Shown in pieces: positions 1-53,713 of a stretch of DNA of 53,713 nucleotides. The position numbers were made by a program, and so were the translations under genes. The stretch is from Oceanobacter sp. (GTDB taxonomy: Bacteria > Pseudomonadota > Gammaproteobacteria > Pseudomonadales > Oceanobacteraceae). The stretch's first letter is position 1. The number at the start of each line of letters is the position of its first letter. The stretch lies in contig NVWL01000054.1 in assembly GCA_002733645.1 (NCBI GenBank), forward strand, positions 1-53,713, in the 5' to 3' direction. Under the pieces are notes generated by a model. That model was not told where the DNA came from. It was given only the letters and a program-made list of their open reading frames with translations, and did no database searches.

Positions 1-496
1 CCGCCGCCCACATGTCCCTTCATCTATTATTACAATGTCAAAGAGCCCACCAAAAGCGCAGACAACGATTTTTCCCGCTATCGCTACCGGGGAGAACCGT
101 TGTTACAAATTTTGACGACCAACACAGTGGGGCCCGTCTGAGCCGCGTCGTGCTGATGAAACGTCCTCTAGATGGATGACCGGATTCGGTCAACACCAGT
201 AATGCAGAATTATCATTTCTTTTTTCCGGGAGCCCTCCCTGTAGTCGCTCTGTAGCGGAAAATCGGTCGTGAAGGACCCTACCCTTCATTGTCTGAGTTC
301 GCTTTTGCGATCAAAGTCACTCCTTGTCGGGCGCCGATTGCGTTGATCGTTCGAGCGTTCCGACGGAAACCCCCGCCTTCCCCATAATCGAATCGCAATA
401 TCTCGCCGACTCCGCCGGACCTCGGCAGAATTAGTCCCTTATGGTCACGCGATAACAACTCAGCGCGATCGAAAAGCATTCCTATGGATTAGGACA
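1..496. other. No recognisable gene
   Basis: I see no recognisable gene in this stretch. The minus strand has two adjoining open frames (479-279 and 289-38), but neither resembles a protein family I know, neither has a convincing ribosome binding site, and the reading frame shifts between them. It may be decayed coding sequence or the flank of a mobile element. It ends just before the operator-like repeats in front of hipB. Confidence 0.4.
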
Positions 497-547
497 TGAT
501 TGGGATAATTATCCAATATAACCTGATTGGGATATTGCCCATATAAG
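497..547 (+). promoter_or_regulatory. Putative hipBA operator/promoter
   Basis: Two direct copies of TGATTGGGATA lie at 497-507 and 524-534, 27 bp apart. The first copy overlaps a perfect 12-bp palindrome, GGATAATTATCC, at 503-514, and the second overlaps an imperfect one (GGGATATTGCCC). A TATAAG -10-like box sits at 542-547. HipB-family antitoxins bind paired palindromes containing TATCC/GGATA and repress their own operon. These repeats are therefore the likely autoregulatory operators; this is inference from motif and position. Confidence 0.5.
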
Positions 548-584
548 CGATTTAGGGTATAGCTTGGCCAAGAGGGAGTTTCTC

Positions 585-836
585 ATGAATCAGATAGCCC
601 GATCTCCGGACCAGCTGGGCATTGCCGTTCAGCAGCAACGGCTTGCGCACAACCTGTCGCAAAGCGCACTCGCGCGTCTGGTGGGGACCAGTCAAAAAAC
701 CATATCGAAAATCGAAAATGGCAATCCGGCAACCCGGATCGAAACGCTGTTCGCTGTGATGGCCGCGCTGGATATGCAGATGACATTGGGGCCACGCACA
801 AAGGATAGCGGTAAAACTATCGGAGACATATTCTAG
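585..836 (+). CDS. hipB: HipB-like antitoxin, XRE-family HTH
   Basis: This is an 83-residue helix-turn-helix protein and the likely antitoxin of the HipA kinase that follows. The XRE/Cro-type HTH spans about residues 13-70, with the recognition-helix segment SQKTISKIENG. The ATG at 585 is preferred because GGGAG lies 6 nt upstream (574-578); a TTG at 564 would add 7 residues but overlaps the promoter region. The stop codon (834-836) directly abuts the hipA ATG, so the two are co-transcribed and probably translationally coupled. By family, HipB binds HipA, blocks its activity and represses the operon through the upstream operators. Confidence 0.85.
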   Translation: MNQIARSPDQLGIAVQQQRLAHNLSQSALARLVGTSQKTISKIENGNPATRIETLFAVMAALDMQMTLGPRTKDSGKTIGDIF

Positions 837-2180
837 ATGGCGCGGCGCAAGACGCACAGGCCGCTGAATGTTCTGATCAACAACCGGCTCGCTGGTCGTC
901 TCGAAAAGCAAAGCGATGGCGCGATCCGGTTCACCTATGATGAGAACTGGCTGGCATGGGAACACCGGTTTCCGATATCGCTTTCGCTTCCCTTGCTGCC
1001 GACGAGGTTCCGCGGCGAGGAGGTGGTCGCGGTGTTTGACAATCTGCTGCCTGACAGCGACACGATGCGCCGGCGAGTGGCGGAGCGGACCGGGGCGCAG
1101 GGGACCGACTCGTACAGCCTTTTGGAACGCATTGGCCGCGACTGTGTCGGCGCGATGCAATTTCTGCCCGATGATGTGGACCATGATGCCCGTGCCAAAA
1201 TCGAAGGGGAGCCCATTAGCGAGCGCGAGATCGAAGCGCTGCTGGCCAATCTCGACGCCGCGCCGCTTGGCATTGACGAAGACCATGAGTTTCGGATTTC
1301 GGTTGCGGGCGCGCAGGAAAAGACCGCTCTATTGTGGCATGAGGAACAGTGGAAACGGCCGATCGGGACGACGCCGACGAGCCATATCCTGAAACCGCAA
1401 ATTGGGGAAATACCCAGCGCCTCCGGCATGATCGACATGAGCAATAGTGTCGAGAATGAACATTATTGCCTGAAGCTGATGGAAGGCTTTGGCCTGAAGG
1501 TCACGCAGACCGACGTCCGGATGTTTGGTGCCCGCAAGGTCCTGGTGGTGGAGCGCTTTGACCGCCAGTGGCAGACGGACGGCAGGCTCCTGCGCCTGCC
1601 GCAGGAAGATTGCTGCCAGGCGCTCGGCATTCCCTCGTCCCGCAAATATCAGAGCACGATACAGGGCGGCGAGAATGGTCCGTCTGCTGTGGACATTCTG
1701 CGGTTGCTGCAAAGCAGCGATCAGCCGCTGCAGGACCAGGCCGATTTTTTCAAAAGCCAGATCATCTTCTGGCTGATCGGTGCGACCGATGGTCACGGCA
1801 AAAACTTCAGCATCTTTCTGAAGCCTGGCGGCGGCTTTTCGCTCACCCCGTTTTACGATGTGCTGTCCACGCAGCCGGCCTTTGATCCGAAGCAGATCGG
1901 ACATAATAGATATAAGCTGGCGATGTCCGTCGGCCGCAACCGCAAATACCAGATCTTGCGGATCCATGGCCGGCACTTTGTGGAAACCGCAAAGGAGGCG
2001 GGGCTGGGCCCGACGGTTATCAAGAAAGTGCTGGAGGAAGTCCGGCGCGATGCCGGCACCGCTGCCGACCGTGCCCTGGCATTGATGCCGAAAGATTTTG
2101 CCATGGAAATCCACGAAAGCATCGCGGCCGCGATCGAGGAACGGATGCGGCGGCTTGATACGGGCTTTCCCGAGATATGA
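837..2180 (+). CDS. hipA: HipA-family serine/threonine kinase toxin
   Basis: This 447-residue protein has the full length and motif set of type II toxin HipA, which in E. coli phosphorylates glutamyl-tRNA synthetase and causes dormancy. The N-terminal subdomain covers about residues 8-110. The nucleotide loop SVAGAQEK is at 155-162 and includes the serine (155) equivalent to the autophosphorylated Ser150 of E. coli HipA. The catalytic segment ATDGHGKN contains Asp318, and the metal-binding FYDV contains Asp341. All key residues are present, so the toxin looks intact. It starts immediately after the hipB stop. The operon lies outside the att-bounded island, on the far side of the left tRNA remnant, so it belongs either to the original tRNA-downstream DNA or to an older insertion. 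Confidence 0.9.
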   Translation: MARRKTHRPLNVLINNRLAGRLEKQSDGAIRFTYDENWLAWEHRFPISLSLPLLPTRFRGEEVVAVFDNLLPDSDTMRRRVAERTGAQGTDSYSLLERIGRDCVGAMQFLPDDVDHDARAKIEGEPISEREIEALLANLDAAPLGIDEDHEFRISVAGAQEKTALLWHEEQWKRPIGTTPTSHILKPQIGEIPSASGMIDMSNSVENEHYCLKLMEGFGLKVTQTDVRMFGARKVLVVERFDRQWQTDGRLLRLPQEDCCQALGIPSSRKYQSTIQGGENGPSAVDILRLLQSSDQPLQDQADFFKSQIIFWLIGATDGHGKNFSIFLKPGGGFSLTPFYDVLSTQPAFDPKQIGHNRYKLAMSVGRNRKYQILRIHGRHFVETAKEAGLGPTVIKKVLEEVRRDAGTAADRALALMPKDFAMEIHESIAAAIEERMRRLDTGFPEI

Positions 2181-2234
2181 TCGGTTTATTGAGTTTCAGC
2201 TGGTTGGCCGGTCCTCCCCGCCCTCACCACACAC

Positions 2235-2259
2235 AAAAAACCCCGCACTTGTGGCGGGG
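2235..2259 (-). terminator. Rho-independent terminator behind tRNA remnant
   Basis: Read on the minus strand, CCCCGC (complement of 2254-2259) pairs with GCGGGG (complement of 2241-2246) across a 7-nt loop, followed by TTTTTT (complement of 2235-2240). It lies directly downstream of the tRNA 3' end and is probably the original terminator of the initiator tRNA gene before islands inserted at its 3' end. It also faces the end of hipA. Confidence 0.7.
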
Positions 2260-2266
2260 TGATTTG

Positions 2267-2319
2267 TGTTGGTTGCGGGAGTAGGATTTGAACCTACGAC
2301 CTTCAGGTTATGAGACGGA
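2267..2319. repeat. 53-bp direct repeat, left att site of island
   Basis: This stretch is identical over 53 bp to 38214-38266. It includes 45 nt of an initiator tRNA 3' end plus a few flanking bases. Paired copies of a tRNA 3' end are the signature left by tyrosine-recombinase integration at a tRNA gene. The two copies therefore mark the ends of a ~36 kb element. Confidence 0.85.
2270..2314 (-). pseudogene. tRNA-fMet 3' fragment (45 nt)
   Basis: On the minus strand this reads from the CAT anticodon loop through the anticodon 3' arm, variable loop, T arm (GGTTCAAATCC) and acceptor to CCCGCAACCA. That acceptor end matches alphaproteobacterial initiator tRNA. The D arm and 5' acceptor are absent: upstream of the anticodon the sequence diverges into AT-rich DNA. 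It is a remnant made by integration, not a working tRNA. Confidence 0.85.
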
Positions 2320-2452
2320 ATGCTTGATAGCTATATAATTGATAATAATGAATAATATATCACTATTTAGTGCGATGTGTTAGAACATGTGTTAGCGTTT
2401 TCGCCTTTTTGTCTAGAATCGTACTTTTTTGTGTTAGCTGGTTAACACAAAG
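2320..2452. repeat. att-flanking arm, related to 38267-39672
   Basis: This AT-rich segment lies immediately inside the left repeat. It contains several GTGTTAG motifs and an inverted repeat (GTGTTA/TAACAC) near 2432-2451. The segment right of the second repeat aligns with it once the IS3 insertion there is removed: both have a GTGTTA motif, a TTTCGC tract, then TTTTGTGTTAG...TAACACAAA. It is probably the attP arm region of related elements, with integrase or excisionase binding sites; binding itself is inference. Confidence 0.5.
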
Positions 2453-2621
2453 TCAAAGCTCAGGGCTGAGCGGAAGAATGGTTTACCTGATTGACGGCGC
2501 GTAAATTGGAAGCCTTGCCATTCGCATAAGTTCTGCAAATTTTCCTAGGCTTCGATCCGTGCTGGTCGTTCGGGCACGTTGCTTGCATTTCACGCCGACT
2601 TAATAGTAGAAAAATTTTGAA

Positions 2622-5126
2622 ATGCACTCGAAGGCAAGGACCGGGCTGCGAATGGTAATGGACGGGCATCAATGCAAGATTGTCGATCGCATCGTAGCAG
2701 GCCGATCGATTGTGGTCCTCTGCGCACCGCCAGGATTCGGGAAAAGGTGCCTTGCGCAGGAGGCGGCAAGACGAATTTCCACAGGTAGCGCGCTGTCGTT
2801 ATGCGAATTTGGCCAGATAGAGCATCGTGCTAATCCTCGTGCTGTAGCCGATGCGTTACTCGCAGAACCTAAACAGGTATCGATAATTGAAGATGTGTAT
2901 CTGACGGACAGAAATTTCATTGGCCAGGCGTTAGAACGGATAAGTTTCCGCAATTTGGGTCAGCGCATAATCATGACAATGAACCAGCCCAGCGACTTTC
3001 CGTTGGCGCGGATTGCGACCCGGCACACCATTGATATTCTCGATGCCAATGCTCTGCGCCAGCGGGCAAAGGTAACCGCCAATATTCTGAAATCAGTGCC
3101 ACGCCCGACGGCCCGTTCGCGACTTCGGCGGCTCGTTGGCGATTGGCCGGTTGCAAGTGAACTTCTATGCGCCTGGGCCGCCAGTTCACAGGACAGTTTC
3201 GAGAGTTGGAGCGACTTCGATATTGTGCGCGAAAGCCGGCTTGGCGAATTTATCGACCAGGAGATTCTGACATTATTCTCGAAAGCAGAATTATCCGCCC
3301 TTGTTCATGCCAGTTTGCTGGACGTGCCGGATCTCGACATTCTGGAGTCGGTGTCCGGTCACCAAAAAGATGGCCGGATTTTGGCAGACCTCGCTTTCAG
3401 GTTCAAAGGTCTGGTCAACCGTCACGAGAACCGGATCGATTTGCAGGGCGCATTGCGAATCTGGTTACGAGACGCGGTTGAGGTTTTCGACGAGCAAACG
3501 CGTGTTGAACTGCTAGTGTCAATGGCAGACCAATGCTCAGCCAAGGGAAGGCTCGCCGAGGCGGCTACGCTCGCAAGGATGGCCGACGATACTGGCCGAA
3601 TTCGTGACTATGCCCATGCCCACGGGGCCTTGCGAATATGGATTGTCCATGGGTTTTCTGTACTCAAGGAGTTGCTCGAAAATTCGAGTCCCGAGGACAT
3701 ATGCGATTCAATCGTGCTGCAAATGATTGAATGTATCATCCATATGAAGGTAGGCCGGATCAATGTTGCACAGGAACTGTTTGAATCCCTAGCTGAGAAA
3801 GTAGAACCCGGCCATCGATTGATCAAGGACCTTGAAATCGTTCGTCTAACCTTGCTCGTCTATGGCTGTTCATTTCAGCGTACCGGCGACCTTGAGTTGG
3901 TCAAGAGCCTGATTGCCGAGGAAGCGGATGATGCCGCGATGCGGTCTTTTTTTGCTACATTATCTGCCATCCTGAACAGTCAGCGCGCCCGGTTCGATGC
4001 GGCCGTGGCCAATCTCAACGATGCGCGCGCCCAAGCACGGAAGGTTTCTTCACAATATAATATGATGTTTCTACTCATGCACGAAGCATCGATCAACCTC
4101 GCCCAGGGCAAGCTGAAAAATGCAAGAACCTGTCTTTCAGACGCCCGGTCCCGTTGGCAGCGGGACTTCGCAAATGATGTCGGAGTAGAAACGGTCGTTG
4201 CGGCATTGAGCGCCTCCATCGAGTTCGAGGCCGGCCGTCTCACCAGTGCCCGCAATTCACTCAGGAAGTCAGCACATCGGATGCCGGAAGCCGAAGCATG
4301 GTTTGACATATATTTTGCTGCCTACGAGACGATGATACGGATCAACATCGTGGACCACGGGATCGGTGCAATGCATGAGGCAGTCGAGGACGAGGCCCGC
4401 AAATTACGCGCCCAGGGTTTGCCGCGGGTAGCCGACCTTTTGATGGCGATCAGGCTTTGTGTCTGCGGTGAGGCCCGTCTGCAGGGGCAGCGAACGATCA
4501 TTTCGGAATTGGCCTGGGAAATACCCGCAGTGGGACCGACAAGCAGCTGGCAGGAACAGGAGGTGTTCTCCATTGCAAGGGCTTATGCCGATTATTTCGA
4601 CGGAAAAGCGAATAAGGCGCAAGCATTGCTTGACCAGTCGATCGAATGGTCAGCCAGCTGCGGCCTCGAACGATCGCGATTACGTTTTCTGCTTGTGGCC
4701 TCTGCTATGGCTACCGCGCAGGGTGACATGCATCGTGCCCATGCAACTCTCCGGTGTGCGATTTCAATCGGAGCCGCAACGGGCATGCGTCAAATTTTCC
4801 GGGAGATTGCTGGCAGCAGCTTGACACCGGCGTTGAAAGCGCTGCGGAAGGATGCTGCTCTTACCGATCTTGAACTCGGGTTCGTGGAGTTGCTGCTCAA
4901 TCGTCTTGGAGACCGACAAAGCGTTGCCAGTGGTAAACTTTCTGCACGGGAACTGGAAGTATTGCGCTTGCTGGGTTCAGGTGGATCCGACAAGCATCTT
5001 GCCCGTCAGCTCAATCTTTCGGAACATGGTGTCCGTTTTCACCTCAAAAATATCTTCAAGAAGCTGGGTGTCCATGATCGATTGTCTGCTGTCGCCGCAG
5101 CGAACAAGCTCGAGTTGACAATATAG
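2622..5126 (+). CDS. LuxR-family LAL/MalT-like ATP-binding regulator
   Basis: This 834-residue protein is a large ATP-binding LuxR-type regulator of the MalT/AlkS kind, which bind an inducer and activate neighbouring catabolic genes. From the ATG at 2622 the order is: a P-loop region (CAPPGFGKR, about 34-42), a long helical middle with TPR-like repeats, and a C-terminal LuxR HTH at about 770-825 (LSARELEVLRLL...GVRFHLKNIFKKL). The Walker A lysine is followed by Arg-Cys instead of the usual Thr/Ser, which may weaken nucleotide binding. Start is uncertain: ATG 2652 or 2658 fits the AAGGA at 2636-2640 better. It reads in the same direction as the hydantoinase operon 137 bp downstream, the obvious regulatory target. 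Confidence 0.8.
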   Translation: MHSKARTGLRMVMDGHQCKIVDRIVAGRSIVVLCAPPGFGKRCLAQEAARRISTGSALSLCEFGQIEHRANPRAVADALLAEPKQVSIIEDVYLTDRNFIGQALERISFRNLGQRIIMTMNQPSDFPLARIATRHTIDILDANALRQRAKVTANILKSVPRPTARSRLRRLVGDWPVASELLCAWAASSQDSFESWSDFDIVRESRLGEFIDQEILTLFSKAELSALVHASLLDVPDLDILESVSGHQKDGRILADLAFRFKGLVNRHENRIDLQGALRIWLRDAVEVFDEQTRVELLVSMADQCSAKGRLAEAATLARMADDTGRIRDYAHAHGALRIWIVHGFSVLKELLENSSPEDICDSIVLQMIECIIHMKVGRINVAQELFESLAEKVEPGHRLIKDLEIVRLTLLVYGCSFQRTGDLELVKSLIAEEADDAAMRSFFATLSAILNSQRARFDAAVANLNDARAQARKVSSQYNMMFLLMHEASINLAQGKLKNARTCLSDARSRWQRDFANDVGVETVVAALSASIEFEAGRLTSARNSLRKSAHRMPEAEAWFDIYFAAYETMIRINIVDHGIGAMHEAVEDEARKLRAQGLPRVADLLMAIRLCVCGEARLQGQRTIISELAWEIPAVGPTSSWQEQEVFSIARAYADYFDGKANKAQALLDQSIEWSASCGLERSRLRFLLVASAMATAQGDMHRAHATLRCAISIGAATGMRQIFREIAGSSLTPALKALRKDAALTDLELGFVELLLNRLGDRQSVASGKLSARELEVLRLLGSGGSDKHLARQLNLSEHGVRFHLKNIFKKLGVHDRLSAVAAANKLELTI

Positions 5127-5177
5127 ACCTACTTGTTTCGGTAGGTTCTAGTCAGTGGCCAAAAACCAAACCTACCG
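5127..5177 (+). promoter_or_regulatory. Inverted-repeat operator candidate before hyuA
   Basis: The 137-bp gap between the LAL regulator and the hydantoinase gene has nested inverted repeats. ACCTAC (5127-5132) pairs with GTAGGT (5141-5146), and CGGTAGGTT (5139-5147) is perfectly inverted as AACCTACCG (5169-5177). Three copies of the CCTAC half-site within 50 bp suit a dimeric activator such as the adjacent regulator. No T-run follows, so a terminator role is less likely. Confidence 0.4.
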
Positions 5178-5263
5178 GGTAGAAGCCGAAACCTCCCGAT
5201 CAACGCTATTGAGCAACTTGCGGCGCAGTTTACCGTCAGTCCCTCATTCGGCGGAGGGTTTTA

Positions 5264-6817
5264 ATGCGGATTGGGGTGGACGTTGGAGGAACAAATACTG
5301 ATGCGGTTCTGCTCGCCAGGAAAGAGGTATTGGGAGCGGTAAAACGACCAACCAGCGGTGACGTAAGCACAGGAATTTCCGACGCCATCGGTGCGCTAAT
5401 CGGGGAATGCAATATCCGACCCGACGAAATCACGGCCGTGATGATCGGCACAACCCACTTTACCAATGCTTTCATTCAGAGGCGCGAACTTGTCCCGGTA
5501 TATGCGATACGGATCGGCTTTCCTGCCGGACGCGGTATACCGCCATTCGCCTCTTGGCCTAGCGACCTAAAAGCATCGGTCTGCGGGGATTCCGCGATGG
5601 TGCCGGGTGGCTTCGAATTTGATGGGCGCGAAATTTCGGCGCTTGATGAAGAGGCTATATCCAAAGCTGTATTTGAAGCGCGAAAGAAAGGCATAAGACA
5701 GCTCGCAGTCTCGTGTATTTTCAGCCAGTTGAATTCTGATCACGAAAACCGCGCTTCCGCCTTGATTAGAAAGCAGGCACCGGAAATGGAGGTATCCCTG
5801 TCATCCGAACTGGGCCGGGTTGGGCTGCTCGAGCGCGAAAATGCGGCGATCATGAATGCGAGCCTGCGACCGCTTGCTGCAAAAATCACCGCCGCCTTTG
5901 AACATGCCTTGCATGACCAGGGGATCACTGCTCCCTTTTACATTAGCCAGAATGACGGCACACTGATGAGCGCTGACTATATGCAGCGGTATCCGGTAAT
6001 GACGTTCGCGGCCGGACCAACCAACAGTATCCGCGGTGCCGCATGGCTCACAGGTGCCGAGAATGCGATTGTCGTGGATATCGGTGGCACCACCTCGGAT
6101 ATTGGCGTTCTCAAGGACGGCTTCCCCCGTCAATCGACGGTCCATGTCGATGTAGGTGGCGTCAGAACAAATTTCCGCATGCCAGACATTCTCTCGATCG
6201 GGCTCGGTGGTGGGAGCCTGGTCTGCGAGAATGGTGACAAGGTGACGGTTGGACCGGATTCGGTCGGCTATCGTTTGCTCAGTGAAGGATTGATCTTCGG
6301 GGGAGGGACGCTGACCGCCAGCGATATTGCAGTCGCTGGCGGTCAGACATCCTTCGGTGAACCGGACCGGGTTGCTGACCTGTCTCCCGCACTGGTTTCA
6401 CAAGCGCGTCAGGCGATCAGAGAATTGATTGACGACGGCGTGGACCGGATGAAAACCACGCCGGATGACATTCCGATGATATTGGTCGGTGGCGGCTCCG
6501 TCATCGTGTCGGAAACCCCTAAAGGTGTGTCTGAAATGCTCCATCCGGAACATGCCGGCGTTGCCAATGCTATCGGGGCGGCGATTGGACAGGTTAGCGG
6601 CGAAATCGATCGGATTTACAATATTGCTGGTCCGCAAGAGCGTGCGGCGGCCCTTGCGGATGCAGAAACACAGGCCAAGGCGCATGCGATCAGTGCCGGC
6701 GCGCAATCTGACAGTATCAAGATCGTGAATATCGAGGCTGTTCCGCTGCAATATTTGCCCGGGGGTGCCACCCGCGTTGTCTGCCGGGCAGTCGGCGATC
6801 TGGCCATGACGGAGTAA
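5264..6817 (+). CDS. Hydantoinase/oxoprolinase family ATPase (HyuA-like)
   Basis: This 517-residue ASKHA-fold enzyme belongs to the hydantoinase/oxoprolinase family, which uses ATP to open five-membered cyclic amides such as hydantoins or 5-oxoproline. The phosphate-1 motif VDVGGTNTD is at 5-13, phosphate-2 VVDIGGTTSDIG near 270, and an adenosine-type glycine motif (LVGGGSVI) near 407. It is the shorter class of about 520 residues that pairs with a DUF917 protein, as it does here 5 bp downstream. GGAGGG at 5253-5258 lies 5 nt before the ATG. It is the first gene of a four-gene operon ending in a TonB receptor. The true substrate cannot be read from sequence; a hydantoin, thiohydantoin or lactam is the family expectation. 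Confidence 0.85.
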   Translation: MRIGVDVGGTNTDAVLLARKEVLGAVKRPTSGDVSTGISDAIGALIGECNIRPDEITAVMIGTTHFTNAFIQRRELVPVYAIRIGFPAGRGIPPFASWPSDLKASVCGDSAMVPGGFEFDGREISALDEEAISKAVFEARKKGIRQLAVSCIFSQLNSDHENRASALIRKQAPEMEVSLSSELGRVGLLERENAAIMNASLRPLAAKITAAFEHALHDQGITAPFYISQNDGTLMSADYMQRYPVMTFAAGPTNSIRGAAWLTGAENAIVVDIGGTTSDIGVLKDGFPRQSTVHVDVGGVRTNFRMPDILSIGLGGGSLVCENGDKVTVGPDSVGYRLLSEGLIFGGGTLTASDIAVAGGQTSFGEPDRVADLSPALVSQARQAIRELIDDGVDRMKTTPDDIPMILVGGGSVIVSETPKGVSEMLHPEHAGVANAIGAAIGQVSGEIDRIYNIAGPQERAAALADAETQAKAHAISAGAQSDSIKIVNIEAVPLQYLPGGATRVVCRAVGDLAMTE

Positions 6818-6822
6818 CGGAA

Positions 6823-7926
6823 ATGGTATCTGCAATCACAATCGACAATATCGAACATTTTGCCATCGGGTCTTCGTTTCTGGGCACCGGCGGCGGTGGT
6901 GATCCCTATCTCGGATCGCTTCTATGCCGCGAGGCTATTGCGAAATATGGACCGGTTCCAGTCATTTCGGTGGATGAACTCAAAGACGAAGACAATGTTT
7001 TCATTGCCGCTGCAATGGGTGCCCCCACAGTGATGATCGAAAAGCTTTTTTCGATCGAGGACCAGCATCGGGCGGTTGCGACACTTGAACGGTTCCTCGG
7101 CAGGGAAGCCAGCGCAATCATCTCGGCCGAGATCGGAGGCTGCAATTCGATGATGCCGGTTGCCTATTCCGCGATGCGCGGACTGCCTATCGTTGACGGC
7201 GACGGAATGGGGCGCGCCTTTCCCGCACTCCAGATGACCAGTTTCAATATCGAGGGGGTCGCCTGTGCTCCGCTCACAATCGCAGACGAACATGGGAACA
7301 GCGTGCTTTATCAGACCACGACAGGGCTCAAGGCAGAGGAACTGGCTCGTCCCGTCGCTGCGGCCATGGGGGCCAGCGTGTGCATGTCCTGCTACCCGAT
7401 GACGGGAGTCGAGGCCCGGCGCGCGACAATACCGAAAACGCTGTCTGGTGCGATTGCCATCGGTGAAGCCATCAGCAACAGCTCCGACCCGCGTCCGCCG
7501 CTCACTCGGCTTGTCTCTGCGCTGCGCGGACATGAATATTACAAAGATGCAGCTGTCGTCTTTGAGGGAAAAATTACCGCGCTGGAACGCGACACGTCCA
7601 ATGGCTGGGTGTTAGGAAGTTGCTTGATCTCGGGAATGTCCGGGCCGGAAACTGCCGAACTCAAGTTCCAGAATGAAAATCTGCTGGTGACGGTCGACGG
7701 CCGGCTGCGCTGCGTGGTCCCGGACCTTGTCACCATCGTAGACGTCGAAACCGCTCATGCCATTCCGACCGAACGTCTTGCCTATGGGCAAAGGGTGGCA
7801 GTCGTCGTGTGCAGCGCTCCGCCGCTTCTCACCACCGCGCGTGCGCTGGATGTAGTCGGGCCGAAGTGCTTCGGTCTCGAAGAGCAATATATACCCGTAA
7901 CCGAGCTGATAAAGGATCTGATCTGA
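6823..7926 (+). CDS. DUF917 protein (S-methyl-thiohydantoin desulfurase-like)
   Basis: This 367-residue protein has the DUF917 architecture. The N-terminal domain carries the glycine-rich segment GTGGGGDPYLGSLL (about 26-39), the middle carries IISAEIGGCNS and IVDGDGMGRAFP, and a beta-rich C-terminal domain follows. DUF917 proteins nearly always sit beside hydantoinase/oxoprolinase genes, and the family has been tied to S-methyl thiohydantoin desulfuration. It starts 5 bp after the hydantoinase stop and its TGA overlaps the next ATG (TGATG), so all three are translationally coupled. It is probably the functional partner of the upstream ATPase on the same heterocycle; the exact reaction here is unproven. 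Confidence 0.8.
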   Translation: MVSAITIDNIEHFAIGSSFLGTGGGGDPYLGSLLCREAIAKYGPVPVISVDELKDEDNVFIAAAMGAPTVMIEKLFSIEDQHRAVATLERFLGREASAIISAEIGGCNSMMPVAYSAMRGLPIVDGDGMGRAFPALQMTSFNIEGVACAPLTIADEHGNSVLYQTTTGLKAEELARPVAAAMGASVCMSCYPMTGVEARRATIPKTLSGAIAIGEAISNSSDPRPPLTRLVSALRGHEYYKDAAVVFEGKITALERDTSNGWVLGSCLISGMSGPETAELKFQNENLLVTVDGRLRCVVPDLVTIVDVETAHAIPTERLAYGQRVAVVVCSAPPLLTTARALDVVGPKCFGLEEQYIPVTELIKDLI

Positions 7927-8660
7927 TGCGTATCCACCTCATTACACCGATTGTGACCGAAGGTATCCGGACGCTTGACGACGTAGCGTCGTTCAACAGT
8001 GCAGACCTTTCTATCACGCAGTCCCTGATTGCCACTGGACCGGCTTCCATTGAAAGCGAATTTGACGAAGCCATGTCTGTGCCCGGTATTGTTGCCGAGG
8101 CTCTCGCCGCCGAACGGTCCGGTGCGGACGCCATCATCATCGATTGCATGGGTGACCCCGGCCTTAGCGCCGCGCGGGAGGTCGTCTCGATCCCGGTGCT
8201 TGGGCCTTCGGAAACCTCGATGCATCTCGCTGCCATGCTGGGCCACAGATATAGCGTGGTGACAGTGCTCGATTCGGTTGTGCCAATGATCGAGAATCTG
8301 GCCAAGCTCTATGCCACGAGCGAAAAACTGGCATCGGTGCGGGTGATAAATATCCCCGTACTGGAACTGGAAGCTGCCCCCGAAAAACTGATCGCTGAAC
8401 TGGCGAAAGCATCGGTGGCTGCGGTCGAAGAAGATGGTGCCCATGCGATCGTATTGGGTTGTACGGGCTTCCTCGGATGTGCCGAGGGGATTACGGCCGC
8501 CTTGGAAGCGAAAAACTACACTCTGCCAGTCATTGATCCGATCCCCGCGACCGTCTGCATCGCTGCCGGGATCGTTCGCGCCGGTCTGACACACAGCAAA
8601 CGCACTTATGCCCAGCCGGGATCAAAGGATCTCAAGGGTTATCCGTCGATCAAGATCTAG
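7926..8660 (+). CDS. Asp/Glu/hydantoin racemase-like protein
   Basis: This 244-residue protein belongs to the aspartate/glutamate racemase superfamily, closest to hydantoin racemase (HyuE-like). The two catalytic cysteines are in the expected contexts, Cys74 in IIIDCMGDPG and Cys179 in IVLGCTGFLG. Hydantoin racemases use such a pair for two-base epimerisation at C5. The ATG at 7926 overlaps the upstream TGA by one base and sets the start; the frame opens further upstream inside DUF917, but that is not used. Placed with a hydantoinase and DUF917, it would interconvert enantiomers so that both can be processed. Confidence 0.85.
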   Translation: MRIHLITPIVTEGIRTLDDVASFNSADLSITQSLIATGPASIESEFDEAMSVPGIVAEALAAERSGADAIIIDCMGDPGLSAAREVVSIPVLGPSETSMHLAAMLGHRYSVVTVLDSVVPMIENLAKLYATSEKLASVRVINIPVLELEAAPEKLIAELAKASVAAVEEDGAHAIVLGCTGFLGCAEGITAALEAKNYTLPVIDPIPATVCIAAGIVRAGLTHSKRTYAQPGSKDLKGYPSIKI

Positions 8661-8673
8661 GGGGAAGAATATC

Positions 8674-10854
8674 ATGACCAAAACCAATATCCGCACCAGC
8701 AGCAGTCTCGCCATAGCAATCGCCAGCCTGGCCTGTGCCTCGCCTGCGTTTGCCCAGAACACGGGTAGCGATCAGACAGAAGCGGGAGGGACGGAAGATA
8801 TATTGGGAGAAATCGTCGTCACCGCCCAGCGCCGCGAACAGCGTGCCGATGATGTCGGGGTAACGATCAACGTATTGACCGGAAGCGACCTGAAGGCTGC
8901 CGGCACCCAGTCAATTGTGGATCTGGCGGCGATCACGCCAAATGTGCAAATCAAGAATGTGCTGGCCAATAGCGTTGTCAATGTCAGTATCCGCGGGATC
9001 GGCCTGAACGATTATGCGGCAAACAATAATCCTGCTGCGGGCATGTACGTCGACAATGTCTATCTTGTATCACCCGCTATGTTGTCGTTCGGACTCTTTG
9101 ATGTTGATCGCGTCGAGGTGCTCAAGGGGCCGCAAGGCGACCTTTACGGCCGAAACACGACCGCTGGCGCCGTCAATATTATCAGCCGCAAGCCGTCTGC
9201 CACGACTGACGTAATGCTCGAAGCCGGATACGGAACCTACGACAGCTGGCATGTAGAGGGAGCAGTCGGTGGCGCTCTCACGTCGACGCTGACTGCCAGA
9301 TTCGCGCTCCAGACGGTGCAGCAGGAATCCGGGCCGCAAACCAATTATGTCACGGGCAACCGTATCGGCAAAGTAGATCGCACCAATGGCAGGCTGCAAC
9401 TGCAGTGGGAACCAAGCGACAGCTTTAACCTGCTCCTGAACCTCCACAAAGGCTATGACCGATCCGATGTTACTCTCTACAAGGCAGACAATATCCTCAC
9501 CACCGAAGAGGACGCATTTGCCAGCCAGCCGAGGGTATCGGGAGCAGGCGTGGACCCTTATATGGAACTGGAATCGACCGGCACATCCCTGACTGCCAAC
9601 TGGTCTATCAGTCCCCAGGTAACGCTGACTTCAATCAGTGCCTATGAGCATTTTACCAGATCGCATGTCGAGGACACGGACGGGACCTCGTTGGCTTATC
9701 TCGACGCAACCTACGACAATGAAATTGACCAATATTCTCAGGAAATGCGGCTCGCATATCAAGGGGATGATCTCAATTTGATCGGCGGTGTATTTTACTC
9801 GCACGACAAGGTAGAAACTCGCGATACATTTTTCTCGCCCGACCTTCTGCCGCTCTTTGGTCTTCCGGGGCTAGACACGATTGGCAACACTTATCGCCAG
9901 CGCACCGATGCCTATGCTGCATTCCTGCACGGCGAATGGACCTTTGCGCCAAATCTGACGCTGATTGGCGGATTGCGCTATACCGAGGAAGAAAAGATAT
10001 TTGATCAGGCGACGACATTTCTGTGCACCGCAGGATCCTGCTCTGACCTGTTTGTGCCGGTGAGCAATGATTATTCGACCTCGAATGTTTCCGGCAAGAT
10101 TGGACTCAACTATCAAGCGGGTGATCGCACGCTAATCTATGCCAGCATCAGCCGGGGCTTCAAGTCCGGGGGCTTTCAGGGCCAGCTGACGTTCGATCCC
10201 ACAGTGCTTCAGCCGTTCGGCGACGAGAAGCTCACCGCATATGAACTGGGCCTCAAAACACGACTCTTTCCGAATTTCCAGCTGAATGCAGCCATTTTCA
10301 ACTATGATTATAGCGATGCGCAAATCTATGGGCCGCTGTTTGATTCTCCGGTCGGCGTGTTGTTCGGCATCGCCAATGTAGGCGATGCGAGGGTGACCGG
10401 GATCGAGGCTGATGCCCGGTGGAGTCCGACCGATGGGCTTGATGTCCGCTTCGGTGCCGGATTTATCGATACCGAGGTTACCAAATCGGTCGTTGCCGGC
10501 GTCGTAGAGGGCAGCGACCTGCCCAATTCGCCCCGCCTTACGCTCAATGGCCGGGTGAAATATGAATGGTCGCTGTCGGATCGCACCATGGCTGATATCA
10601 CCCTCTCGGGTAACTATCAGAGCCGTGTGCGCTTCGACATTGTCAGAAGCCCTGTAGAAGCGGTTGAAGGCGGTTACGTCCTTGCCAACGGCGAAGTGGG
10701 AATATCCTTCGCCGATCACTGGCGTGCATCGGTCTGGGTCAAGAATATTTTCGACCGGCTTTACCGGACGCAGACGCTCAACACGAGCACCGGGTGGACA
10801 AATCAATATGGCGCGCCGCGAACCGCAGGATTCAACATTGCCTACAAGTTCTGA
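8674..10854 (+). CDS. TonB-dependent outer-membrane receptor
   Basis: This 726-residue receptor takes up a ligand across the outer membrane using TonB energy. The ATG at 8674 follows GGGGGAAG (8660-8666) and opens a signal peptide ending in ASPAFA-QN near residue 26. The TonB box EIVVTAQRR follows at about 48-56, then the plug (IRGIGLNDYA; VEVLKGPQGDLYGRNTTAGAVNI), then a 22-strand-type barrel ending in the terminal aromatic motif AYKF. It starts 13 bp after the racemase stop. It likely imports the cyclic amide or conjugate acted on by the operon. Sphingomonads use such receptors for many carbon sources besides siderophores. Confidence 0.9.
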   Translation: MTKTNIRTSSSLAIAIASLACASPAFAQNTGSDQTEAGGTEDILGEIVVTAQRREQRADDVGVTINVLTGSDLKAAGTQSIVDLAAITPNVQIKNVLANSVVNVSIRGIGLNDYAANNNPAAGMYVDNVYLVSPAMLSFGLFDVDRVEVLKGPQGDLYGRNTTAGAVNIISRKPSATTDVMLEAGYGTYDSWHVEGAVGGALTSTLTARFALQTVQQESGPQTNYVTGNRIGKVDRTNGRLQLQWEPSDSFNLLLNLHKGYDRSDVTLYKADNILTTEEDAFASQPRVSGAGVDPYMELESTGTSLTANWSISPQVTLTSISAYEHFTRSHVEDTDGTSLAYLDATYDNEIDQYSQEMRLAYQGDDLNLIGGVFYSHDKVETRDTFFSPDLLPLFGLPGLDTIGNTYRQRTDAYAAFLHGEWTFAPNLTLIGGLRYTEEEKIFDQATTFLCTAGSCSDLFVPVSNDYSTSNVSGKIGLNYQAGDRTLIYASISRGFKSGGFQGQLTFDPTVLQPFGDEKLTAYELGLKTRLFPNFQLNAAIFNYDYSDAQIYGPLFDSPVGVLFGIANVGDARVTGIEADARWSPTDGLDVRFGAGFIDTEVTKSVVAGVVEGSDLPNSPRLTLNGRVKYEWSLSDRTMADITLSGNYQSRVRFDIVRSPVEAVEGGYVLANGEVGISFADHWRASVWVKNIFDRLYRTQTLNTSTGWTNQYGAPRTAGFNIAYKF

Positions 10855-10856
10855 TG

Positions 10857-10897
10857 TTGACGGCTGTGGCAAATCCGGGCCGGCGGATCGCCGTCAA
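10857..10897 (+). terminator. Nested stem-loop after TonB receptor gene
   Basis: TTGACGGC (10857-10864) pairs perfectly with GCCGTCAA (10890-10897). Inside it, ATCCG (10873-10877) pairs with CGGAT (10884-10888). It begins 2 bp after the receptor stop codon, as expected of a transcription terminator or mRNA-stabilising hairpin. There is no strong T-run. Confidence 0.45.
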
Positions 10898-11067
10898 GTC
10901 CTGGATTTAAAGAACAGCCGGAAACTTGGGCAACTGAAGACCATGTCAAATTCCAGTCAAGTCGGTGCGCTTGTTCTCCCCAAAAGGATGAGCGCACCTG
11001 CTGGCATATAATTCACTTATTCGGCGAAGATCCTCAATTTTGAAATTGCCTGCTGAAAGATATTTGA

Positions 11068-11145
11068 ATGAGCAACCTTACACTCCCTATGGTTTCGCAG
11101 TTTCTTGTCGCGATCATCGCGAATATAGCGGCCCTGATCACCTAG
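11068..11145 (+). CDS. Possible 25-residue hydrophobic peptide
   Basis: This short frame encodes a 25-residue peptide beginning MSNLTLPMVS, followed by a purely hydrophobic segment (FLVAIIANIAALI) that could span a membrane. It is followed 20 bp later by a strong GC-rich palindrome that can act as terminator, which makes a short dedicated transcript plausible. The ribosome binding site is weak (GAAAGAT). The layout resembles small membrane peptides, including type I toxins, but no antisense RNA is evident, and the ORF could be chance. Confidence 0.3.
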   Translation: MSNLTLPMVSQFLVAIIANIAALIT

Positions 11146-11165
11146 GCAAGAACGGTCCGATCCGC

Positions 11166-11199
11166 CAACGGACGGGGGGTGGCCACCCCCCGTCCGTTG
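11166..11199. terminator. 34-bp perfect palindrome, terminator-like
   Basis: CAACGGACGGGGGGTGG is followed directly by its exact reverse complement, giving 17-bp arms with no spacer. Such a GC-rich hairpin followed by GCTTTG would stall polymerase and could end the transcript of the short ORF upstream. A perfect palindrome of this length could also be a protein-binding or recombination site. Confidence 0.55.
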
Positions 11200-11257
11200 C
11201 TTTGTCGCATAAACGACATCGCTGGAGAGTAATATACAAGGCAAGAGTGCCATCGGG

Positions 11258-11460
11258 TCAGAACCAAAAAACCGCACCCTCAAGGAGCGCAGCGGAAAAG
11301 AGTGCGGCCTTAAAAATCCCGCTCATTTTGAAAACGCTCCCGATTGTCACCGACAGGCCAAGACTACAGGCTTGGTTCGCGCAGCGAATAGAGCGGGTCG
11401 CCGTCAGGCAGCGCCCATTATCGGCATGAAACTGCAATCCACTCTCATTGCCGAACACCT
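11258..11460 (-). ncRNA. Candidate structured small RNA with own terminator
   Basis: The minus strand holds a set of nested complementary segments with no convincing protein. A 7-bp closing stem (11318-11324 with 11391-11397) encloses three consecutive hairpins: 11345-11355 (TGTC/GACA), 11358-11375 (CCAAG/CTTGG) and 11376-11388 (TTCGC/GCGAA). A further hairpin (11422-11426 with 11449-11453, extended by TGA/TCA) is at the 5' end. The 3' end is a terminator with six Us. It matches no RNA family I can name; it is not recognisably tmRNA, RNase P, SRP or a standard 6S RNA. The 5' end is approximate. Confidence 0.4.
11266..11307 (-). terminator. Rho-independent terminator of candidate RNA
   Basis: On the minus strand, CCGCAC (complement of 11302-11307) pairs with GTGCGG (complement of 11272-11277), followed by TTTTTT (complement of 11266-11271). 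The stem-plus-U-run fits a Rho-independent terminator for a transcript coming from higher coordinates. Confidence 0.55.
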
Positions 11461-11681
11461 ATATATGGTCAAATCTAGCGGAAACTAATATTTATGAGTG
11501 TTCAACAATTGTTGCTTTGGACGAAAGCCAAGATTCAACAACCGGATCGCGCGACATAGGCCCCCCATTGATGATCGCCTGCGCGTGTGAATTTTCGGAG
11601 TTTAACGCACACTTTACCTGCACAGACCATAGTGATACAAAACCTCACAGTCCAGACCCAGAGATTGGTGGTTTCATATCA

Positions 11682-12299
11682 ATGCCGACAACCGGTACAC
11701 AGCGCGATCAAGCAAAAGCAGTCCTTCGTAAGCAGGGGATTGTCCGTCTGTCCGAGTTTAAGGCAGCGGGAATCACAGCCGCGACCATTGGCCGGATGCG
11801 CGATGACGGCGAGGTCGTTCGCCTTGCACGGGGCATGTACCAACTACCGGACGCACCGCTTGATGTTAATCATAGCCTAGCAGAAGCTGCAAAACGTGTT
11901 CCAAAGGGCGTCATCTGCCTTGTGTCCGCCCTCGCCTTCCACGAACTGACCGATCAACTACCCCGATCTGTGTGGATGGCCATCGGCGCGAATGATTGGA
12001 CACCAAAGGATGGCAATCCGCCACTAAAAACCGTGCGATTCGCAGAGGCCCTACTCAACGATGATGTCATAGACGTCTCAATCGAAGGCGTTCCGGTGAA
12101 AGTTTTCAGCGTTGCGAAAACCATCGCAGATTGTTTCCGCCATCGCCGCACCGTTGGTCAATCGGTGGCGCTGGAAGGACTGCAAGAGGCAATCCGACAG
12201 CGCAAAGCCACAGCGTCTGAAATCGCACATCATGCTAAACGCGGCGGGGTGGCCACTGTGATCCGGCCTTATCTTGAGGCGCTAACGGCCAATGGCTAA
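11682..12299 (+). CDS. abiEi: AbiEi-type antitoxin (type IV TA system)
   Basis: This 205-residue protein matches the AbiEi antitoxin family. It has an N-terminal winged-helix domain (about 5-60: AKAVLRKQGIVRLSEFKAAGI) and a C-terminal domain with VKVFSVAKTIADCFRHR (about 142-158). AbiEi represses the operon and neutralises the AbiEii nucleotidyltransferase in phage abortive infection. The ATG at 11682 is chosen because homologous sequence begins there; an in-frame upstream stretch from 11448 has no family similarity. The gene overlaps abiEii by 8 bp. The antitoxin looks intact although its toxin partner is truncated. Confidence 0.85.
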   Translation: MPTTGTQRDQAKAVLRKQGIVRLSEFKAAGITAATIGRMRDDGEVVRLARGMYQLPDAPLDVNHSLAEAAKRVPKGVICLVSALAFHELTDQLPRSVWMAIGANDWTPKDGNPPLKTVRFAEALLNDDVIDVSIEGVPVKVFSVAKTIADCFRHRRTVGQSVALEGLQEAIRQRKATASEIAHHAKRGGVATVIRPYLEALTANG

Positions 12300-12954
12300 G
12301 GAAATGAAAAACATCGGTGCTTCGGTGTACGCGCGGCTTTTAAACATTGCGCGTGACCAAAAGCAAACCTTCAATTTTGTTCTCAATCGGTATGCGATTG
12401 AGCGGCTATTGTACCGGCTCAGCCAGTCCAAACATGCAGATAGCTTCGTCCTCAAAGGCGCAACGCTCTTGATGACATGGTTCGACGAACCATTCCGAGG
12501 CACACAAGACCTTGATCTGCGGGGCTATGGCAACCCCGACCCAGATGCGGTCCTCGACCTTTTCGGCGAAATCCTCGCCATAGACGATCAGGACGGGGTG
12601 CATTTCGACGTTGCCGCCGCGCGCATTGATCGCATCCGTGAAGAGGTAGAATATGGCGGAGTGCGTATTCGCACCATTGCCGAGATTGGCGGCGCAAAAG
12701 TGCCAGTCTCCGTCGATATCGGATTTGGCGATGCGACGGAGCCCGGCGCCGAGAATCTGGACTTCCCCGTTATGTTTGAGATGTCCCAGCCAAAACTGCA
12801 AGGCTATGCGCGTGAAACCATTATTGCTGAAAAGTTTCAGGCGATGGTTGCTCTCGGTCACGCCAACACCCGATTGAAGGACTATTACGACATCTGGATT
12901 TTGATCCAGTCGTTCACATTTGAAGATGACAGATTGCCGCAGGCCATAGTGTAG
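12292..12954 (+). pseudogene. abiEii: AbiEii nucleotidyltransferase toxin, C-terminally truncated
   Basis: The 220 residues match the N-terminal part of AbiEii, the type IV nucleotidyltransferase toxin. The active-site block KGATLLMTWF...RGTQDLDL (about 51-77) has the paired aspartates, and the later block AEKFQAMVALG...RLKDYYDIWIL (about 178-207) is present. Family members are usually about 280-310 residues. Here homology stops near 12945, just after FTFEDDRLPQA, and the frame ends a few codons later in unrelated DNA next to an IS110 element. An insertion or deletion has therefore removed about 70-90 C-terminal residues, and the toxin is probably inactive. Confidence 0.7.
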
Positions 12955-13243
12955 ATATGTAGGGACTTCTGTGGTTGCCGCCCATAATGCAAGAGGTTTT
13001 TGATCCATCTGTACAAGTGATCGAATGCGGTCTTCTGTAAGGCCTTTGAATGCGGCATTGTTAGAAGCCGCTGGCCGGTATGGTGATTTGCGGGTCAGAT
13101 CCAAATCTCGTTAGCGAGCTTCTATGCTCAGAGTCCCTAACTGGTTTTTCTGACCCAGATCTGTTCGATCATTTTGCCCATTCTGGTCGTCGCCTTCTCA
13201 CACCTCCCTTATCCGACGTCAGGCAGATTTTGCGGCTTGTTGC

Positions 13244-14274
13244 TCATGTTGCCACCACCTGTGCCGGAACTCGATAATCCTCATTTCTAATTATTAGCGC
13301 CCAGATCGTCCGCGCCATCTTGTTGGCCAAAGCAATAGCCACAAGCATTCGCGGTTTCCGGGATGAGATCCGTGCCAGCCACGAGTCCTCTGGTATTGAT
13401 TTACGGCCCATCCAGTTCAGACGTGACATCGCGCCAATGATGAGCAGTCTGCGGATATCAGCTTGCCCAGCCTTAGAAGTACGGCCAAGTCGTTCTTTAC
13501 CACCAGAGGAAAACTGCGTGGAACGAGGCCGAGCCAAGCCGCAAAGTCGCGCCCGCAGCTGAAGTTCTCCATCGCAGGGGCAAAAGCTTCGACTGCCAGA
13601 GCAGTTATTGGGCCGACCCCGGGGATGGTTTGCAAACGCCGCGCGGTGTCAGCTTCATTAGCCAGCGCCTGGATCTTCGCGGTCCGGGCATTGATGCGGT
13701 TTGTTTGCTCGGCGATCTGCTCCACCATATCGCGGCATTCCTCCCGCATCAGATCGGGCAAATCACTATTCGGCGCCTCCAGGATCTCTGCGATCCGTTT
13801 GATCTGGCGGAACCCTTGGGGAACTACGTAACCAAATTCATAAAGGCTTGCCCTGAGTGCGTTGACCAGCTCGGTGCGCTGGTGGACGAGCCGTTCCCGG
13901 GCACGGAACAAAATCGCCCGACTTTGTTGTTCAGCACTCTTTGGAAGGACGAAGCGCATCTCGGGCCGCTGGGCAGCGATCACGATCGCCTCGGCGTCTG
14001 CCGCATCGTTCTTCTGGCGCTTCACGAACGGTTTAACGTAACGCGGTGCTATCATCTTCACCTCATGGCCAAGCTTGACCATCTCACGGGCCCAGTAATG
14101 GGCACTGCCGCAGGCCTCCATCACGACCACCGCGGGAGGCTGCTTCGCCATGAACCCGGGAAAACTCTGCCGCGACAGCTTCCGACAGAACTGTGGCTGC
14201 CCCGTCATTGAGGCCGCGTGTAGCTGAAAAACATCCTTTGCCAGATCTACTCCAATCATTGTATCCTTCATCAT
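13244..14274 (-). pseudogene. IS110-family transposase, frameshifted
   Basis: The N-terminal part (14274 to about 13515) has the IS110 DEDD/RuvC-like start MIGVDLAKDVFQLH and VVVMEACGSAHYWAR...KNDAADAEAI. The C-terminal transposase_20 region follows (LQTIPGVGPITALAVEAF). At about 13515 one nucleotide is missing: after the codons for LVPR the conserved continuation QFSSGGKERLGRTSKAGQAD is found only in another frame, which then runs to 13244 and contains MARTIWALI. One deletion explains the break, so the element is recently inactivated. IS110 elements lack terminal inverted repeats, so its ends are not placed. Confidence 0.85.
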
Positions 14275-14360
14275 GGTTGCCGTCCTTTCTGCTCAGTGGC
14301 TGTAATCACCACTATCTTGGCACATTACGATGCCGTCAGGTAGGGCGGCAACCATCCCAT

Positions 14361-15331
14361 CTCGCGAGACATCTTCTGTAAATTCCTGCCGCAGGAAGGA
14401 GATGTATTGATGACGAAGGATGACGAACGCGAAGTACAGCGTAAATTGCGGATATTGCAGCACGCAGAGAAGATAGGGCATGTCGCCAAAGCCTGTCGCT
14501 ATTTTGGCATTGGCCGAGCCAGCTTCTACAGATGGAAGCGCGCCTATGAGTGCGATGGTAAAGCTGGGCTGGTCAATGCCAAAACCATTCCAAAAAACCC
14601 ACCCAACCGGACACCGCCCGAGGTTGCTGAGAAGGTGCTTCATCTGCGACGCAAATACCACCTCGGACCAGAACGGATCATGTGGTATCTGGCGCGCTAT
14701 CACGGCATCAAATTATCCGATGCAACGATATACCGGATACTCAAGCGCAACGGGCTGAACAGGCTCCCCCGCGGAACGCGCCTTCGGAAAGTCCACACCA
14801 AACGCTATAACAAACAGGTCCCTGGTCATCATATCCAGATGGACGCCCACGTTCCTGACTTTCATTGGAAAAAAGGGTGAGAAGACTCGCCGCTTCCAGT
14901 ATACCGCCATTGATGACGCCACTCGTGTTCGAGCACTCAAAGTCTATAAAAAACATACTCAAGCAAACGCGATCGACTTTGTCGATCACATCATTGACAA
15001 GTTCCCATTCCGCATTCGTGAAATTAGACCCGATAACGGCCACGAGTTCCAAGCCAAGTTCCACTGGCATGTCGAAGACCGCGGTATCCGCCATGCTTAC
15101 ATCAAGCGCGGCACCCCACAGCTCAATGGCAAAGTGGAGCGATCCCACCGCTCGGACCAGCAGGAATTTTACCAACTGCTCAGCTATAAAGGCGACGCCG
15201 ATCTGGAAGCCAAACTCGATGAGTGGGAGCGCTTCTATAACTTCCACAGACCGCACGGAGCCTTCAAAGGAAAAACGCCCTATGAAGCGCTCCGAGAAAG
15301 GCTATAATCGCATGTAAAGAATGTCTCGCCA
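14361..15331 (+). mobile_element. IS481-family insertion sequence, approximate ends
   Basis: Imperfect inverted repeats flank a DDE transposase: CGCGAGACATCTTCTGTA at the left (from about 14363) and TGTAAAGAATGTCTCGCC at the right (to about 15330). It lies directly beside the IS110 element, in the area where abiEii is broken. The exact ends are uncertain by several bases. Confidence 0.6.
14410..15307 (+). pseudogene. IS481-family transposase, frameshifted
   Basis: The first 156 or so codons give the HTH region (AEKIGHVAKACRYFGIGRASFYRWKR) and the start of the catalytic domain (GHHIQMD). Near 14842 the frame breaks: one extra base in GACGCCCACGTTCC shifts the conserved FLTF-type continuation, and a stop follows at 14878-14880. 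The other frame carries the rest of the DDE domain (RFQYTAIDDATRVRALKVY; RPDNGHEFQ; RPHGAFKGKTPYEAL) to a TAA at 15305-15307. ATG 14410 follows GGAAGGAG. One insertion has inactivated it. Confidence 0.85.
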
Positions 15332-15843
15332 GTCACCCGATGTTACAAACACTGCCTATCCCCTACTCTGTTGTTTCGCAAGAAACGCAAAAGATCAATT
15401 TCCTATGGCCGCTTCGCGCCCAAAGGCAGATGTTCCTTCCTGGAAGCTGCCATTGCCTAAACTCGGTGTGCACGAGAATTGATGGCTGCAACTCGGTGGA
15501 CTGCGGAAGGCCAGGTTTTGACCCGAGCTAATGCAAAGCAGGCATTCATACCTAGCACTCGCCTAAGAAGCGGCATAGAAATTCTTCATATCAAAAGTTG
15601 ATTTCTTCAATGCTCTCAAAATGGCGGATCGGGAAACTATGCTACTTATAATTGCTCCAGGATCACAATAATTTCGTGTATCAGGTGTTAAAAATGTTTT
15701 TTGTACCTAATAAGTTCTGGAATTCTCGATCCATTTAAATTGCGCGTAAGCGTTTACATTGGTTCTGAGTGACCAAAGCTGACTGGAAAGCAGTCAATTC
15801 AGATGCAAAAATGGCGCAATCATAGATCCGTTCGGCCTTATCC
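15332..15843. other. No gene seen between IS481 and FGE gene
   Basis: About 510 bp with no recognisable gene, RNA or strong terminator. Frames here are short and match nothing I know. It lies between the right end of the IS481 element and the 3' end of the minus-strand sulfatase/CoA-transferase operon. Confidence 0.4.
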
Positions 15844-16815
15844 CTATTCCGGCGCAGCTTTGTGGCTATCCACAAGCCGGAAGCCGATGTGATCAGTACC
15901 CAATGACTGCTCCTGAAATTGCCGTGCAGCAGGGCGGTATCGCGCGCAATAGTTGGCTGCACATAAATAGGAACCGCCCTTTATGATCTGGACCGGTTCT
16001 TCCGCATCCGGCCTTCCGCCCATGCTCGTGGTCCACTCCCAGACATTGCCGATCATGTCATAAAGCCCGAATGCATTTGGCGGGAAACATCCGACCGGCG
16101 CGCGGCTGACAAAACCGTCTGTGCCCATGTCCTTGGCTGGAAAAACGCCCTGATAGTAATTGGCAAGCGGCTTGCCGTCTTCATCAACTGGCTCCGGCAC
16201 CGTATCCTGACCGGCGCGGGCAGCATATTCCCATTGCTCTTCGGTCGGCAGTTCCTTGCCCGCCCACCGGGCATAGGCCACAGCATCCGGATAGGCGATC
16301 TGGACAACCGGTTCCCGGCCTTTGCTTTTGACAGTGTCCGCCGGGCCTGACGGATGGCGCCACTGCGCACCGACAACCCATCGCCACCATTGGGGCCTAT
16401 CTCGCGTGGGTACCGTAAAAACAGCGGATCCAGGCATCAGCATTTCCGCCGGCGCACCGTCGATTTTCGGTGGATCCTGCTCCGCGGTCGTTTTGTAGCC
16501 GGTTGCGTTGACAAAATCAGTGAACTGGGCGTTTGTTACCTCAAGAGCATCCATCCAGAAACCGGCTACGGTCACTTTGCTGGGTGGCCCCTCTTCCGGA
16601 TAATTCGGACTTTCCCCCATGGGATAAGTCCCGCCCGGAATCCAGACCATTTCTGATTTGACGCGACCATTACAGCGGTGCGCGCTGTCCTCGGCAAAGC
16701 CATCATTTTTGCTTTTTCCGCAACCCGTTAAGGCGAATGCAAATGCGAGAACCAGCAATCCGCATGCGTTCTTCACCCGCCAGACTTTTGTAAACAGGTT
16801 TTGGTTAAACGGCAT
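15844..16815 (-). CDS. Formylglycine-generating enzyme, lipoprotein form
   Basis: This 323-residue protein has the formylglycine-generating (SUMF1/FGE-sulfatase) fold, which oxidises the sulfatase active-site cysteine to formylglycine. An N-terminal hydrophobic stretch ends in the lipobox LTGC (Cys32), predicting a periplasm-facing lipoprotein. The FGE domain starts at about 54 (EMVWIPGGTYPMG) and runs to the C-terminus. Both redox-active cysteines are present, Cys285 and Cys290 in GGSYLCAANYCARYR, with the CxxxxC spacing of genuine FGE; many look-alikes (EgtB, PvdO) lack them. It is the last gene of the operon, 49 bp after the CoA-transferase B gene, and a Cys-type sulfatase is encoded in the same operon. 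Confidence 0.85.
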   Translation of the reverse strand: MPFNQNLFTKVWRVKNACGLLVLAFAFALTGCGKSKNDGFAEDSAHRCNGRVKSEMVWIPGGTYPMGESPNYPEEGPPSKVTVAGFWMDALEVTNAQFTDFVNATGYKTTAEQDPPKIDGAPAEMLMPGSAVFTVPTRDRPQWWRWVVGAQWRHPSGPADTVKSKGREPVVQIAYPDAVAYARWAGKELPTEEQWEYAARAGQDTVPEPVDEDGKPLANYYQGVFPAKDMGTDGFVSRAPVGCFPPNAFGLYDMIGNVWEWTTSMGGRPDAEEPVQIIKGGSYLCAANYCARYRPAARQFQEQSLGTDHIGFRLVDSHKAAPE

Positions 16816-16864
16816 ATGTAAGGACCTATGTCATTTTGGCCATGATTGCGCGGGTCTCCTGGCT

Positions 16865-17500
16865 CTATTTTGTATAATGCGCCGTCGTTTTCGCCGCAAC
16901 ATCCTCCGCGCTGACGCCTGGCGCCAGTTCGATCAGCCGGAACGGACTGTCATGGTCGGCACGGTGGAACACAGCGAGGTCAGTAATAATCATATCAACC
17001 ACGTTGGTCCCGGTCAGCGGCAATGTGCATTCGGGAATGAATTTGGGACTGCCGTCTTTCGCGCAGTGATCCATCACCACGATGATCTTCTTCACTCCTG
17101 CGACCAGATCCATCGCGCCGCCCATGCCCTTGATCATCTTGCCGGGGATCATCCAGTTGGCAATGTCGCCATTCTCTGCCACTTCCATCGCGCCCAATAC
17201 GGTCAGATCGATATGCCCGCCCCGGATCATCGCGAAGCTGTCGGCACTCCCGAAATAGCTCGAGGACGGCAGCTCACTGATCGTCTGCTTGCCGGCGTTG
17301 ATCAAGTCAGGGTCAATCTCGTCCTCATAGGGAAACGGTCCGATGCCGAGCATGCCGTTCTCGCTCTGCAGCGTGACTTCCACGCCGTCGGGTATGTGAT
17401 TTGCGACAAGGGTTGGTATGCCAATGCCCAGGTTGACGTAGAAACCGTCTTTCAATTCCTGCGCCGCCCGTGCGGCCATCTGGTTGCGATCCCAGCTCAT
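16865..17500 (-). CDS. scoB: 3-oxoacid CoA-transferase subunit B
   Basis: This 211-residue beta subunit belongs to the succinyl-CoA:3-oxoacid CoA-transferase family (ScoB/AtoA/PcaJ). The catalytic glutamate is Glu47 in the hallmark [10 protein letters not shown], and [14 protein letters not shown] (about 114-127) and [14 protein letters not shown] are conserved. With subunit A it moves CoA from succinyl-CoA (or acetyl-CoA) to a 3-oxoacid such as acetoacetate. Its start overlaps the subunit A stop by 4 bp (ATGA). In this operon it follows an FAH hydrolase, the same logic as in tyrosine/homogentisate degradation, where fumarylacetoacetase releases acetoacetate. Confidence 0.9.
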
Positions 17501-18207
17501 GCTGCATCCTCCGGTTCGCGCGTCATCCGGAATTCGATCTTTTTGTCATAGGGGGCACCATCGATCAGGCGTTTGACATAGATGCCTGGAAGGTGAATGG
17601 CATCGGGCTCCAGTTCGCCAATTTCGACAATTTCTTCCGCCTCTGCGACGCAAATCTTGCCAGCGGTTGCCATGGGCGCATTGAAATTACGCGCCGTTTT
17701 GCGGAAGATCAGATTGCCCGCCCTGTCCGCTTTCCAGCCCTTGATCAAGCACAGGTCAGCATAAATACCGCGTTCAAGAATATAATCATCTCCGTCAAAT
17801 TGTTTGATTTCCTTGCCCTTTGCGACCTGTGTACCGACACCGGTCTTTGTATAGAAACCGGGAATACCCGCTCCCCCTGAGCGGCATCGCTCGGCAAGCG
17901 TGCCCTGGGGACAGAATTCCACTTCGAGCTCACCGGAGAGATATTGCCGTTCAAATTCCTTGTTCTCGCCCACGTAGGAAGAGATCATTTTCTTCACCTG
18001 CCGCGAACGCAACAATTTGCCGAGACCTTGATTATCGATACCGGCATTGTTGGACGCAATGGTCAGGTCTTTCACACCTGCGTCTTGCAGGGCGTCGATC
18101 AGCCGCTCGGGTATGCCGCACAACCCAAAACCGCCGACACATAAATGCATGCCGTCAAACAATAATCCGTCCAAAGCCGATACGGCATCAGGATATAATT
18201 TCTTCAT
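17497..18207 (-). CDS. scoA: 3-oxoacid CoA-transferase subunit A
   Basis: This 236-residue alpha subunit has the CoA-binding glycine signature [20 protein letters not shown] (about 14-33) and [15 protein letters not shown] (about 113-127). It pairs with the next gene to form the heteromeric enzyme. Its ATG overlaps the upstream FAH stop by one base (TGATG) and its own stop overlaps scoB by 4 bp, so stoichiometric coupled translation is likely. The 3-oxoacid substrate is probably produced by the adjacent FAH enzyme; this is inference from order. Confidence 0.9.
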
Positions 18208-19217
18208 CAGACAGCCACCACTTTCTGTTCGATACTTCCGAAAATAGAGTGACCTTCCGTATCGAGCATTTCAATTTTGACCGTGTCGCCAGCCGACATG
18301 AACGGTGTTTCTGCTTCGCCGCTGGCAATGGTTTCGATCATCCGGATCTCTGCGATGCAGGAGTAGCCAAGCCCGCCTTCGGAAACGGGCTTGCCGGGGC
18401 CACCATTCTCGTCCTGATTGGACACGGTCCCAGAGCCGATGATCGTGCCTGCACATAGCGGCCTGGTTTTTGCGGCATGGACAACCAGTTGTGCCAGCGA
18501 GAATGTCGCGTCGACACCGGCATTGGCACGACCAAAAGGCTCGCCGTTATAATCGACCACCAGCGGCAAATGAATGACAGCGGCTTCCCATGCATTGCCC
18601 AGTTCGTCCGGTGTTATACAAACTGGCGAGAAAGCGGTTGGCGGCTTGGAATGAAAGAAGCCAAAGCCCTTGGCCAGTTCCCCGGGAATCAGACCACGCA
18701 GGCTGACATCATTGACCAGCATGACGAGTTTGATGTGGCTGGCCGCATCTTCGGCGCTTACCCCGGCGGGCACGTCATCGGTGATGACCGCAAATTCGCC
18801 TTCCATGTCGCAGCCCCATGCAGGATCACCAAGCGGGATATCGTCGCGTGGCCCAAGAAAAGAGTCGGAACCGCCCTGATACATCAGGGGATCGCTATAA
18901 AAGCTCTCTGGCACTTCCGAGTTGCGCGCCTTTCGCACCAGTTCGACGTGGTTTATGTACGCACTACCATCGGCCCATTGATAGGCGCGTGGCAACGGGG
19001 AATGGGCATCGTTTTCATGGAATCGTTCGCACGGCACAGCCTGATGCTCGACATCCCGGTACAGGGATTCCAGTTTCGGGGCGCAACGGCCCCAGTCGTC
19101 GAGGGCAGCCTGCAAGGTTGGCGCAATATTCTCTGCGCCGCAGCAGCGGGTCAGGTCTTTCGAGACGACCACCAGCCGGCCATCGCGGGTATGGTTTTTG
19201 AGGGTGGCAAGTTTCAT
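18207..19217 (-). CDS. Fumarylacetoacetate hydrolase family protein (copy 1)
   Basis: This 336-residue FAH-fold hydrolase has the longer N-terminal region seen in bacterial fumarylacetoacetases. The metal-binding core includes [14 protein letters not shown] near residue 136, [20 protein letters not shown] (about 165-184) and [15 protein letters not shown] near 255. FAH enzymes hydrolyse C-C bonds of acylpyruvates or beta-diketo acids with a divalent metal. The gene overlaps the methyltransferase stop by 4 bp and the scoA start by 1 bp. A product 3-oxoacid handed to ScoAB fits the position. A second, more distant FAH paralogue lies at 34132-35106. Confidence 0.85.
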
Positions 19218-20752
19218 TTATGATCTTCCAAAGGTCGCAAGATTTTCAGACGCAGCAGTTCGGGGACAATATGCTGGCGAAAACCGGGCAGGCTGTCTTC
19301 GATTGTCTGAATAAAGGATTCGCGGGTCAGCTGATTATTCTGCGTATCGCGGAAAATCTGCTGCATTCCCGATAACTTCTCCCAAGCCTCGCCCAAATCA
19401 AGTCCGATCAAACCCCATAGGTACAAGCGGTCCTTTAGAGGCAGAAGCACCCGTGAACCGGCTACCGGCGATGCAAACGGTCTGGCATGCTCCGATCCGA
19501 TATCCTCAACCAGGATGAGGCAATTGAGCGCAGAACCCATTTCCACATCGCCGTCACCTTCAGATGCAAGCGGTGTGGCAGCAGCCACCGATAACAGACG
19601 AGCAGCGAGAAAATGGCGCGCCAACTCTGTGGATGTCTCCGCGTCGATACCGCCGGCGGACAAGCGATCAAACAAGGCTCCAAACGTCCCTGCTGTAGCT
19701 GCAGCATCAGCAAATTTCGAAGCGTCTTCGGTGCAAAAATCATAGTTGGGTAGCGTCTCTGCAAGCGAGCGCCGATGCTCCACACTCAACGCGTTGGGCA
19801 TGGCGTAACAGGGAATATTTTCCAGCGCTTTCACCAATGCGCCTTTTTCTCCCTGCGTTTCGCCTTTTATATAAATGTCCCGCCGCTGATGAACATTCCA
19901 GGTCATGTCAAAACAGGTTTGCTGGAGCGCGACCGGAAAATCCGCATAGGCTTTCATCGCATCTGGTCGGGCAGTCAGTTGCGGTAGATTTTGATGCAAG
20001 CCCGCGTTGGCGAGGAAATTCAAGCCATGCTCTTCCATGTCGTTGATGACATCGCCACTCCAGAAGCCCGCCCCTTGCAGGTTGAAGACTTCATGTGCCT
20101 CGTCTTCGGGAGGATTTTCCAGAATGGCCTGGAGCCGTCCGGTTGCTACTGGATTGGTTTCGAAGAATCGTGCGCCATTCCGTCGCATTTGATCGGTAAA
20201 CCGCGCAGCCGCAGTCAGTTTCTCCGCACTACTGCCTGATTGTGCGTCTCCGACATCACGCAGCAGACGATAAAGCGGGGCGGCCTGCGCCATCCCGGGC
20301 TGCGAACTGTAATCGAGATAGACAAGCCCGCCGCGCCGCACGACGTCGGATATAAATATCCGGGTCTTATCGCGGCGGGCTTTGTCAATCCAGCTATACA
20401 CCCCGCTTACCGCGCAATAGTCGAATTGACCGAACTGGTTTGCATCAACGTCTTGCACATCGCCTTCAAAAAATGCGATATTTGTCAGCCCCGCCTGTTG
20501 AGACCGCTCCTTGGCGCGATTGATGTGATCGGGGTTGATGTCGATCCCGACAAATTCGGCATGAGGGTAAGCATCGGCGATGATTGCCAGCGTCAGGCCG
20601 TTGCCGCAGGCGAGATCGAGATAGCGGAAAGGCTGATCAATCGGCGGGGGAACAGCGCCACAGACAAGCGCGGCAGTGAACATATGGACCGGCGCCTGAA
20701 GCGCATCGAAACCTGAATTGAATTCAACGTCTTGTGTATATTGTGATGCCAA
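19214..20752 (-). CDS. SAM methyltransferase with regulatory domain
   Basis: This 512-residue protein begins with a class I SAM-dependent methyltransferase domain: motif I YLDLACGNGLTLAI near 44-57, acidic GIDINPDH near 69-76, and FEGDVQDVDA near 94-103. It continues through a long C-terminal region like the methyltransferase regulatory domain (MethyTransf_Reg type). It lies 8 bp downstream of the sulfatase and overlaps the FAH gene by 4 bp, so it is part of the pathway operon and not a stray. Its substrate is unknown: it could protect a hydroxyl or carboxyl group of an intermediate, or act as an ester-forming step. Confidence 0.75.
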   Translation of the reverse strand: MASQYTQDVEFNSGFDALQAPVHMFTAALVCGAVPPPIDQPFRYLDLACGNGLTLAIIADAYPHAEFVGIDINPDHINRAKERSQQAGLTNIAFFEGDVQDVDANQFGQFDYCAVSGVYSWIDKARRDKTRIFISDVVRRGGLVYLDYSSQPGMAQAAPLYRLLRDVGDAQSGSSAEKLTAAARFTDQMRRNGARFFETNPVATGRLQAILENPPEDEAHEVFNLQGAGFWSGDVINDMEEHGLNFLANAGLHQNLPQLTARPDAMKAYADFPVALQQTCFDMTWNVHQRRDIYIKGETQGEKGALVKALENIPCYAMPNALSVEHRRSLAETLPNYDFCTEDASKFADAAATAGTFGALFDRLSAGGIDAETSTELARHFLAARLLSVAAATPLASEGDGDVEMGSALNCLILVEDIGSEHARPFASPVAGSRVLLPLKDRLYLWGLIGLDLGEAWEKLSGMQQIFRDTQNNQLTRESFIQTIEDSLPGFRQHIVPELLRLKILRPLEDHK

Positions 20753-20760
20753 TTTTATAC

Positions 20761-22203
20761 CTATGAGCCAGAGCGTTTTTCGCTGGATACACGGGTTGCG
20801 GCGTCAGCCCAAGGTTCTCTGGTTTCGGGCATGCGTATGTCATAGAGAAATTTGCCATCCGGGCCTTTGAACAATGATTCCGGCGGCGGACCTTTGTTCC
20901 CTTTGGACGGCCGTAGAGGCATGGCATCAATTCTGGCGGCGAGCTTTCGGGTCATGTCGCTGTTCGAACCCGAAATGTCGTTTTTTTCCTCAGGGTCGAT
21001 ACTGATATTGAACAATCTATCCTGCGCGGTCGCACTGCCCGCATCCGCTTCCCGCACAAGCTTGTAGGGCCATTGATAAACGGCTTTCGATCGAACAGTA
21101 CCCAATATCACTGGTTCAGCGCGCGGCTTAGGCTGATTACGGAAAATTGCCGACCAATTGCTCATGCCGTCAAACCCATGGCTATCATGATTTATATTGG
21201 TTGCTTCGAGCAGCGTCGGCAGCCAATCCTGCACAAACATGGGCGTCTTGGTCATCGTAGCTGGCTTTATCTTGCCAGGCCAGCTGATGATGGCTGGTAC
21301 GCGAACACCACCCTCAAAGGCACTGCCCTTGCCAGCGCGTAGCTTGCCGTTGCTTGCACCCGCTGTAAGCAGTCCGCCATTGTCACTCATAAAGATGATG
21401 ATTGTATTTTCGGCCAAGTTGCGCTCTTTGAGCTTGTCCAATATCGAGCCTATAGATGTATCGAGATAAGTGAGCATCTGCGCATATACACGGCGATCGG
21501 AATTTTTTATGTTGCCATATGTACCGTCAGTTTCCGGCGGATATTGAAGAGGGGTGTGTGGCGCATTGTAGGAGAGATACATGAAGAACGGTTTGTCGTC
21601 TGATTGCCCCGATAGTAGCTTGATCGCCTCCCGGGTTAGCAAATCAGTAGAATAACCTTTCTCCCGCAATGACTTGCCATCGCGCTGCCAGTCAAGCCCG
21701 CCAAGATAGACATGGGTATAATAATCGATAAACCCACCCAAATGACCGTAAAAACTGTCAAACCCGCGAGACTGGGGCATCGCATCAACGCTGGCCATCC
21801 CGAGATGCCATTTGCCGACCATCCAGGTTTTGTAGCCCCCATCCCGTAGATATTCAGGCAGCACCTTGAGTTGCAGCGGCAGCATCGCATCATTTTCCAA
21901 CGGGCCGTCGATACCATATTGCAGCGGATTGCGCCCCGTCATCAGGGCTGCACGCGTAGGGCTGCATATCGGAAAGCTATAGGCTCGGTCGATGATCAGG
22001 CCGCTTTTTGCAAGCTTGTCAATATTCGGCGTTGCGATTTCCGAACCGTGATAGCCGACGTCACCCCAGCCCATATCATCGACCATTATGAAGATGATAT
22101 TGGGCTTTTGTCCATCAGCGCCTGTCGCGTCGGAGATCTGACCAGAAGTACTGCAACTCGCCAGTGCCAGAGCGACCAGAACCGTCAAGTATCTCGCTAA
22201 CAT
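20761..22203 (-). CDS. Sulfatase (formylglycine-dependent), lipoprotein
   Basis: This 480-residue arylsulfatase-type enzyme hydrolyses a sulfate ester. The start at 22203 is preferred: it follows AAAGGA and opens a lipoprotein leader (MLARYLTVLVALALASC, lipobox Cys17). The metal aspartates are in VDDMGWGDVG (41-50). The signature CSPTRAALMTGR puts the formylglycine precursor at Cys80 in a C-x-P-x-R motif, the Cys-type substrate of FGE. The second signature region WMVGKWHLGM and the late DNGG metal site are present. It is the second gene of the operon, 70 bp after the TonB receptor, with the FGE gene at the operon's end. Outward-facing placement suggests periplasmic desulfation of an imported sulfate ester. 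Confidence 0.9.
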   Translation of the reverse strand: MLARYLTVLVALALASCSTSGQISDATGADGQKPNIIFIMVDDMGWGDVGYHGSEIATPNIDKLAKSGLIIDRAYSFPICSPTRAALMTGRNPLQYGIDGPLENDAMLPLQLKVLPEYLRDGGYKTWMVGKWHLGMASVDAMPQSRGFDSFYGHLGGFIDYYTHVYLGGLDWQRDGKSLREKGYSTDLLTREAIKLLSGQSDDKPFFMYLSYNAPHTPLQYPPETDGTYGNIKNSDRRVYAQMLTYLDTSIGSILDKLKERNLAENTIIIFMSDNGGLLTAGASNGKLRAGKGSAFEGGVRVPAIISWPGKIKPATMTKTPMFVQDWLPTLLEATNINHDSHGFDGMSNWSAIFRNQPKPRAEPVILGTVRSKAVYQWPYKLVREADAGSATAQDRLFNISIDPEEKNDISGSNSDMTRKLAARIDAMPLRPSKGNKGPPPESLFKGPDGKFLYDIRMPETREPWADAATRVSSEKRSGS

Positions 22204-22273
22204 TGCTCGTCCTTTCAAGTTTTGGTCAAAAAAGCCCTTCAGTTCACCCGAGGTGACGTTGTTGCCTATATCC

Positions 22274-24676
22274 TTAGAAGTTATAGCCCAAATTAATACC
22301 GAGCTGACGCGGACGACGGCGCTGGAATGAGGTATTGAAGACCATGCCCGGGAGACGCCCATCGAAGAAGCGAACCGCACCGCTCGGCGTATCATCATCG
22401 AACAGGTTGGTCGCGAAGGCTTCAACCGAAAGATTGTCGCTACGCACCCCAATGCGCAAATTGACGGTATGATAGGCCTTCAGATAGTCGGTATTGATCT
22501 GTTCGGTGTAACGCTTCGATCGCCAGCTATGGTCCGCGCGAATAAAGCCGTCAAAAGTGCTGGACACGGGGACGGTATAGCTCGCCACCAAAGATGTGGT
22601 ATATTTGGAAACCAATGGCGGCATAGCTCCGCCGACATTGGCACAACTAAATGGTGTCGTCTGGATTGCGGGAACCCCGTAATCGACCGGAATGGGCGAG
22701 CAACTATCATTTGAGAAATCCGCGCCATTGTAAGCGAGTGAACCGGAAAACTCGAGATTCTGCGTTGGCCTCCAGCTGCCTTCAAATTCTGCACCAAAAC
22801 CGTTCAAGTCACCGGTATTGACAAACAGCCGAGAGAAATAGTCATCTGCCGTGGTACCAGGCAGCAATACCCCGCTGGCTGGGGTCCAATTGGCGGTAAC
22901 CGGCTGCACATATCCTTTGAGATCGATATAATAGACTGCCGCTGAATAGCGAAAACTGCTATCCGAACTCGCGCCCTTGATGCCAAATTCGTAGTTCCAG
23001 ATCTCTTCCTCATCATAGGCGGTAAAAGCCGGAAGATTGAAACCTTCGCTGGCCGCTGTCTGGTTGAGAACCGGATCAAGTGCATTGACGTTAAAGCCCG
23101 CTGGATTGGTACCCCTCGCCACCTGAATATAGGCGTTGTTTCTGTCAGCGAATTCATAGGAAATAGCGACCCGAGGCTGAAAACTTTTGGTTGTCCGGCT
23201 GAGCTCGATATCATTCGGCGCGCCCCTGGCTGCGTTGGCCGGATACACGCCGGAGATTTTATCACTTTGGTAGCGACCCTCTGCCGAAACGGTAAGACGG
23301 TCTGTGACATCAAATCCGAGGTTGAAAAAGCCGCCAATATTTGTCGCTTTTTCGGCGAAGAAATCCATCACCGCGCCGGCATTGAAATTGGCAAAAACAG
23401 TGTTGGTATAGTCATAGTCATAAATTGACGCACCAACCAGCCAGTTAAAACGTTCATTTGAGGGAGAGGATACACGCAGCTCGCCATAATATTCCTGCAG
23501 TTCTGGCGTAGACGCGACATGGATCGTGCTCATGCCACTGAGGTCAAAAGTGTCCCGGTCGAACTGTGTTTCGCCCTTTTCATCGGTGAAGGATCCAATC
23601 ACCTGAGCTGAATAGCCATCGGCAAATTCACTGGATATCACGCCCTGAACCCGGTGACGCTCAATCCGCGTACCGGGATTAAGCACCGGGTTTGCCGGAT
23701 CGTCATAATCATAGTCGAAAATCAGCGGCACAGCATCGGAATCGACTGCGCCAAGAATGACACACGAGGTGCTGGGGTCGCCGTTAATGGCGCATGTACC
23801 GCTTGGATTATCAGGATGGGGGACAAGCTGGGATATATTTGCAAATTGCACCGGCGGATTTCCGTCGTCGATTTTCTGATACATATACATCACTTCGGCG
23901 CGAAAGGCCTCCGTACGGCCGAACACCAGTTTCAGGGACGCCAGCTTGCTGTCTTCCTCGCCCAGCTGTTGACCGGAGGTTGTCTTCCAATCCTTCGCCC
24001 CGCCATAGGCCTGCGTTTCCAGCGTCGCCTGAGCCTTGACAAAATCGCCGATAATCGGCCCCGACACAAGCACGCTGGCATGATAGCTGTCGTCAGTCGC
24101 AACGCCGAGGCGGATTTTCATTTCCGGCGAATCGCTAGGGTCTGCAGTGACATAGTTGATCGCACCGCCAAAAGTGGATCGCCCGAATGCCGCACTTTGA
24201 GGGCCGCGCAACACTTCAACCTGCGCAAGGCCTGCGAAAGACCCGATACCCTGTGATCCGATCAGAGGGACGCCGTCGATAAAACTGGTTACTTTGGCCC
24301 GAATGGAGGCGTTTTCAGTCGAACCGACGCCTCTGATGGTCGGCTTGGAGGCAATCCGGCTGCCGTCAGAGTTGTTTTCCACGCCCGGCATGGTTGCAAA
24401 TAATTCTGTAAGATCGGTTATGCCGGCTTGATCCAGCTGCTCTGAATTAACCGCGCTTATCGAGACCGGCACTTCGGTCAGGGTTTCTTCGCGTTTGCGG
24501 GCGGTCACAACGATGACATTGCCATCCGAAGCGCTATCATCCGTCGCTGTTTGCTCGCCCGATGTTTGCGCATGGGCTACCGGTGCCCAAATTATTTGCG
24601 GCACCGACAATGCCGATATGGCAATTCCGCCTAATAAAGCCGAGCGCAGCGTAAAATCTCTAGATACAACTTTCAT
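22274..24676 (-). CDS. TonB-dependent receptor heading sulfatase operon
   Basis: This 800-residue receptor has a signal peptide ending in APVAHA-QT near residue 37, a TonB box NVIVVTARKR (about 53-62), a plug with IRGVGSTENASIRAK and VEVLRGPQSAAFGRSTFGGA, and a C-terminal barrel ending in GINLGYNF. As first gene of the sulfatase operon it probably imports the sulfated substrate. It resembles the sphingomonad receptors that serve aromatic and terpenoid compounds. Only modest sequence is shared with the other receptor in the window (8674-10854). Confidence 0.9.
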   Translation of the reverse strand: MKVVSRDFTLRSALLGGIAISALSVPQIIWAPVAHAQTSGEQTATDDSASDGNVIVVTARKREETLTEVPVSISAVNSEQLDQAGITDLTELFATMPGVENNSDGSRIASKPTIRGVGSTENASIRAKVTSFIDGVPLIGSQGIGSFAGLAQVEVLRGPQSAAFGRSTFGGAINYVTADPSDSPEMKIRLGVATDDSYHASVLVSGPIIGDFVKAQATLETQAYGGAKDWKTTSGQQLGEEDSKLASLKLVFGRTEAFRAEVMYMYQKIDDGNPPVQFANISQLVPHPDNPSGTCAINGDPSTSCVILGAVDSDAVPLIFDYDYDDPANPVLNPGTRIERHRVQGVISSEFADGYSAQVIGSFTDEKGETQFDRDTFDLSGMSTIHVASTPELQEYYGELRVSSPSNERFNWLVGASIYDYDYTNTVFANFNAGAVMDFFAEKATNIGGFFNLGFDVTDRLTVSAEGRYQSDKISGVYPANAARGAPNDIELSRTTKSFQPRVAISYEFADRNNAYIQVARGTNPAGFNVNALDPVLNQTAASEGFNLPAFTAYDEEEIWNYEFGIKGASSDSSFRYSAAVYYIDLKGYVQPVTANWTPASGVLLPGTTADDYFSRLFVNTGDLNGFGAEFEGSWRPTQNLEFSGSLAYNGADFSNDSCSPIPVDYGVPAIQTTPFSCANVGGAMPPLVSKYTTSLVASYTVPVSSTFDGFIRADHSWRSKRYTEQINTDYLKAYHTVNLRIGVRSDNLSVEAFATNLFDDDTPSGAVRFFDGRLPGMVFNTSFQRRRPRQLGINLGYNF

Positions 24677-24878
24677 GACTTAACCCTCCCAACAGTTAGC
24701 CATTAATCTGACAAGAGCAGCGTTATATTGGCTGCGCCTGGTCACCGAATGGCCTTAATTCCAAAATCAATTTCCCACCTGGCGGTTCAAAACGAAAATT
24801 CATGTTGCGCTCGAACCCATAACTTTATTGAATGGCGGAAATTAGCAGCTCTCAAAACAGAAGCCTTATGCCTGGATT

Positions 24879-25718
24879 TCAGACCTTTTTATCCTCACCA
24901 TAACCGATATATTCAAAATCATGTTCGGAGTTGGAGAGGTTGAAGGAGTACATTTCCGAGAGCACATGGATGCGGAAATCGCGCTCAATCACGGATTTCC
25001 ACGGGCGCACGCAAAGATAATGCGTCATCCGGCGGCAGGAACGGCTTTTCTTCATGATGTCGCGTGCCAGCGTCCACGCGCGTTCGACAATATCGTCGCG
25101 TTCGACCACTTCATTGACTGCACCAAGTTCAAGGCATTGCTGAGCGTCAAAGGACTGGCATGTCAGCATCGCATAATTGCCACGTTTGATACCAAGAATT
25201 TCCTGTAGGCAAAGACCCATTCCGTCACCGGGAACATGACCGCTATCCATACCGAAATGATCGTCCTGCAAAATGAAATCAGGTGTGCAGAGAGTGATGT
25301 CACTCATCATGCACATTTCCCAGTGGATGCCCTTACCGTTAATTGCGGCGATTGTTGGAATTTCAATGTCATTGACGAAATTTTCGACTATTTTCAGCGT
25401 GTCAGAAATCTGGACGTCATAGCGCACATCATTATCCGGGGACTGCTCGACTTCCTTGAAGGATTCGACGTCCCATTCATTGATCCATTTGTCGCCAGAG
25501 CTGGTCAAAATGAGTACTTCATTTTCCTTGTCATGCCCGACTACGGTCCACAGTTCAGCCAGCGCGTGATGCATTTGGTAGCTCCATTTTACCGGACCAC
25601 CCTTGGTGTGCATCTGCACTTCCAAAATGCCGTTTTCACGTTTGAATTTGAAGAAATCCTTGAACCGCTCGCTATATTCTTCGAGCTTCGGGACCGCGTA
25701 ATATTGATTAATAGCCAT
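24879..25718 (-). CDS. Crotonase-fold, 6-oxocamphor-hydrolase-like C-C hydrolase
   Basis: This 279-residue crotonase-superfamily protein most resembles 6-oxocamphor hydrolase, which cleaves cyclic beta-diketones by a retro-Claisen reaction without CoA. Matching blocks are EYSERF near 14-19, KENEVLILTSSG (64-75), IPTIAAINGKG (120-130), HVPGDGMG (161-168) and ELGAVNEVV (197-205). The hydrolase's catalytic set appears conserved: His50/51 (His45), His132 (His122), His154 (His145), Asp165 (Asp154) and Glu255 (Glu244); reference numbers in brackets are from memory. A CoA-dependent enoyl-CoA hydratase is the alternative, but the His/Asp pattern argues against it. It is the last gene after the MFS transporter (29-bp gap). 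Confidence 0.7.
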   Translation of the reverse strand: MAINQYYAVPKLEEYSERFKDFFKFKRENGILEVQMHTKGGPVKWSYQMHHALAELWTVVGHDKENEVLILTSSGDKWINEWDVESFKEVEQSPDNDVRYDVQISDTLKIVENFVNDIEIPTIAAINGKGIHWEMCMMSDITLCTPDFILQDDHFGMDSGHVPGDGMGLCLQEILGIKRGNYAMLTCQSFDAQQCLELGAVNEVVERDDIVERAWTLARDIMKKSRSCRRMTHYLCVRPWKSVIERDFRIHVLSEMYSFNLSNSEHDFEYIGYGEDKKV

Positions 25719-25747
25719 TTTCTATCCTGCCTTATATTGATGTGAAA

Positions 25748-26995
25748 CTAGGTTTGGGCGACAGCCAGCTGTCCGGTTTTGCTCGGCGCAGTTTCTCGGA
25801 GGAGGCTGGCCAGAACCAGCATTGCGATGATGAACCCGACTTGCAGCCACAATGTCCCGATCAGCCCAAAAGCATCCGCGATAATACCGCCAAGGAGCGG
25901 GCCGATCAAACCAGCGATAATTTCTGCACTGCCCAGCACGAGTCCGATGATCGCAGCCACCCTTGTGCCGGGTAGCGTCTCGGCCGGGATTGTGGCCACT
26001 ACCAGTGGCGTCGCGCCCGTAGCCGCAAAGCCGATCAGCAGGCAGGGTATCAACAATAGCAAGGAATTGCCTGCGGCCATGATACCGAGCGGTACGAGCA
26101 GAGCCATTATTGTGACAATCAGGATGATGCGTTTCCGACCATAACGATCACTGAGCCAGGGCACTCCCACGCCCGCTATCAGTGCAGAGAGGCCGAGAAG
26201 GCTCATCAATATACTCATCTTCGTCGGCGAAAAACCAGCGACATTGATGAAATAGAGGGGAAGAAAAACAAAACAGAGAATTGCCCAACCGATTGAAAGA
26301 CCGGATAACATGATGCACAACCAGATATTGCGGTAGCGAAGACCTTCCGCAATGGTAACCCCGCCCTTCTCATCAACCTCGGAGTTGGCAGCCGAAAAAC
26401 GCTTCGGATCGGGGTCGCGCATATAGAGCCAGATCAGCAAAGCGCAGATAAGGCCCGGAATACCTGCAATATAGAATGCCTCGCGCCAACCCAATTGCGT
26501 GGCCAGAGCGACCAGCACTAGCGGAGCCAGAAAAGTACCGAGAATATTACTGCCAAACTGTTGCATGAAGCCCATGTTAACCCCGCGTCGTTCGGGCGAG
26601 GATTCCAAAGCGACGACTGTCTGCGAGATCGGTAGAACCGGTCCTTCTGCCAGACCCATCAGCATCCGTGCAGCGAGCAAGAAAAGAAAAGATGTCGCCA
26701 GACCGGACAGCACTGAACTAAGCGAGAATACAATCACGGCGGTGATAAGCACAAGCCGTTGTCGACCAAAACGATCACAGAGCCGTCCAAAAAACACGCC
26801 TGAAAAAGCCCAGGTGAGCGCAAGTGCGCTGGCCAAAATACCGATCTGGGTGTTGCTCAACCCCAAATCGTCCTGAACAAAAGGAGCGAGAAAATTCATT
26901 GCCTGTCGATCAAAGAACACAACGCCGAAGGTCAGTGACAGAACACCAATCAGCCGGTTTTCATAAGTGTTGAGTGATTTCTTTTCTGCTGTCAC
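25748..26995 (-). CDS. MFS transporter
   Basis: This 415-residue, 12-helix major facilitator has the loop 2-3 signature GRLCDRFGRQRLVL (about 70-83) and its second-half counterpart WLSDRYGRKRIIL (near 280). The FDRQAMNFL segment in TM1 is typical of organic-anion (ACS-like) carriers. It lies between the SDR (37-bp gap) and the crotonase (29-bp gap), in one transcript. It probably carries a pathway substrate or an acidic intermediate across the inner membrane. Confidence 0.85.
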   Translation of the reverse strand: MTAEKKSLNTYENRLIGVLSLTFGVVFFDRQAMNFLAPFVQDDLGLSNTQIGILASALALTWAFSGVFFGRLCDRFGRQRLVLITAVIVFSLSSVLSGLATSFLFLLAARMLMGLAEGPVLPISQTVVALESSPERRGVNMGFMQQFGSNILGTFLAPLVLVALATQLGWREAFYIAGIPGLICALLIWLYMRDPDPKRFSAANSEVDEKGGVTIAEGLRYRNIWLCIMLSGLSIGWAILCFVFLPLYFINVAGFSPTKMSILMSLLGLSALIAGVGVPWLSDRYGRKRIILIVTIMALLVPLGIMAAGNSLLLLIPCLLIGFAATGATPLVVATIPAETLPGTRVAAIIGLVLGSAEIIAGLIGPLLGGIIADAFGLIGTLWLQVGFIIAMLVLASLLRETAPSKTGQLAVAQT

Positions 26996-27032
26996 CGCCA
27001 GTTTCCATTCATTGATATAATGATGTCAGCCA

Positions 27033-27839
27033 TCATCCTGCAGAAAATCCGCCATCTACATACATGATCTGCCCGGTACAGAAATCAGAAGCAGGAGACA
27101 GCAGATATATTGCCATTCCGACAAGATCCTCCGGCTCCCCGAGACGCCCTAACGGGATCCGCGACAGAGACCGCTTCTTGGTTGCCTGACCCAGCTCATT
27201 GTCTTCTTCATACATCCATGCGGTGAGTTTTGAACGGAATACGGTCGGTGCGATGGCGTTGACCGTCGTTCCATACTGCCCCCATTCAGTGGCAAGCACT
27301 TTCGTCAGCATGTTGGTTGCGCCTTTCGACGCACAATAACCGGTGTAGCCCGATACGTTGCCGTGGCGCCCACGCACCGAAGACACAAGCAGCACTTTTC
27401 CGCGTTTTTTATTTTCAATCCAGTATGTCCCGGTCGCCTTTGCCATGAGCCAGGCCCCGCGCACATTGGCGTCCATGACCGACTCCCAATCTTCGACACT
27501 CTGTTCGTGAATGAAGCCGGGCTTGTTTGAACCGGATGCAACAAACAATTGGTCAAGTGTACCATAGGCACTAACGGCTGCATCCACCATCGCATGGGCA
27601 TCTTCCAGCGTATCAGGTCGACGATATAGCACCTGCACATCTGCTCCCACTTCACGGCATTCTTCAGCAACTGCGTCGAGGTCTGATTTCGTACTACCCG
27701 CAAGGGTCAGCTTCGCACCCATCGCGCCCAACGCAATGGCAACCGCCCGACCGAAGGCCCCCGACGCGCCGGTTATCAGAGCCGAGCGGTCCTTTACATC
27801 GAACATCGACATAGGATTCTTCAACGCTTCTGTGATCAT
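27033..27839 (-). CDS. Short-chain dehydrogenase/reductase (copy 1)
   Basis: This 268-residue SDR has the cofactor motif TGASGAFG (about 19-26), the LFVASGSNKPG variant of the NNAG motif, the catalytic serine in LLVSSVRGR, the YCASK active site and the C-terminal YVDGGFS. It is clearly paralogous to the SDR at 35127-35912; both share DANVR, ATEWG, NAIAPTVFRS-LTAW and SRIPLGRL-EPED. The pair probably act on related alcohols or ketones in the same pathway. The start at 27839 follows GAAGGG. It heads the minus-strand group SDR-MFS-crotonase. Confidence 0.9.
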   Translation of the reverse strand: MITEALKNPMSMFDVKDRSALITGASGAFGRAVAIALGAMGAKLTLAGSTKSDLDAVAEECREVGADVQVLYRRPDTLEDAHAMVDAAVSAYGTLDQLFVASGSNKPGFIHEQSVEDWESVMDANVRGAWLMAKATGTYWIENKKRGKVLLVSSVRGRHGNVSGYTGYCASKGATNMLTKVLATEWGQYGTTVNAIAPTVFRSKLTAWMYEEDNELGQATKKRSLSRIPLGRLGEPEDLVGMAIYLLSPASDFCTGQIMYVDGGFSAG

Positions 27840-28114
27840 GATTTGCCCTTCCCCTTCTCGGTTTCGCTAACGCGGAATTCTCTCTTCCAAATCAATCTCG
27901 CACCATCTGGCAAGAACCGACAATTCCACTTGTGCTGGGAGACATAACCCAAAATCATGCCTATGGAAATTTGGCCGAAAACAGTGACATCCAGACTCCA
28001 ACATTGTCGGTGGTCATGAACAATTGGACTAGGGCTTGGTTAGCCATTCATACGATGTTTCTCTCGCTTCAGGCTATTGAGAGCCATTATAATGATCGAA
28101 CTGGAGGTGTTTCC

Positions 28115-28777
28115 GTGCCCAAAATTACTCTTTTTGCTGCTCCCGGATCCTGCGCACGAGTGACAATGACAGCGCTGGAACATATCGGGCTTCCATTTGA
28201 ATATCGGCTTATCCGGATGATGACCGGGGAGCATAAATCACCGGACTATCTTGCCATCAACCCCAAGGGCAAAGTACCGGCGCTTGAAGTTGACAATGAA
28301 GTTCTGACTGAAAATGTGGCGATATTGACCTATTTGTCACGGCGCTATCCGGAAGCAGGGCTGCTACCTACGGCTGATGACGAAATGACAGCGACGCGCC
28401 AGCTTGCTGATCTCTGCTATTGCTCAGCGACGCTCCACCCCATTGTCACCCGTATCAAAAGGCCGAATTTTTTTGCCGAAACAGAAGATGCCCGACAGCA
28501 GGTCAGAAAGCTGGCTATAGAAGCCATGCGGCCGAATTTTGACCTGATCGAAAATCGACTTTCCGCAGGCAGCTGGTGGTATGGCGAGCAATGGTCAGTT
28601 GTCGATGCCTATATATACTGGGTCTGGTTTCGCTCTACCGACGCGCAATTCCCACGCGATGAATATGCCAATCTCAATGATTTTGCCGAGCGCATGGGCG
28701 AGCAGAACGCCATCAAAAAAATGCTGGCAAGGGAAAGCGCTGCCGAACGGCAACTCCGGGAGGAGGGCCTGATCTAA
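28115..28777 (+). CDS. Glutathione S-transferase
   Basis: This 220-residue GST has an N-terminal thioredoxin-like domain with the active-site serine in AAPGSCARVT (about 8-17), the cis-proline region KVPALEVDNEVLTENVAIL, and an all-helical C-terminal domain. GTG 28115 is the likely start: GGAGG lies 7 nt upstream at 28103-28107 and family homology begins there, although the frame stays open to 27932. It is on the plus strand, divergent from the SDR and converging on the cyclase genes. GSTs in such clusters often isomerise, dehalogenate or thiolyse intermediates; the reaction here is unknown. Confidence 0.85.
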   Translation: MPKITLFAAPGSCARVTMTALEHIGLPFEYRLIRMMTGEHKSPDYLAINPKGKVPALEVDNEVLTENVAILTYLSRRYPEAGLLPTADDEMTATRQLADLCYCSATLHPIVTRIKRPNFFAETEDARQQVRKLAIEAMRPNFDLIENRLSAGSWWYGEQWSVVDAYIYWVWFRSTDAQFPRDEYANLNDFAERMGEQNAIKKMLARESAAERQLREEGLI

Positions 28778-28801
28778 TAGGGCACTCGGCGACCGCGGCG
28801 T

Positions 28802-29641
28802 TTATTCTCCAGTGGCGAAGCGGAATTTCTGTTCAGGATCAACCAACGCGACGACGCGGATGACGCAGCCGTCACCCTCTGGCCAATGCCAGGGGAACGC
28901 CATAAACGTGCATCTCTTGCCGGTGACTTCGTCCAGTTGCCCGCCGACATTCTCAATGCCGGGAATACCTGCTGCCGTGATCGCCTTGTGACATGGCTCC
29001 CAATAGGGAAAATCCTCCATCAGCTCGCGACCGGTCTCCTCGCGATATTCATCATAGAGATGCGGATGAGTTGGTCCGGGGCCGTGCCCGACCAATTTGG
29101 TGCCGAGCGGATGATCCAGCGCCTGCACGTCAATGCCGACGAGTTTAACGCCGCGCTCTACCAACCATTCGCCGGCTTCTTTATATAACCCGGGGGAATA
29201 TTGATAATATTCGTCATTATCGCCGAGATTATGGTGGCTCCCGGTATTGATCATAACAATGTCGCCCGGCTGGATTGCGGGCGTCGCTTTTTCCAGATCC
29301 TCGGCGGTGATCACGCCCCATTTTTTCTTGGGAATGGATACCGCCACGCCGGTGCCGAAATATGTCGACATCGGGTGATCCTTCAGCGTCTTGCCGCCCT
29401 CCGTCACATGAATTTCCACATCCATATGAGTCGTGCGGTGCATGATGCCTTCCCAGGCCTTGACCAGCATCCCGTCCTTGGCGTGAAACTTCAGTGTCTT
29501 TGTGGCGAGATTTACGCTCGATGGCCACTCGGGCACACCGTGTCCCCATGGGTTGGACAGATCGTACATTTTTACGCCAGATTTTTTCAGCTGCGCAATT
29601 TGCATCGCTGCTTCAGTGACTGTCTTGTTCATCACGTTCAT
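28802..29641 (-). CDS. Cyclase-family metal hydrolase (copy 1)
   Basis: This 279-residue protein belongs to the cyclase/kynurenine-formamidase family of metal-dependent hydrolases, which includes isatin hydrolase. The metal motif HxxTHxDxxxH is complete: His68, His72, Asp74 and His78 (MHRTTHMDVEIHV). DIVMINTGSH, LVGIDVQALDHP and NVGG are also conserved. It overlaps its paralogue at 29638-30447 by 4 bp (ATGA) and is downstream of it. Members hydrolyse amide or C-C bonds in rings; isatin-like lactams or cyclic diones are possible substrates. Confidence 0.85.
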   Translation of the reverse strand: MNVMNKTVTEAAMQIAQLKKSGVKMYDLSNPWGHGVPEWPSSVNLATKTLKFHAKDGMLVKAWEGIMHRTTHMDVEIHVTEGGKTLKDHPMSTYFGTGVAVSIPKKKWGVITAEDLEKATPAIQPGDIVMINTGSHHNLGDNDEYYQYSPGLYKEAGEWLVERGVKLVGIDVQALDHPLGTKLVGHGPGPTHPHLYDEYREETGRELMEDFPYWEPCHKAITAAGIPGIENVGGQLDEVTGKRCTFMAFPWHWPEGDGCVIRVVALVDPEQKFRFATGE

Positions 29642-30447
29642 GCCGCCACTCCTTTTTCAATCCGGTATGCGCCCGACGGATCGGTAATCGCCACCAGATT
29701 GATGACACAGGCTTCACCATCCCACCATTTCCAGGGCATGGCATGGTAGGTTCCGCGCTTGCCGCTGATCAAATCGATATCCCCGCCAACATTGCTGATC
29801 GTCGGGATACCGGCTTCCAGCAGTTTTTTGTGCGCGGGATGCCATTTGGGAAAATCGACCTTCGGATCACGTCCGGTGTCGCGCTCATAGTCACCAGGCA
29901 GATACCGCATTTTCGGGCCGCCGCGGTGCAGTGCAAGATTGGTCGCCATGGGATGGTCAATTGCCGCAGTGTCGGTGCCGACCAGTTTTACGCCCTTCTC
30001 GATCAACCAATCTGCAGCATCTTCCGACAGTCCGGGCGCTTCACCAAAATACTCCAGACTGTCCGAATATTTCCGGTGCCAGCCGGTGTTGATCAGGACA
30101 ATGTCGTCATCCTCCACAATATGACCGACCGCTTCCAGATCATCAGCGGTAATATATTCCCATTTTCCTTTGGGAATATCCAGCACCACGCCTGATCCAA
30201 AAAACAGATCAATCGGCAACTGGGAAACAAACGCGCCGCCCTGCACAAGATGCACCGGCGCGGTCATATGCGTGGAGCAATGCATGTTCATAGACAGTTT
30301 CTGGCTGAGCACGCCATCGCGTGCATGATAAACCGACCGCCAGATCAAGACGTCGTCATCGCCCGGCCAAACCGGTACGCCATGTCCAAATGGATGACTG
30401 AGTTCGCAATATTCCAATCCGGTAGCGGCTTCCTGTTCGATCGCCAT
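29638..30447 (-). CDS. Cyclase-family protein with altered metal motif (copy 2)
   Basis: This 269-residue paralogue of the downstream cyclase has the same fold and closely matching blocks (LINTGWH, LVGTDTAAIDHPMATNLALH, SNVGGDIDLI). Its metal motif reads HCSTHMTAPVH: His56, His60 and His66 remain, but the usual metal-bridging aspartate is Thr62. That change could alter metal content, make it a different enzyme, or make it a structural partner of copy 1. GGAGGCGAG precedes the ATG. It is the first gene of the minus-strand group and is divergent from the LysR regulator. Confidence 0.85.
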   Translation of the reverse strand: MAIEQEAATGLEYCELSHPFGHGVPVWPGDDDVLIWRSVYHARDGVLSQKLSMNMHCSTHMTAPVHLVQGGAFVSQLPIDLFFGSGVVLDIPKGKWEYITADDLEAVGHIVEDDDIVLINTGWHRKYSDSLEYFGEAPGLSEDAADWLIEKGVKLVGTDTAAIDHPMATNLALHRGGPKMRYLPGDYERDTGRDPKVDFPKWHPAHKKLLEAGIPTISNVGGDIDLISGKRGTYHAMPWKWWDGEACVINLVAITDPSGAYRIEKGVAA

Positions 30448-30767
30448 ATAACTCGCCTCCTATCAAGAGGTTGGTGTATAGGTTGCAAGGACTCTCTTGC
30501 GCCAATGCGCTTTACGCCCTGACCAATGAATTTATATTATACCCCATTTGTTACAGCGAGACCTTCTGCCCCGGGCACACGATTCATCCTCAGATATCCG
30601 CAGGTTTTCGATCAACGTCGGCGAAGGTATAACTTTTTCTTATGGATACGGGTATGATTTCAATTTATGCCACTCGCCATGCTGTAATATGAGGAGAGCA
30701 GGATGAGAGCACTTGGCATATATTCAGAACAGCATTGCGCTGGACAGGAAACCCCAAGGTTTCCGTC
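30448..30767. promoter_or_regulatory. Divergent promoter region, cyclases / lysR
   Basis: The 320-bp gap between the divergent cyclase operon and the LysR gene should contain both promoters. An ATAA-N7-TTAT palindrome at 30629-30643 is the best LysR-type site I see. GGCACAC occurs near 30574 and again before the dehydrogenase operon (about 31805) and TauE (about 35939). No other gene is visible here. Confidence 0.4.
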
Positions 30768-31721
30768 ATGACCGAACCCGTTGTTGATGCCCGGAAAAAC
30801 CATTGGGGCGTAACCCGGGAATTGGAGCCGCGCCTGATCAGCCATTTTCTGGCTGTCGTCGACAATCATACGATCTCACGAGCGGCAGAGGTATTGAACC
30901 TGACGCAACCCGCTCTTTCGAAGAGCATCAAGCAACTCGAAGACAGACTGGGCGTGGTTCTTTTTGAACGCTGGCCAACGGGCGTAAAAATGACCGCTTA
31001 TGGCGAAGTACTGGCGCGACGGGGCCGATTGATCCAGCGGGAAATAAGTCACGCCGTGACCGAACTGCATTCGATGAAGGGCGGTGCCACAGGCGTCATC
31101 AGAATCGGTGCAGGATTGGTATGGGTGCAAAATTATCTGCCGCCGGTCATCGCCGATTTCCTGAAAGCGCGTCCGGGTATGGAAGTCGAGCTGCGGACTG
31201 GTGTCATTGACACCTTGGTGCCACGGCTCGTTTCCGGTGACCTCGACATTATTTGCACAACGCTCGATTTTCCCGATTCCAGCGACATCGTCAAGGAACC
31301 GCTGGTTGACGTTGTGCACGGTATCTTCGCGCGCGAAGGCCACCCGCTCCTTGGCGCGGAGGATATCGCGCCCGAGGATTTGGCGGAATGGGGATGGATC
31401 ACCATGAAAAATGATTATGTCGGTCACAACCGGCTAGGATCATTTTATGCGGCAAATGGCCTGGAACCGCCAAGAGTGCGGATGGAACTGGCCGCCGACA
31501 TAGCGATATTGAGCATGATCGCACAATCCGATCATCTGTGCAGTCTCCCGATAGCCTTTGAAACCATGGCGGCCAGGCACGGTGTTATGCAGGTCGGGCT
31601 ATTCGATTCCAAGCTGTGGTCATCGACCGCAGGCATAGCCTATCGCCGCACGGATTATCCGGCTCCAGCGGTCAACACGCTGCTCACGATGATACGGGAA
31701 AGCTTTGCCACTAATGAATGA
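30768..31721 (+). CDS. LysR-family transcriptional regulator
   Basis: This 317-residue LysR-type regulator has an N-terminal winged HTH (about 25-82: ISRAAEVLNLTQPALSKSIKQLEDRLGVVLFER) and a C-terminal effector-binding domain typical of the GbpR/CbnR-like group. ATG 30768 is chosen over an upstream TTG (30735) because of AAGG 8 nt upstream. It lies between the divergent cyclase group and the co-directional dehydrogenase/FAH operon, so it probably controls both, activated by a pathway intermediate. Confidence 0.9.
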   Translation: MTEPVVDARKNHWGVTRELEPRLISHFLAVVDNHTISRAAEVLNLTQPALSKSIKQLEDRLGVVLFERWPTGVKMTAYGEVLARRGRLIQREISHAVTELHSMKGGATGVIRIGAGLVWVQNYLPPVIADFLKARPGMEVELRTGVIDTLVPRLVSGDLDIICTTLDFPDSSDIVKEPLVDVVHGIFAREGHPLLGAEDIAPEDLAEWGWITMKNDYVGHNRLGSFYAANGLEPPRVRMELAADIAILSMIAQSDHLCSLPIAFETMAARHGVMQVGLFDSKLWSSTAGIAYRRTDYPAPAVNTLLTMIRESFATNE

Positions 31722-31862
31722 ATATCTCGGTCAGACAGGGCGCAAGCAGCCATGCCTATTTTTTATGGCATCGTGCCGGATAAGCATTGAACAACTGACC
31801 AACGGGCACACTACAAAACAGGGACGCTCATAACAGCCAATAATTTTAAATCGGGATAAGAC

Positions 31863-32789
31863 ATGGCCGGCGAAAATAGATTGAGAATTGGTGTTGTCGG
31901 CAGCGGGCGAATGGGTTCGGGCATTGCGTATATGCTGGCTCAGGCGGGGAATGCGGTTAGCCTCTTTGATACCGATCCGGCATCTCTTGAACTGCTGCCC
32001 GAAAGATTTGATTCAATTGCCGGGCTTTTGGGGCATGACGGTGCTGCATTGCGCCGGATCAACAGCTCGACCGATTTGGCAACCATTGTTCAAAAAGCCG
32101 ATATGGTGGTTGAAGCTGCTCCCGAGAAACTGGAGCTGAAACAATCGCTATTTTCACAGTTTGACGAGCTGACCCCTACCCACGCAATCCTCGCGAGCAA
32201 CACATCCGCCATCCCGATCGCGAGCATCGCCAAACCTGTGCGCGACAAGTCACGCGTGATTGGAACGCATTTCTGGAACCCGCCGCACCTCATCAGACTG
32301 GTCGAGGTGGTTCAGAGCGATCCAGATAGCGGGCCCGTGATTGCCAAAGCGATGGCCATTCTTGGAGGTGCTGGTTGGACGCCTGTACATCTGAAGCGCG
32401 ACATTCCCGGATTTGTCGGCAACCGCATGCAACATGCGCTGAAACGCGAAGCTATCGCCCTGGTGGCGGCGGGCGTGTGCGATGCAGAGACGGTTGATAC
32501 GGTTGTCAAAATGGGATTTGGCGGCAGGCTGGGCGTTATCGGGCCGTTGGAGCAGTCCGACATGCTGGGGTTGGAACTGACCCAGAATATCCACAACGTT
32601 CTGCTTCCCGACCTGGATGTAACGCCGCATACGCAGGATCATCTCAATAATCTTATTGCCGAAGGCAAACTCGGCATGAAAACCGGGGAAGGCTTTCGAA
32701 GCTGGACTGAAGAGCAAGCCGACGAGGTACGCAACCGGCTGGATAATTTCCTCGCTGAACAGGCGCGCAAAATGGCCAGAAATAATTGA
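31863..32789 (+). CDS. 3-hydroxyacyl-CoA dehydrogenase family protein (copy 1)
   Basis: This 308-residue NAD-dependent dehydrogenase has the Rossmann motif GVVGSGRMGSG (about 10-20), VVEAAPEKLELK (about 81-92), SNTSAIPIASI and the catalytic histidine in GTHFWNPPHL (about 139). The C-terminal domain starts at DIPGFVGNRMQHAL. Family members oxidise 3-hydroxyacyl-CoAs or free hydroxy acids (L-gulonate 3-dehydrogenase, carnitine dehydrogenase). No thiolase or hydratase fusion is present and the operon lacks a clear CoA ligase, so a free-acid or cyclic alcohol substrate is possible. It is the first gene of the plus-strand operon. Confidence 0.85.
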   Translation: MAGENRLRIGVVGSGRMGSGIAYMLAQAGNAVSLFDTDPASLELLPERFDSIAGLLGHDGAALRRINSSTDLATIVQKADMVVEAAPEKLELKQSLFSQFDELTPTHAILASNTSAIPIASIAKPVRDKSRVIGTHFWNPPHLIRLVEVVQSDPDSGPVIAKAMAILGGAGWTPVHLKRDIPGFVGNRMQHALKREAIALVAAGVCDAETVDTVVKMGFGGRLGVIGPLEQSDMLGLELTQNIHNVLLPDLDVTPHTQDHLNNLIAEGKLGMKTGEGFRSWTEEQADEVRNRLDNFLAEQARKMARNN

Positions 32790-32810
32790 TCAAATAAGAG
32801 GTAAATAATC

Positions 32811-33143
32811 ATGCAAGTCACACGGATCGACAAGGCAAAGCAATATCCAGCACGCAATCATAATGACATGTGCGCATTCCGGTTGCAGGGCGGCGAAGCC
32901 AGTTCAACCGAAAATTTCTGGGTTGGTTATTCGATTTTTCTTCCGGACGGCGGGGCAGACAAAGGCGCTGCTCCGACCGAGAAGGTCTATGTCGTGCTGG
33001 AAGGAGAAATCACAATTATTTTCGGCGACGAAGACGTGACATTGCATGCAATGGATTCGATCCTGATCGAGGCCAATGAGGAACGCGCTGTCGAAAACCG
33101 ATCAAACGACATCTGCCGGATGCTCGTCGTGTCGCCGAATTGA
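32811..33143 (+). CDS. Small cupin-domain protein
   Basis: This 110-residue single-domain cupin has motif 1-like residues around EKVYVVLEGEITIIFG (about 57-72) and motif 2 around AMDSILIEANEERAVEN (about 80-96). The usual metal-binding histidines are mostly replaced, so it may be a non-metal binding or isomerase-type cupin. It sits 21 bp after the first dehydrogenase and 17 bp before the second, so it is an operon member. Its function is unknown; cupins in such clusters can be isomerases, decarboxylases or accessory binding proteins. Confidence 0.75.
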   Translation: MQVTRIDKAKQYPARNHNDMCAFRLQGGEASSTENFWVGYSIFLPDGGADKGAAPTEKVYVVLEGEITIIFGDEDVTLHAMDSILIEANEERAVENRSNDICRMLVVSPN

Positions 33144-33160
33144 TCGCAAGGGGCTGACCG

Positions 33161-34135
33161 GTGAGCAATGATGCAATAAGTTGGGCCAATGACGTTACAA
33201 CCGTGTCGGTCATTGGCGCAGGAACGATGGGTGAAGGTATTGCTCAGAGTTTTGCTGAAGCAGGCATGGTCGTGCGTCTACTTGACGTAGACCAGGCTTC
33301 GCTGGATCGCTGCACCGGACAAATAGCGGCTAATCTCTCGCTTGGGAAGGAATATGGCATTGCAGGTGATAGCGCGAAAGCTGTTCTTGGGAGAATAAAA
33401 GCGACGCGATCGGACAGTCCGGTAACCCAGGTGGGTGACGCACAGGCGGTCATTGAGACAGTGCCGGAAATCAGTGATCTCAAACGCTCAATTTTCGCAG
33501 ATCTTGATATGCTGCCGGAAGGAGTTCTGCTCTGTAGCAACACCAGCAGCATGACAATGTCGACGATCACCGAAAGCATGAAAAGCGCAGCCCGCGCGGT
33601 CGGGCTTCACTATTTTAATCCCGCTCATATTATTCCTGCTGTCGAGGTGCACCGCAGTAAAGAAACAAGTGATGATACAGTCGAACGGGCAGCTGCGCTG
33701 TTGCGACGTACAGGCAAGGTACCATTGAAAATCGGCAAGGAAATCCCGGGTTTTGCGATCAACAGACTTACGGGAGCGCTTAGCCGTGAGATTGCCCATC
33801 TGCTCGACGAGGGTGTGGTTACAGCCGAAGCACTCGATGAAGCAGTCAAAGCAAGTCTTGGTTTCCGCTTGGCCTGGGTCGGGCCGATGGAGGGCGCGGA
33901 CTATATCGGACTGGACACCGATGCCCGCGTTTCGGGTGCCGTTTTTGGAGGTCTCTCCAATCGCGAAGACCCGCCGCGCGAACTGCTTGAAAAAGTGGAG
34001 CGGGGTGATCTTGGGGTAAAAACTGGCAAAGGCTGGTACGACTATGGCGATGCAACCCGCGAGCAATTGCTCGAACAGCGCAATCGGAAACTGCTACGCC
34101 AGCTAGCGGCGTGGCGCGAAGGACAGAAATCATGA
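33161..34135 (+). CDS. 3-hydroxyacyl-CoA dehydrogenase family protein (copy 2)
   Basis: This 324-residue paralogue of the enzyme at 31863-32789 starts at GTG 33161. It has the Rossmann motif SVIGAGTMGEGIAQSFAEAG (about 16-35), AVIETVPEISDLK, SNTSSMTMS and the catalytic histidine in GLHYFNPAH. The C-terminal domain begins IPGFAINRLTGAL and ends with the family motif GVKTGKGWYDY. Its stop overlaps the ATG of the FAH gene by 4 bp. Two dehydrogenases in one operon suggest two successive, or stereochemically different, alcohol oxidations. Confidence 0.85.
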   Translation: MSNDAISWANDVTTVSVIGAGTMGEGIAQSFAEAGMVVRLLDVDQASLDRCTGQIAANLSLGKEYGIAGDSAKAVLGRIKATRSDSPVTQVGDAQAVIETVPEISDLKRSIFADLDMLPEGVLLCSNTSSMTMSTITESMKSAARAVGLHYFNPAHIIPAVEVHRSKETSDDTVERAAALLRRTGKVPLKIGKEIPGFAINRLTGALSREIAHLLDEGVVTAEALDEAVKASLGFRLAWVGPMEGADYIGLDTDARVSGAVFGGLSNREDPPRELLEKVERGDLGVKTGKGWYDYGDATREQLLEQRNRKLLRQLAAWREGQKS

Positions 34136-35106
34136 AACTGGTGACATTTGACGATTCCGCGGGCCGCGGACCGAAACGTATCGGCGCGGTTCTGGATAAC
34201 AATGTGATCGATCTGAACGCGGCTTTGGCATCGCGTTTAGCAACCGGTGCTACCATCGAACGTGCGGCGATCATGGCCAACGCCGCTATTCCCGATGACA
34301 TGGTTGCATTTCTGGCGGGCGGTCCAGCGAGCATGGACCAAGCCAAATCTGCGCTGGAACATAGCGCGAATGCGGACGAAGGCACAGATGGCCAGCCGAT
34401 TGAGCGATCGCTTTCGAAGGTCCGGCTTTTGGCACCGGTCCCCCGACCCGCATCCATTCGCGACACGATCAGCTTCGAAGGCCATATGCGTGCTTTTGAA
34501 CGGCGGACCGGCAAAACCACCCCCGACCTTTGGTATGACAGGCCGATATATTACAAGGGTAATCCGGCAACCGTTGTGGGGCCGGAAGCCGAGATTCGCT
34601 GGCCAGCTTATGCAGAAAAACTCGACTATGAACTGGAGTTCGGTATCATTGTCGGGAAGACCGGATGCGACGTTGCTGAAGCGGACGCACACAGCCACAT
34701 CGCCGGCTATTTGATTTTCAATGATTTTTCGGCGCGCGATGTCATTCCCGGGGAGGTATCGGTCAACCTCGGCCCGTCCAAGGGTAAGGATTTCGATACC
34801 GGCAATGCAATGGGACCCTGGCTGGTCACACCGGACGAAATCGACGCTTCCAACCTCAACATGACCGCTCGGATAAACGGCGAGACATGGTCTGAAGGCA
34901 ATAGTTCCGACATGTACTGGACGTTCGAGCAGATGATCGCCTTCATGTCCCAAAGCGAAACGCTTCATCCGGGTGATTTCATAGGGTCCGGGACCGTCGA
35001 GAATGGTTGCGGCGATGAAATGGACAAATGGCTGAGCCCCGGCAATGTCGTCGAACTGGAAGTCGACGGGCTGGGCCTTTTGCGAAACACAATATCAAGC
35101 CGCTAG
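34132..35106 (+). CDS. Fumarylacetoacetate hydrolase family protein (copy 2)
   Basis: This 324-residue FAH-fold hydrolase or isomerase has the catalytic region DTISFEGHMRAFERRTGK (about 111-128), the metal site LDYELEFGIIVGKTG (about 164-178), FNDFSARD, and the late LHPGDFIGSGTVENG (about 278-292). ATG 34132 overlaps the upstream stop (ATGA). Related enzymes hydrolyse acylpyruvates, diketo sugar acids, or isomerise homoprotocatechuate-pathway intermediates. It differs from the FAH at 18207-19217, so it probably acts on another diketone. Confidence 0.85.
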   Translation: MKLVTFDDSAGRGPKRIGAVLDNNVIDLNAALASRLATGATIERAAIMANAAIPDDMVAFLAGGPASMDQAKSALEHSANADEGTDGQPIERSLSKVRLLAPVPRPASIRDTISFEGHMRAFERRTGKTTPDLWYDRPIYYKGNPATVVGPEAEIRWPAYAEKLDYELEFGIIVGKTGCDVAEADAHSHIAGYLIFNDFSARDVIPGEVSVNLGPSKGKDFDTGNAMGPWLVTPDEIDASNLNMTARINGETWSEGNSSDMYWTFEQMIAFMSQSETLHPGDFIGSGTVENGCGDEMDKWLSPGNVVELEVDGLGLLRNTISSR

Positions 35107-35126
35107 AGCAACGAAAGAGACATGCA

Positions 35127-35912
35127 ATGACTGACATTATCAACCAGCTTTTCAATCTTGAAGGCAAAAGCGCTCTGATCACGGGAGCAACCGGATCGCT
35201 CGGCGCGGCAGCGGCGCGGGCTTTGAGCGGCGCGGGCGCGCATGTTACTATCGCCGGGGGCAATGCAACGGCATTGGCCGAATTGAAAGCCGAAATCGAA
35301 CAAGCAGGCGGTGCGGTACAATCCATTGCCAGTCGTCCGTCCAGCGAAGCAGAGTGCCAAAAAATCGTCGCAGCCGCCAGTGCCGATGGCCGTGGGCTCG
35401 ATATCCTGATCTCCGCTTCGGGAACGGCCAAGATCAAGCCCGCTCTCGAAATGGAACCCGGCGAATGGGATACCGTGATGGATGCGAATGTCCGGCAAAG
35501 CTGGCTCATCACCCGCGCGGCGGGCAAAATAATGGTAGAGCAAGGTCGCGGGGGGAGTGTAGTGTTGGTTTCCTCTGTCCGCAGCCGCTTTGCGACGCCC
35601 GCCGGGACGACGGCCTACGGACCGTCCAAGGCGGCGGTCGATATGCTGACCAAAAGTTTTGCAACCGAATGGGGCAAACACGATATCACCGTCAATGCTA
35701 TCGCGCCCACCGTGTTTCGGTCCGAACTGACGGCTTGGCTGTTTGAGGATGATGCCGCCGAACAGCGCAAAGGTGTTTTGTCCCGAATTCCCCTGGGGCG
35801 TTTGGCAGAACCCGAAGATTTTGCCGGATCAATTATCTTTCTCTGCGCACCGGGTGGAAGCTATGTTACGGGTGAGATACTGAATGTCGACGGGGGTTTC
35901 TGCGCCAATTAG
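35127..35912 (+). CDS. Short-chain dehydrogenase/reductase (copy 2)
   Basis: This 261-residue SDR has the cofactor motif TGATGSLG (about 18-25), catalytic VVLVSSVRSR and YGPSK, and the C-terminal NVDGGFCAN. Strong similarity to the SDR at 27033-27839 extends through NAIAPTVFRSELTAWLFE, so the two look like duplicates on either side of the regulator. ATG 35127 is 20 bp after the FAH stop. It may act in the reverse direction or on the next hydroxyl relative to its paralogue. Confidence 0.9.
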   Translation: MTDIINQLFNLEGKSALITGATGSLGAAAARALSGAGAHVTIAGGNATALAELKAEIEQAGGAVQSIASRPSSEAECQKIVAAASADGRGLDILISASGTAKIKPALEMEPGEWDTVMDANVRQSWLITRAAGKIMVEQGRGGSVVLVSSVRSRFATPAGTTAYGPSKAAVDMLTKSFATEWGKHDITVNAIAPTVFRSELTAWLFEDDAAEQRKGVLSRIPLGRLAEPEDFAGSIIFLCAPGGSYVTGEILNVDGGFCAN

Positions 35913-35946
35913 GAGCCTCGCACAGAACTAACGGGCGGGCACACAC

Positions 35947-35952
35947 TATAAT
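35947..35952 (+). promoter_or_regulatory. TATAAT -10-like box upstream of TauE gene
   Basis: A perfect TATAAT lies 40 bp before GTG 35993, shortly after GGGCACAC (about 35938-35945). No good -35 is seen. It may give the transporter its own promoter or a leaderless transcript. Confidence 0.25.
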
Positions 35953-35992
35953 CATAGATGACCCACTTTTCTGGTTTACTGCGGTCATCGCG

Positions 35993-36694
35993 GTGGTGAT
36001 CACAGGCATTTCAAAGGGCGGTTTTGGCGGGTTGGCATTGCTCGCGGTTCCGTTGATGGCGCTGACCATTTCCCCACTGCAATCGGCCGGGATAATACTC
36101 CCTATTTTGATCGTCATGGATTGGGTCAGTGTTTGGGCCTACCGCAAGCACTGGGACCGGAATATTCTGTTTCTCATGCTGCCAGGAGCTATCGTGGGAA
36201 TTGCCACCGGCACGTTTCTTGCCGGTTATTTGAATGACCAGATCGTACTCGTCTGCGTCGGCGCAATCGCCCTGATTTTTCCGCTATATGCGGTTTTTAA
36301 GCCGAAAGGTCGGAAGGACGTCATCGCTGGCAACAGACCTTTGGGATTTATTGCCGGAACTGTGGCTGGATTTACCAGCTTTGTCGCACATGCGGGCGGA
36401 CCGCCGTTTCAGGCCTATGCCCTGCCGCAAAATCTGGAAAAGCGGGTCTATGCCGGAACCGCTGTAATGTTCTTCTTTGTCGTGAATTTTGTGAAAATAC
36501 TACCCTATGCGATGCTCGGCCAGCTTGATCAGGCCAACCTCACAATCTCATTGATATTAATACCGTTGGCCCCGATTGGCGTGCTCATCGGCGTCGCGCT
36601 GGTCAAACGCATCGACCATCAAACATTCTACAGGATCATGTATGGTCTGATTTTTGCCGTTGGATTGAAACTGATTTGGGATGGTCTAACGTAA
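35993..36694 (+). CDS. TauE/SafE-family membrane transporter
   Basis: This is a TauE/SafE (sulfite/sulfonate exporter-like) membrane protein with about seven to eight helices and the N-terminal family motif GISKGGFGGLALLAVPLMAL and mid-protein FTSFVAHAGGPP. From GTG 35993 it has 233 residues, but family homology continues upstream in frame (DDPLFWFTAVIAV from about 35957), where no ATG, GTG or TTG exists. The codon where a start is expected is ATA (35948), so either a rare start is used or the ATG has mutated. A TATAAT box at 35947-35952 suggests a separate promoter. It might export sulfite, sulfonate or an organic acid. Confidence 0.75.
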   Translation: MVITGISKGGFGGLALLAVPLMALTISPLQSAGIILPILIVMDWVSVWAYRKHWDRNILFLMLPGAIVGIATGTFLAGYLNDQIVLVCVGAIALIFPLYAVFKPKGRKDVIAGNRPLGFIAGTVAGFTSFVAHAGGPPFQAYALPQNLEKRVYAGTAVMFFFVVNFVKILPYAMLGQLDQANLTISLILIPLAPIGVLIGVALVKRIDHQTFYRIMYGLIFAVGLKLIWDGLT

Positions 36695-36751
36695 ACACAA
36701 CAAGCGTTGTCGGATATTATGAGGCTGCAAGTTATTTCAATCAGATATTTA

Positions 36752-37586
36752 GGCCGTAAACTCATAAACGGGATTCCCAAAGCGTTGCAGATATGATTCA
36801 ATCTCCGAGATAGGAGATTGTTATGGTGCGTTATGAGATGAGCGAGTTTGAGTGGTCGGTGATCAAGCCGATATTGCCGAACAAGTCGCGTGGTGTTCGA
36901 CGCGTTGATGACCGGCGCGTTCTCAACGGGATATTCTGGGTGCTGCGTTCGGGGGCACCGTGGGCGGACATCCCGGGGCGCTATGGCCCTCACACAACCT
37001 GCTACAACCGCTTCCGTCGTTGGACGAAGGCGGGTGTGTGGGATCAGATAATGGACACAATTACCGATGCTTATGAAGGTGATGTACGTATGATCGAGGG
37101 AACCTCGGTGCGCGTTCATCATAGTGCTGCCACTTTAAAAAAAGCCACCCGGATCGAAATATCGGACGCAGCCGGGGAGGTCTTACTACAAAAATCCATG
37201 CTGTAACCGATGAGCATGGCTTGCCGGTGAAGCTCTCGATCTCTGAAGGGCAAATGCACGATATTAAGGCAGCAGCCGATCTTCTCGATCATATGCGCGA
37301 GGGCCAAATGCTGCTTGCTGACAAAGCCTATAGCGCAAACTGGCTGAGAGACTTTATCCGCGAGCGCGGTGCATGGGCCAATATCCCGCCCAAATCCAAC
37401 TACAAAGACCCGGTATGCTTCTCGCCCTCCCTCTACAAGGCGCGCAACCAGGTCGAACGGTTCTTTAACAAACTTAAATATCACAGAAGGATAGCGACAC
37501 GATATGACAAGCTTGGATCATCCTACCTCGCCATGATCAAACTCGCCGCCATACGCATCAAACTTCGATTTTATGAGTCTACTGCC
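36752..37586 (+). mobile_element. IS5-family (IS427-group) insertion sequence
   Basis: Terminal inverted repeats GGCCGTAAACTCATAAA (36752-36768) and its mate ending GGC at 37586 (reading GGCAGTAGACTCATAAAA inward) match at about 15 of 17 positions. The element is 835 bp and is flanked by a TA duplication (36750-36751 and 37587-37588), as expected for this group. It lies downstream of the TauE gene. Confidence 0.85.
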
Positions 37587-37589
37587 TAG
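36823..37589 (+). CDS. IS427-group transposase, programmed -1 frameshift
   Basis: This is a DDE transposase in two overlapping frames. Frame A (36823-37206) begins MVRYEMSEFEWSVIKPILP and contains RSGAPWADIPGRYG. Frame B continues as SHPDRNIGRSRGGLTTKIHAVTD-type sequence through LADKAYSANWLR to QVERFFNKLKYHRRIATRYDK and ends at 37589. The join is an A7 run at 37137-37143 where a -1 slip links the frames, the usual expression mode of this group. The TAG stop is built partly from the flanking TA target duplication. It looks intact. Confidence 0.85.
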
Positions 37590-38156
37590 TATTTTATGAC
37601 CATAGTAATGGCTATTAAAGTCTGCTTTCGGTCTAATCGGAATTTAACGACCGCTGTTGGGCGCTCGCTGAACGCCAGCTTACAGCGCCATTAGCGGAGC
37701 AGCAACTCTAGCGAGGGTGCCGTCTAGCTGCATGGCTCCGAGGAGTGCTTTTGGCAACGAAGCCAAATGACCGATATTGCCTTTTTCATTTTCATTATGA
37801 GTTAGAAATCGCGCCGAGAGCAATCGCAGCCAGTGACGAGCATATGGTCCCCAGTGTTAAGATTTAAGGCAAAAACCCGTTACGGGTTTCGATAGACAAG
37901 TCAAAACGGCAGTAAGGCCTTCTCAAATCCATAGCTAAACTATTGGATGAGCAGCTATAAATAGTTCGATACTGAAAAAAGGTTGTTGCGATTGTTCCAA
38001 CAGAAGACCGGAGGCACAGGGAAAGGGAGAAAGTTGGCGAGGCAGCACAGGTTGGAATCTGCAATCTGAGTGAAGCCGTGCGCAGAGTGCACCGCAGAGC
38101 AAATACTCAATCCTACTCACCAGCTTGCTTACCATATCCTTACTGTTCGAACGAAC
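37590..38156. other. No gene; right end of element 1
   Basis: This is about 570 bp without a recognisable gene. It contains a short hairpin AAACCCG-TTA-CGGGTTT at 37873-37889. A plus-strand frame at 38078-38260 ends in GVGFEPTTFRL, which is merely the translated tRNA remnant. No integrase or excisionase remnant is evident although this is the element's right end. Confidence 0.4.
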
Positions 38157-38186
38157 AAAGGCCCCGATCTTTCGACCGAGGCCTTT
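38157..38186. terminator. Bidirectional terminator beside right tRNA remnant
   Basis: AAAGGCC (38157-38163) pairs with GGCCTTT (38180-38186), with T-rich ends in both directions. It differs from the terminator at 2235-2259. That is expected if element 1 supplied its own terminator to the tRNA after integration. Confidence 0.65.
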
Positions 38187-38213
38187 CGTTAAGTCATTGC
38201 CTTTATGACATTT

Positions 38214-38266
38214 TGTTGGTTGCGGGAGTAGGATTTGAACCTACGACCTTCAGGTTATGAGACGGA
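38214..38266. repeat. 53-bp direct repeat, right att site
   Basis: Identical to 2267-2319. It marks the junction between element 1 (left) and a second element (right). Confidence 0.85.
38217..38261 (-). pseudogene. tRNA-fMet 3' fragment (45 nt), second copy
   Basis: This is the same anticodon-loop-to-CCA fragment of initiator tRNA as at 2270-2314, again lacking the D arm and 5' acceptor. Since the tRNA lies on the minus strand, its intact copy should be further right, beyond the window. Confidence 0.85.
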
Positions 38267-38365
38267 TATCTGCAAAGTTATAATATTGATATATATAGGT
38301 TGTTATCCAATATACGGGATTACGTGCTAGACTGTGTGTTATAAATTTCGCTATTTTGGGCTGAA
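38267..38365. repeat. att-flanking arm of second element, IS3-split
   Basis: This sequence is related to 2320-2452. The alignment continues at 39641-39672 (TTTTGTGTTAG...CTAACACAAAA, a 7-bp inverted repeat) after the intervening IS3 element is removed. Confidence 0.5.
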
Positions 38366-38383
38366 TGACGTGACCCCCAACGT

Positions 38384-39313
38384 TCATCCATTTACGATTA
38401 GAGTCTCGGCATCGTTATTGCGCGACTGCGCAGGTGAAGCAAGGGGCTGCGTAGCGTAGCCTCCGGCTATGCGGAGCGAAGCAGCCCCTTGCTTTTTAAG
38501 TTCGGCAGCGAACGCCGCCGGAGTGGCGTATCCCAACGACGAGTGTGGCCGTTGGTTATTGTAATCGTCGATCCATGCGGCAACTTTCTCACGGGCGTGA
38601 TCAAGGCTCATAAACAGCGTCTCGTTTAATAACTCGTCACGCATCCGCCCGTTGAAGCTCTCCACGAACGCATTCTCTGTCGGTTTGCCAGGCGTGGTGT
38701 AATGCCACTGGGCCTGCACCTTCTCACACCAGGCCAGTACCGCATTGGAGGTTAGTTCCGTGCCGTTGTCGCTGACGATCATCCCCGGCTTGCCGCGTTC
38801 GCAGATCAAGTCCGTCAACTCACGCACTACTCTGCGACCAGATATTGACGTATCAGGCACCGCACGCAGGCATTCTCGGGTTACATCATCAACGATGTTC
38901 AGCACACGGAACCGGCGGCCTGTGACAAGCTGGTCATGCACAAAATCGAGGCTCCAGCATTGGTTCGGCAATGCCAGAACAGGTGGCCGTGTGCGCGTTC
39001 CAACCGCACGCTTGCGGCCTTTACGCCGACGCACCGTCAAGCCTTCTTCACGGTAAAGCCGCTGTGTCTTCTTGCGGTTGATGATCACACCGTCACGGCG
39101 CAGCAGAATGTGCAACCGGCGATAGCCGAACCGACGACGCTCCTGCGCCAACGCCCGCAGCTTCTCGCGAAGCTCCGCATCATCAGCGCGCCGCAACTGG
39201 TAGCGCATGCTCGTGCGATCAGCCTCAATGATCCTGCACGCCCGCCGCTCGCTAACATCAAGCAGGGCCTGAAGATGCGCGACCGCTTCCCGCTTTGCTG
39301 CGGGCGTCACCAC
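38384..39313 (-). CDS. IS3-family transposase OrfB (DDE integrase core)
   Basis: These 309 residues start in a frame overlapping OrfA by 7 bp. The HTH_21-type segment is at the start (RRACRIIEADRTSMRYQ), followed by the rve core. The catalytic residues are in CWSLDFVHD (first Asp), MIVSDNGTELTS (second Asp) and NAFVESFNGRMRDELLN (Glu), followed by DYNNQRPHSSLGYATPAAFAA. It is probably made as an OrfAB fusion by -1 frameshifting. It looks intact. Confidence 0.9.
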   Translation of the reverse strand: MVTPAAKREAVAHLQALLDVSERRACRIIEADRTSMRYQLRRADDAELREKLRALAQERRRFGYRRLHILLRRDGVIINRKKTQRLYREEGLTVRRRKGRKRAVGTRTRPPVLALPNQCWSLDFVHDQLVTGRRFRVLNIVDDVTRECLRAVPDTSISGRRVVRELTDLICERGKPGMIVSDNGTELTSNAVLAWCEKVQAQWHYTTPGKPTENAFVESFNGRMRDELLNETLFMSLDHAREKVAAWIDDYNNQRPHSSLGYATPAAFAAELKKQGAASLRIAGGYATQPLASPAQSRNNDAETLIVNG

Positions 39314-39573
39314 TTTTTTGACAGCAGATCCTTCAGACCTGCATTGTCCAGCATCGTATCGGCCAGCAACTTCTTGAGCTGCGTGTTCTCCGCCTCAAGC
39401 GCCCGAAGCCGCTTTGCCTCTGACACTTCCAACCCGCCATACTTGGACTTCCAGTTGTAAAGCGTAGCTTCCGAAACACCATGCTTGCGCGCCAAATCAG
39501 ACGTCTTCGCACCTGCCTCTGCCTCTCGCAAAACACCGATAATCTGTTCTTCTGTAAATCGTATCCGCTTCAT
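39307..39573 (-). CDS. IS3-family transposase OrfA
   Basis: This 88-residue HTH protein begins MKRIRFTEEQIIGVLREAEA and has the helix-turn-helix DLARKHGVSEATLYNWKSKYG followed by a leucine-zipper-like tail (LRALEAENTQLKKLLAD). It overlaps OrfB by 7 bp, as usual for IS3 elements. Confidence 0.9.
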   Translation of the reverse strand: MKRIRFTEEQIIGVLREAEAGAKTSDLARKHGVSEATLYNWKSKYGGLEVSEAKRLRALEAENTQLKKLLADTMLDNAGLKDLLSKKW

Positions 39574-39640
39574 TAGTCCGTCCTTTCATAGGCCGGACTC
39601 TAATCACTTCTGGAGGAGTTTTAAGGGGTCACGTCATGAA

Positions 39641-39945
39641 CAATCGACTTTTGTGTTAGATTGCTAACACAAAACCTCTGAGGTGCAAGGAAACCAGAAG
39701 CTTTTCAATTTTTCCGGATCACAGCCAGGCAAGCTTACTACGATCGAGTTGCTTGGCGGTGATACAGCATTAGCAGCAAAGTTTCGGAACGGGAACTTCC
39801 GCCAATCTGTATCTGTCACTAAAGGATTATCATCGCTTGCATATGCCTTGTGACGGTAAGCTTACAAATATGATCTACGTGCCAGGCTCGCTGTTTTCAG
39901 TTAATCCCAATACGGCGCGCGGTGTCTTGGTTTTTCATCCTTTAT
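39641..39945. other. No clear gene left of DUF2817
   Basis: After the att-arm remainder (to about 39672), a plus-strand frame of roughly 56 codons opens near GTG 39682 ([19 protein letters not shown]) and ends at about 39852. It has no family I recognise and may be a decayed fragment. Nothing else is seen. Confidence 0.35.
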
Positions 39946-41043
39946 CTATTCTTTCGTGCAAAGTGCTCGCAGGCCTTTTGCAGTGCTTTCTATCATCCAT
40001 GAGCTGTGCTCCCAGACCTTGCGCTTCCAGTCGTCAGTATTCCCGTACAAGCAGTCCAAGTTTTCCTGCTTGATTGCTTTAGCTTGGTCTGAGCCAAGGT
40101 CGCCTTTGGCATGAAGCCAATTGTCCGCAACGAGCGAGTCAATGGTACGCCGAAGATCTACAACGCCGTATTCAATCACCACGCCAAGCGTCTCGTGATC
40201 CGGTAGTAAGTCGTCCAATGCAGTGGCGATTGCGCCGCTGTTGTCATATTCGATTTCGGAAGTATCCACGCCTTCCATCTCATTGGTCACTTTGTCTTCG
40301 TACCAATCGTTGAAGCGATCACTATTCGTCGATCCTGGCTCGTACGCGTGCAAGATAAGTGCACCTGCATAACCGCCCATTCCGGTGTGGACGTCAATTA
40401 GACAGACCCTCTTTTGATTCTTAACAAATGTCGGCAGTGCTTTTGATACAGTTTTAGTAGCCCATGCATGTTCAAGCCCTCCGTAAAAAATCCCATTGGG
40501 GTCGATGCGTTGTCCTGTGAGCGCGACCGTAAAAAAGTGGGCCTGACCATGTTCTTCGACCCAGCTATCAATGGCATTGGTAGCTGAGACGTCGAAATCA
40601 TCGGGCAACATGAGTTTGTGAACTTCTGAATAGGCTTCATTTGAGCCAAATCTTCTTGAGAAATCGACATAGTTGCGATTGAGGTCAATATTGTCCTGGT
40701 TCCCGCGCCGCAGCCAGGCCCATCCATAGGGGTTGTGCCCGTGTAGAAAGACTATTTTGGTATCAGCATATTTAGCGAGCTCATCCGGATTTGAGAGAAT
40801 ATTGACTTGAATTCCCGCACCGCAAAAAGCCTCAACCCCGTGAGTGCCTGATACAATGATAATCGCGTTTTCGGCATCATCGGGGCCAACCGTTGCAAAA
40901 TCGATGAACAGGCGTTCACCATTTGGCCCTTTTTCAGCTTGTTCATATGAGGTGATTGTTGCCTGCGCCTCATTGGCAGCAGCAATGAACTTTTCGCGAG
41001 CTTCGGCATATGTATCCGAAAATGCGGATGAAATATCTGTCAC
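39946..41043 (-). CDS. DUF2817 protein, M14-like metallopeptidase fold
   Basis: This 365-residue DUF2817 protein has a zinc-carboxypeptidase (M14)-like fold. The likely metal site is [15 protein letters not shown] (HxxE, about 61-75) with the third ligand in [11 protein letters not shown]; the general base is probably the glutamate in LGVVIEYG. The family suggests hydrolysis of an amide or peptide bond at a C-terminus. It is the last gene of the seven-gene minus-strand operon, 28 bp after the flavoprotein. A dipeptidase-like protein at the head of the same operon points to an amide-type substrate. Confidence 0.8.
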
Positions 41044-41071
41044 TTGTCTAATCCTCGTTCGTTAGAGAAAC

Positions 41072-42466
41072 TCATTGGGCTAAATCAAAAATCACGCCAG
41101 GATTCAAAATTCCCTTCGGATCAAAGGTGCGCTTGACGGACTTCATTATTTCCACTTCGACTTCTGATCGGCTGTGTTTCAACCATTTCTTCTTTTCGGT
41201 TCCAATCCCATGTTCGGCGGATACTGAGCCGCCATATTGGGCGAGCGGTCCGTAGACCAACTCGTCAGAGCGGCCATGAAGATCTGCATCCATGCTATTG
41301 GGCGCAATAAACAGATGCAAATTGCCGTCGCCAATATGCCCCAAAACATAACAAGCACTCTGTGGCCATTGCTTTTTCAAACCTTGCTGGACCTCTTCGA
41401 CATAGGCACTCATATTTCGGATCGGCAGGCTGACATCATATAGTAATGCTGGATCATTCTGGAGAACCGCCTCGAAATTCTCTCGAACTTCCCACAGTTC
41501 CCGGCGCTCTTTCTCTGACTTCGGCAGAACGGCATCCTGAATAATCTCTTTTTCAAGGGCGGACGCCATGACCGTTTCGAATCGTTCGGAATCGGCATCC
41601 GAATCCAGCCCCTCGCATTCAACAAGTACATAAAACTCATGAGAACGGTCCATCGGCGATTTATTCCAGCCAGGCTCTGTGACCGCGCGGTAGTGATCAC
41701 CCCACATAACTTCAAAGGCAGTCAGCATCCCACCCAATTCCTTCTGGCAATGTCCTAAAAATTTCGTGACATGCGCAAAATCGGGAAGAGCGGTCATTGC
41801 TGTTACGCGGCTGGCGGGTTGCCGTTCTAGCTTCACGACAACTTTTGTAATGACCCCCAATGTACCTTCCGAACCAATAAACAGCTGTTTGAGGTCATAG
41901 CCGGTATTGTTTTTCAGCATATGGTTCATCGACGAGACAATAGTGCCATCCGCGAGAATGGCTTCTAGTCCGAGAATCAGGTTGCGCATCATACCGTAGC
42001 GTATGACGTTTATACCCCCGGCGTTGGTCGCCGCATTGCCGCCGATCGTACAACTCCCTCTGGCTCCCAGATCGAGCGGGAAATATAATCCACGTTCCTG
42101 AACTGTCTCCTGAAAAGTCTGAAGGACAGTTCCTGCTTGAACAGTCGCGGTTCCACCAATTTCATCGATATCTTCGATTTGAGTCATGCGTTCCAACGAC
42201 AAAATGACATTTTCAGGGCTGGAATCCGCACCTTCTACACAGCCGGTCATCCCGCCTTGGGTAATGACGGATTGACCAAAATCGTGACAGATTTTGAGGG
42301 CAGCTTGCACTTCCTCGGTCGATCTGGGACGAACCAATGCCTTGGCTTGCTTCGGGGATGAATTCCAATAGCTGACAGCGCGTTCTGAAATCTCAGAACC
42401 TGTCATCACAGCTCCTTCGCTGAGAGCCTCTATCAAGCGGTGGACAACAGTTTGGGAGTTCGTCAT
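41072..42466 (-). CDS. FAD-binding D-2-hydroxyacid dehydrogenase family
   Basis: This 464-residue flavoprotein belongs to the FAD-linked oxidase family with GlcD and D-lactate/D-2-hydroxyglutarate dehydrogenases. The PCMH FAD domain is at about 40-220 (VITQGGMTGCVEGA; PLDLGARGSCTIGGNAATNAGG; GSEGTLGVITKVVVKL). The C-terminal cap has the metal-type GHIGDGNLHLF (about 373-383) and SAEHGIGTEKKKWL. It oxidises a 2-hydroxy acid to a 2-oxo acid and passes electrons to a carrier. Its start overlaps the SDR stop by 4 bp. Confidence 0.9.
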   Translation of the reverse strand: MTNSQTVVHRLIEALSEGAVMTGSEISERAVSYWNSSPKQAKALVRPRSTEEVQAALKICHDFGQSVITQGGMTGCVEGADSSPENVILSLERMTQIEDIDEIGGTATVQAGTVLQTFQETVQERGLYFPLDLGARGSCTIGGNAATNAGGINVIRYGMMRNLILGLEAILADGTIVSSMNHMLKNNTGYDLKQLFIGSEGTLGVITKVVVKLERQPASRVTAMTALPDFAHVTKFLGHCQKELGGMLTAFEVMWGDHYRAVTEPGWNKSPMDRSHEFYVLVECEGLDSDADSERFETVMASALEKEIIQDAVLPKSEKERRELWEVRENFEAVLQNDPALLYDVSLPIRNMSAYVEEVQQGLKKQWPQSACYVLGHIGDGNLHLFIAPNSMDADLHGRSDELVYGPLAQYGGSVSAEHGIGTEKKKWLKHSRSEVEVEIMKSVKRTFDPKGILNPGVIFDLAQ

Positions 42467-43320
42467 TCTGTAAATCGCTCTTTTAGCGCACCTTCCAATA
42501 AAGGGTTTGTGCCGCCTAAAACCTGATCAAAACGCTTCCCGATCATTTCCAATGCATAGGGGTGTGTGAAGACATAAAACTTATCATTTTTTACCGCTTC
42601 AATAACTTGTTTTGCGACGTCGTGAGGGCTAAGTCCCGATTTGACGCCCTCGGTCATGGCCGATCGTATCATTGAGGCCGGACCCCCAGACATCTCTTCT
42701 TGCGATGGCTCAGAGGCTGCTTCACCTCCCATAATATTGGTTTTCGTGAATCCGGGACAGACCAGCGAAACCCCGATATTTGCATCCAATGTCTGCAATT
42801 CCAGATAAAGAGACTCCGTGATTGCTGTCATCGCAAATTTGGTCGCTTGATATGGCCCCAAAAAGGGCTGAACCAGATGACCTGCTACAGATGCCACGTT
42901 GACAATATGGCAATCGGTTTCCTGATGGAGCATGATCGGCACAAAAGTACGGATTCCATTAATGGCTCCCATAAGATTGACCGATATGGTTTTTTCCCAA
43001 TCCGCCAGTTCTTGTTCCCACAGAAGAGCAGGCGTCCCAAACAAACCCGCATTATTGAAAAGTAAGTCTGCTGAACCGAATTGCTTCAGCGTTGCTGCTG
43101 CCAGTGCTTCAATCTCGGACGCGTTTCCTACGTCCGCAGGAAAAGCTAGTGTCTCGGCCCCTTTCGCATCTAGAGATTTTTTTGCTTCAGCCAGTGCTGC
43201 CGGGTCTATGTCGGATATCGCAAGTTTCATGCCTGCTTCAGCGGAAGCCTCAGCCAAGGCGAAGCCTATACCTCTCGCAGCACCGGTAATGACAGCAACT
43301 TTGCCTTTCAGGTTTTTCAT
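42463..43320 (-). CDS. SDR family oxidoreductase
   Basis: This is a 285-residue SDR. The start at 43320 is set by the 4-bp overlap with the transporter stop and by the beginning of homology (MKNLKGKVAVITGAARGIGF); the frame is open further upstream without similarity. It has TGAARGIG, NNAGLFG, catalytic IVNVASVAG and YQATK. The longer C-terminal tail is of the type seen in membrane-associated or lipid-active SDRs. It overlaps the next gene (flavoprotein) by 4 bp. Confidence 0.85.
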   Translation of the reverse strand: MKNLKGKVAVITGAARGIGFALAEASAEAGMKLAISDIDPAALAEAKKSLDAKGAETLAFPADVGNASEIEALAAATLKQFGSADLLFNNAGLFGTPALLWEQELADWEKTISVNLMGAINGIRTFVPIMLHQETDCHIVNVASVAGHLVQPFLGPYQATKFAMTAITESLYLELQTLDANIGVSLVCPGFTKTNIMGGEAASEPSQEEMSGGPASMIRSAMTEGVKSGLSPHDVAKQVIEAVKNDKFYVFTHPYALEMIGKRFDQVLGGTNPLLEGALKERFTE

Positions 43321-44447
43321 TGCGCGGCCTTTTGGTCTTTGGGCGATGTGAAAAATATTTTGTAAATGCCAACCGTGAAGAGCGGAATGAAAAATACAAA
43401 GAAGAATGCGGCCGAGAAGAACGTAAAGCCCCGAAAGATCAGTTCTACCAAACCGATAGATGCAAAGACCATGCTCGCGACTACCACACCGCCAGCGGTC
43501 AGTGCATGGCCAATCGGCGGCATGGGTTTTCCGTTCTTTTCCAGCATCCATCCGTCAATTCGTTCGATAAATCCTTGCAGCAGGCCGACCCCGGTCTGTG
43601 CAATCATCAGGAACACGATCACCAAATAGATATTGAGGAAGCCAGGTGATGTCAGCGATTGAACGACCGTATAAGCTGGCAGGGTTTCATCCAAAATGGC
43701 CGGATATTGCGTAAGGAATGCGCTGTGCAGAACGATGCCCGGCAAAACGGTGACCGATGCCGCCAGAAGGGCCGCGACCAGGCACTCACTCCGGCTGCGC
43801 AAACCTACCGCGCAGTATAGCAGGATGGGAATGAAGCCCCCGCTTGAAAATGCGTAAGTCATGCCGCCCTTGATGGCATTGAAATTTGTTGTTTGTTCGG
43901 CCGCCAGCTTGTCGCTGATAAGCGCAGATTGTCCCGAAAACAGCTCTGCCGCTAAATAGAGAAAGGCTAGCGCAAGAGCGCCAATACAAAAGATCATCGA
44001 AATTTCGACAAATCTACGCCCTTGGTAGTTGAGTGCGACGACTATTAGGAGAAGCCCTATCCCGCCGATAATCTCGGGTAAACCAAAATGGTTTAACGCA
44101 ATTGCACCTGACGCCGATGCACAAATTGCCAATGCAACAACAAGCCCCAACATGAATAGCAGCTCATAAAGCACCCAGCCCTTCCCAATCAGGTTTTTGA
44201 AAAAGGCGCGATATTCGAAGCTGCGTGTTAACCTTGCAAACTCAAAACACAGGAACAGGATTGCGGCATAAAGTATCGCGATGGTCGCAAGGGAAACAAA
44301 GCCGCCGCTTGGCCCGTATTTAGTCACAAACTCGACAATCTCCCGGCCGGAACCATAGGCTCCGCCAAATATCACCGAGAAAAACACTGCCGGGGGGATC
44401 AGAATAACCCGGAACAAATAGGAGGATGATCGATTGCTGTCCTGCAT
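43317..44447 (-). CDS. YkvI-like membrane transporter
   Basis: This 376-residue integral membrane protein has about ten hydrophobic helices and resembles the YkvI family, a branch of the amino-acid/polyamine-type transporters. The N-terminal helix has GGAYGSGREIVEFV, recalling the unwound TM1 of LeuT-fold carriers. It overlaps both neighbours (1 bp and 4 bp). In this operon it likely imports the substrate or an amino-acid-like fragment. Confidence 0.75.
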   Translation of the reverse strand: MQDSNRSSSYLFRVILIPPAVFFSVIFGGAYGSGREIVEFVTKYGPSGGFVSLATIAILYAAILFLCFEFARLTRSFEYRAFFKNLIGKGWVLYELLFMLGLVVALAICASASGAIALNHFGLPEIIGGIGLLLIVVALNYQGRRFVEISMIFCIGALALAFLYLAAELFSGQSALISDKLAAEQTTNFNAIKGGMTYAFSSGGFIPILLYCAVGLRSRSECLVAALLAASVTVLPGIVLHSAFLTQYPAILDETLPAYTVVQSLTSPGFLNIYLVIVFLMIAQTGVGLLQGFIERIDGWMLEKNGKPMPPIGHALTAGGVVVASMVFASIGLVELIFRGFTFFSAAFFFVFFIPLFTVGIYKIFFTSPKDQKAAQ

Positions 44448-45217
44448 CAGGAGAGCAGAAAGCCACCATCAACTGGAATAGCGGTTCCGTTCAGATAGTC
44501 CGCTTGGTCGGAGCAGAGCAATGGGACGATATTGCCGATATCTTCTGGCTGGCCGAAACGGCCTTGCGGAATACGGTCCAAGAACCAGGCCTTGCCTTCC
44601 TCATCGACATCACCGCCTTTGTCTTTATCGGTGAGAGCCGTCTCAATATAGCCGGGACAAATAGCCAGACACCGTATGCCTTCACCGGCATGATTTAGGG
44701 CGACCTGCTTGGTCAGACCTATGACACCGTGTTTGGCAGCAGTATACTCGATACTGCTCCCAGCCAAAGGGCCAAGGCCGCATACGGATGAGGTGTTGAT
44801 GATCACACCGCCGCCACTTTTAACCATAGCGGGGAGTTGATATTTGATGCAGTAGAAAACGCTGTTCAGGTCAACGTTCACGACCTTGAGCCAATCCTCA
44901 ACTTGGATTTCTCCGACCGGTCGATGCATGCCTCCGATACCTGCGTTGTTGAAGGCAAAATCCAACCGGCCAAATTTCTCCAAAGCAAGGTCAACAAGCG
45001 CTTCACAATTTTCTGGCCTAGAAATATCGGTAGCCAGCGCTGTTGCTTTAACGCCAGCACTGCGCAGTTCTTCGGCCACTGTTTCGACGCTATCAAGTAA
45101 ATCTGACACAATGATATTCGCGCCAGCTTCCGCAAATGAGCGGGCAGCGGCAGCGCCAATGCCCTGCGCCGCTCCTGTGATGATCACTGTTTTGCCTTCA
45201 AAATCTATACTGGTCAT
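44447..45217 (-). CDS. SDR family oxidoreductase
   Basis: This 256-residue classical SDR has TGAAQGIG (about 13-20), DISRPENC, FAFNNAGIGG, catalytic IINTSSVCG and YTAAK, and C-terminal PVDGGFLLS. Its TGA overlaps the transporter ATG by one base and its start lies 3 bp after the EthD gene. Together with the other SDR and the hydroxyacid flavoprotein it gives the operon three oxidation steps. Confidence 0.9.
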   Translation of the reverse strand: MTSIDFEGKTVIITGAAQGIGAAAARSFAEAGANIIVSDLLDSVETVAEELRSAGVKATALATDISRPENCEALVDLALEKFGRLDFAFNNAGIGGMHRPVGEIQVEDWLKVVNVDLNSVFYCIKYQLPAMVKSGGGVIINTSSVCGLGPLAGSSIEYTAAKHGVIGLTKQVALNHAGEGIRCLAICPGYIETALTDKDKGGDVDEEGKAWFLDRIPQGRFGQPEDIGNIVPLLCSDQADYLNGTAIPVDGGFLLS

Positions 45218-45220
45218 AAC

Positions 45221-46081
45221 TCAACAATCCGGTCCGGGTGGCACTGGCAGAGGCATCGTATAGATATCCTTATCGATCACGAAATTCTCTTTGCCAACGA
45301 CAAAATAGCTCTTTGATGGATCAGAAAATGAGACGATATCCGCTTTGAATAGTGGAAATAATTCCTGTCGTCTGGGGTTCTCTCCGGAACGCTCAAAATC
45401 TTCCATCGAACTCCAGACTTCTGCATGTCCGAAATGATTTGGACGCGCGCGCATATTACGATCATTGCGCATCGCTGCGATAATAGCGTTCTCATCTTTG
45501 AACAGATGCCGCGTGCTCTCAGCTTCTATTGCATGGACCTGAAAGTAACGAATGTTAGGAGAATAGTAGGAATTTTCGTGAGTCAATCCACAATGAACTG
45601 CGATCCATTGTCTTTGAATCTCTTCGATGGAGAGATGCGGCAAACCTGGCGGAAAATAGATTCCCTTCATGATCTCGGAATCTTTGGTCGCTTCAACTTT
45701 TCCACGCGGATTAATAACGGGATGATTGATCCCGAAAGAAATCATTGACCGGCCCGTATCTATGAACTGCTTTTCGTCTTCCAGAATTTCAGACCACGCG
45801 GCCTGTCCTTCTTTAGTTTCAAGCGCTTTCGCTAGAACCGCCGCTTCAGCCCAATAGGCATTGGAAACGCCATCATATGCTTCTCCACCGACATCGTAAT
45901 TTTCCTTATAGGCAACGGCGATCGGATCATCGGGCATATCGGCGACCTGAATCAGTCGTCTCAAGCCAAGAATATCGGCATGTTTTTTCCAAATTTCTGC
46001 ATGGCTTCCGTGCCAACGTTCTTGAAATTCATCAACCGAAAGGTCCGGCTTTCTCCGCACGTAGTAATCAAGTCGGATCAT
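45221..46081 (-). CDS. EthD-domain protein, tandem
   Basis: This is a 286-residue protein with two EthD-like (ferredoxin-fold, dimeric alpha/beta barrel) halves. The first is MIRLDYYVRRKPDLSVDEFQERW-HGSHAEIW; the second starts near ATKDSEIMKGIYFPPGLPHLS. EthD-type domains include hydratases, monooxygenases and helper proteins in ether and aromatic degradation. The ATG at 46081 follows AGGGGA; the frame upstream is not homologous and overlaps a decayed membrane gene. The exact role is unknown. Confidence 0.75.
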   Translation of the reverse strand: MIRLDYYVRRKPDLSVDEFQERWHGSHAEIWKKHADILGLRRLIQVADMPDDPIAVAYKENYDVGGEAYDGVSNAYWAEAAVLAKALETKEGQAAWSEILEDEKQFIDTGRSMISFGINHPVINPRGKVEATKDSEIMKGIYFPPGLPHLSIEEIQRQWIAVHCGLTHENSYYSPNIRYFQVHAIEAESTRHLFKDENAIIAAMRNDRNMRARPNHFGHAEVWSSMEDFERSGENPRRQELFPLFKADIVSFSDPSKSYFVVGKENFVIDKDIYTMPLPVPPGPDC

Positions 46082-46082
46082 T

Positions 46083-46242
46083 TCATTCCCCTGCGATGAT
46101 AAACATAGTCCCGACCAATGCGACAACAGCGCCGTCTCAATCGTCAATTGGCCCCAAAAAAACTGACACAGAGATCGCTAGACCACAGGTCATTGAAACC
46201 GGTTTATCGGTCTGCGGCGAATAATAGTGACAGAATAGACAT
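46083..46242 (-). pseudogene. Decayed small two-TM membrane protein gene
   Basis: This 160-bp gap fits exactly between two operon genes (3 bp after the dipeptidase stop, 1 bp before the EthD start). It begins ATG-TCT-ATT-CTG (MSILSLLFAAD); after one extra base the other frame continues as DKPVSMTCGLAISVSVFLGP, then an in-frame TGA, then DGAVVALVGTMFIIAGE and a stop. Joined, this is a roughly 53-residue protein with two hydrophobic helices. One frameshift and one TGA (where TGG would give Trp) break it. Sequencing error is possible. Confidence 0.45.
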
Positions 46243-46245
46243 GAG

Positions 46246-47313
46246 TTACCCCCAAACCTGTTCATATATCCGCATCAGGTTGCCGCCGAGAATTTTTTTG
46301 ATGTCTTCGTCAGCATATCCATCCGACCACAATAAATCGACCAGAGCCGGATAGACTTTGGCAGATTCAGCACTGCCGCAAGGCTTTTGCTTGGCAGCAT
46401 ATTCGGTAAGGCCGCCGTCCTGATACATTTCAGGCACTGTTTTCGCCCAATCCCAAACAGGCTCCCAGCTATAGGCATCATCAGATGAAATCCCGATATG
46501 ATCAATACCAACAAGATCGCGAACATAATTGATCGCTTTCAATATGTCGGCGGGTGTCGTTTCCATTGCTCGGGGATCAACTATGAACCAGGGCAGAGTG
46601 ACGATATTGATGACACCCCCGGTCGACGCGCACATTTCGACTTCTGCATCAGTTATACTGCGATAGATGTCGCAAATGGCTATGGGTGTAGAATGGGTAT
46701 AAATGACTGGCGTATCTGGAGCGACTTTTTTGCTATACTCCATTGCGCTTAATGCAGTGGCCTCAGATGCGTGGCTCAGGTCCAGCAGAATCTGATTTTT
46801 GTGCAGGGCATCGATTACCATCTGGCCATAATATGTAACTTTGTCGGCATTTTCGACCAAACAGCCATCGCCGGCGCGAAAGCGCTCGTTATAGGCCAGA
46901 GCAACGGTACCTATTCCGGCATTTTTAACCAAGGGAGCATAGTGTTCCGGATTGTTGTTTAGCAATTCACAACCTTGAGCACAGAAAAATAATCCATGTT
47001 TTCCCTCATCATGGAATTTTCGAATATCCCCGGTATTGCGAACGATCCCGAATCGTTCTTGATCAGCATTGATGTGTTTTAGAAAATGCGCAGCTTGGTT
47101 TTGCATTGTCATAAAATCATTTTGACCATAACTAGCCGTCATACCGATAATGTCGATACCGGCATCGATCGCCCGGCTGTGATATTCTTCAAACAGTTCT
47201 TCGCGCGGCCACCCCTGGTCGACACAAGCAGCGAGTGAATCGATCGCGATGGTATCCCGGACGAAATTTTTCGCCTTCTCCGAAGCGTTGAAATATTTGC
47301 TCTCTAATCCCAT
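46246..47313 (-). CDS. M19 dipeptidase-like protein, altered metal site
   Basis: This 355-residue protein has the M19 (renal/membrane dipeptidase) TIM-barrel fold. Conserved parts are ILLDLSHAS, PVIYTHST (the two late metal histidines) and GIDHIGISSDD. Other metal ligands are not: the N-terminal DGHND motif reads IDSLAA (about 24-29), and the bridging glutamate of the IEGG motif reads AQGC (Gln113). The active site is thus unusual, perhaps mononuclear or with another chemistry. GGAG lies 8 nt before the ATG. It is the first gene of the operon. Confidence 0.75.
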   Translation of the reverse strand: MGLESKYFNASEKAKNFVRDTIAIDSLAACVDQGWPREELFEEYHSRAIDAGIDIIGMTASYGQNDFMTMQNQAAHFLKHINADQERFGIVRNTGDIRKFHDEGKHGLFFCAQGCELLNNNPEHYAPLVKNAGIGTVALAYNERFRAGDGCLVENADKVTYYGQMVIDALHKNQILLDLSHASEATALSAMEYSKKVAPDTPVIYTHSTPIAICDIYRSITDAEVEMCASTGGVINIVTLPWFIVDPRAMETTPADILKAINYVRDLVGIDHIGISSDDAYSWEPVWDWAKTVPEMYQDGGLTEYAAKQKPCGSAESAKVYPALVDLLWSDGYADEDIKKILGGNLMRIYEQVWG

Positions 47314-47404
47314 TATTCTTCTCCAGAAATTGCGTGCCAGCGTTATGCAACCAATCCGAAATTGATACTATTACTCGTGTTGAACTATTACCGGTCACTA
47401 ACAA
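47314..47404. promoter_or_regulatory. Likely promoter region of dipeptidase operon
   Basis: These 91 bp lie upstream of the minus-strand operon start, between its ATG and the decayed acyl-CoA synthetase. No clear -35/-10 pair stands out. The operon promoter is expected here by position only. Confidence 0.25.
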
Positions 47405-47740
47405 CTAATTATGGGTCAGGCGGTGATGGCACTTAAGGCCAAACTTCTCAGTAGCTTGGTCACGCGTTACCAATTTCGTCATTTTACCGGTGATTGTCAT
47501 GGAGAAATCATCCACTATCTTGACATATTTGGAGACTTTGAGATGGGAGATCTGCCTCAGACGGTGACTCTTAATATCCTCAGGGGAAGATTGGCCTCAG
47601 GCGGAAGTTAGATCCAGGCGTACACTTGTGCGCCATATTTTTTATCAGGAACCCGAAGACTTGTGCTTCCGCGATATCGGGATGGGTGTAGAGATATTCT
47701 GATCATCTCGTCGGTCTCCTTGAGTGAGTGTTAAATTCTC
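47405..47740 (-). pseudogene. Acyl-CoA synthetase C-terminal remnant
   Basis: Reading the minus strand across frames recovers the C-terminal domain of an AMP-forming acyl-CoA synthetase: EYLYTHPDIAEAQVFG, then in another frame VPDKKYGAQVYAWI, then a stop where a lysine is expected, then LPPEANLP, and finally an unbroken frame EDIKSHRLRQISHLKVSKYV-KIVDDFSMTITGKMTKLV to a TAG at 47405-47407. The order and wording match the family, including the TGK of the catalytic-lysine motif. At least three lesions exist. The N-terminal two thirds are absent. Confidence 0.7.
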
Positions 47741-47861
47741 AGGTGACTGAAACCAAACCGTTACAAGTCCAATATCTCCAAACCCGCCGCTCAAAAATCT
47801 GCCATAGTATTGCTAGACCGTTTTCGACTTCCGGGTTGTGCCGATCATATTGTTCGGATTA
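47741..47861. other. Unassigned gap before IS5 element
   Basis: About 120 bp with no gene or clear signal, ending in the TTA target duplication of the IS5 element. Confidence 0.3.
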
Positions 47862-48817
47862 GAGTCTGACCGATAATTAATACATTGGATATCATGGTTT
47901 TGCGATGCGCCGCGTCAGGAGTTGGACGGAAGCCATGAAGATCCATGTGGTTGCCGAGGCAATTGTTTGCTCGAAGTCCTTGGCGAGGCGGCGGTTGCGA
48001 TTCAGCCATGCAAAGGTGCGTTCGACAACCCATCGGCGGGGCAGGATAACGAAGCCCTTGACGTGATCGGAACGCTTGATGATCTGAAGCGTCCAGTCGC
48101 CGATTTTGGTCAGCACCTGTTTCAGCTTATTTCCCGCATAGCCGCCATCTGCGAACACATGGCGCAGCCACGGGAAGCTGTAACGGATGTCACCCAGCAC
48201 CATCGGTGCGCCATCCCGGTCTTGAATGTCGGCGCTATGGACGATGGCATGCACCAGGAAGCCGTTCGTGTCGGTGATGATGTGACGTTTGCGGCCTTTG
48301 GTCTTCTTGCCTGCATCATAGCCTCGTATCCCGCCGCTTTCGGTCGTTTTGACCGACTGACTGTCGATCACACCAGCACTAGGCGAGGCCTCACAGCCCT
48401 GCGCAATCCGTGCATCCTGTATGAGATAATGGTTTATCCGCGCCCACGTCCCATCATCGCGCCAGGCGTAAAAATAGTGCTGCACCGTAGTTGCTGGTGG
48501 AAAGCACGGCGGCATCATCCGCCAGAGCAAACCGCCGCGCAGCATATAAAATAGCGCATCGACGATGACCCATGCGGGCCACTTGCGTGGACGGCCAACA
48601 CCAGACGGCGGTGGGAAGAACGGCTCCAGCACTTCCCACTCATGATCGGTTAAATCGCTTGGCAAGCGCTGCCCAATGCGGGCATGTTGCGCGCGAGTGG
48701 TATCAGTCCACATCATCGATCCTTTGCAAAAGTTTTGTCACTTTCACAGAATCAATGACTTGGGGCAGCGTCAAGCTAAACCGCTGATACCACTCAACTT
48801 AGTTTTCGGTCAGACAC
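47862..48817 (-). mobile_element. IS5-family insertion sequence
   Basis: The terminal inverted repeats are GAGTCTGACCGATAATTAA at 47862 and its mate ending at 48817 (GTGTCTGACCGAAAACTAA read inward). The element is 956 bp with a 3-bp TTA duplication at 47859-47861 and 48818-48820. It carries a single intact transposase frame, so this copy looks recent. Confidence 0.9.
47892..48716 (-). CDS. IS5-family transposase
   Basis: This is a single-frame, 274-residue DDE transposase. The N-terminal DUF4096-type segment is LTDHEWEVLEPFFPPPSGVGRPRKW. The catalytic residues are in GVIDSQSVKTTE (Asp), HVFADGGYAG (Asp) and WVVERTFAWLNRNRRLAKD (Glu, YREK-like motif). Length and motifs are complete. Confidence 0.95.
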   Translation of the reverse strand: MMWTDTTRAQHARIGQRLPSDLTDHEWEVLEPFFPPPSGVGRPRKWPAWVIVDALFYMLRGGLLWRMMPPCFPPATTVQHYFYAWRDDGTWARINHYLIQDARIAQGCEASPSAGVIDSQSVKTTESGGIRGYDAGKKTKGRKRHIITDTNGFLVHAIVHSADIQDRDGAPMVLGDIRYSFPWLRHVFADGGYAGNKLKQVLTKIGDWTLQIIKRSDHVKGFVILPRRWVVERTFAWLNRNRRLAKDFEQTIASATTWIFMASVQLLTRRIAKP

Positions 48818-48865
48818 TTAGACCACGTCGGAGATCTTGTCGACCTTGCAACCGAGCAGGACATC

Positions 48866-48903
48866 ATCATTAGGTCATTGCACAATCATTAGGTCATTGC
48901 ACA
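48866..48903. repeat. Perfect 19-bp tandem repeat upstream of araC-type gene
   Basis: ATCATTAGGTCATTGCACA occurs twice in direct tandem (48866-48884 and 48885-48903). It ends 59 bp before the AraC-family ATG. Directly repeated sites are the usual operator form for AraC regulators, so this may be an autoregulatory site; a slippage duplication is the alternative. Confidence 0.5.
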
Positions 48904-48962
48904 GATTCTAGAAACCTGACTATAACGGCAATTTTGGGAATAGTGTCGAAAATTGTCATGAT

Positions 48963-49973
48963 ATGAGAAATAGCAGTTTTTTCGGAAATCTGGCTACTGT
49001 TCGCCAAACGTTGGAAGCATCCGGGATTGATGCTGACCAGGTAATTCGTGACGCGGGCATTGATATCAGCCTATATAACCGCCCAAGCCAGAGGGTGCCC
49101 GCGGAACTTATGGACCGCTTTTTGGCTCTGGCAATCGAGCGTTCTGGTGATGCTACTTTTGCGCTTTCTTGTGTCAATTTACTTAACCCCGCCAGCTATC
49201 ACGCGCTTGGAGTAGGGCTTTTATACAGCAGTACACTACGCGCTTTTTTTGAACGGTTCGCGCGCTTTTTCTCTCTGATCACAACTCTATATGAGGTTAA
49301 TTTCACCGAGGATGCGAACGGGGCATGTTTTTCTTGGCAACCATTGGTTAAACTCAGCCCAACCACGTTGGAGTTTGATTCCGATGCATTTACCGCGCTG
49401 GTACTTAAATATATTCGCTATGCAATTGCACCAGACTACAAACCTAACAAGGTAAGCCTTTCCCGAGCAAGCTCTGCAGATTGCCATGCCGCGTATGACG
49501 AGTACTTTGACTGTGAGATAGAGTATGGAGCAAAACGGACCGGCATCTATGTGCCAAAAAATGATCTTGATATTCGTCTTCCGGCTTCCAACCGTGATCT
49601 TGCACGCCACAATGACAAAGTCGTTGTCGAATTTCTCGAACGAACAGCTAAGGTCGATCTTCCTGCTCGCGTTTACTCGAAGCTAATTGAAATGCTACCC
49701 TCCGGCGAATGCAGCAGGACTAGTGTGGCGTCGTCGCTCAATATGAGCGCAAGTGCGTTTCACGAGAAATTGAAAAACGCCGGTACAAGTTATCAGGATC
49801 TTCTAGATGAAACGCGGTGCGAACTGGCTGAGAGTTATATTGAACGCAAAGAGATCTCGATTACCGAGATTGCCTATCTGCTCGGGTTTACCGACAGCAG
49901 CAATTTCTCACGGGCTTTTAAGCGTTGGAATGGTTTGTCACCTCGCGAGTTTCGAAATACTGAATCGGTATAG
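48963..49973 (+). CDS. AraC-family regulator with arabinose-binding-type domain
   Basis: This is a 336-residue regulator. The N-terminal two thirds form the Arabinose_bd-type domain (SQRVPAELMDRFLALAIE; NPASYHALGVGLLYSSTLRAF), as in OruR/ArgR-type regulators. The C-terminal double HTH is at about 235-330 (SRTSVASSLNMSASAFHEKL; ISITEIAYLLGFTDSSNFSR-AFKRWNGLSPREFR). It lies between the dipeptidase operon and the DAO/saccharopine-type genes and may control either or both. Confidence 0.9.
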   Translation: MRNSSFFGNLATVRQTLEASGIDADQVIRDAGIDISLYNRPSQRVPAELMDRFLALAIERSGDATFALSCVNLLNPASYHALGVGLLYSSTLRAFFERFARFFSLITTLYEVNFTEDANGACFSWQPLVKLSPTTLEFDSDAFTALVLKYIRYAIAPDYKPNKVSLSRASSADCHAAYDEYFDCEIEYGAKRTGIYVPKNDLDIRLPASNRDLARHNDKVVVEFLERTAKVDLPARVYSKLIEMLPSGECSRTSVASSLNMSASAFHEKLKNAGTSYQDLLDETRCELAESYIERKEISITEIAYLLGFTDSSNFSRAFKRWNGLSPREFRNTESV

Positions 49974-50039
49974 GACGCCGTCTTAGCCTCTACGAATTCA
50001 GCAGTTTTGTATTTTGTCCGAAAAAGGAAAATTGCCCCT

Positions 50040-50177
50040 ATGGCAAGTAGAGACAGTTCTAGTATCATATTATTTTTCGTAGGGTTTCCAGCGTTGTTTT
50101 TAGCGGCATGCACGACCACTGGGGGAGCGGGGCTGTCCAAAATGACCCGAGGCATGATCTGTTCGCCTTCTGCCTAG
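50040..50177 (+). CDS. Possible small lipoprotein (45 residues)
   Basis: This short frame begins MASRDSSS and is followed by a hydrophobic stretch ending in the lipobox LAAC (Cys24: FPALFLAACTTTGG). It would give a mature lipopeptide of about 22 residues. AAGGAAA lies about 10 nt upstream. It fits the pattern of small entericidin-like lipoproteins but matches no named family. It lies between the AraC gene and the convergent flavoprotein gene. Confidence 0.35.
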   Translation: MASRDSSSIILFFVGFPALFLAACTTTGGAGLSKMTRGMICSPSA

Positions 50178-50211
50178 TGATGCAATCTGGACACACTGGG
50201 TGTCAATACGC

Positions 50212-51540
50212 TTATATAGCGGGCCCGGGCATCATTTTTGAACCATCGGTGAAACGCGAAAACCGAAAACGGGACAGATCATGCATCGGGTCATTGCCCA
50301 ATATCAAGTCAGCCATTACACGGCCTGCACCGGGACCAATGCCAAAGCCATGACCGCTAAATCCTGTTGCAACAAACAGCCCCGGGCAAGAATTGATTTT
50401 GTCCATGACAGGTACCACATCGGGCGTAACATCGATCATACCCGACCAGCTTTGCGCGAATTCTATTCCAGCTAGTAAAGGTAAACGCTTTCCAAGGTTT
50501 TTCTTCATATCCCGCACCGCATTTGATGATGGATCGGGGTTAAGAACCCTGCATCGCTCAAAGGGAGATTCTGAATCCGCTCCCCATTTTTTAATCAGAA
50601 TGGGTTGCTGGGTCCGGTCTCGCCCCAGTTTCACACGGATATCACTCGCGCTGCGGAGGGATGGGATAAATTTGGTGAGATACCGGAAGCTGTTTGCGCC
50701 AATAGTGTGAACGGTCATAGCGCTTGCGACGGTATAGCCTTTATCCTGCCGCCTACGGATAAAGATATCACCCAGTCCAGCCGCGCCTTCATAAACGCTG
50801 GGAGCCGCAACTGTTCTGGCGACTGTTCCCTGCACAACTAGCTGCGGAAGTAATATGTCCATATTGGAAAGAAACATGTTCGACCACGCCCCTGCCGCAC
50901 ACAAAACCGCATCAGTTTTGACGTAACCTGCTTCCGTCGCAACGCCACAGACTTTCCCAGCCTGAACATCTATAGTTCGGACAGCACAATTTTCCTTGAT
51001 GGTACCCCCCTTTTGCCGGATGGCTCTTGCTATCGCGGGGACCGCTTTGAAAGGTTCCGCCCTACCATCACTGGGAGTGATCATGCCTCCGCGCCAATTA
51101 CCAGTCGCACCATTAATATGGTCAGTGGCTTCTGCCGAGGTGAGAAGTTTGGTGTCCAGTTGATGAGTTTTGGCAATCTCTAGCCACTCTTCATACCCGG
51201 CCATTTCTGGTTCGCTATCGGCCAGGGCCAAAACGCCTTGCCGCGCGAAGCCCAACTCAGGACCAAGCTCTTTAGATAGTTCATCCCAGCGGCTTACGCT
51301 CTCAATTGCAATTGGTACTTCATCTGCATCGCGGCCGGTTACCCGGACCCAACCCCAGTTTCGGCTGGATTGCTCGCCTGCGACCCGGCCTTTTTCACAA
51401 ACGAGAACTGATTTTCCTTTTTGAAGCAAATACCAAGCCGTTGATATACCGATTATCCCGGCACCAATAATCACCACGTCAACTGCGTCCGGCAAATCAT
51501 CATTGAATGTCACCGGTGATTTGTCGTGAAACAGAAACAT
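50212..51540 (-). CDS. DAO-family FAD-dependent oxidoreductase
   Basis: This 442-residue flavoprotein of the D-amino-acid-oxidase/glycine-oxidase family has the dinucleotide fold VDVVIIGAGIIGISTAWYLL (about 20-39), the following acidic VLVCEKG, and the C-terminal FAD contact GLFVATGFSGHGFGIGPGAGR. The start at 51540 follows AGGGAAA; the upstream in-frame extension lacks homology. Such enzymes oxidise secondary or tertiary amines and amino acids to imines, releasing the amine and hydrogen peroxide or reduced carrier. In this element it would deaminate an amino-acid-like compound. Confidence 0.85.
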   Translation of the reverse strand: MFLFHDKSPVTFNDDLPDAVDVVIIGAGIIGISTAWYLLQKGKSVLVCEKGRVAGEQSSRNWGWVRVTGRDADEVPIAIESVSRWDELSKELGPELGFARQGVLALADSEPEMAGYEEWLEIAKTHQLDTKLLTSAEATDHINGATGNWRGGMITPSDGRAEPFKAVPAIARAIRQKGGTIKENCAVRTIDVQAGKVCGVATEAGYVKTDAVLCAAGAWSNMFLSNMDILLPQLVVQGTVARTVAAPSVYEGAAGLGDIFIRRRQDKGYTVASAMTVHTIGANSFRYLTKFIPSLRSASDIRVKLGRDRTQQPILIKKWGADSESPFERCRVLNPDPSSNAVRDMKKNLGKRLPLLAGIEFAQSWSGMIDVTPDVVPVMDKINSCPGLFVATGFSGHGFGIGPGAGRVMADLILGNDPMHDLSRFRFSRFTDGSKMMPGPAI

Positions 51541-51804
51541 GGTATTTCCCTGTAAGCGGGCGTCGCTCGCGACAGCCGTTCGTTGCACCAGCCTTTAGTT
51601 GGTGAGCAGAGTTGTGTTTAACGCACCAATACCGGACGACAAGTCATCAACGCTAGATTCGTATCAAAAGACGAACGATACGTTTCATTTGACCGCAAAT
51701 TCAGCGCTTCGGACAAGTAAACAAAGGCCGATTGTGAGACATTTAAAATCACATAATTGTGTTGGGACACCAAAACCAATCGATATCACAGGTAGGAGAG
51801 TAGA
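51541..51804. promoter_or_regulatory. Divergent promoter region
   Basis: This is a 264-bp gap between the divergent flavoprotein gene and the saccharopine-dehydrogenase-like gene. It should hold both promoters. AGGAGAG lies just before ATG 51805. No gene or repeat is obvious. Confidence 0.35.
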
Positions 51805-52929
51805 ATGAGCAGCAAGGGCAAAAAGCCAGTCGTCGTATATGGGGCAAGCGGATACACCGGACGGCTCGTTTGTGAATTTTTGCGGCAATATCAGATTCCC
51901 TTCATAGCCGCTGGCCGGGACGGCAAGCGCGTTCAAGAGGTGATGGATAAGCTACCGGGCATTGAAACTGCTGATTATGAAGTTGCCGAAGTGAGTAATG
52001 AAACCGATGATCTGGCGAAACTTTTTAAAGGCGCAAAGGTAGTTTGTAACATTGTCGGTCCTTTTGAACGCTTCGGCGAGCCTGTAGTTCAAGCCGCTCT
52101 GGAGGCTGGCGTCCACTACATAGACACCACCGGCGAACCCGCATTCCTCGAAATGGTCAAAGACAAATATGGGGCGAAATTTGCTGACAAAGGGCTGCTG
52201 CTCGCACCTTGCACAGCATATATGTACACTCCCGCTGAAATTTGCGCGCGCATTTGTCTTGAAGATGGCGACATTGATACGTTGGAGGTTGTTACTGCAG
52301 GAGGGTTTGTTCCTACATTTGCGTCAACTCAATCAATTTACAGTCTGTTTAGCCATGATGCGAAATACCTGAAAAATAATGTTCTAGAAGCTTGGGTGCC
52401 TGGCAAAGGCTATGAAGTTTATGTTCCGGGGTTTGCGGTCAATCAACTCGTACACCCATGGGCAGGTGGCAATCTGCCCCATGTCTTCAAAGAACACCCG
52501 ACCGTTCATACCGTTCGCCAGTTCAGCGGAAATACCGACCGAGATTTGATGGAAGGCGTTATTGCCATGCAGCAACAATTTGAAGAGGAAGTGAGGTCCA
52601 TTAAATCGGAATCAAAGCGCAAAGCAACGCTTGATGCGATGGTTGATGCGGTCGAGTCTTTCATGCCGCCTCGGGAGCTTACACTGGTAAACCGCAGTTG
52701 TGATATCGCGACCGGAACCGGATCGGCCGGTGGGCGTAAGGTGGTAATTCAAAGCACGTCCCCTTACACCCAAACCGGTGTCATTCAAGCGGCGACTGTG
52801 AATATGCTTCTCGCGCAGCCGCCAGCTAAAGTGGGTTTTGCCACAGCCTGTGAGGCTGTTGGCCATCACTATCTTCTTGGCCAATTGAAATCCTTCTTCC
52901 CATTGAAGCTGACCATAACCGACGTTTAG
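51805..52929 (+). CDS. Saccharopine-dehydrogenase-like NAD(P) protein
   Basis: This 374-residue protein has an N-terminal Rossmann fold with PVVVYGASGYTGRLVCEFL (about 8-26), NIVGPFERFGEPVVQAALEAGVHYIDTTGEP (about 84-114) as in the saccharopine dehydrogenase/trans-acting enoyl reductase family, and a C-terminal extension with tandem histidines (EAVGHHYL). Family members reduce imines or enoyl groups or act as helper reductases. It lies 26 bp before the acyl-CoA synthetase gene and is probably co-transcribed with it. Confidence 0.8.
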   Translation: MSSKGKKPVVVYGASGYTGRLVCEFLRQYQIPFIAAGRDGKRVQEVMDKLPGIETADYEVAEVSNETDDLAKLFKGAKVVCNIVGPFERFGEPVVQAALEAGVHYIDTTGEPAFLEMVKDKYGAKFADKGLLLAPCTAYMYTPAEICARICLEDGDIDTLEVVTAGGFVPTFASTQSIYSLFSHDAKYLKNNVLEAWVPGKGYEVYVPGFAVNQLVHPWAGGNLPHVFKEHPTVHTVRQFSGNTDRDLMEGVIAMQQQFEEEVRSIKSESKRKATLDAMVDAVESFMPPRELTLVNRSCDIATGTGSAGGRKVVIQSTSPYTQTGVIQAATVNMLLAQPPAKVGFATACEAVGHHYLLGQLKSFFPLKLTITDV

Positions 52930-52955
52930 CGCCTCCAGTTCGGGATTTTGATTTT

Positions 52956-53642
52956 ATGACCATGCGGTTAATTGACTTTTTTGATCAAGGGGTTCGTTAT
53001 CACGCGAAGAAGACCGCGTTCGTGGATAGCGAGAGCAGCTATTCCTATGGAGAAGCAGATACCAAAATCCATAAGATCGCTGCTGCCATTCGTGGCAATG
53101 ACTTTGATAAGGGAACGCGCATTGGCGTTTATTCGCCGAACTCGAACAATGCATGGCTGGCGCTTCTTGGGCTTATGCGGGCCGAAGGCATTTGGCTTCC
53201 GATCAACCCAAAAAACAGCGTCGAAACCAATGTTGATCTGACATCGCGTTTTGAAACGAAAATCCTGTTTTATGACAGCTGCTTCAATCAGGAAGTGGAG
53301 GAGATACAATCGGCCGTGCCGACCATTGCGCAATTTGTGTGTATCAACGGCGAGGGCGCGATTGGAACCAATCTCGCTGATTTTGTCGATGGTCAACCAG
53401 AGTTTCACGAGATTGGCGAACCGGAAACCAATGAATTGGCAGCGATTTTTCCAACTGGCGGGACCACCGGAAAATCTAAAGGTGTCTTGATGAACCATGA
53501 GGCATTGGAGACTTTTGCTTCCAACTATCATGGCCATTTTCAATATAAAGAAGATAGCGTCCATCTGGTCGTAGCGCCAATGACCCATTCCGCTGGCATA
53601 ATGGGATGCCTGCATGTCCGTCGTCAGAACATTTGGCACTGA
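52956..53642 (+). pseudogene. Acyl-CoA synthetase, truncated by insertion
   Basis: This is the N-terminal portion of an AMP-forming acyl-CoA synthetase: RLIDFFDQGVRYHAKKTAFV at the start, then the P-loop IFPTGGTTGKSKGV (about 167-180) and PMTHSAGIMG (about 208-217). Full-length members are about 500-560 residues. Here homology ends at GCLHV near 53617 and is replaced by RRQNIWH and a stop at 53642. The rest is probably displaced by a mobile element starting at about 53617. The fragment lacks the acyl-binding and C-terminal domains, so it is inactive unless the window edge hides a rearrangement. Confidence 0.7.
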
Positions 53643-53713
53643 AGGCTGCGTAAATTAACGGAGCATTGGTTCCATCTGGTTGATTGATATTAAGCGGCAA
53701 GCTTGCGGTGTTG
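53616..53713 (-). mobile_element. Probable end of another IS element (partial)
   Basis: The acyl-CoA synthetase frame is interrupted at TGTCCGTCGTCAGAACATTT. On the minus strand a frame entering from the right edge ends QHRKLAA-stop at 53690-53692, like the C-terminus of a transposase, followed by about 75 bp to the junction. This arrangement suits an IS end, but the family cannot be named from so little sequence. Confidence 0.35.

Follow-up and report, generated by a model that had tools for sequence, protein, structure and literature searches.

The window analysed here is an entire contig of 53,713 bp. Two copies of the 3' end of an initiator tRNA gene (tRNA-fMet) enclose a 36-kb segment (segment A), and a further stretch (element B) runs on to the contig edge, beyond which the assembly holds no sequence. 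This arrangement raises the question whether segment A entered the tRNA gene as one island or is what is left of several. An earlier note on this DNA had proposed tandem accretion at one tRNA gene with the 36-kb segment as a single island. According to our analysis, tandem accretion at tRNA-fMet is supported by the att sites, by a stacked junction at 38214 and by the integrases of relatives. Segment A itself is unlikely to be a single intact element: the arm sites at its two ends are unlike and no integrase was found. The features on which this account is built are listed in Table 1.

Table 1. Positions of features in the 53,713-bp window
Feature	Position	Strand	Basis or remark
HipA-like toxin gene	837..2180	+	Pfam HipA_C, Couple_hipA
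Terminator-like stem AAACCCCGCACTTGTGGCGGGGT, candidate native terminator downstream of tRNA-fMet	2235..2259		Likeness to G301 empty site
att site 1: 53-bp repeat with 45-nt tRNA-fMet 3' end	2267..2319	tRNA minus	Repeat search, sequence reading
Class I left arm, TGTGTTAG three times (2376, 2388, 2430)	2315..2449	+	
Cargo block 1: LuxR-type regulator, hydantoinase-like genes, Asp/Glu racemase, TonB receptor	2622..10854	+	Pfam
AbiEi/AbiEii type IV toxin-antitoxin pair	11448..12954	+	Pfam
IS110-family insertion sequence	12963..14364	-	Pfam DEDD_Tnp_IS110, Transposase_20; 83% to G421
Cargo block 2: FGE-sulfatase, CoA-transferase pair, two FAA hydrolases, arylsulfatase-like, TonB receptor, MFS, SDRs, GST-like, putative cyclases, 3-hydroxyacyl-CoA dehydrogenases, TauE	15844..36694		Pfam
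IS5-family transposase, two ORFs, near segment A right end	36823..37589	+	Pfam DUF4096, DDE_Tnp_1
Class II-type arm-site pair TTGCTTACCATATCCTTACTG	38125..38145	+	Sites at -93 and -82 from core
Right-end flank with terminator stem	38149..38216		Match to integrase-proximal flanks of intact tRNA-fMet (G057, G056) begins here
att site 2: segment A/element B junction, 53-bp repeat with tRNA-fMet 3' end	38214..38266		Repeat search
Element B class I left arm, first part	38262..38365	+	+62 CGTGCTAG, +74 TGTGTTAT; letters read from sequence
IS3-family insertion in element B arm	38366..39636	-	Pfam rve, HTH_21
Element B left arm, second part, TGTGTTAG at 39652	39637..39737	+	
Element B cargo, ended by contig edge: DUF2817, FAD oxidase, SDRs, EthD, M19 dipeptidase, IS5, AraC regulator, DAO, AMP-binding	39946..53642		Pfam

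Attachment sites at tRNA-fMet

The two exact 53-bp copies lie within an 81-nt ungapped alignment of 88% identity and form the sole direct-repeat family of at least 25 nt that the repeat finder returned for the window. Positions 2270-2314 and 38217-38261 cover the initiator tRNA starting at the anticodon loop and ending with the CCA, so that in both repeats the minus strand carries the same 45-nt tRNA-fMet 3' end. ARAGORN found no tRNA in the window, and Rfam returned 0 families at gathering score. The contig stops before an intact gene, placed by the earlier note to the right of the window, is reached. The stem beside the left copy differs from a second terminator-like stem, GGCCCCGATCTTTCGACCGAGGCC, at about 38157-38186. 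In these respects the earlier description of two perfect repeats, neither holding an intact tRNA and each with its own terminator, was accurate. The stretch 2233-2314 is 89% identical over 82 bp, tRNA portion counted, to the empty tRNA-fMet site of a relative (G301), and judging from this likeness the stem at 2235-2259 is probably the native terminator of tRNA-fMet.

The same 45 nt are identical in several sphingomonad genomes. In the source genome, a search allowing up to three mismatches yielded four copies only: the two window repeats match perfectly, and the remaining two, on contig C80, are intact tRNA-Met genes with three mismatches each. All intact tRNA genes of that genome differ from the window tRNA end by at least three mismatches, which would speak neither for nor against the finding in the case of a foreign contig, and the contig does look foreign to this genome. 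A 16S fragment of the source genome is 76% identical to the alphaproteobacterium TM1040; against E. coli, the three best matches of this fragment reach 81-83%, and 5,379 of 5,382 records fall in the 60-80% band. In G211, the stretch examined for a sphingomonad 16S to set beside it gave no rRNA by BLAST or Rfam. The fusion reading proposed below is independent of the class to which the source belongs.

Four Sphingomonadales records share the tRNA end together with the first bases of the arm. Three of these have arms that align with those of the window; in the fourth, L029, alignment is confined to the core plus about 9 nt, with its site words similarly placed. The left arm at att site 1 is 81% identical to L030 over 187 nt, and its TGTGTTAG sites stand at +62, +74 and +116 from the core; L030, L031 and L032 have sites at matching positions, some letters varied. 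The sites at 2376 and 2388 are the sole TGTGTTAG pair in the window spaced by 11 or 12 bp (at most one mismatch per site). There are sites with arms homologous to these in sphingomonad genomes in which tyrosine integrases and an intact tRNA-fMet also stand side by side, and in G055, G056, G057 and G367 the integrase adjoins the intact gene. In the relatives an rRNA operon precedes tRNA-fMet, which directly follows the 5S rRNA; 5S and 23S rRNA were present at six of the seven loci searched.

An empty and an occupied state of the site are shown by two relatives. The empty locus of G301 is 99% identical to the intact-tRNA side and 86% identical to the fragment side of the occupied locus of G211, and the switch lies inside the tRNA. 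The empty-site comparison called for by the earlier note is available in relatives only; for the window's own site, the exact pattern of terminator plus tRNA gave 0 matches. The hipA-like gene is convergent with the tRNA remnant and lies outside the left att site. Across 397 genomes from the family to which G057 (Sphingorhabdus sp. EL138) belongs, its best DNA match is 70%, and no close match to the hipA flank was found. As expected of an island targeted to a tRNA, the direct repeats that bound segment A come from a tRNA 3' end, and the identification of both as site-specific att sites at tRNA-fMet is supported.

Unlike ends of segment A

Position 38214 had been taken as the junction of two stacked elements, and both of its flanks bear this out. 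The left flank resembles the right ends of elements beside intact tRNA-fMet genes, with 88% identity over 113 bp, tRNA portion counted. Its terminator part (38149-38216) is like class I right ends, with 50 bp at 88% to G057 and 68 bp at 79% to G056. The right flank is a left arm, and 38212-38365 is 88% identical to L032 over 154 nt, tRNA portion counted. This arm of element B is cut by an IS3-family insertion with a transposase at 38384-39313, inverted ends TGACGTGACCCC and the target duplication TGAA. The second part of the arm is 85% identical to L032 2678-2778, where it is contiguous with the first, and the site at 39652 falls at +116 from the core once the insertion and one duplication copy are subtracted.

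At the right end of segment A, TGTGTTAG is absent and two T[GC]CTTAC words (TGCTTAC and TCCTTAC) take its place at -93 and -82. They form the sole 11-bp-spaced TGCTTAC pair in the window (at most one mismatch per site); in 40 base-composition shuffles, counting every position on either strand, the expected number is 0.175. This end matches the class II arm of G211 best among 14 arms (16/19) and its own left arm at background (12/19). An 11-bp spacing also occurs in class I right ends, so the class II label is given by the word and not by the spacing; with its class I-like terminator part, this end is no clean class II end but a hybrid of both types over some 100 bp. A comparison of 37560-38160 with plasmids gave 0 matches. 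We infer that the arm words of both classes are integrase-binding sites.

As a control for end pairing, 11 elements of relatives with both ends on one contig were scored. Their own pairs average 15.9 versus 13.0 when permuted, and 0 of 200,000 permutations reach 15.9, a count that is no true probability since the elements are related. The two ends match in 9 of the 11, with background scores in G461 (13) and G246 (12), and the arm from the same element took first rank in 9 of 14 cases and second or third in the other 5. Class II elements whose words are alike match among themselves as well, with off-diagonal scores reaching 18, so own pairs are not the only ones to score high. Class I own pairs are low in general (13-15) because the spacing differs between their ends, and the window's 12 is therefore not far below them.

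The two classes also differ in where the integrase gene lies. The class II gene is on the fragment side in all eight same-contig cases (G176, G476, G471, G457, G651, G618, G595 and TM1040), and the class I gene is on the intact-tRNA side in both (G055, G461). Whereas an integrase gene adjoins the att site in relatives, none was found in the window, where the right end of element B is missing. A Pfam scan covering part of the ORFs of at least 100 aa found no integrase in the window and no integrase, relaxase or conjugation domains between the att sites, and tblastn with three class I queries and one class II query gave no match in the window (best E 0.36 and 0.65).

Proposed fusion of two elements and predicted co-excision

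We posit, with somewhat better than even confidence, that the locus is an array at tRNA-fMet in which segment A consists of two elements, E1 and E2, fused by one deletion that took both integrases. The array would have held at least three elements: E1, of which the class I left end remains (2267-2449), E2, represented by a class II-type right end (about 38125-38216), and B, which begins with the class I left arm at 38262. Since in relatives the class I gene lies at the right (tRNA) end and the class II gene at the left (fragment) end, both integrases would have met at the E1/E2 junction. A single illegitimate deletion across it, perhaps aided by the IS5-family element, would have removed them and left mismatched ends, turning E1 and E2 into the present 36-kb segment, a decayed CIME-like passenger between att sites. 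The IS5-family element, a candidate scar of this deletion, has no 12-nt inverted repeats (at most two mismatches) around it and is without clear ends or duplication. No relative with an unfused E1/E2 junction was found.

We predict that both blocks, at least 51 kb, can be excised together by a class I integrase, which would lie at the unseen right end of B. Excision of A plus B should be easier than that of B alone, because the left arm of A is a complete class I arm and that of B is cut by the IS3-family element. More tentatively, and with less than even probability, the deletion may have swapped the end codes, and the arrival of B as a class I element may have made the block of at least 51 kb mobile as a unit; the IS3 insertion in the arm of B would then favour transfer of the composite over that of B by itself. 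We infer the deletion, its single-step nature and the missing right end of B, along with this co-excision. The order of insertion cannot be read from the junctions. The earlier view of 2267 as the oldest junction does not follow, because a newcomer can also enter the attR of a resident element, a scenario described in PMC5704250.

The simplest count of elements would be given by one ordinary island that lost its integrase and whose right arm sites drifted or were replaced, with only A and B stacked. The likeness of 38149-38216 to class I right ends agrees with this, and decayed tandem elements are common according to PMC5704250. We nevertheless consider it unlikely, because a class II-type pair stands near the same register (-93/-82 versus -94/-83) where no decayed TGTGTTAG is seen, this pair is present once in the window where the shuffles leave little expectation of it, and the similarity of the two own ends is at background.

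An assembly chimera, in which unrelated contigs were joined at the tRNA-end repeat or at an insertion sequence, is decidedly improbable. Such a join would fit a contig that seems foreign to its bin, and tRNA repeats do break contigs in relatives, as in G055, where the ends of contigs C1 and C7 both fall within the tRNA. It would need, however, an overlap of about 45-53 nt at the tRNA end, and each flank of the junction matches a genuine element end. Assembler k-mers are usually longer than 45-53 nt. Scarcely credible, finally, is that the repeats are tRNA fragments spread in another way, for example by a plasmid, and were never att sites. Although tRNA-fMet 3' ends occur in 44 records of alphaproteobacterial plasmids, the whole gene is present at four of the six plasmid sites opened, and a plasmid origin of the fragments was dropped. 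The arms with homologous, spaced words, the integrases adjoining the same sites and the empty/occupied pair in relatives likewise contradict it. On three plasmids, genes annotated as "recombinase family protein" end inside the tRNA but adjoin intact genes.

Known systems and cargo

Tandem accretion followed by decay is a known phenomenon, and its history is unusually readable here. In CIMEs and the site-specific accretion of streptococcal ICESt1-related islands, as far as the available text of PMC5704250 describes them, att sites are likewise kept and integration genes lost, the decayed unit stands in tandem with an element of the same target, and newcomers may enter the resident attR. The window agrees in keeping both att sites (2267, 38214) with integration and transfer genes absent among the scanned ORFs. 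It differs in its target, tRNA-fMet, and in that the ends of the decayed segment belong to two arm-site classes, so their words do not point to a single ancestral element for both ends; with the caveats given above, we take this as evidence of the proposed fusion. No conjugation or mobilization domain, as looked for in an ICE or IME, was found in the Pfam-scanned ORFs, element B being incomplete.

CGI48 at tRNA-Trp of Shewanella putrefaciens is, like the window, a composite island at a tRNA, and it is reported to be stabilised by a HipAB module; its inner island is nested and its excision was shown (PMC8978831), whereas the order in the window is tandem and known from sequence alone. The likeness extends to toxin-antitoxin genes, with hipA beside and abiE inside the array, although the hipA of the window lies outside the left att site. 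Islands with Arm-DNA-bind_3 (PF13356) tyrosine integrases, which we take to be of the P4 type, are a further parallel, as the class II integrase of TM1040 has PF13356 and PF00589; the window, in which no such gene was found, keeps only a class II-type right end. The available text of PMC4741004, PMC11476347 and PMC5704250 contains no description of this array.

The history of such arrays is hard to read after integrases are lost. Pairing of arm-site words, which the scores show clearly for 9 of 11 relatives, offers a simple means of matching ends and of recognising truncated or fused islands on sequence alone; in the window it turns an apparent single island into what is better read as a fusion, with a prediction of the piece that is still mobile. 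If this were general, deletions at the junctions of tRNA arrays would offer later integrases a path to adopting decayed cargo, and arm-site pairing would test for such adoption from sequence only.

The islands had been called catabolic. By domain names the cargo does look partly catabolic, but no pathway is established. Synteny across 20000-38148 among 14 relatives is confined to a single match at 68%. The abiE region (11604-12949) is 91% identical to G237, and 2571-10871, with cargo block 1, is 80% identical to G147, where the counterpart lies about 1.09 Mb from the nearest tRNA-fMet match.

Repeats, tRNA identity and origin of the contig

The two 53-bp repeats are identical by sequence comparison within the window, and are the only family of direct repeats of at least 25 nt that the repeat finder reported there. 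Both contain the last 45 nt of the initiator tRNA, from the anticodon loop to the CCA, on the minus strand. The earlier note had described both copies as perfect and neither tRNA as intact, and this was borne out: both are exact, and no intact gene lies at 2267 or 38214 in the window, which is the entire contig (53,713 bp) and stops there on the right. The repeats are att sites.

Feature coordinates in contig NVWL01000054.1
Feature	Position	Details
hipBA-like toxin-antitoxin pair	590-2180	just beyond left att site
att site 1	2267-2319	53-bp repeat
Segment A left arm	from 2315	three TGTGTTAG words, exact class I register
G147-like block	2571-10871	80% identical to G147 region at 2.63 Mb
Segment A right end	before 38217	TGCTTAC and TCCTTAC at -93/-82
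att site 2	38214-38266	53-bp repeat
Element B left arm	starts 38262	class I; broken after 38365
IS3-family element in B's arm	38366-39636	4-bp duplication TGAA
Third word of B	39652	+116 after subtracting insertion and one duplication copy
Contig end	53600-53713	AMP-binding gene stops early

The contig is probably foreign to its source bin, and we treat it as most likely a sphingomonad contig. The two closest intact tRNA-fMet genes of the source genome differ from the window's tRNA end at 3 of 45 bases, while several sphingomonad genomes contain the 45 nt free of mismatches. Tetranucleotide correlations of three window parts with an 18-kb stretch of C80, a source contig, were 0.42, 0.53 and 0.73. 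In a search of 55 genomes (the source and 54 relatives, five candidates scored per genome), the first 16.9 kb was not found as a block in the relatives, where its matches were confined to tRNA ends and short stretches of 68-84% identity. Within the family of Sphingorhabdus sp. EL138 (G057), blocks of the window reach 95% (an insertion-sequence piece) and 91% (an AbiE pair). The source 16S fragment is 81-83% identical to the best three E. coli rows and 76% to TM1040; nearly all E. coli records (5,379 of 5,382) lie between 60% and 80%. Since the window likely lies in a foreign bin, an intact tRNA-fMet elsewhere in the source genome is no test of the finding. The sequence at the contig end is 76% similar to stretches of the source contigs C57, C47 and C5, and is perhaps an insertion-sequence end.

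tRNA-fMet integration in relatives

A pattern combining the tRNA end with the first bases of the arm matched four Sphingomonadales records, and in each of them a stem resembling a terminator lies on the CCA side. The window arms align with the arms of three (L030, L031, L032) and with L029 over the first few bases only. Three of the four genomes additionally contain tRNA-fMet copies that are intact, or intact save for a contig-end cut, and one copy in each adjoins a tyrosine-recombinase-like gene (444-459 aa; start 97-145 bp off the tRNA). Only one of these three proteins reached a Pfam family at E 0.001, beneath that family's cut-off. Used as queries against 394 family genomes, the three integrases yielded 26 loci in 24 genomes; the best two lie at tRNA-fMet, and the others have a tRNA-Leu (14), a tRNA-Lys (3) or no tRNA (7) in the locus, so that the choice of target seems to go with the integrase clade. 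The 5S and 23S rRNA genes were present at six of the seven tRNA-fMet loci searched, the seventh being cut by a contig end. Empty and occupied sites, the comparison proposed earlier, were seen in relatives G301 and G211: G301 shares 99% identity with the intact-tRNA side of G211 and 86% with its fragment side, switching within the tRNA.

Several sphingomonad genomes have two same-orientation tRNA-fMet ends 7-12 kb apart; three of five (L129, L238, L242) represent small elements that pair a fragment with an intact tRNA, and two (L131, L128) have two intact tRNAs. In G057, fragment and intact tRNA (C2:70869 and C4:98375) are on separate contigs and each faces the start of its contig; the island would span up to about 169 kb if these starts adjoin. 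Three alphaproteobacterial plasmids carry a gene, annotated as 'recombinase family protein', that ends within an intact tRNA-fMet (L008 3356-5050, L009 3405-5048, L010 3392-5044), so that the tRNA 3' end, in reverse complement, forms its last codons; we would guess a serine-type recombinase.

Arm-site classes and the ends of segment A

Two classes of arm-site words, each with its own integrase type, were distinguished (positions counted from the att core). In class I left arms, TGTGTTAG or a close variant of it stands at about +60, +74 and +116, and the class I right ends of G057 and G056 have such words at -94/-83; G055 arms have TGTGTGAG at +60, +72 and -119. Class II arms have a word pair about 11 bp apart (left near +131 to +165, right near -94 to -57), often TGCTT[AC]C, with quite different words in some elements; the class II integrase, of TM1040 type (PF00589 + PF13356), lies on the fragment side.

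End pairing was scored for elements with fragment and intact tRNA in line among the matches listed, omitting singletons and intact-intact pairs. When an element's two ends were compared by their best-matching 19-mer, 11 same-contig elements averaged 15.9 and permuted pairs 13.0; none of 200,000 permutations reached 15.9. Nine of the 11 scored at least 15; G461 (13) and G246 (12), in whose element no integrase was found, were at background. Pairs from two contigs each gave 13 (G057), 14 (G056) and 17 (G211). Because the own arm ranked first in nine of all 14 elements and second or third in five, and scores of up to 18 arise between class II elements whose words are alike, the test parts classes better than individuals. 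A fragment on C130 of G056, a MAG (L164), has an arm of a third kind, in which 300 nt contain neither class I nor class II words, and adjoins a class II-type right end; this array might be another end mismatch.

The earlier reading of segment A as one 36-kb island fits its ends poorly, the left having class I words and the right class II-type words. The right end matches the class II arm of G211 at 16/19, the best of 14 arms, versus 12/19, or background, for its own left arm, and TGTGTTAG is absent from the 135 nt before 38217. Allowing at most one mismatch per word, the sole TGTGTTAG pair and sole TGCTTAC pair in the window are these, with 0.025 and 0.175 expected from 40 shuffles that preserve base composition alone. 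Site-specific insertion and excision gain or lose a whole element, and therefore could not create such a mismatch. An illegitimate deletion across a former junction of two elements, E1 and E2, would leave mismatched ends; with a class I integrase at the right end of its element and a class II integrase at the left, a single deletion of this kind would account as well for the lack of any integrase match in the window. Against a fusion, the stretch of 50-68 bp that separates these words from the tRNA resembles a class I end, and the 11-bp spacing is common to class I right ends, so that the right end is itself a hybrid. On balance we lean towards segment A being a fusion of two elements. The array bears a readable sign of fusion and decay, one beyond the means of the earlier note.

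Element B, insertion order and cargo

The tandem accretion at one tRNA gene proposed earlier is upheld by the tRNA-end att sites and B's class I arm: the tRNA-fMet array is a real tandem, ordinary in kind. The 2267 copy can no longer be called the oldest junction. Entry of a newcomer at a resident attR is described in a review (PMC5704250); it gives the same sequence order as entry at the tRNA copy, and insertion order is therefore unreadable from the junctions. The right end of B lies beyond the contig. Should a class I integrase be there, the best partner for this end would be att site 1, and A and B would be predicted to excise together.

The array cargo is, from its matches, a mosaic: the tRNA-fMet matches of G147 lie at 1.53 Mb, far from the cargo block's counterpart in the table, and the AbiE pair is 91% identical to G237. 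The 'catabolic' label given earlier to the islands stands as a putative function, read from domain names only. In the hipBA-like pair, the identity of hipA was confirmed by Pfam and the small HTH gene preceding it was recognised by eye only.
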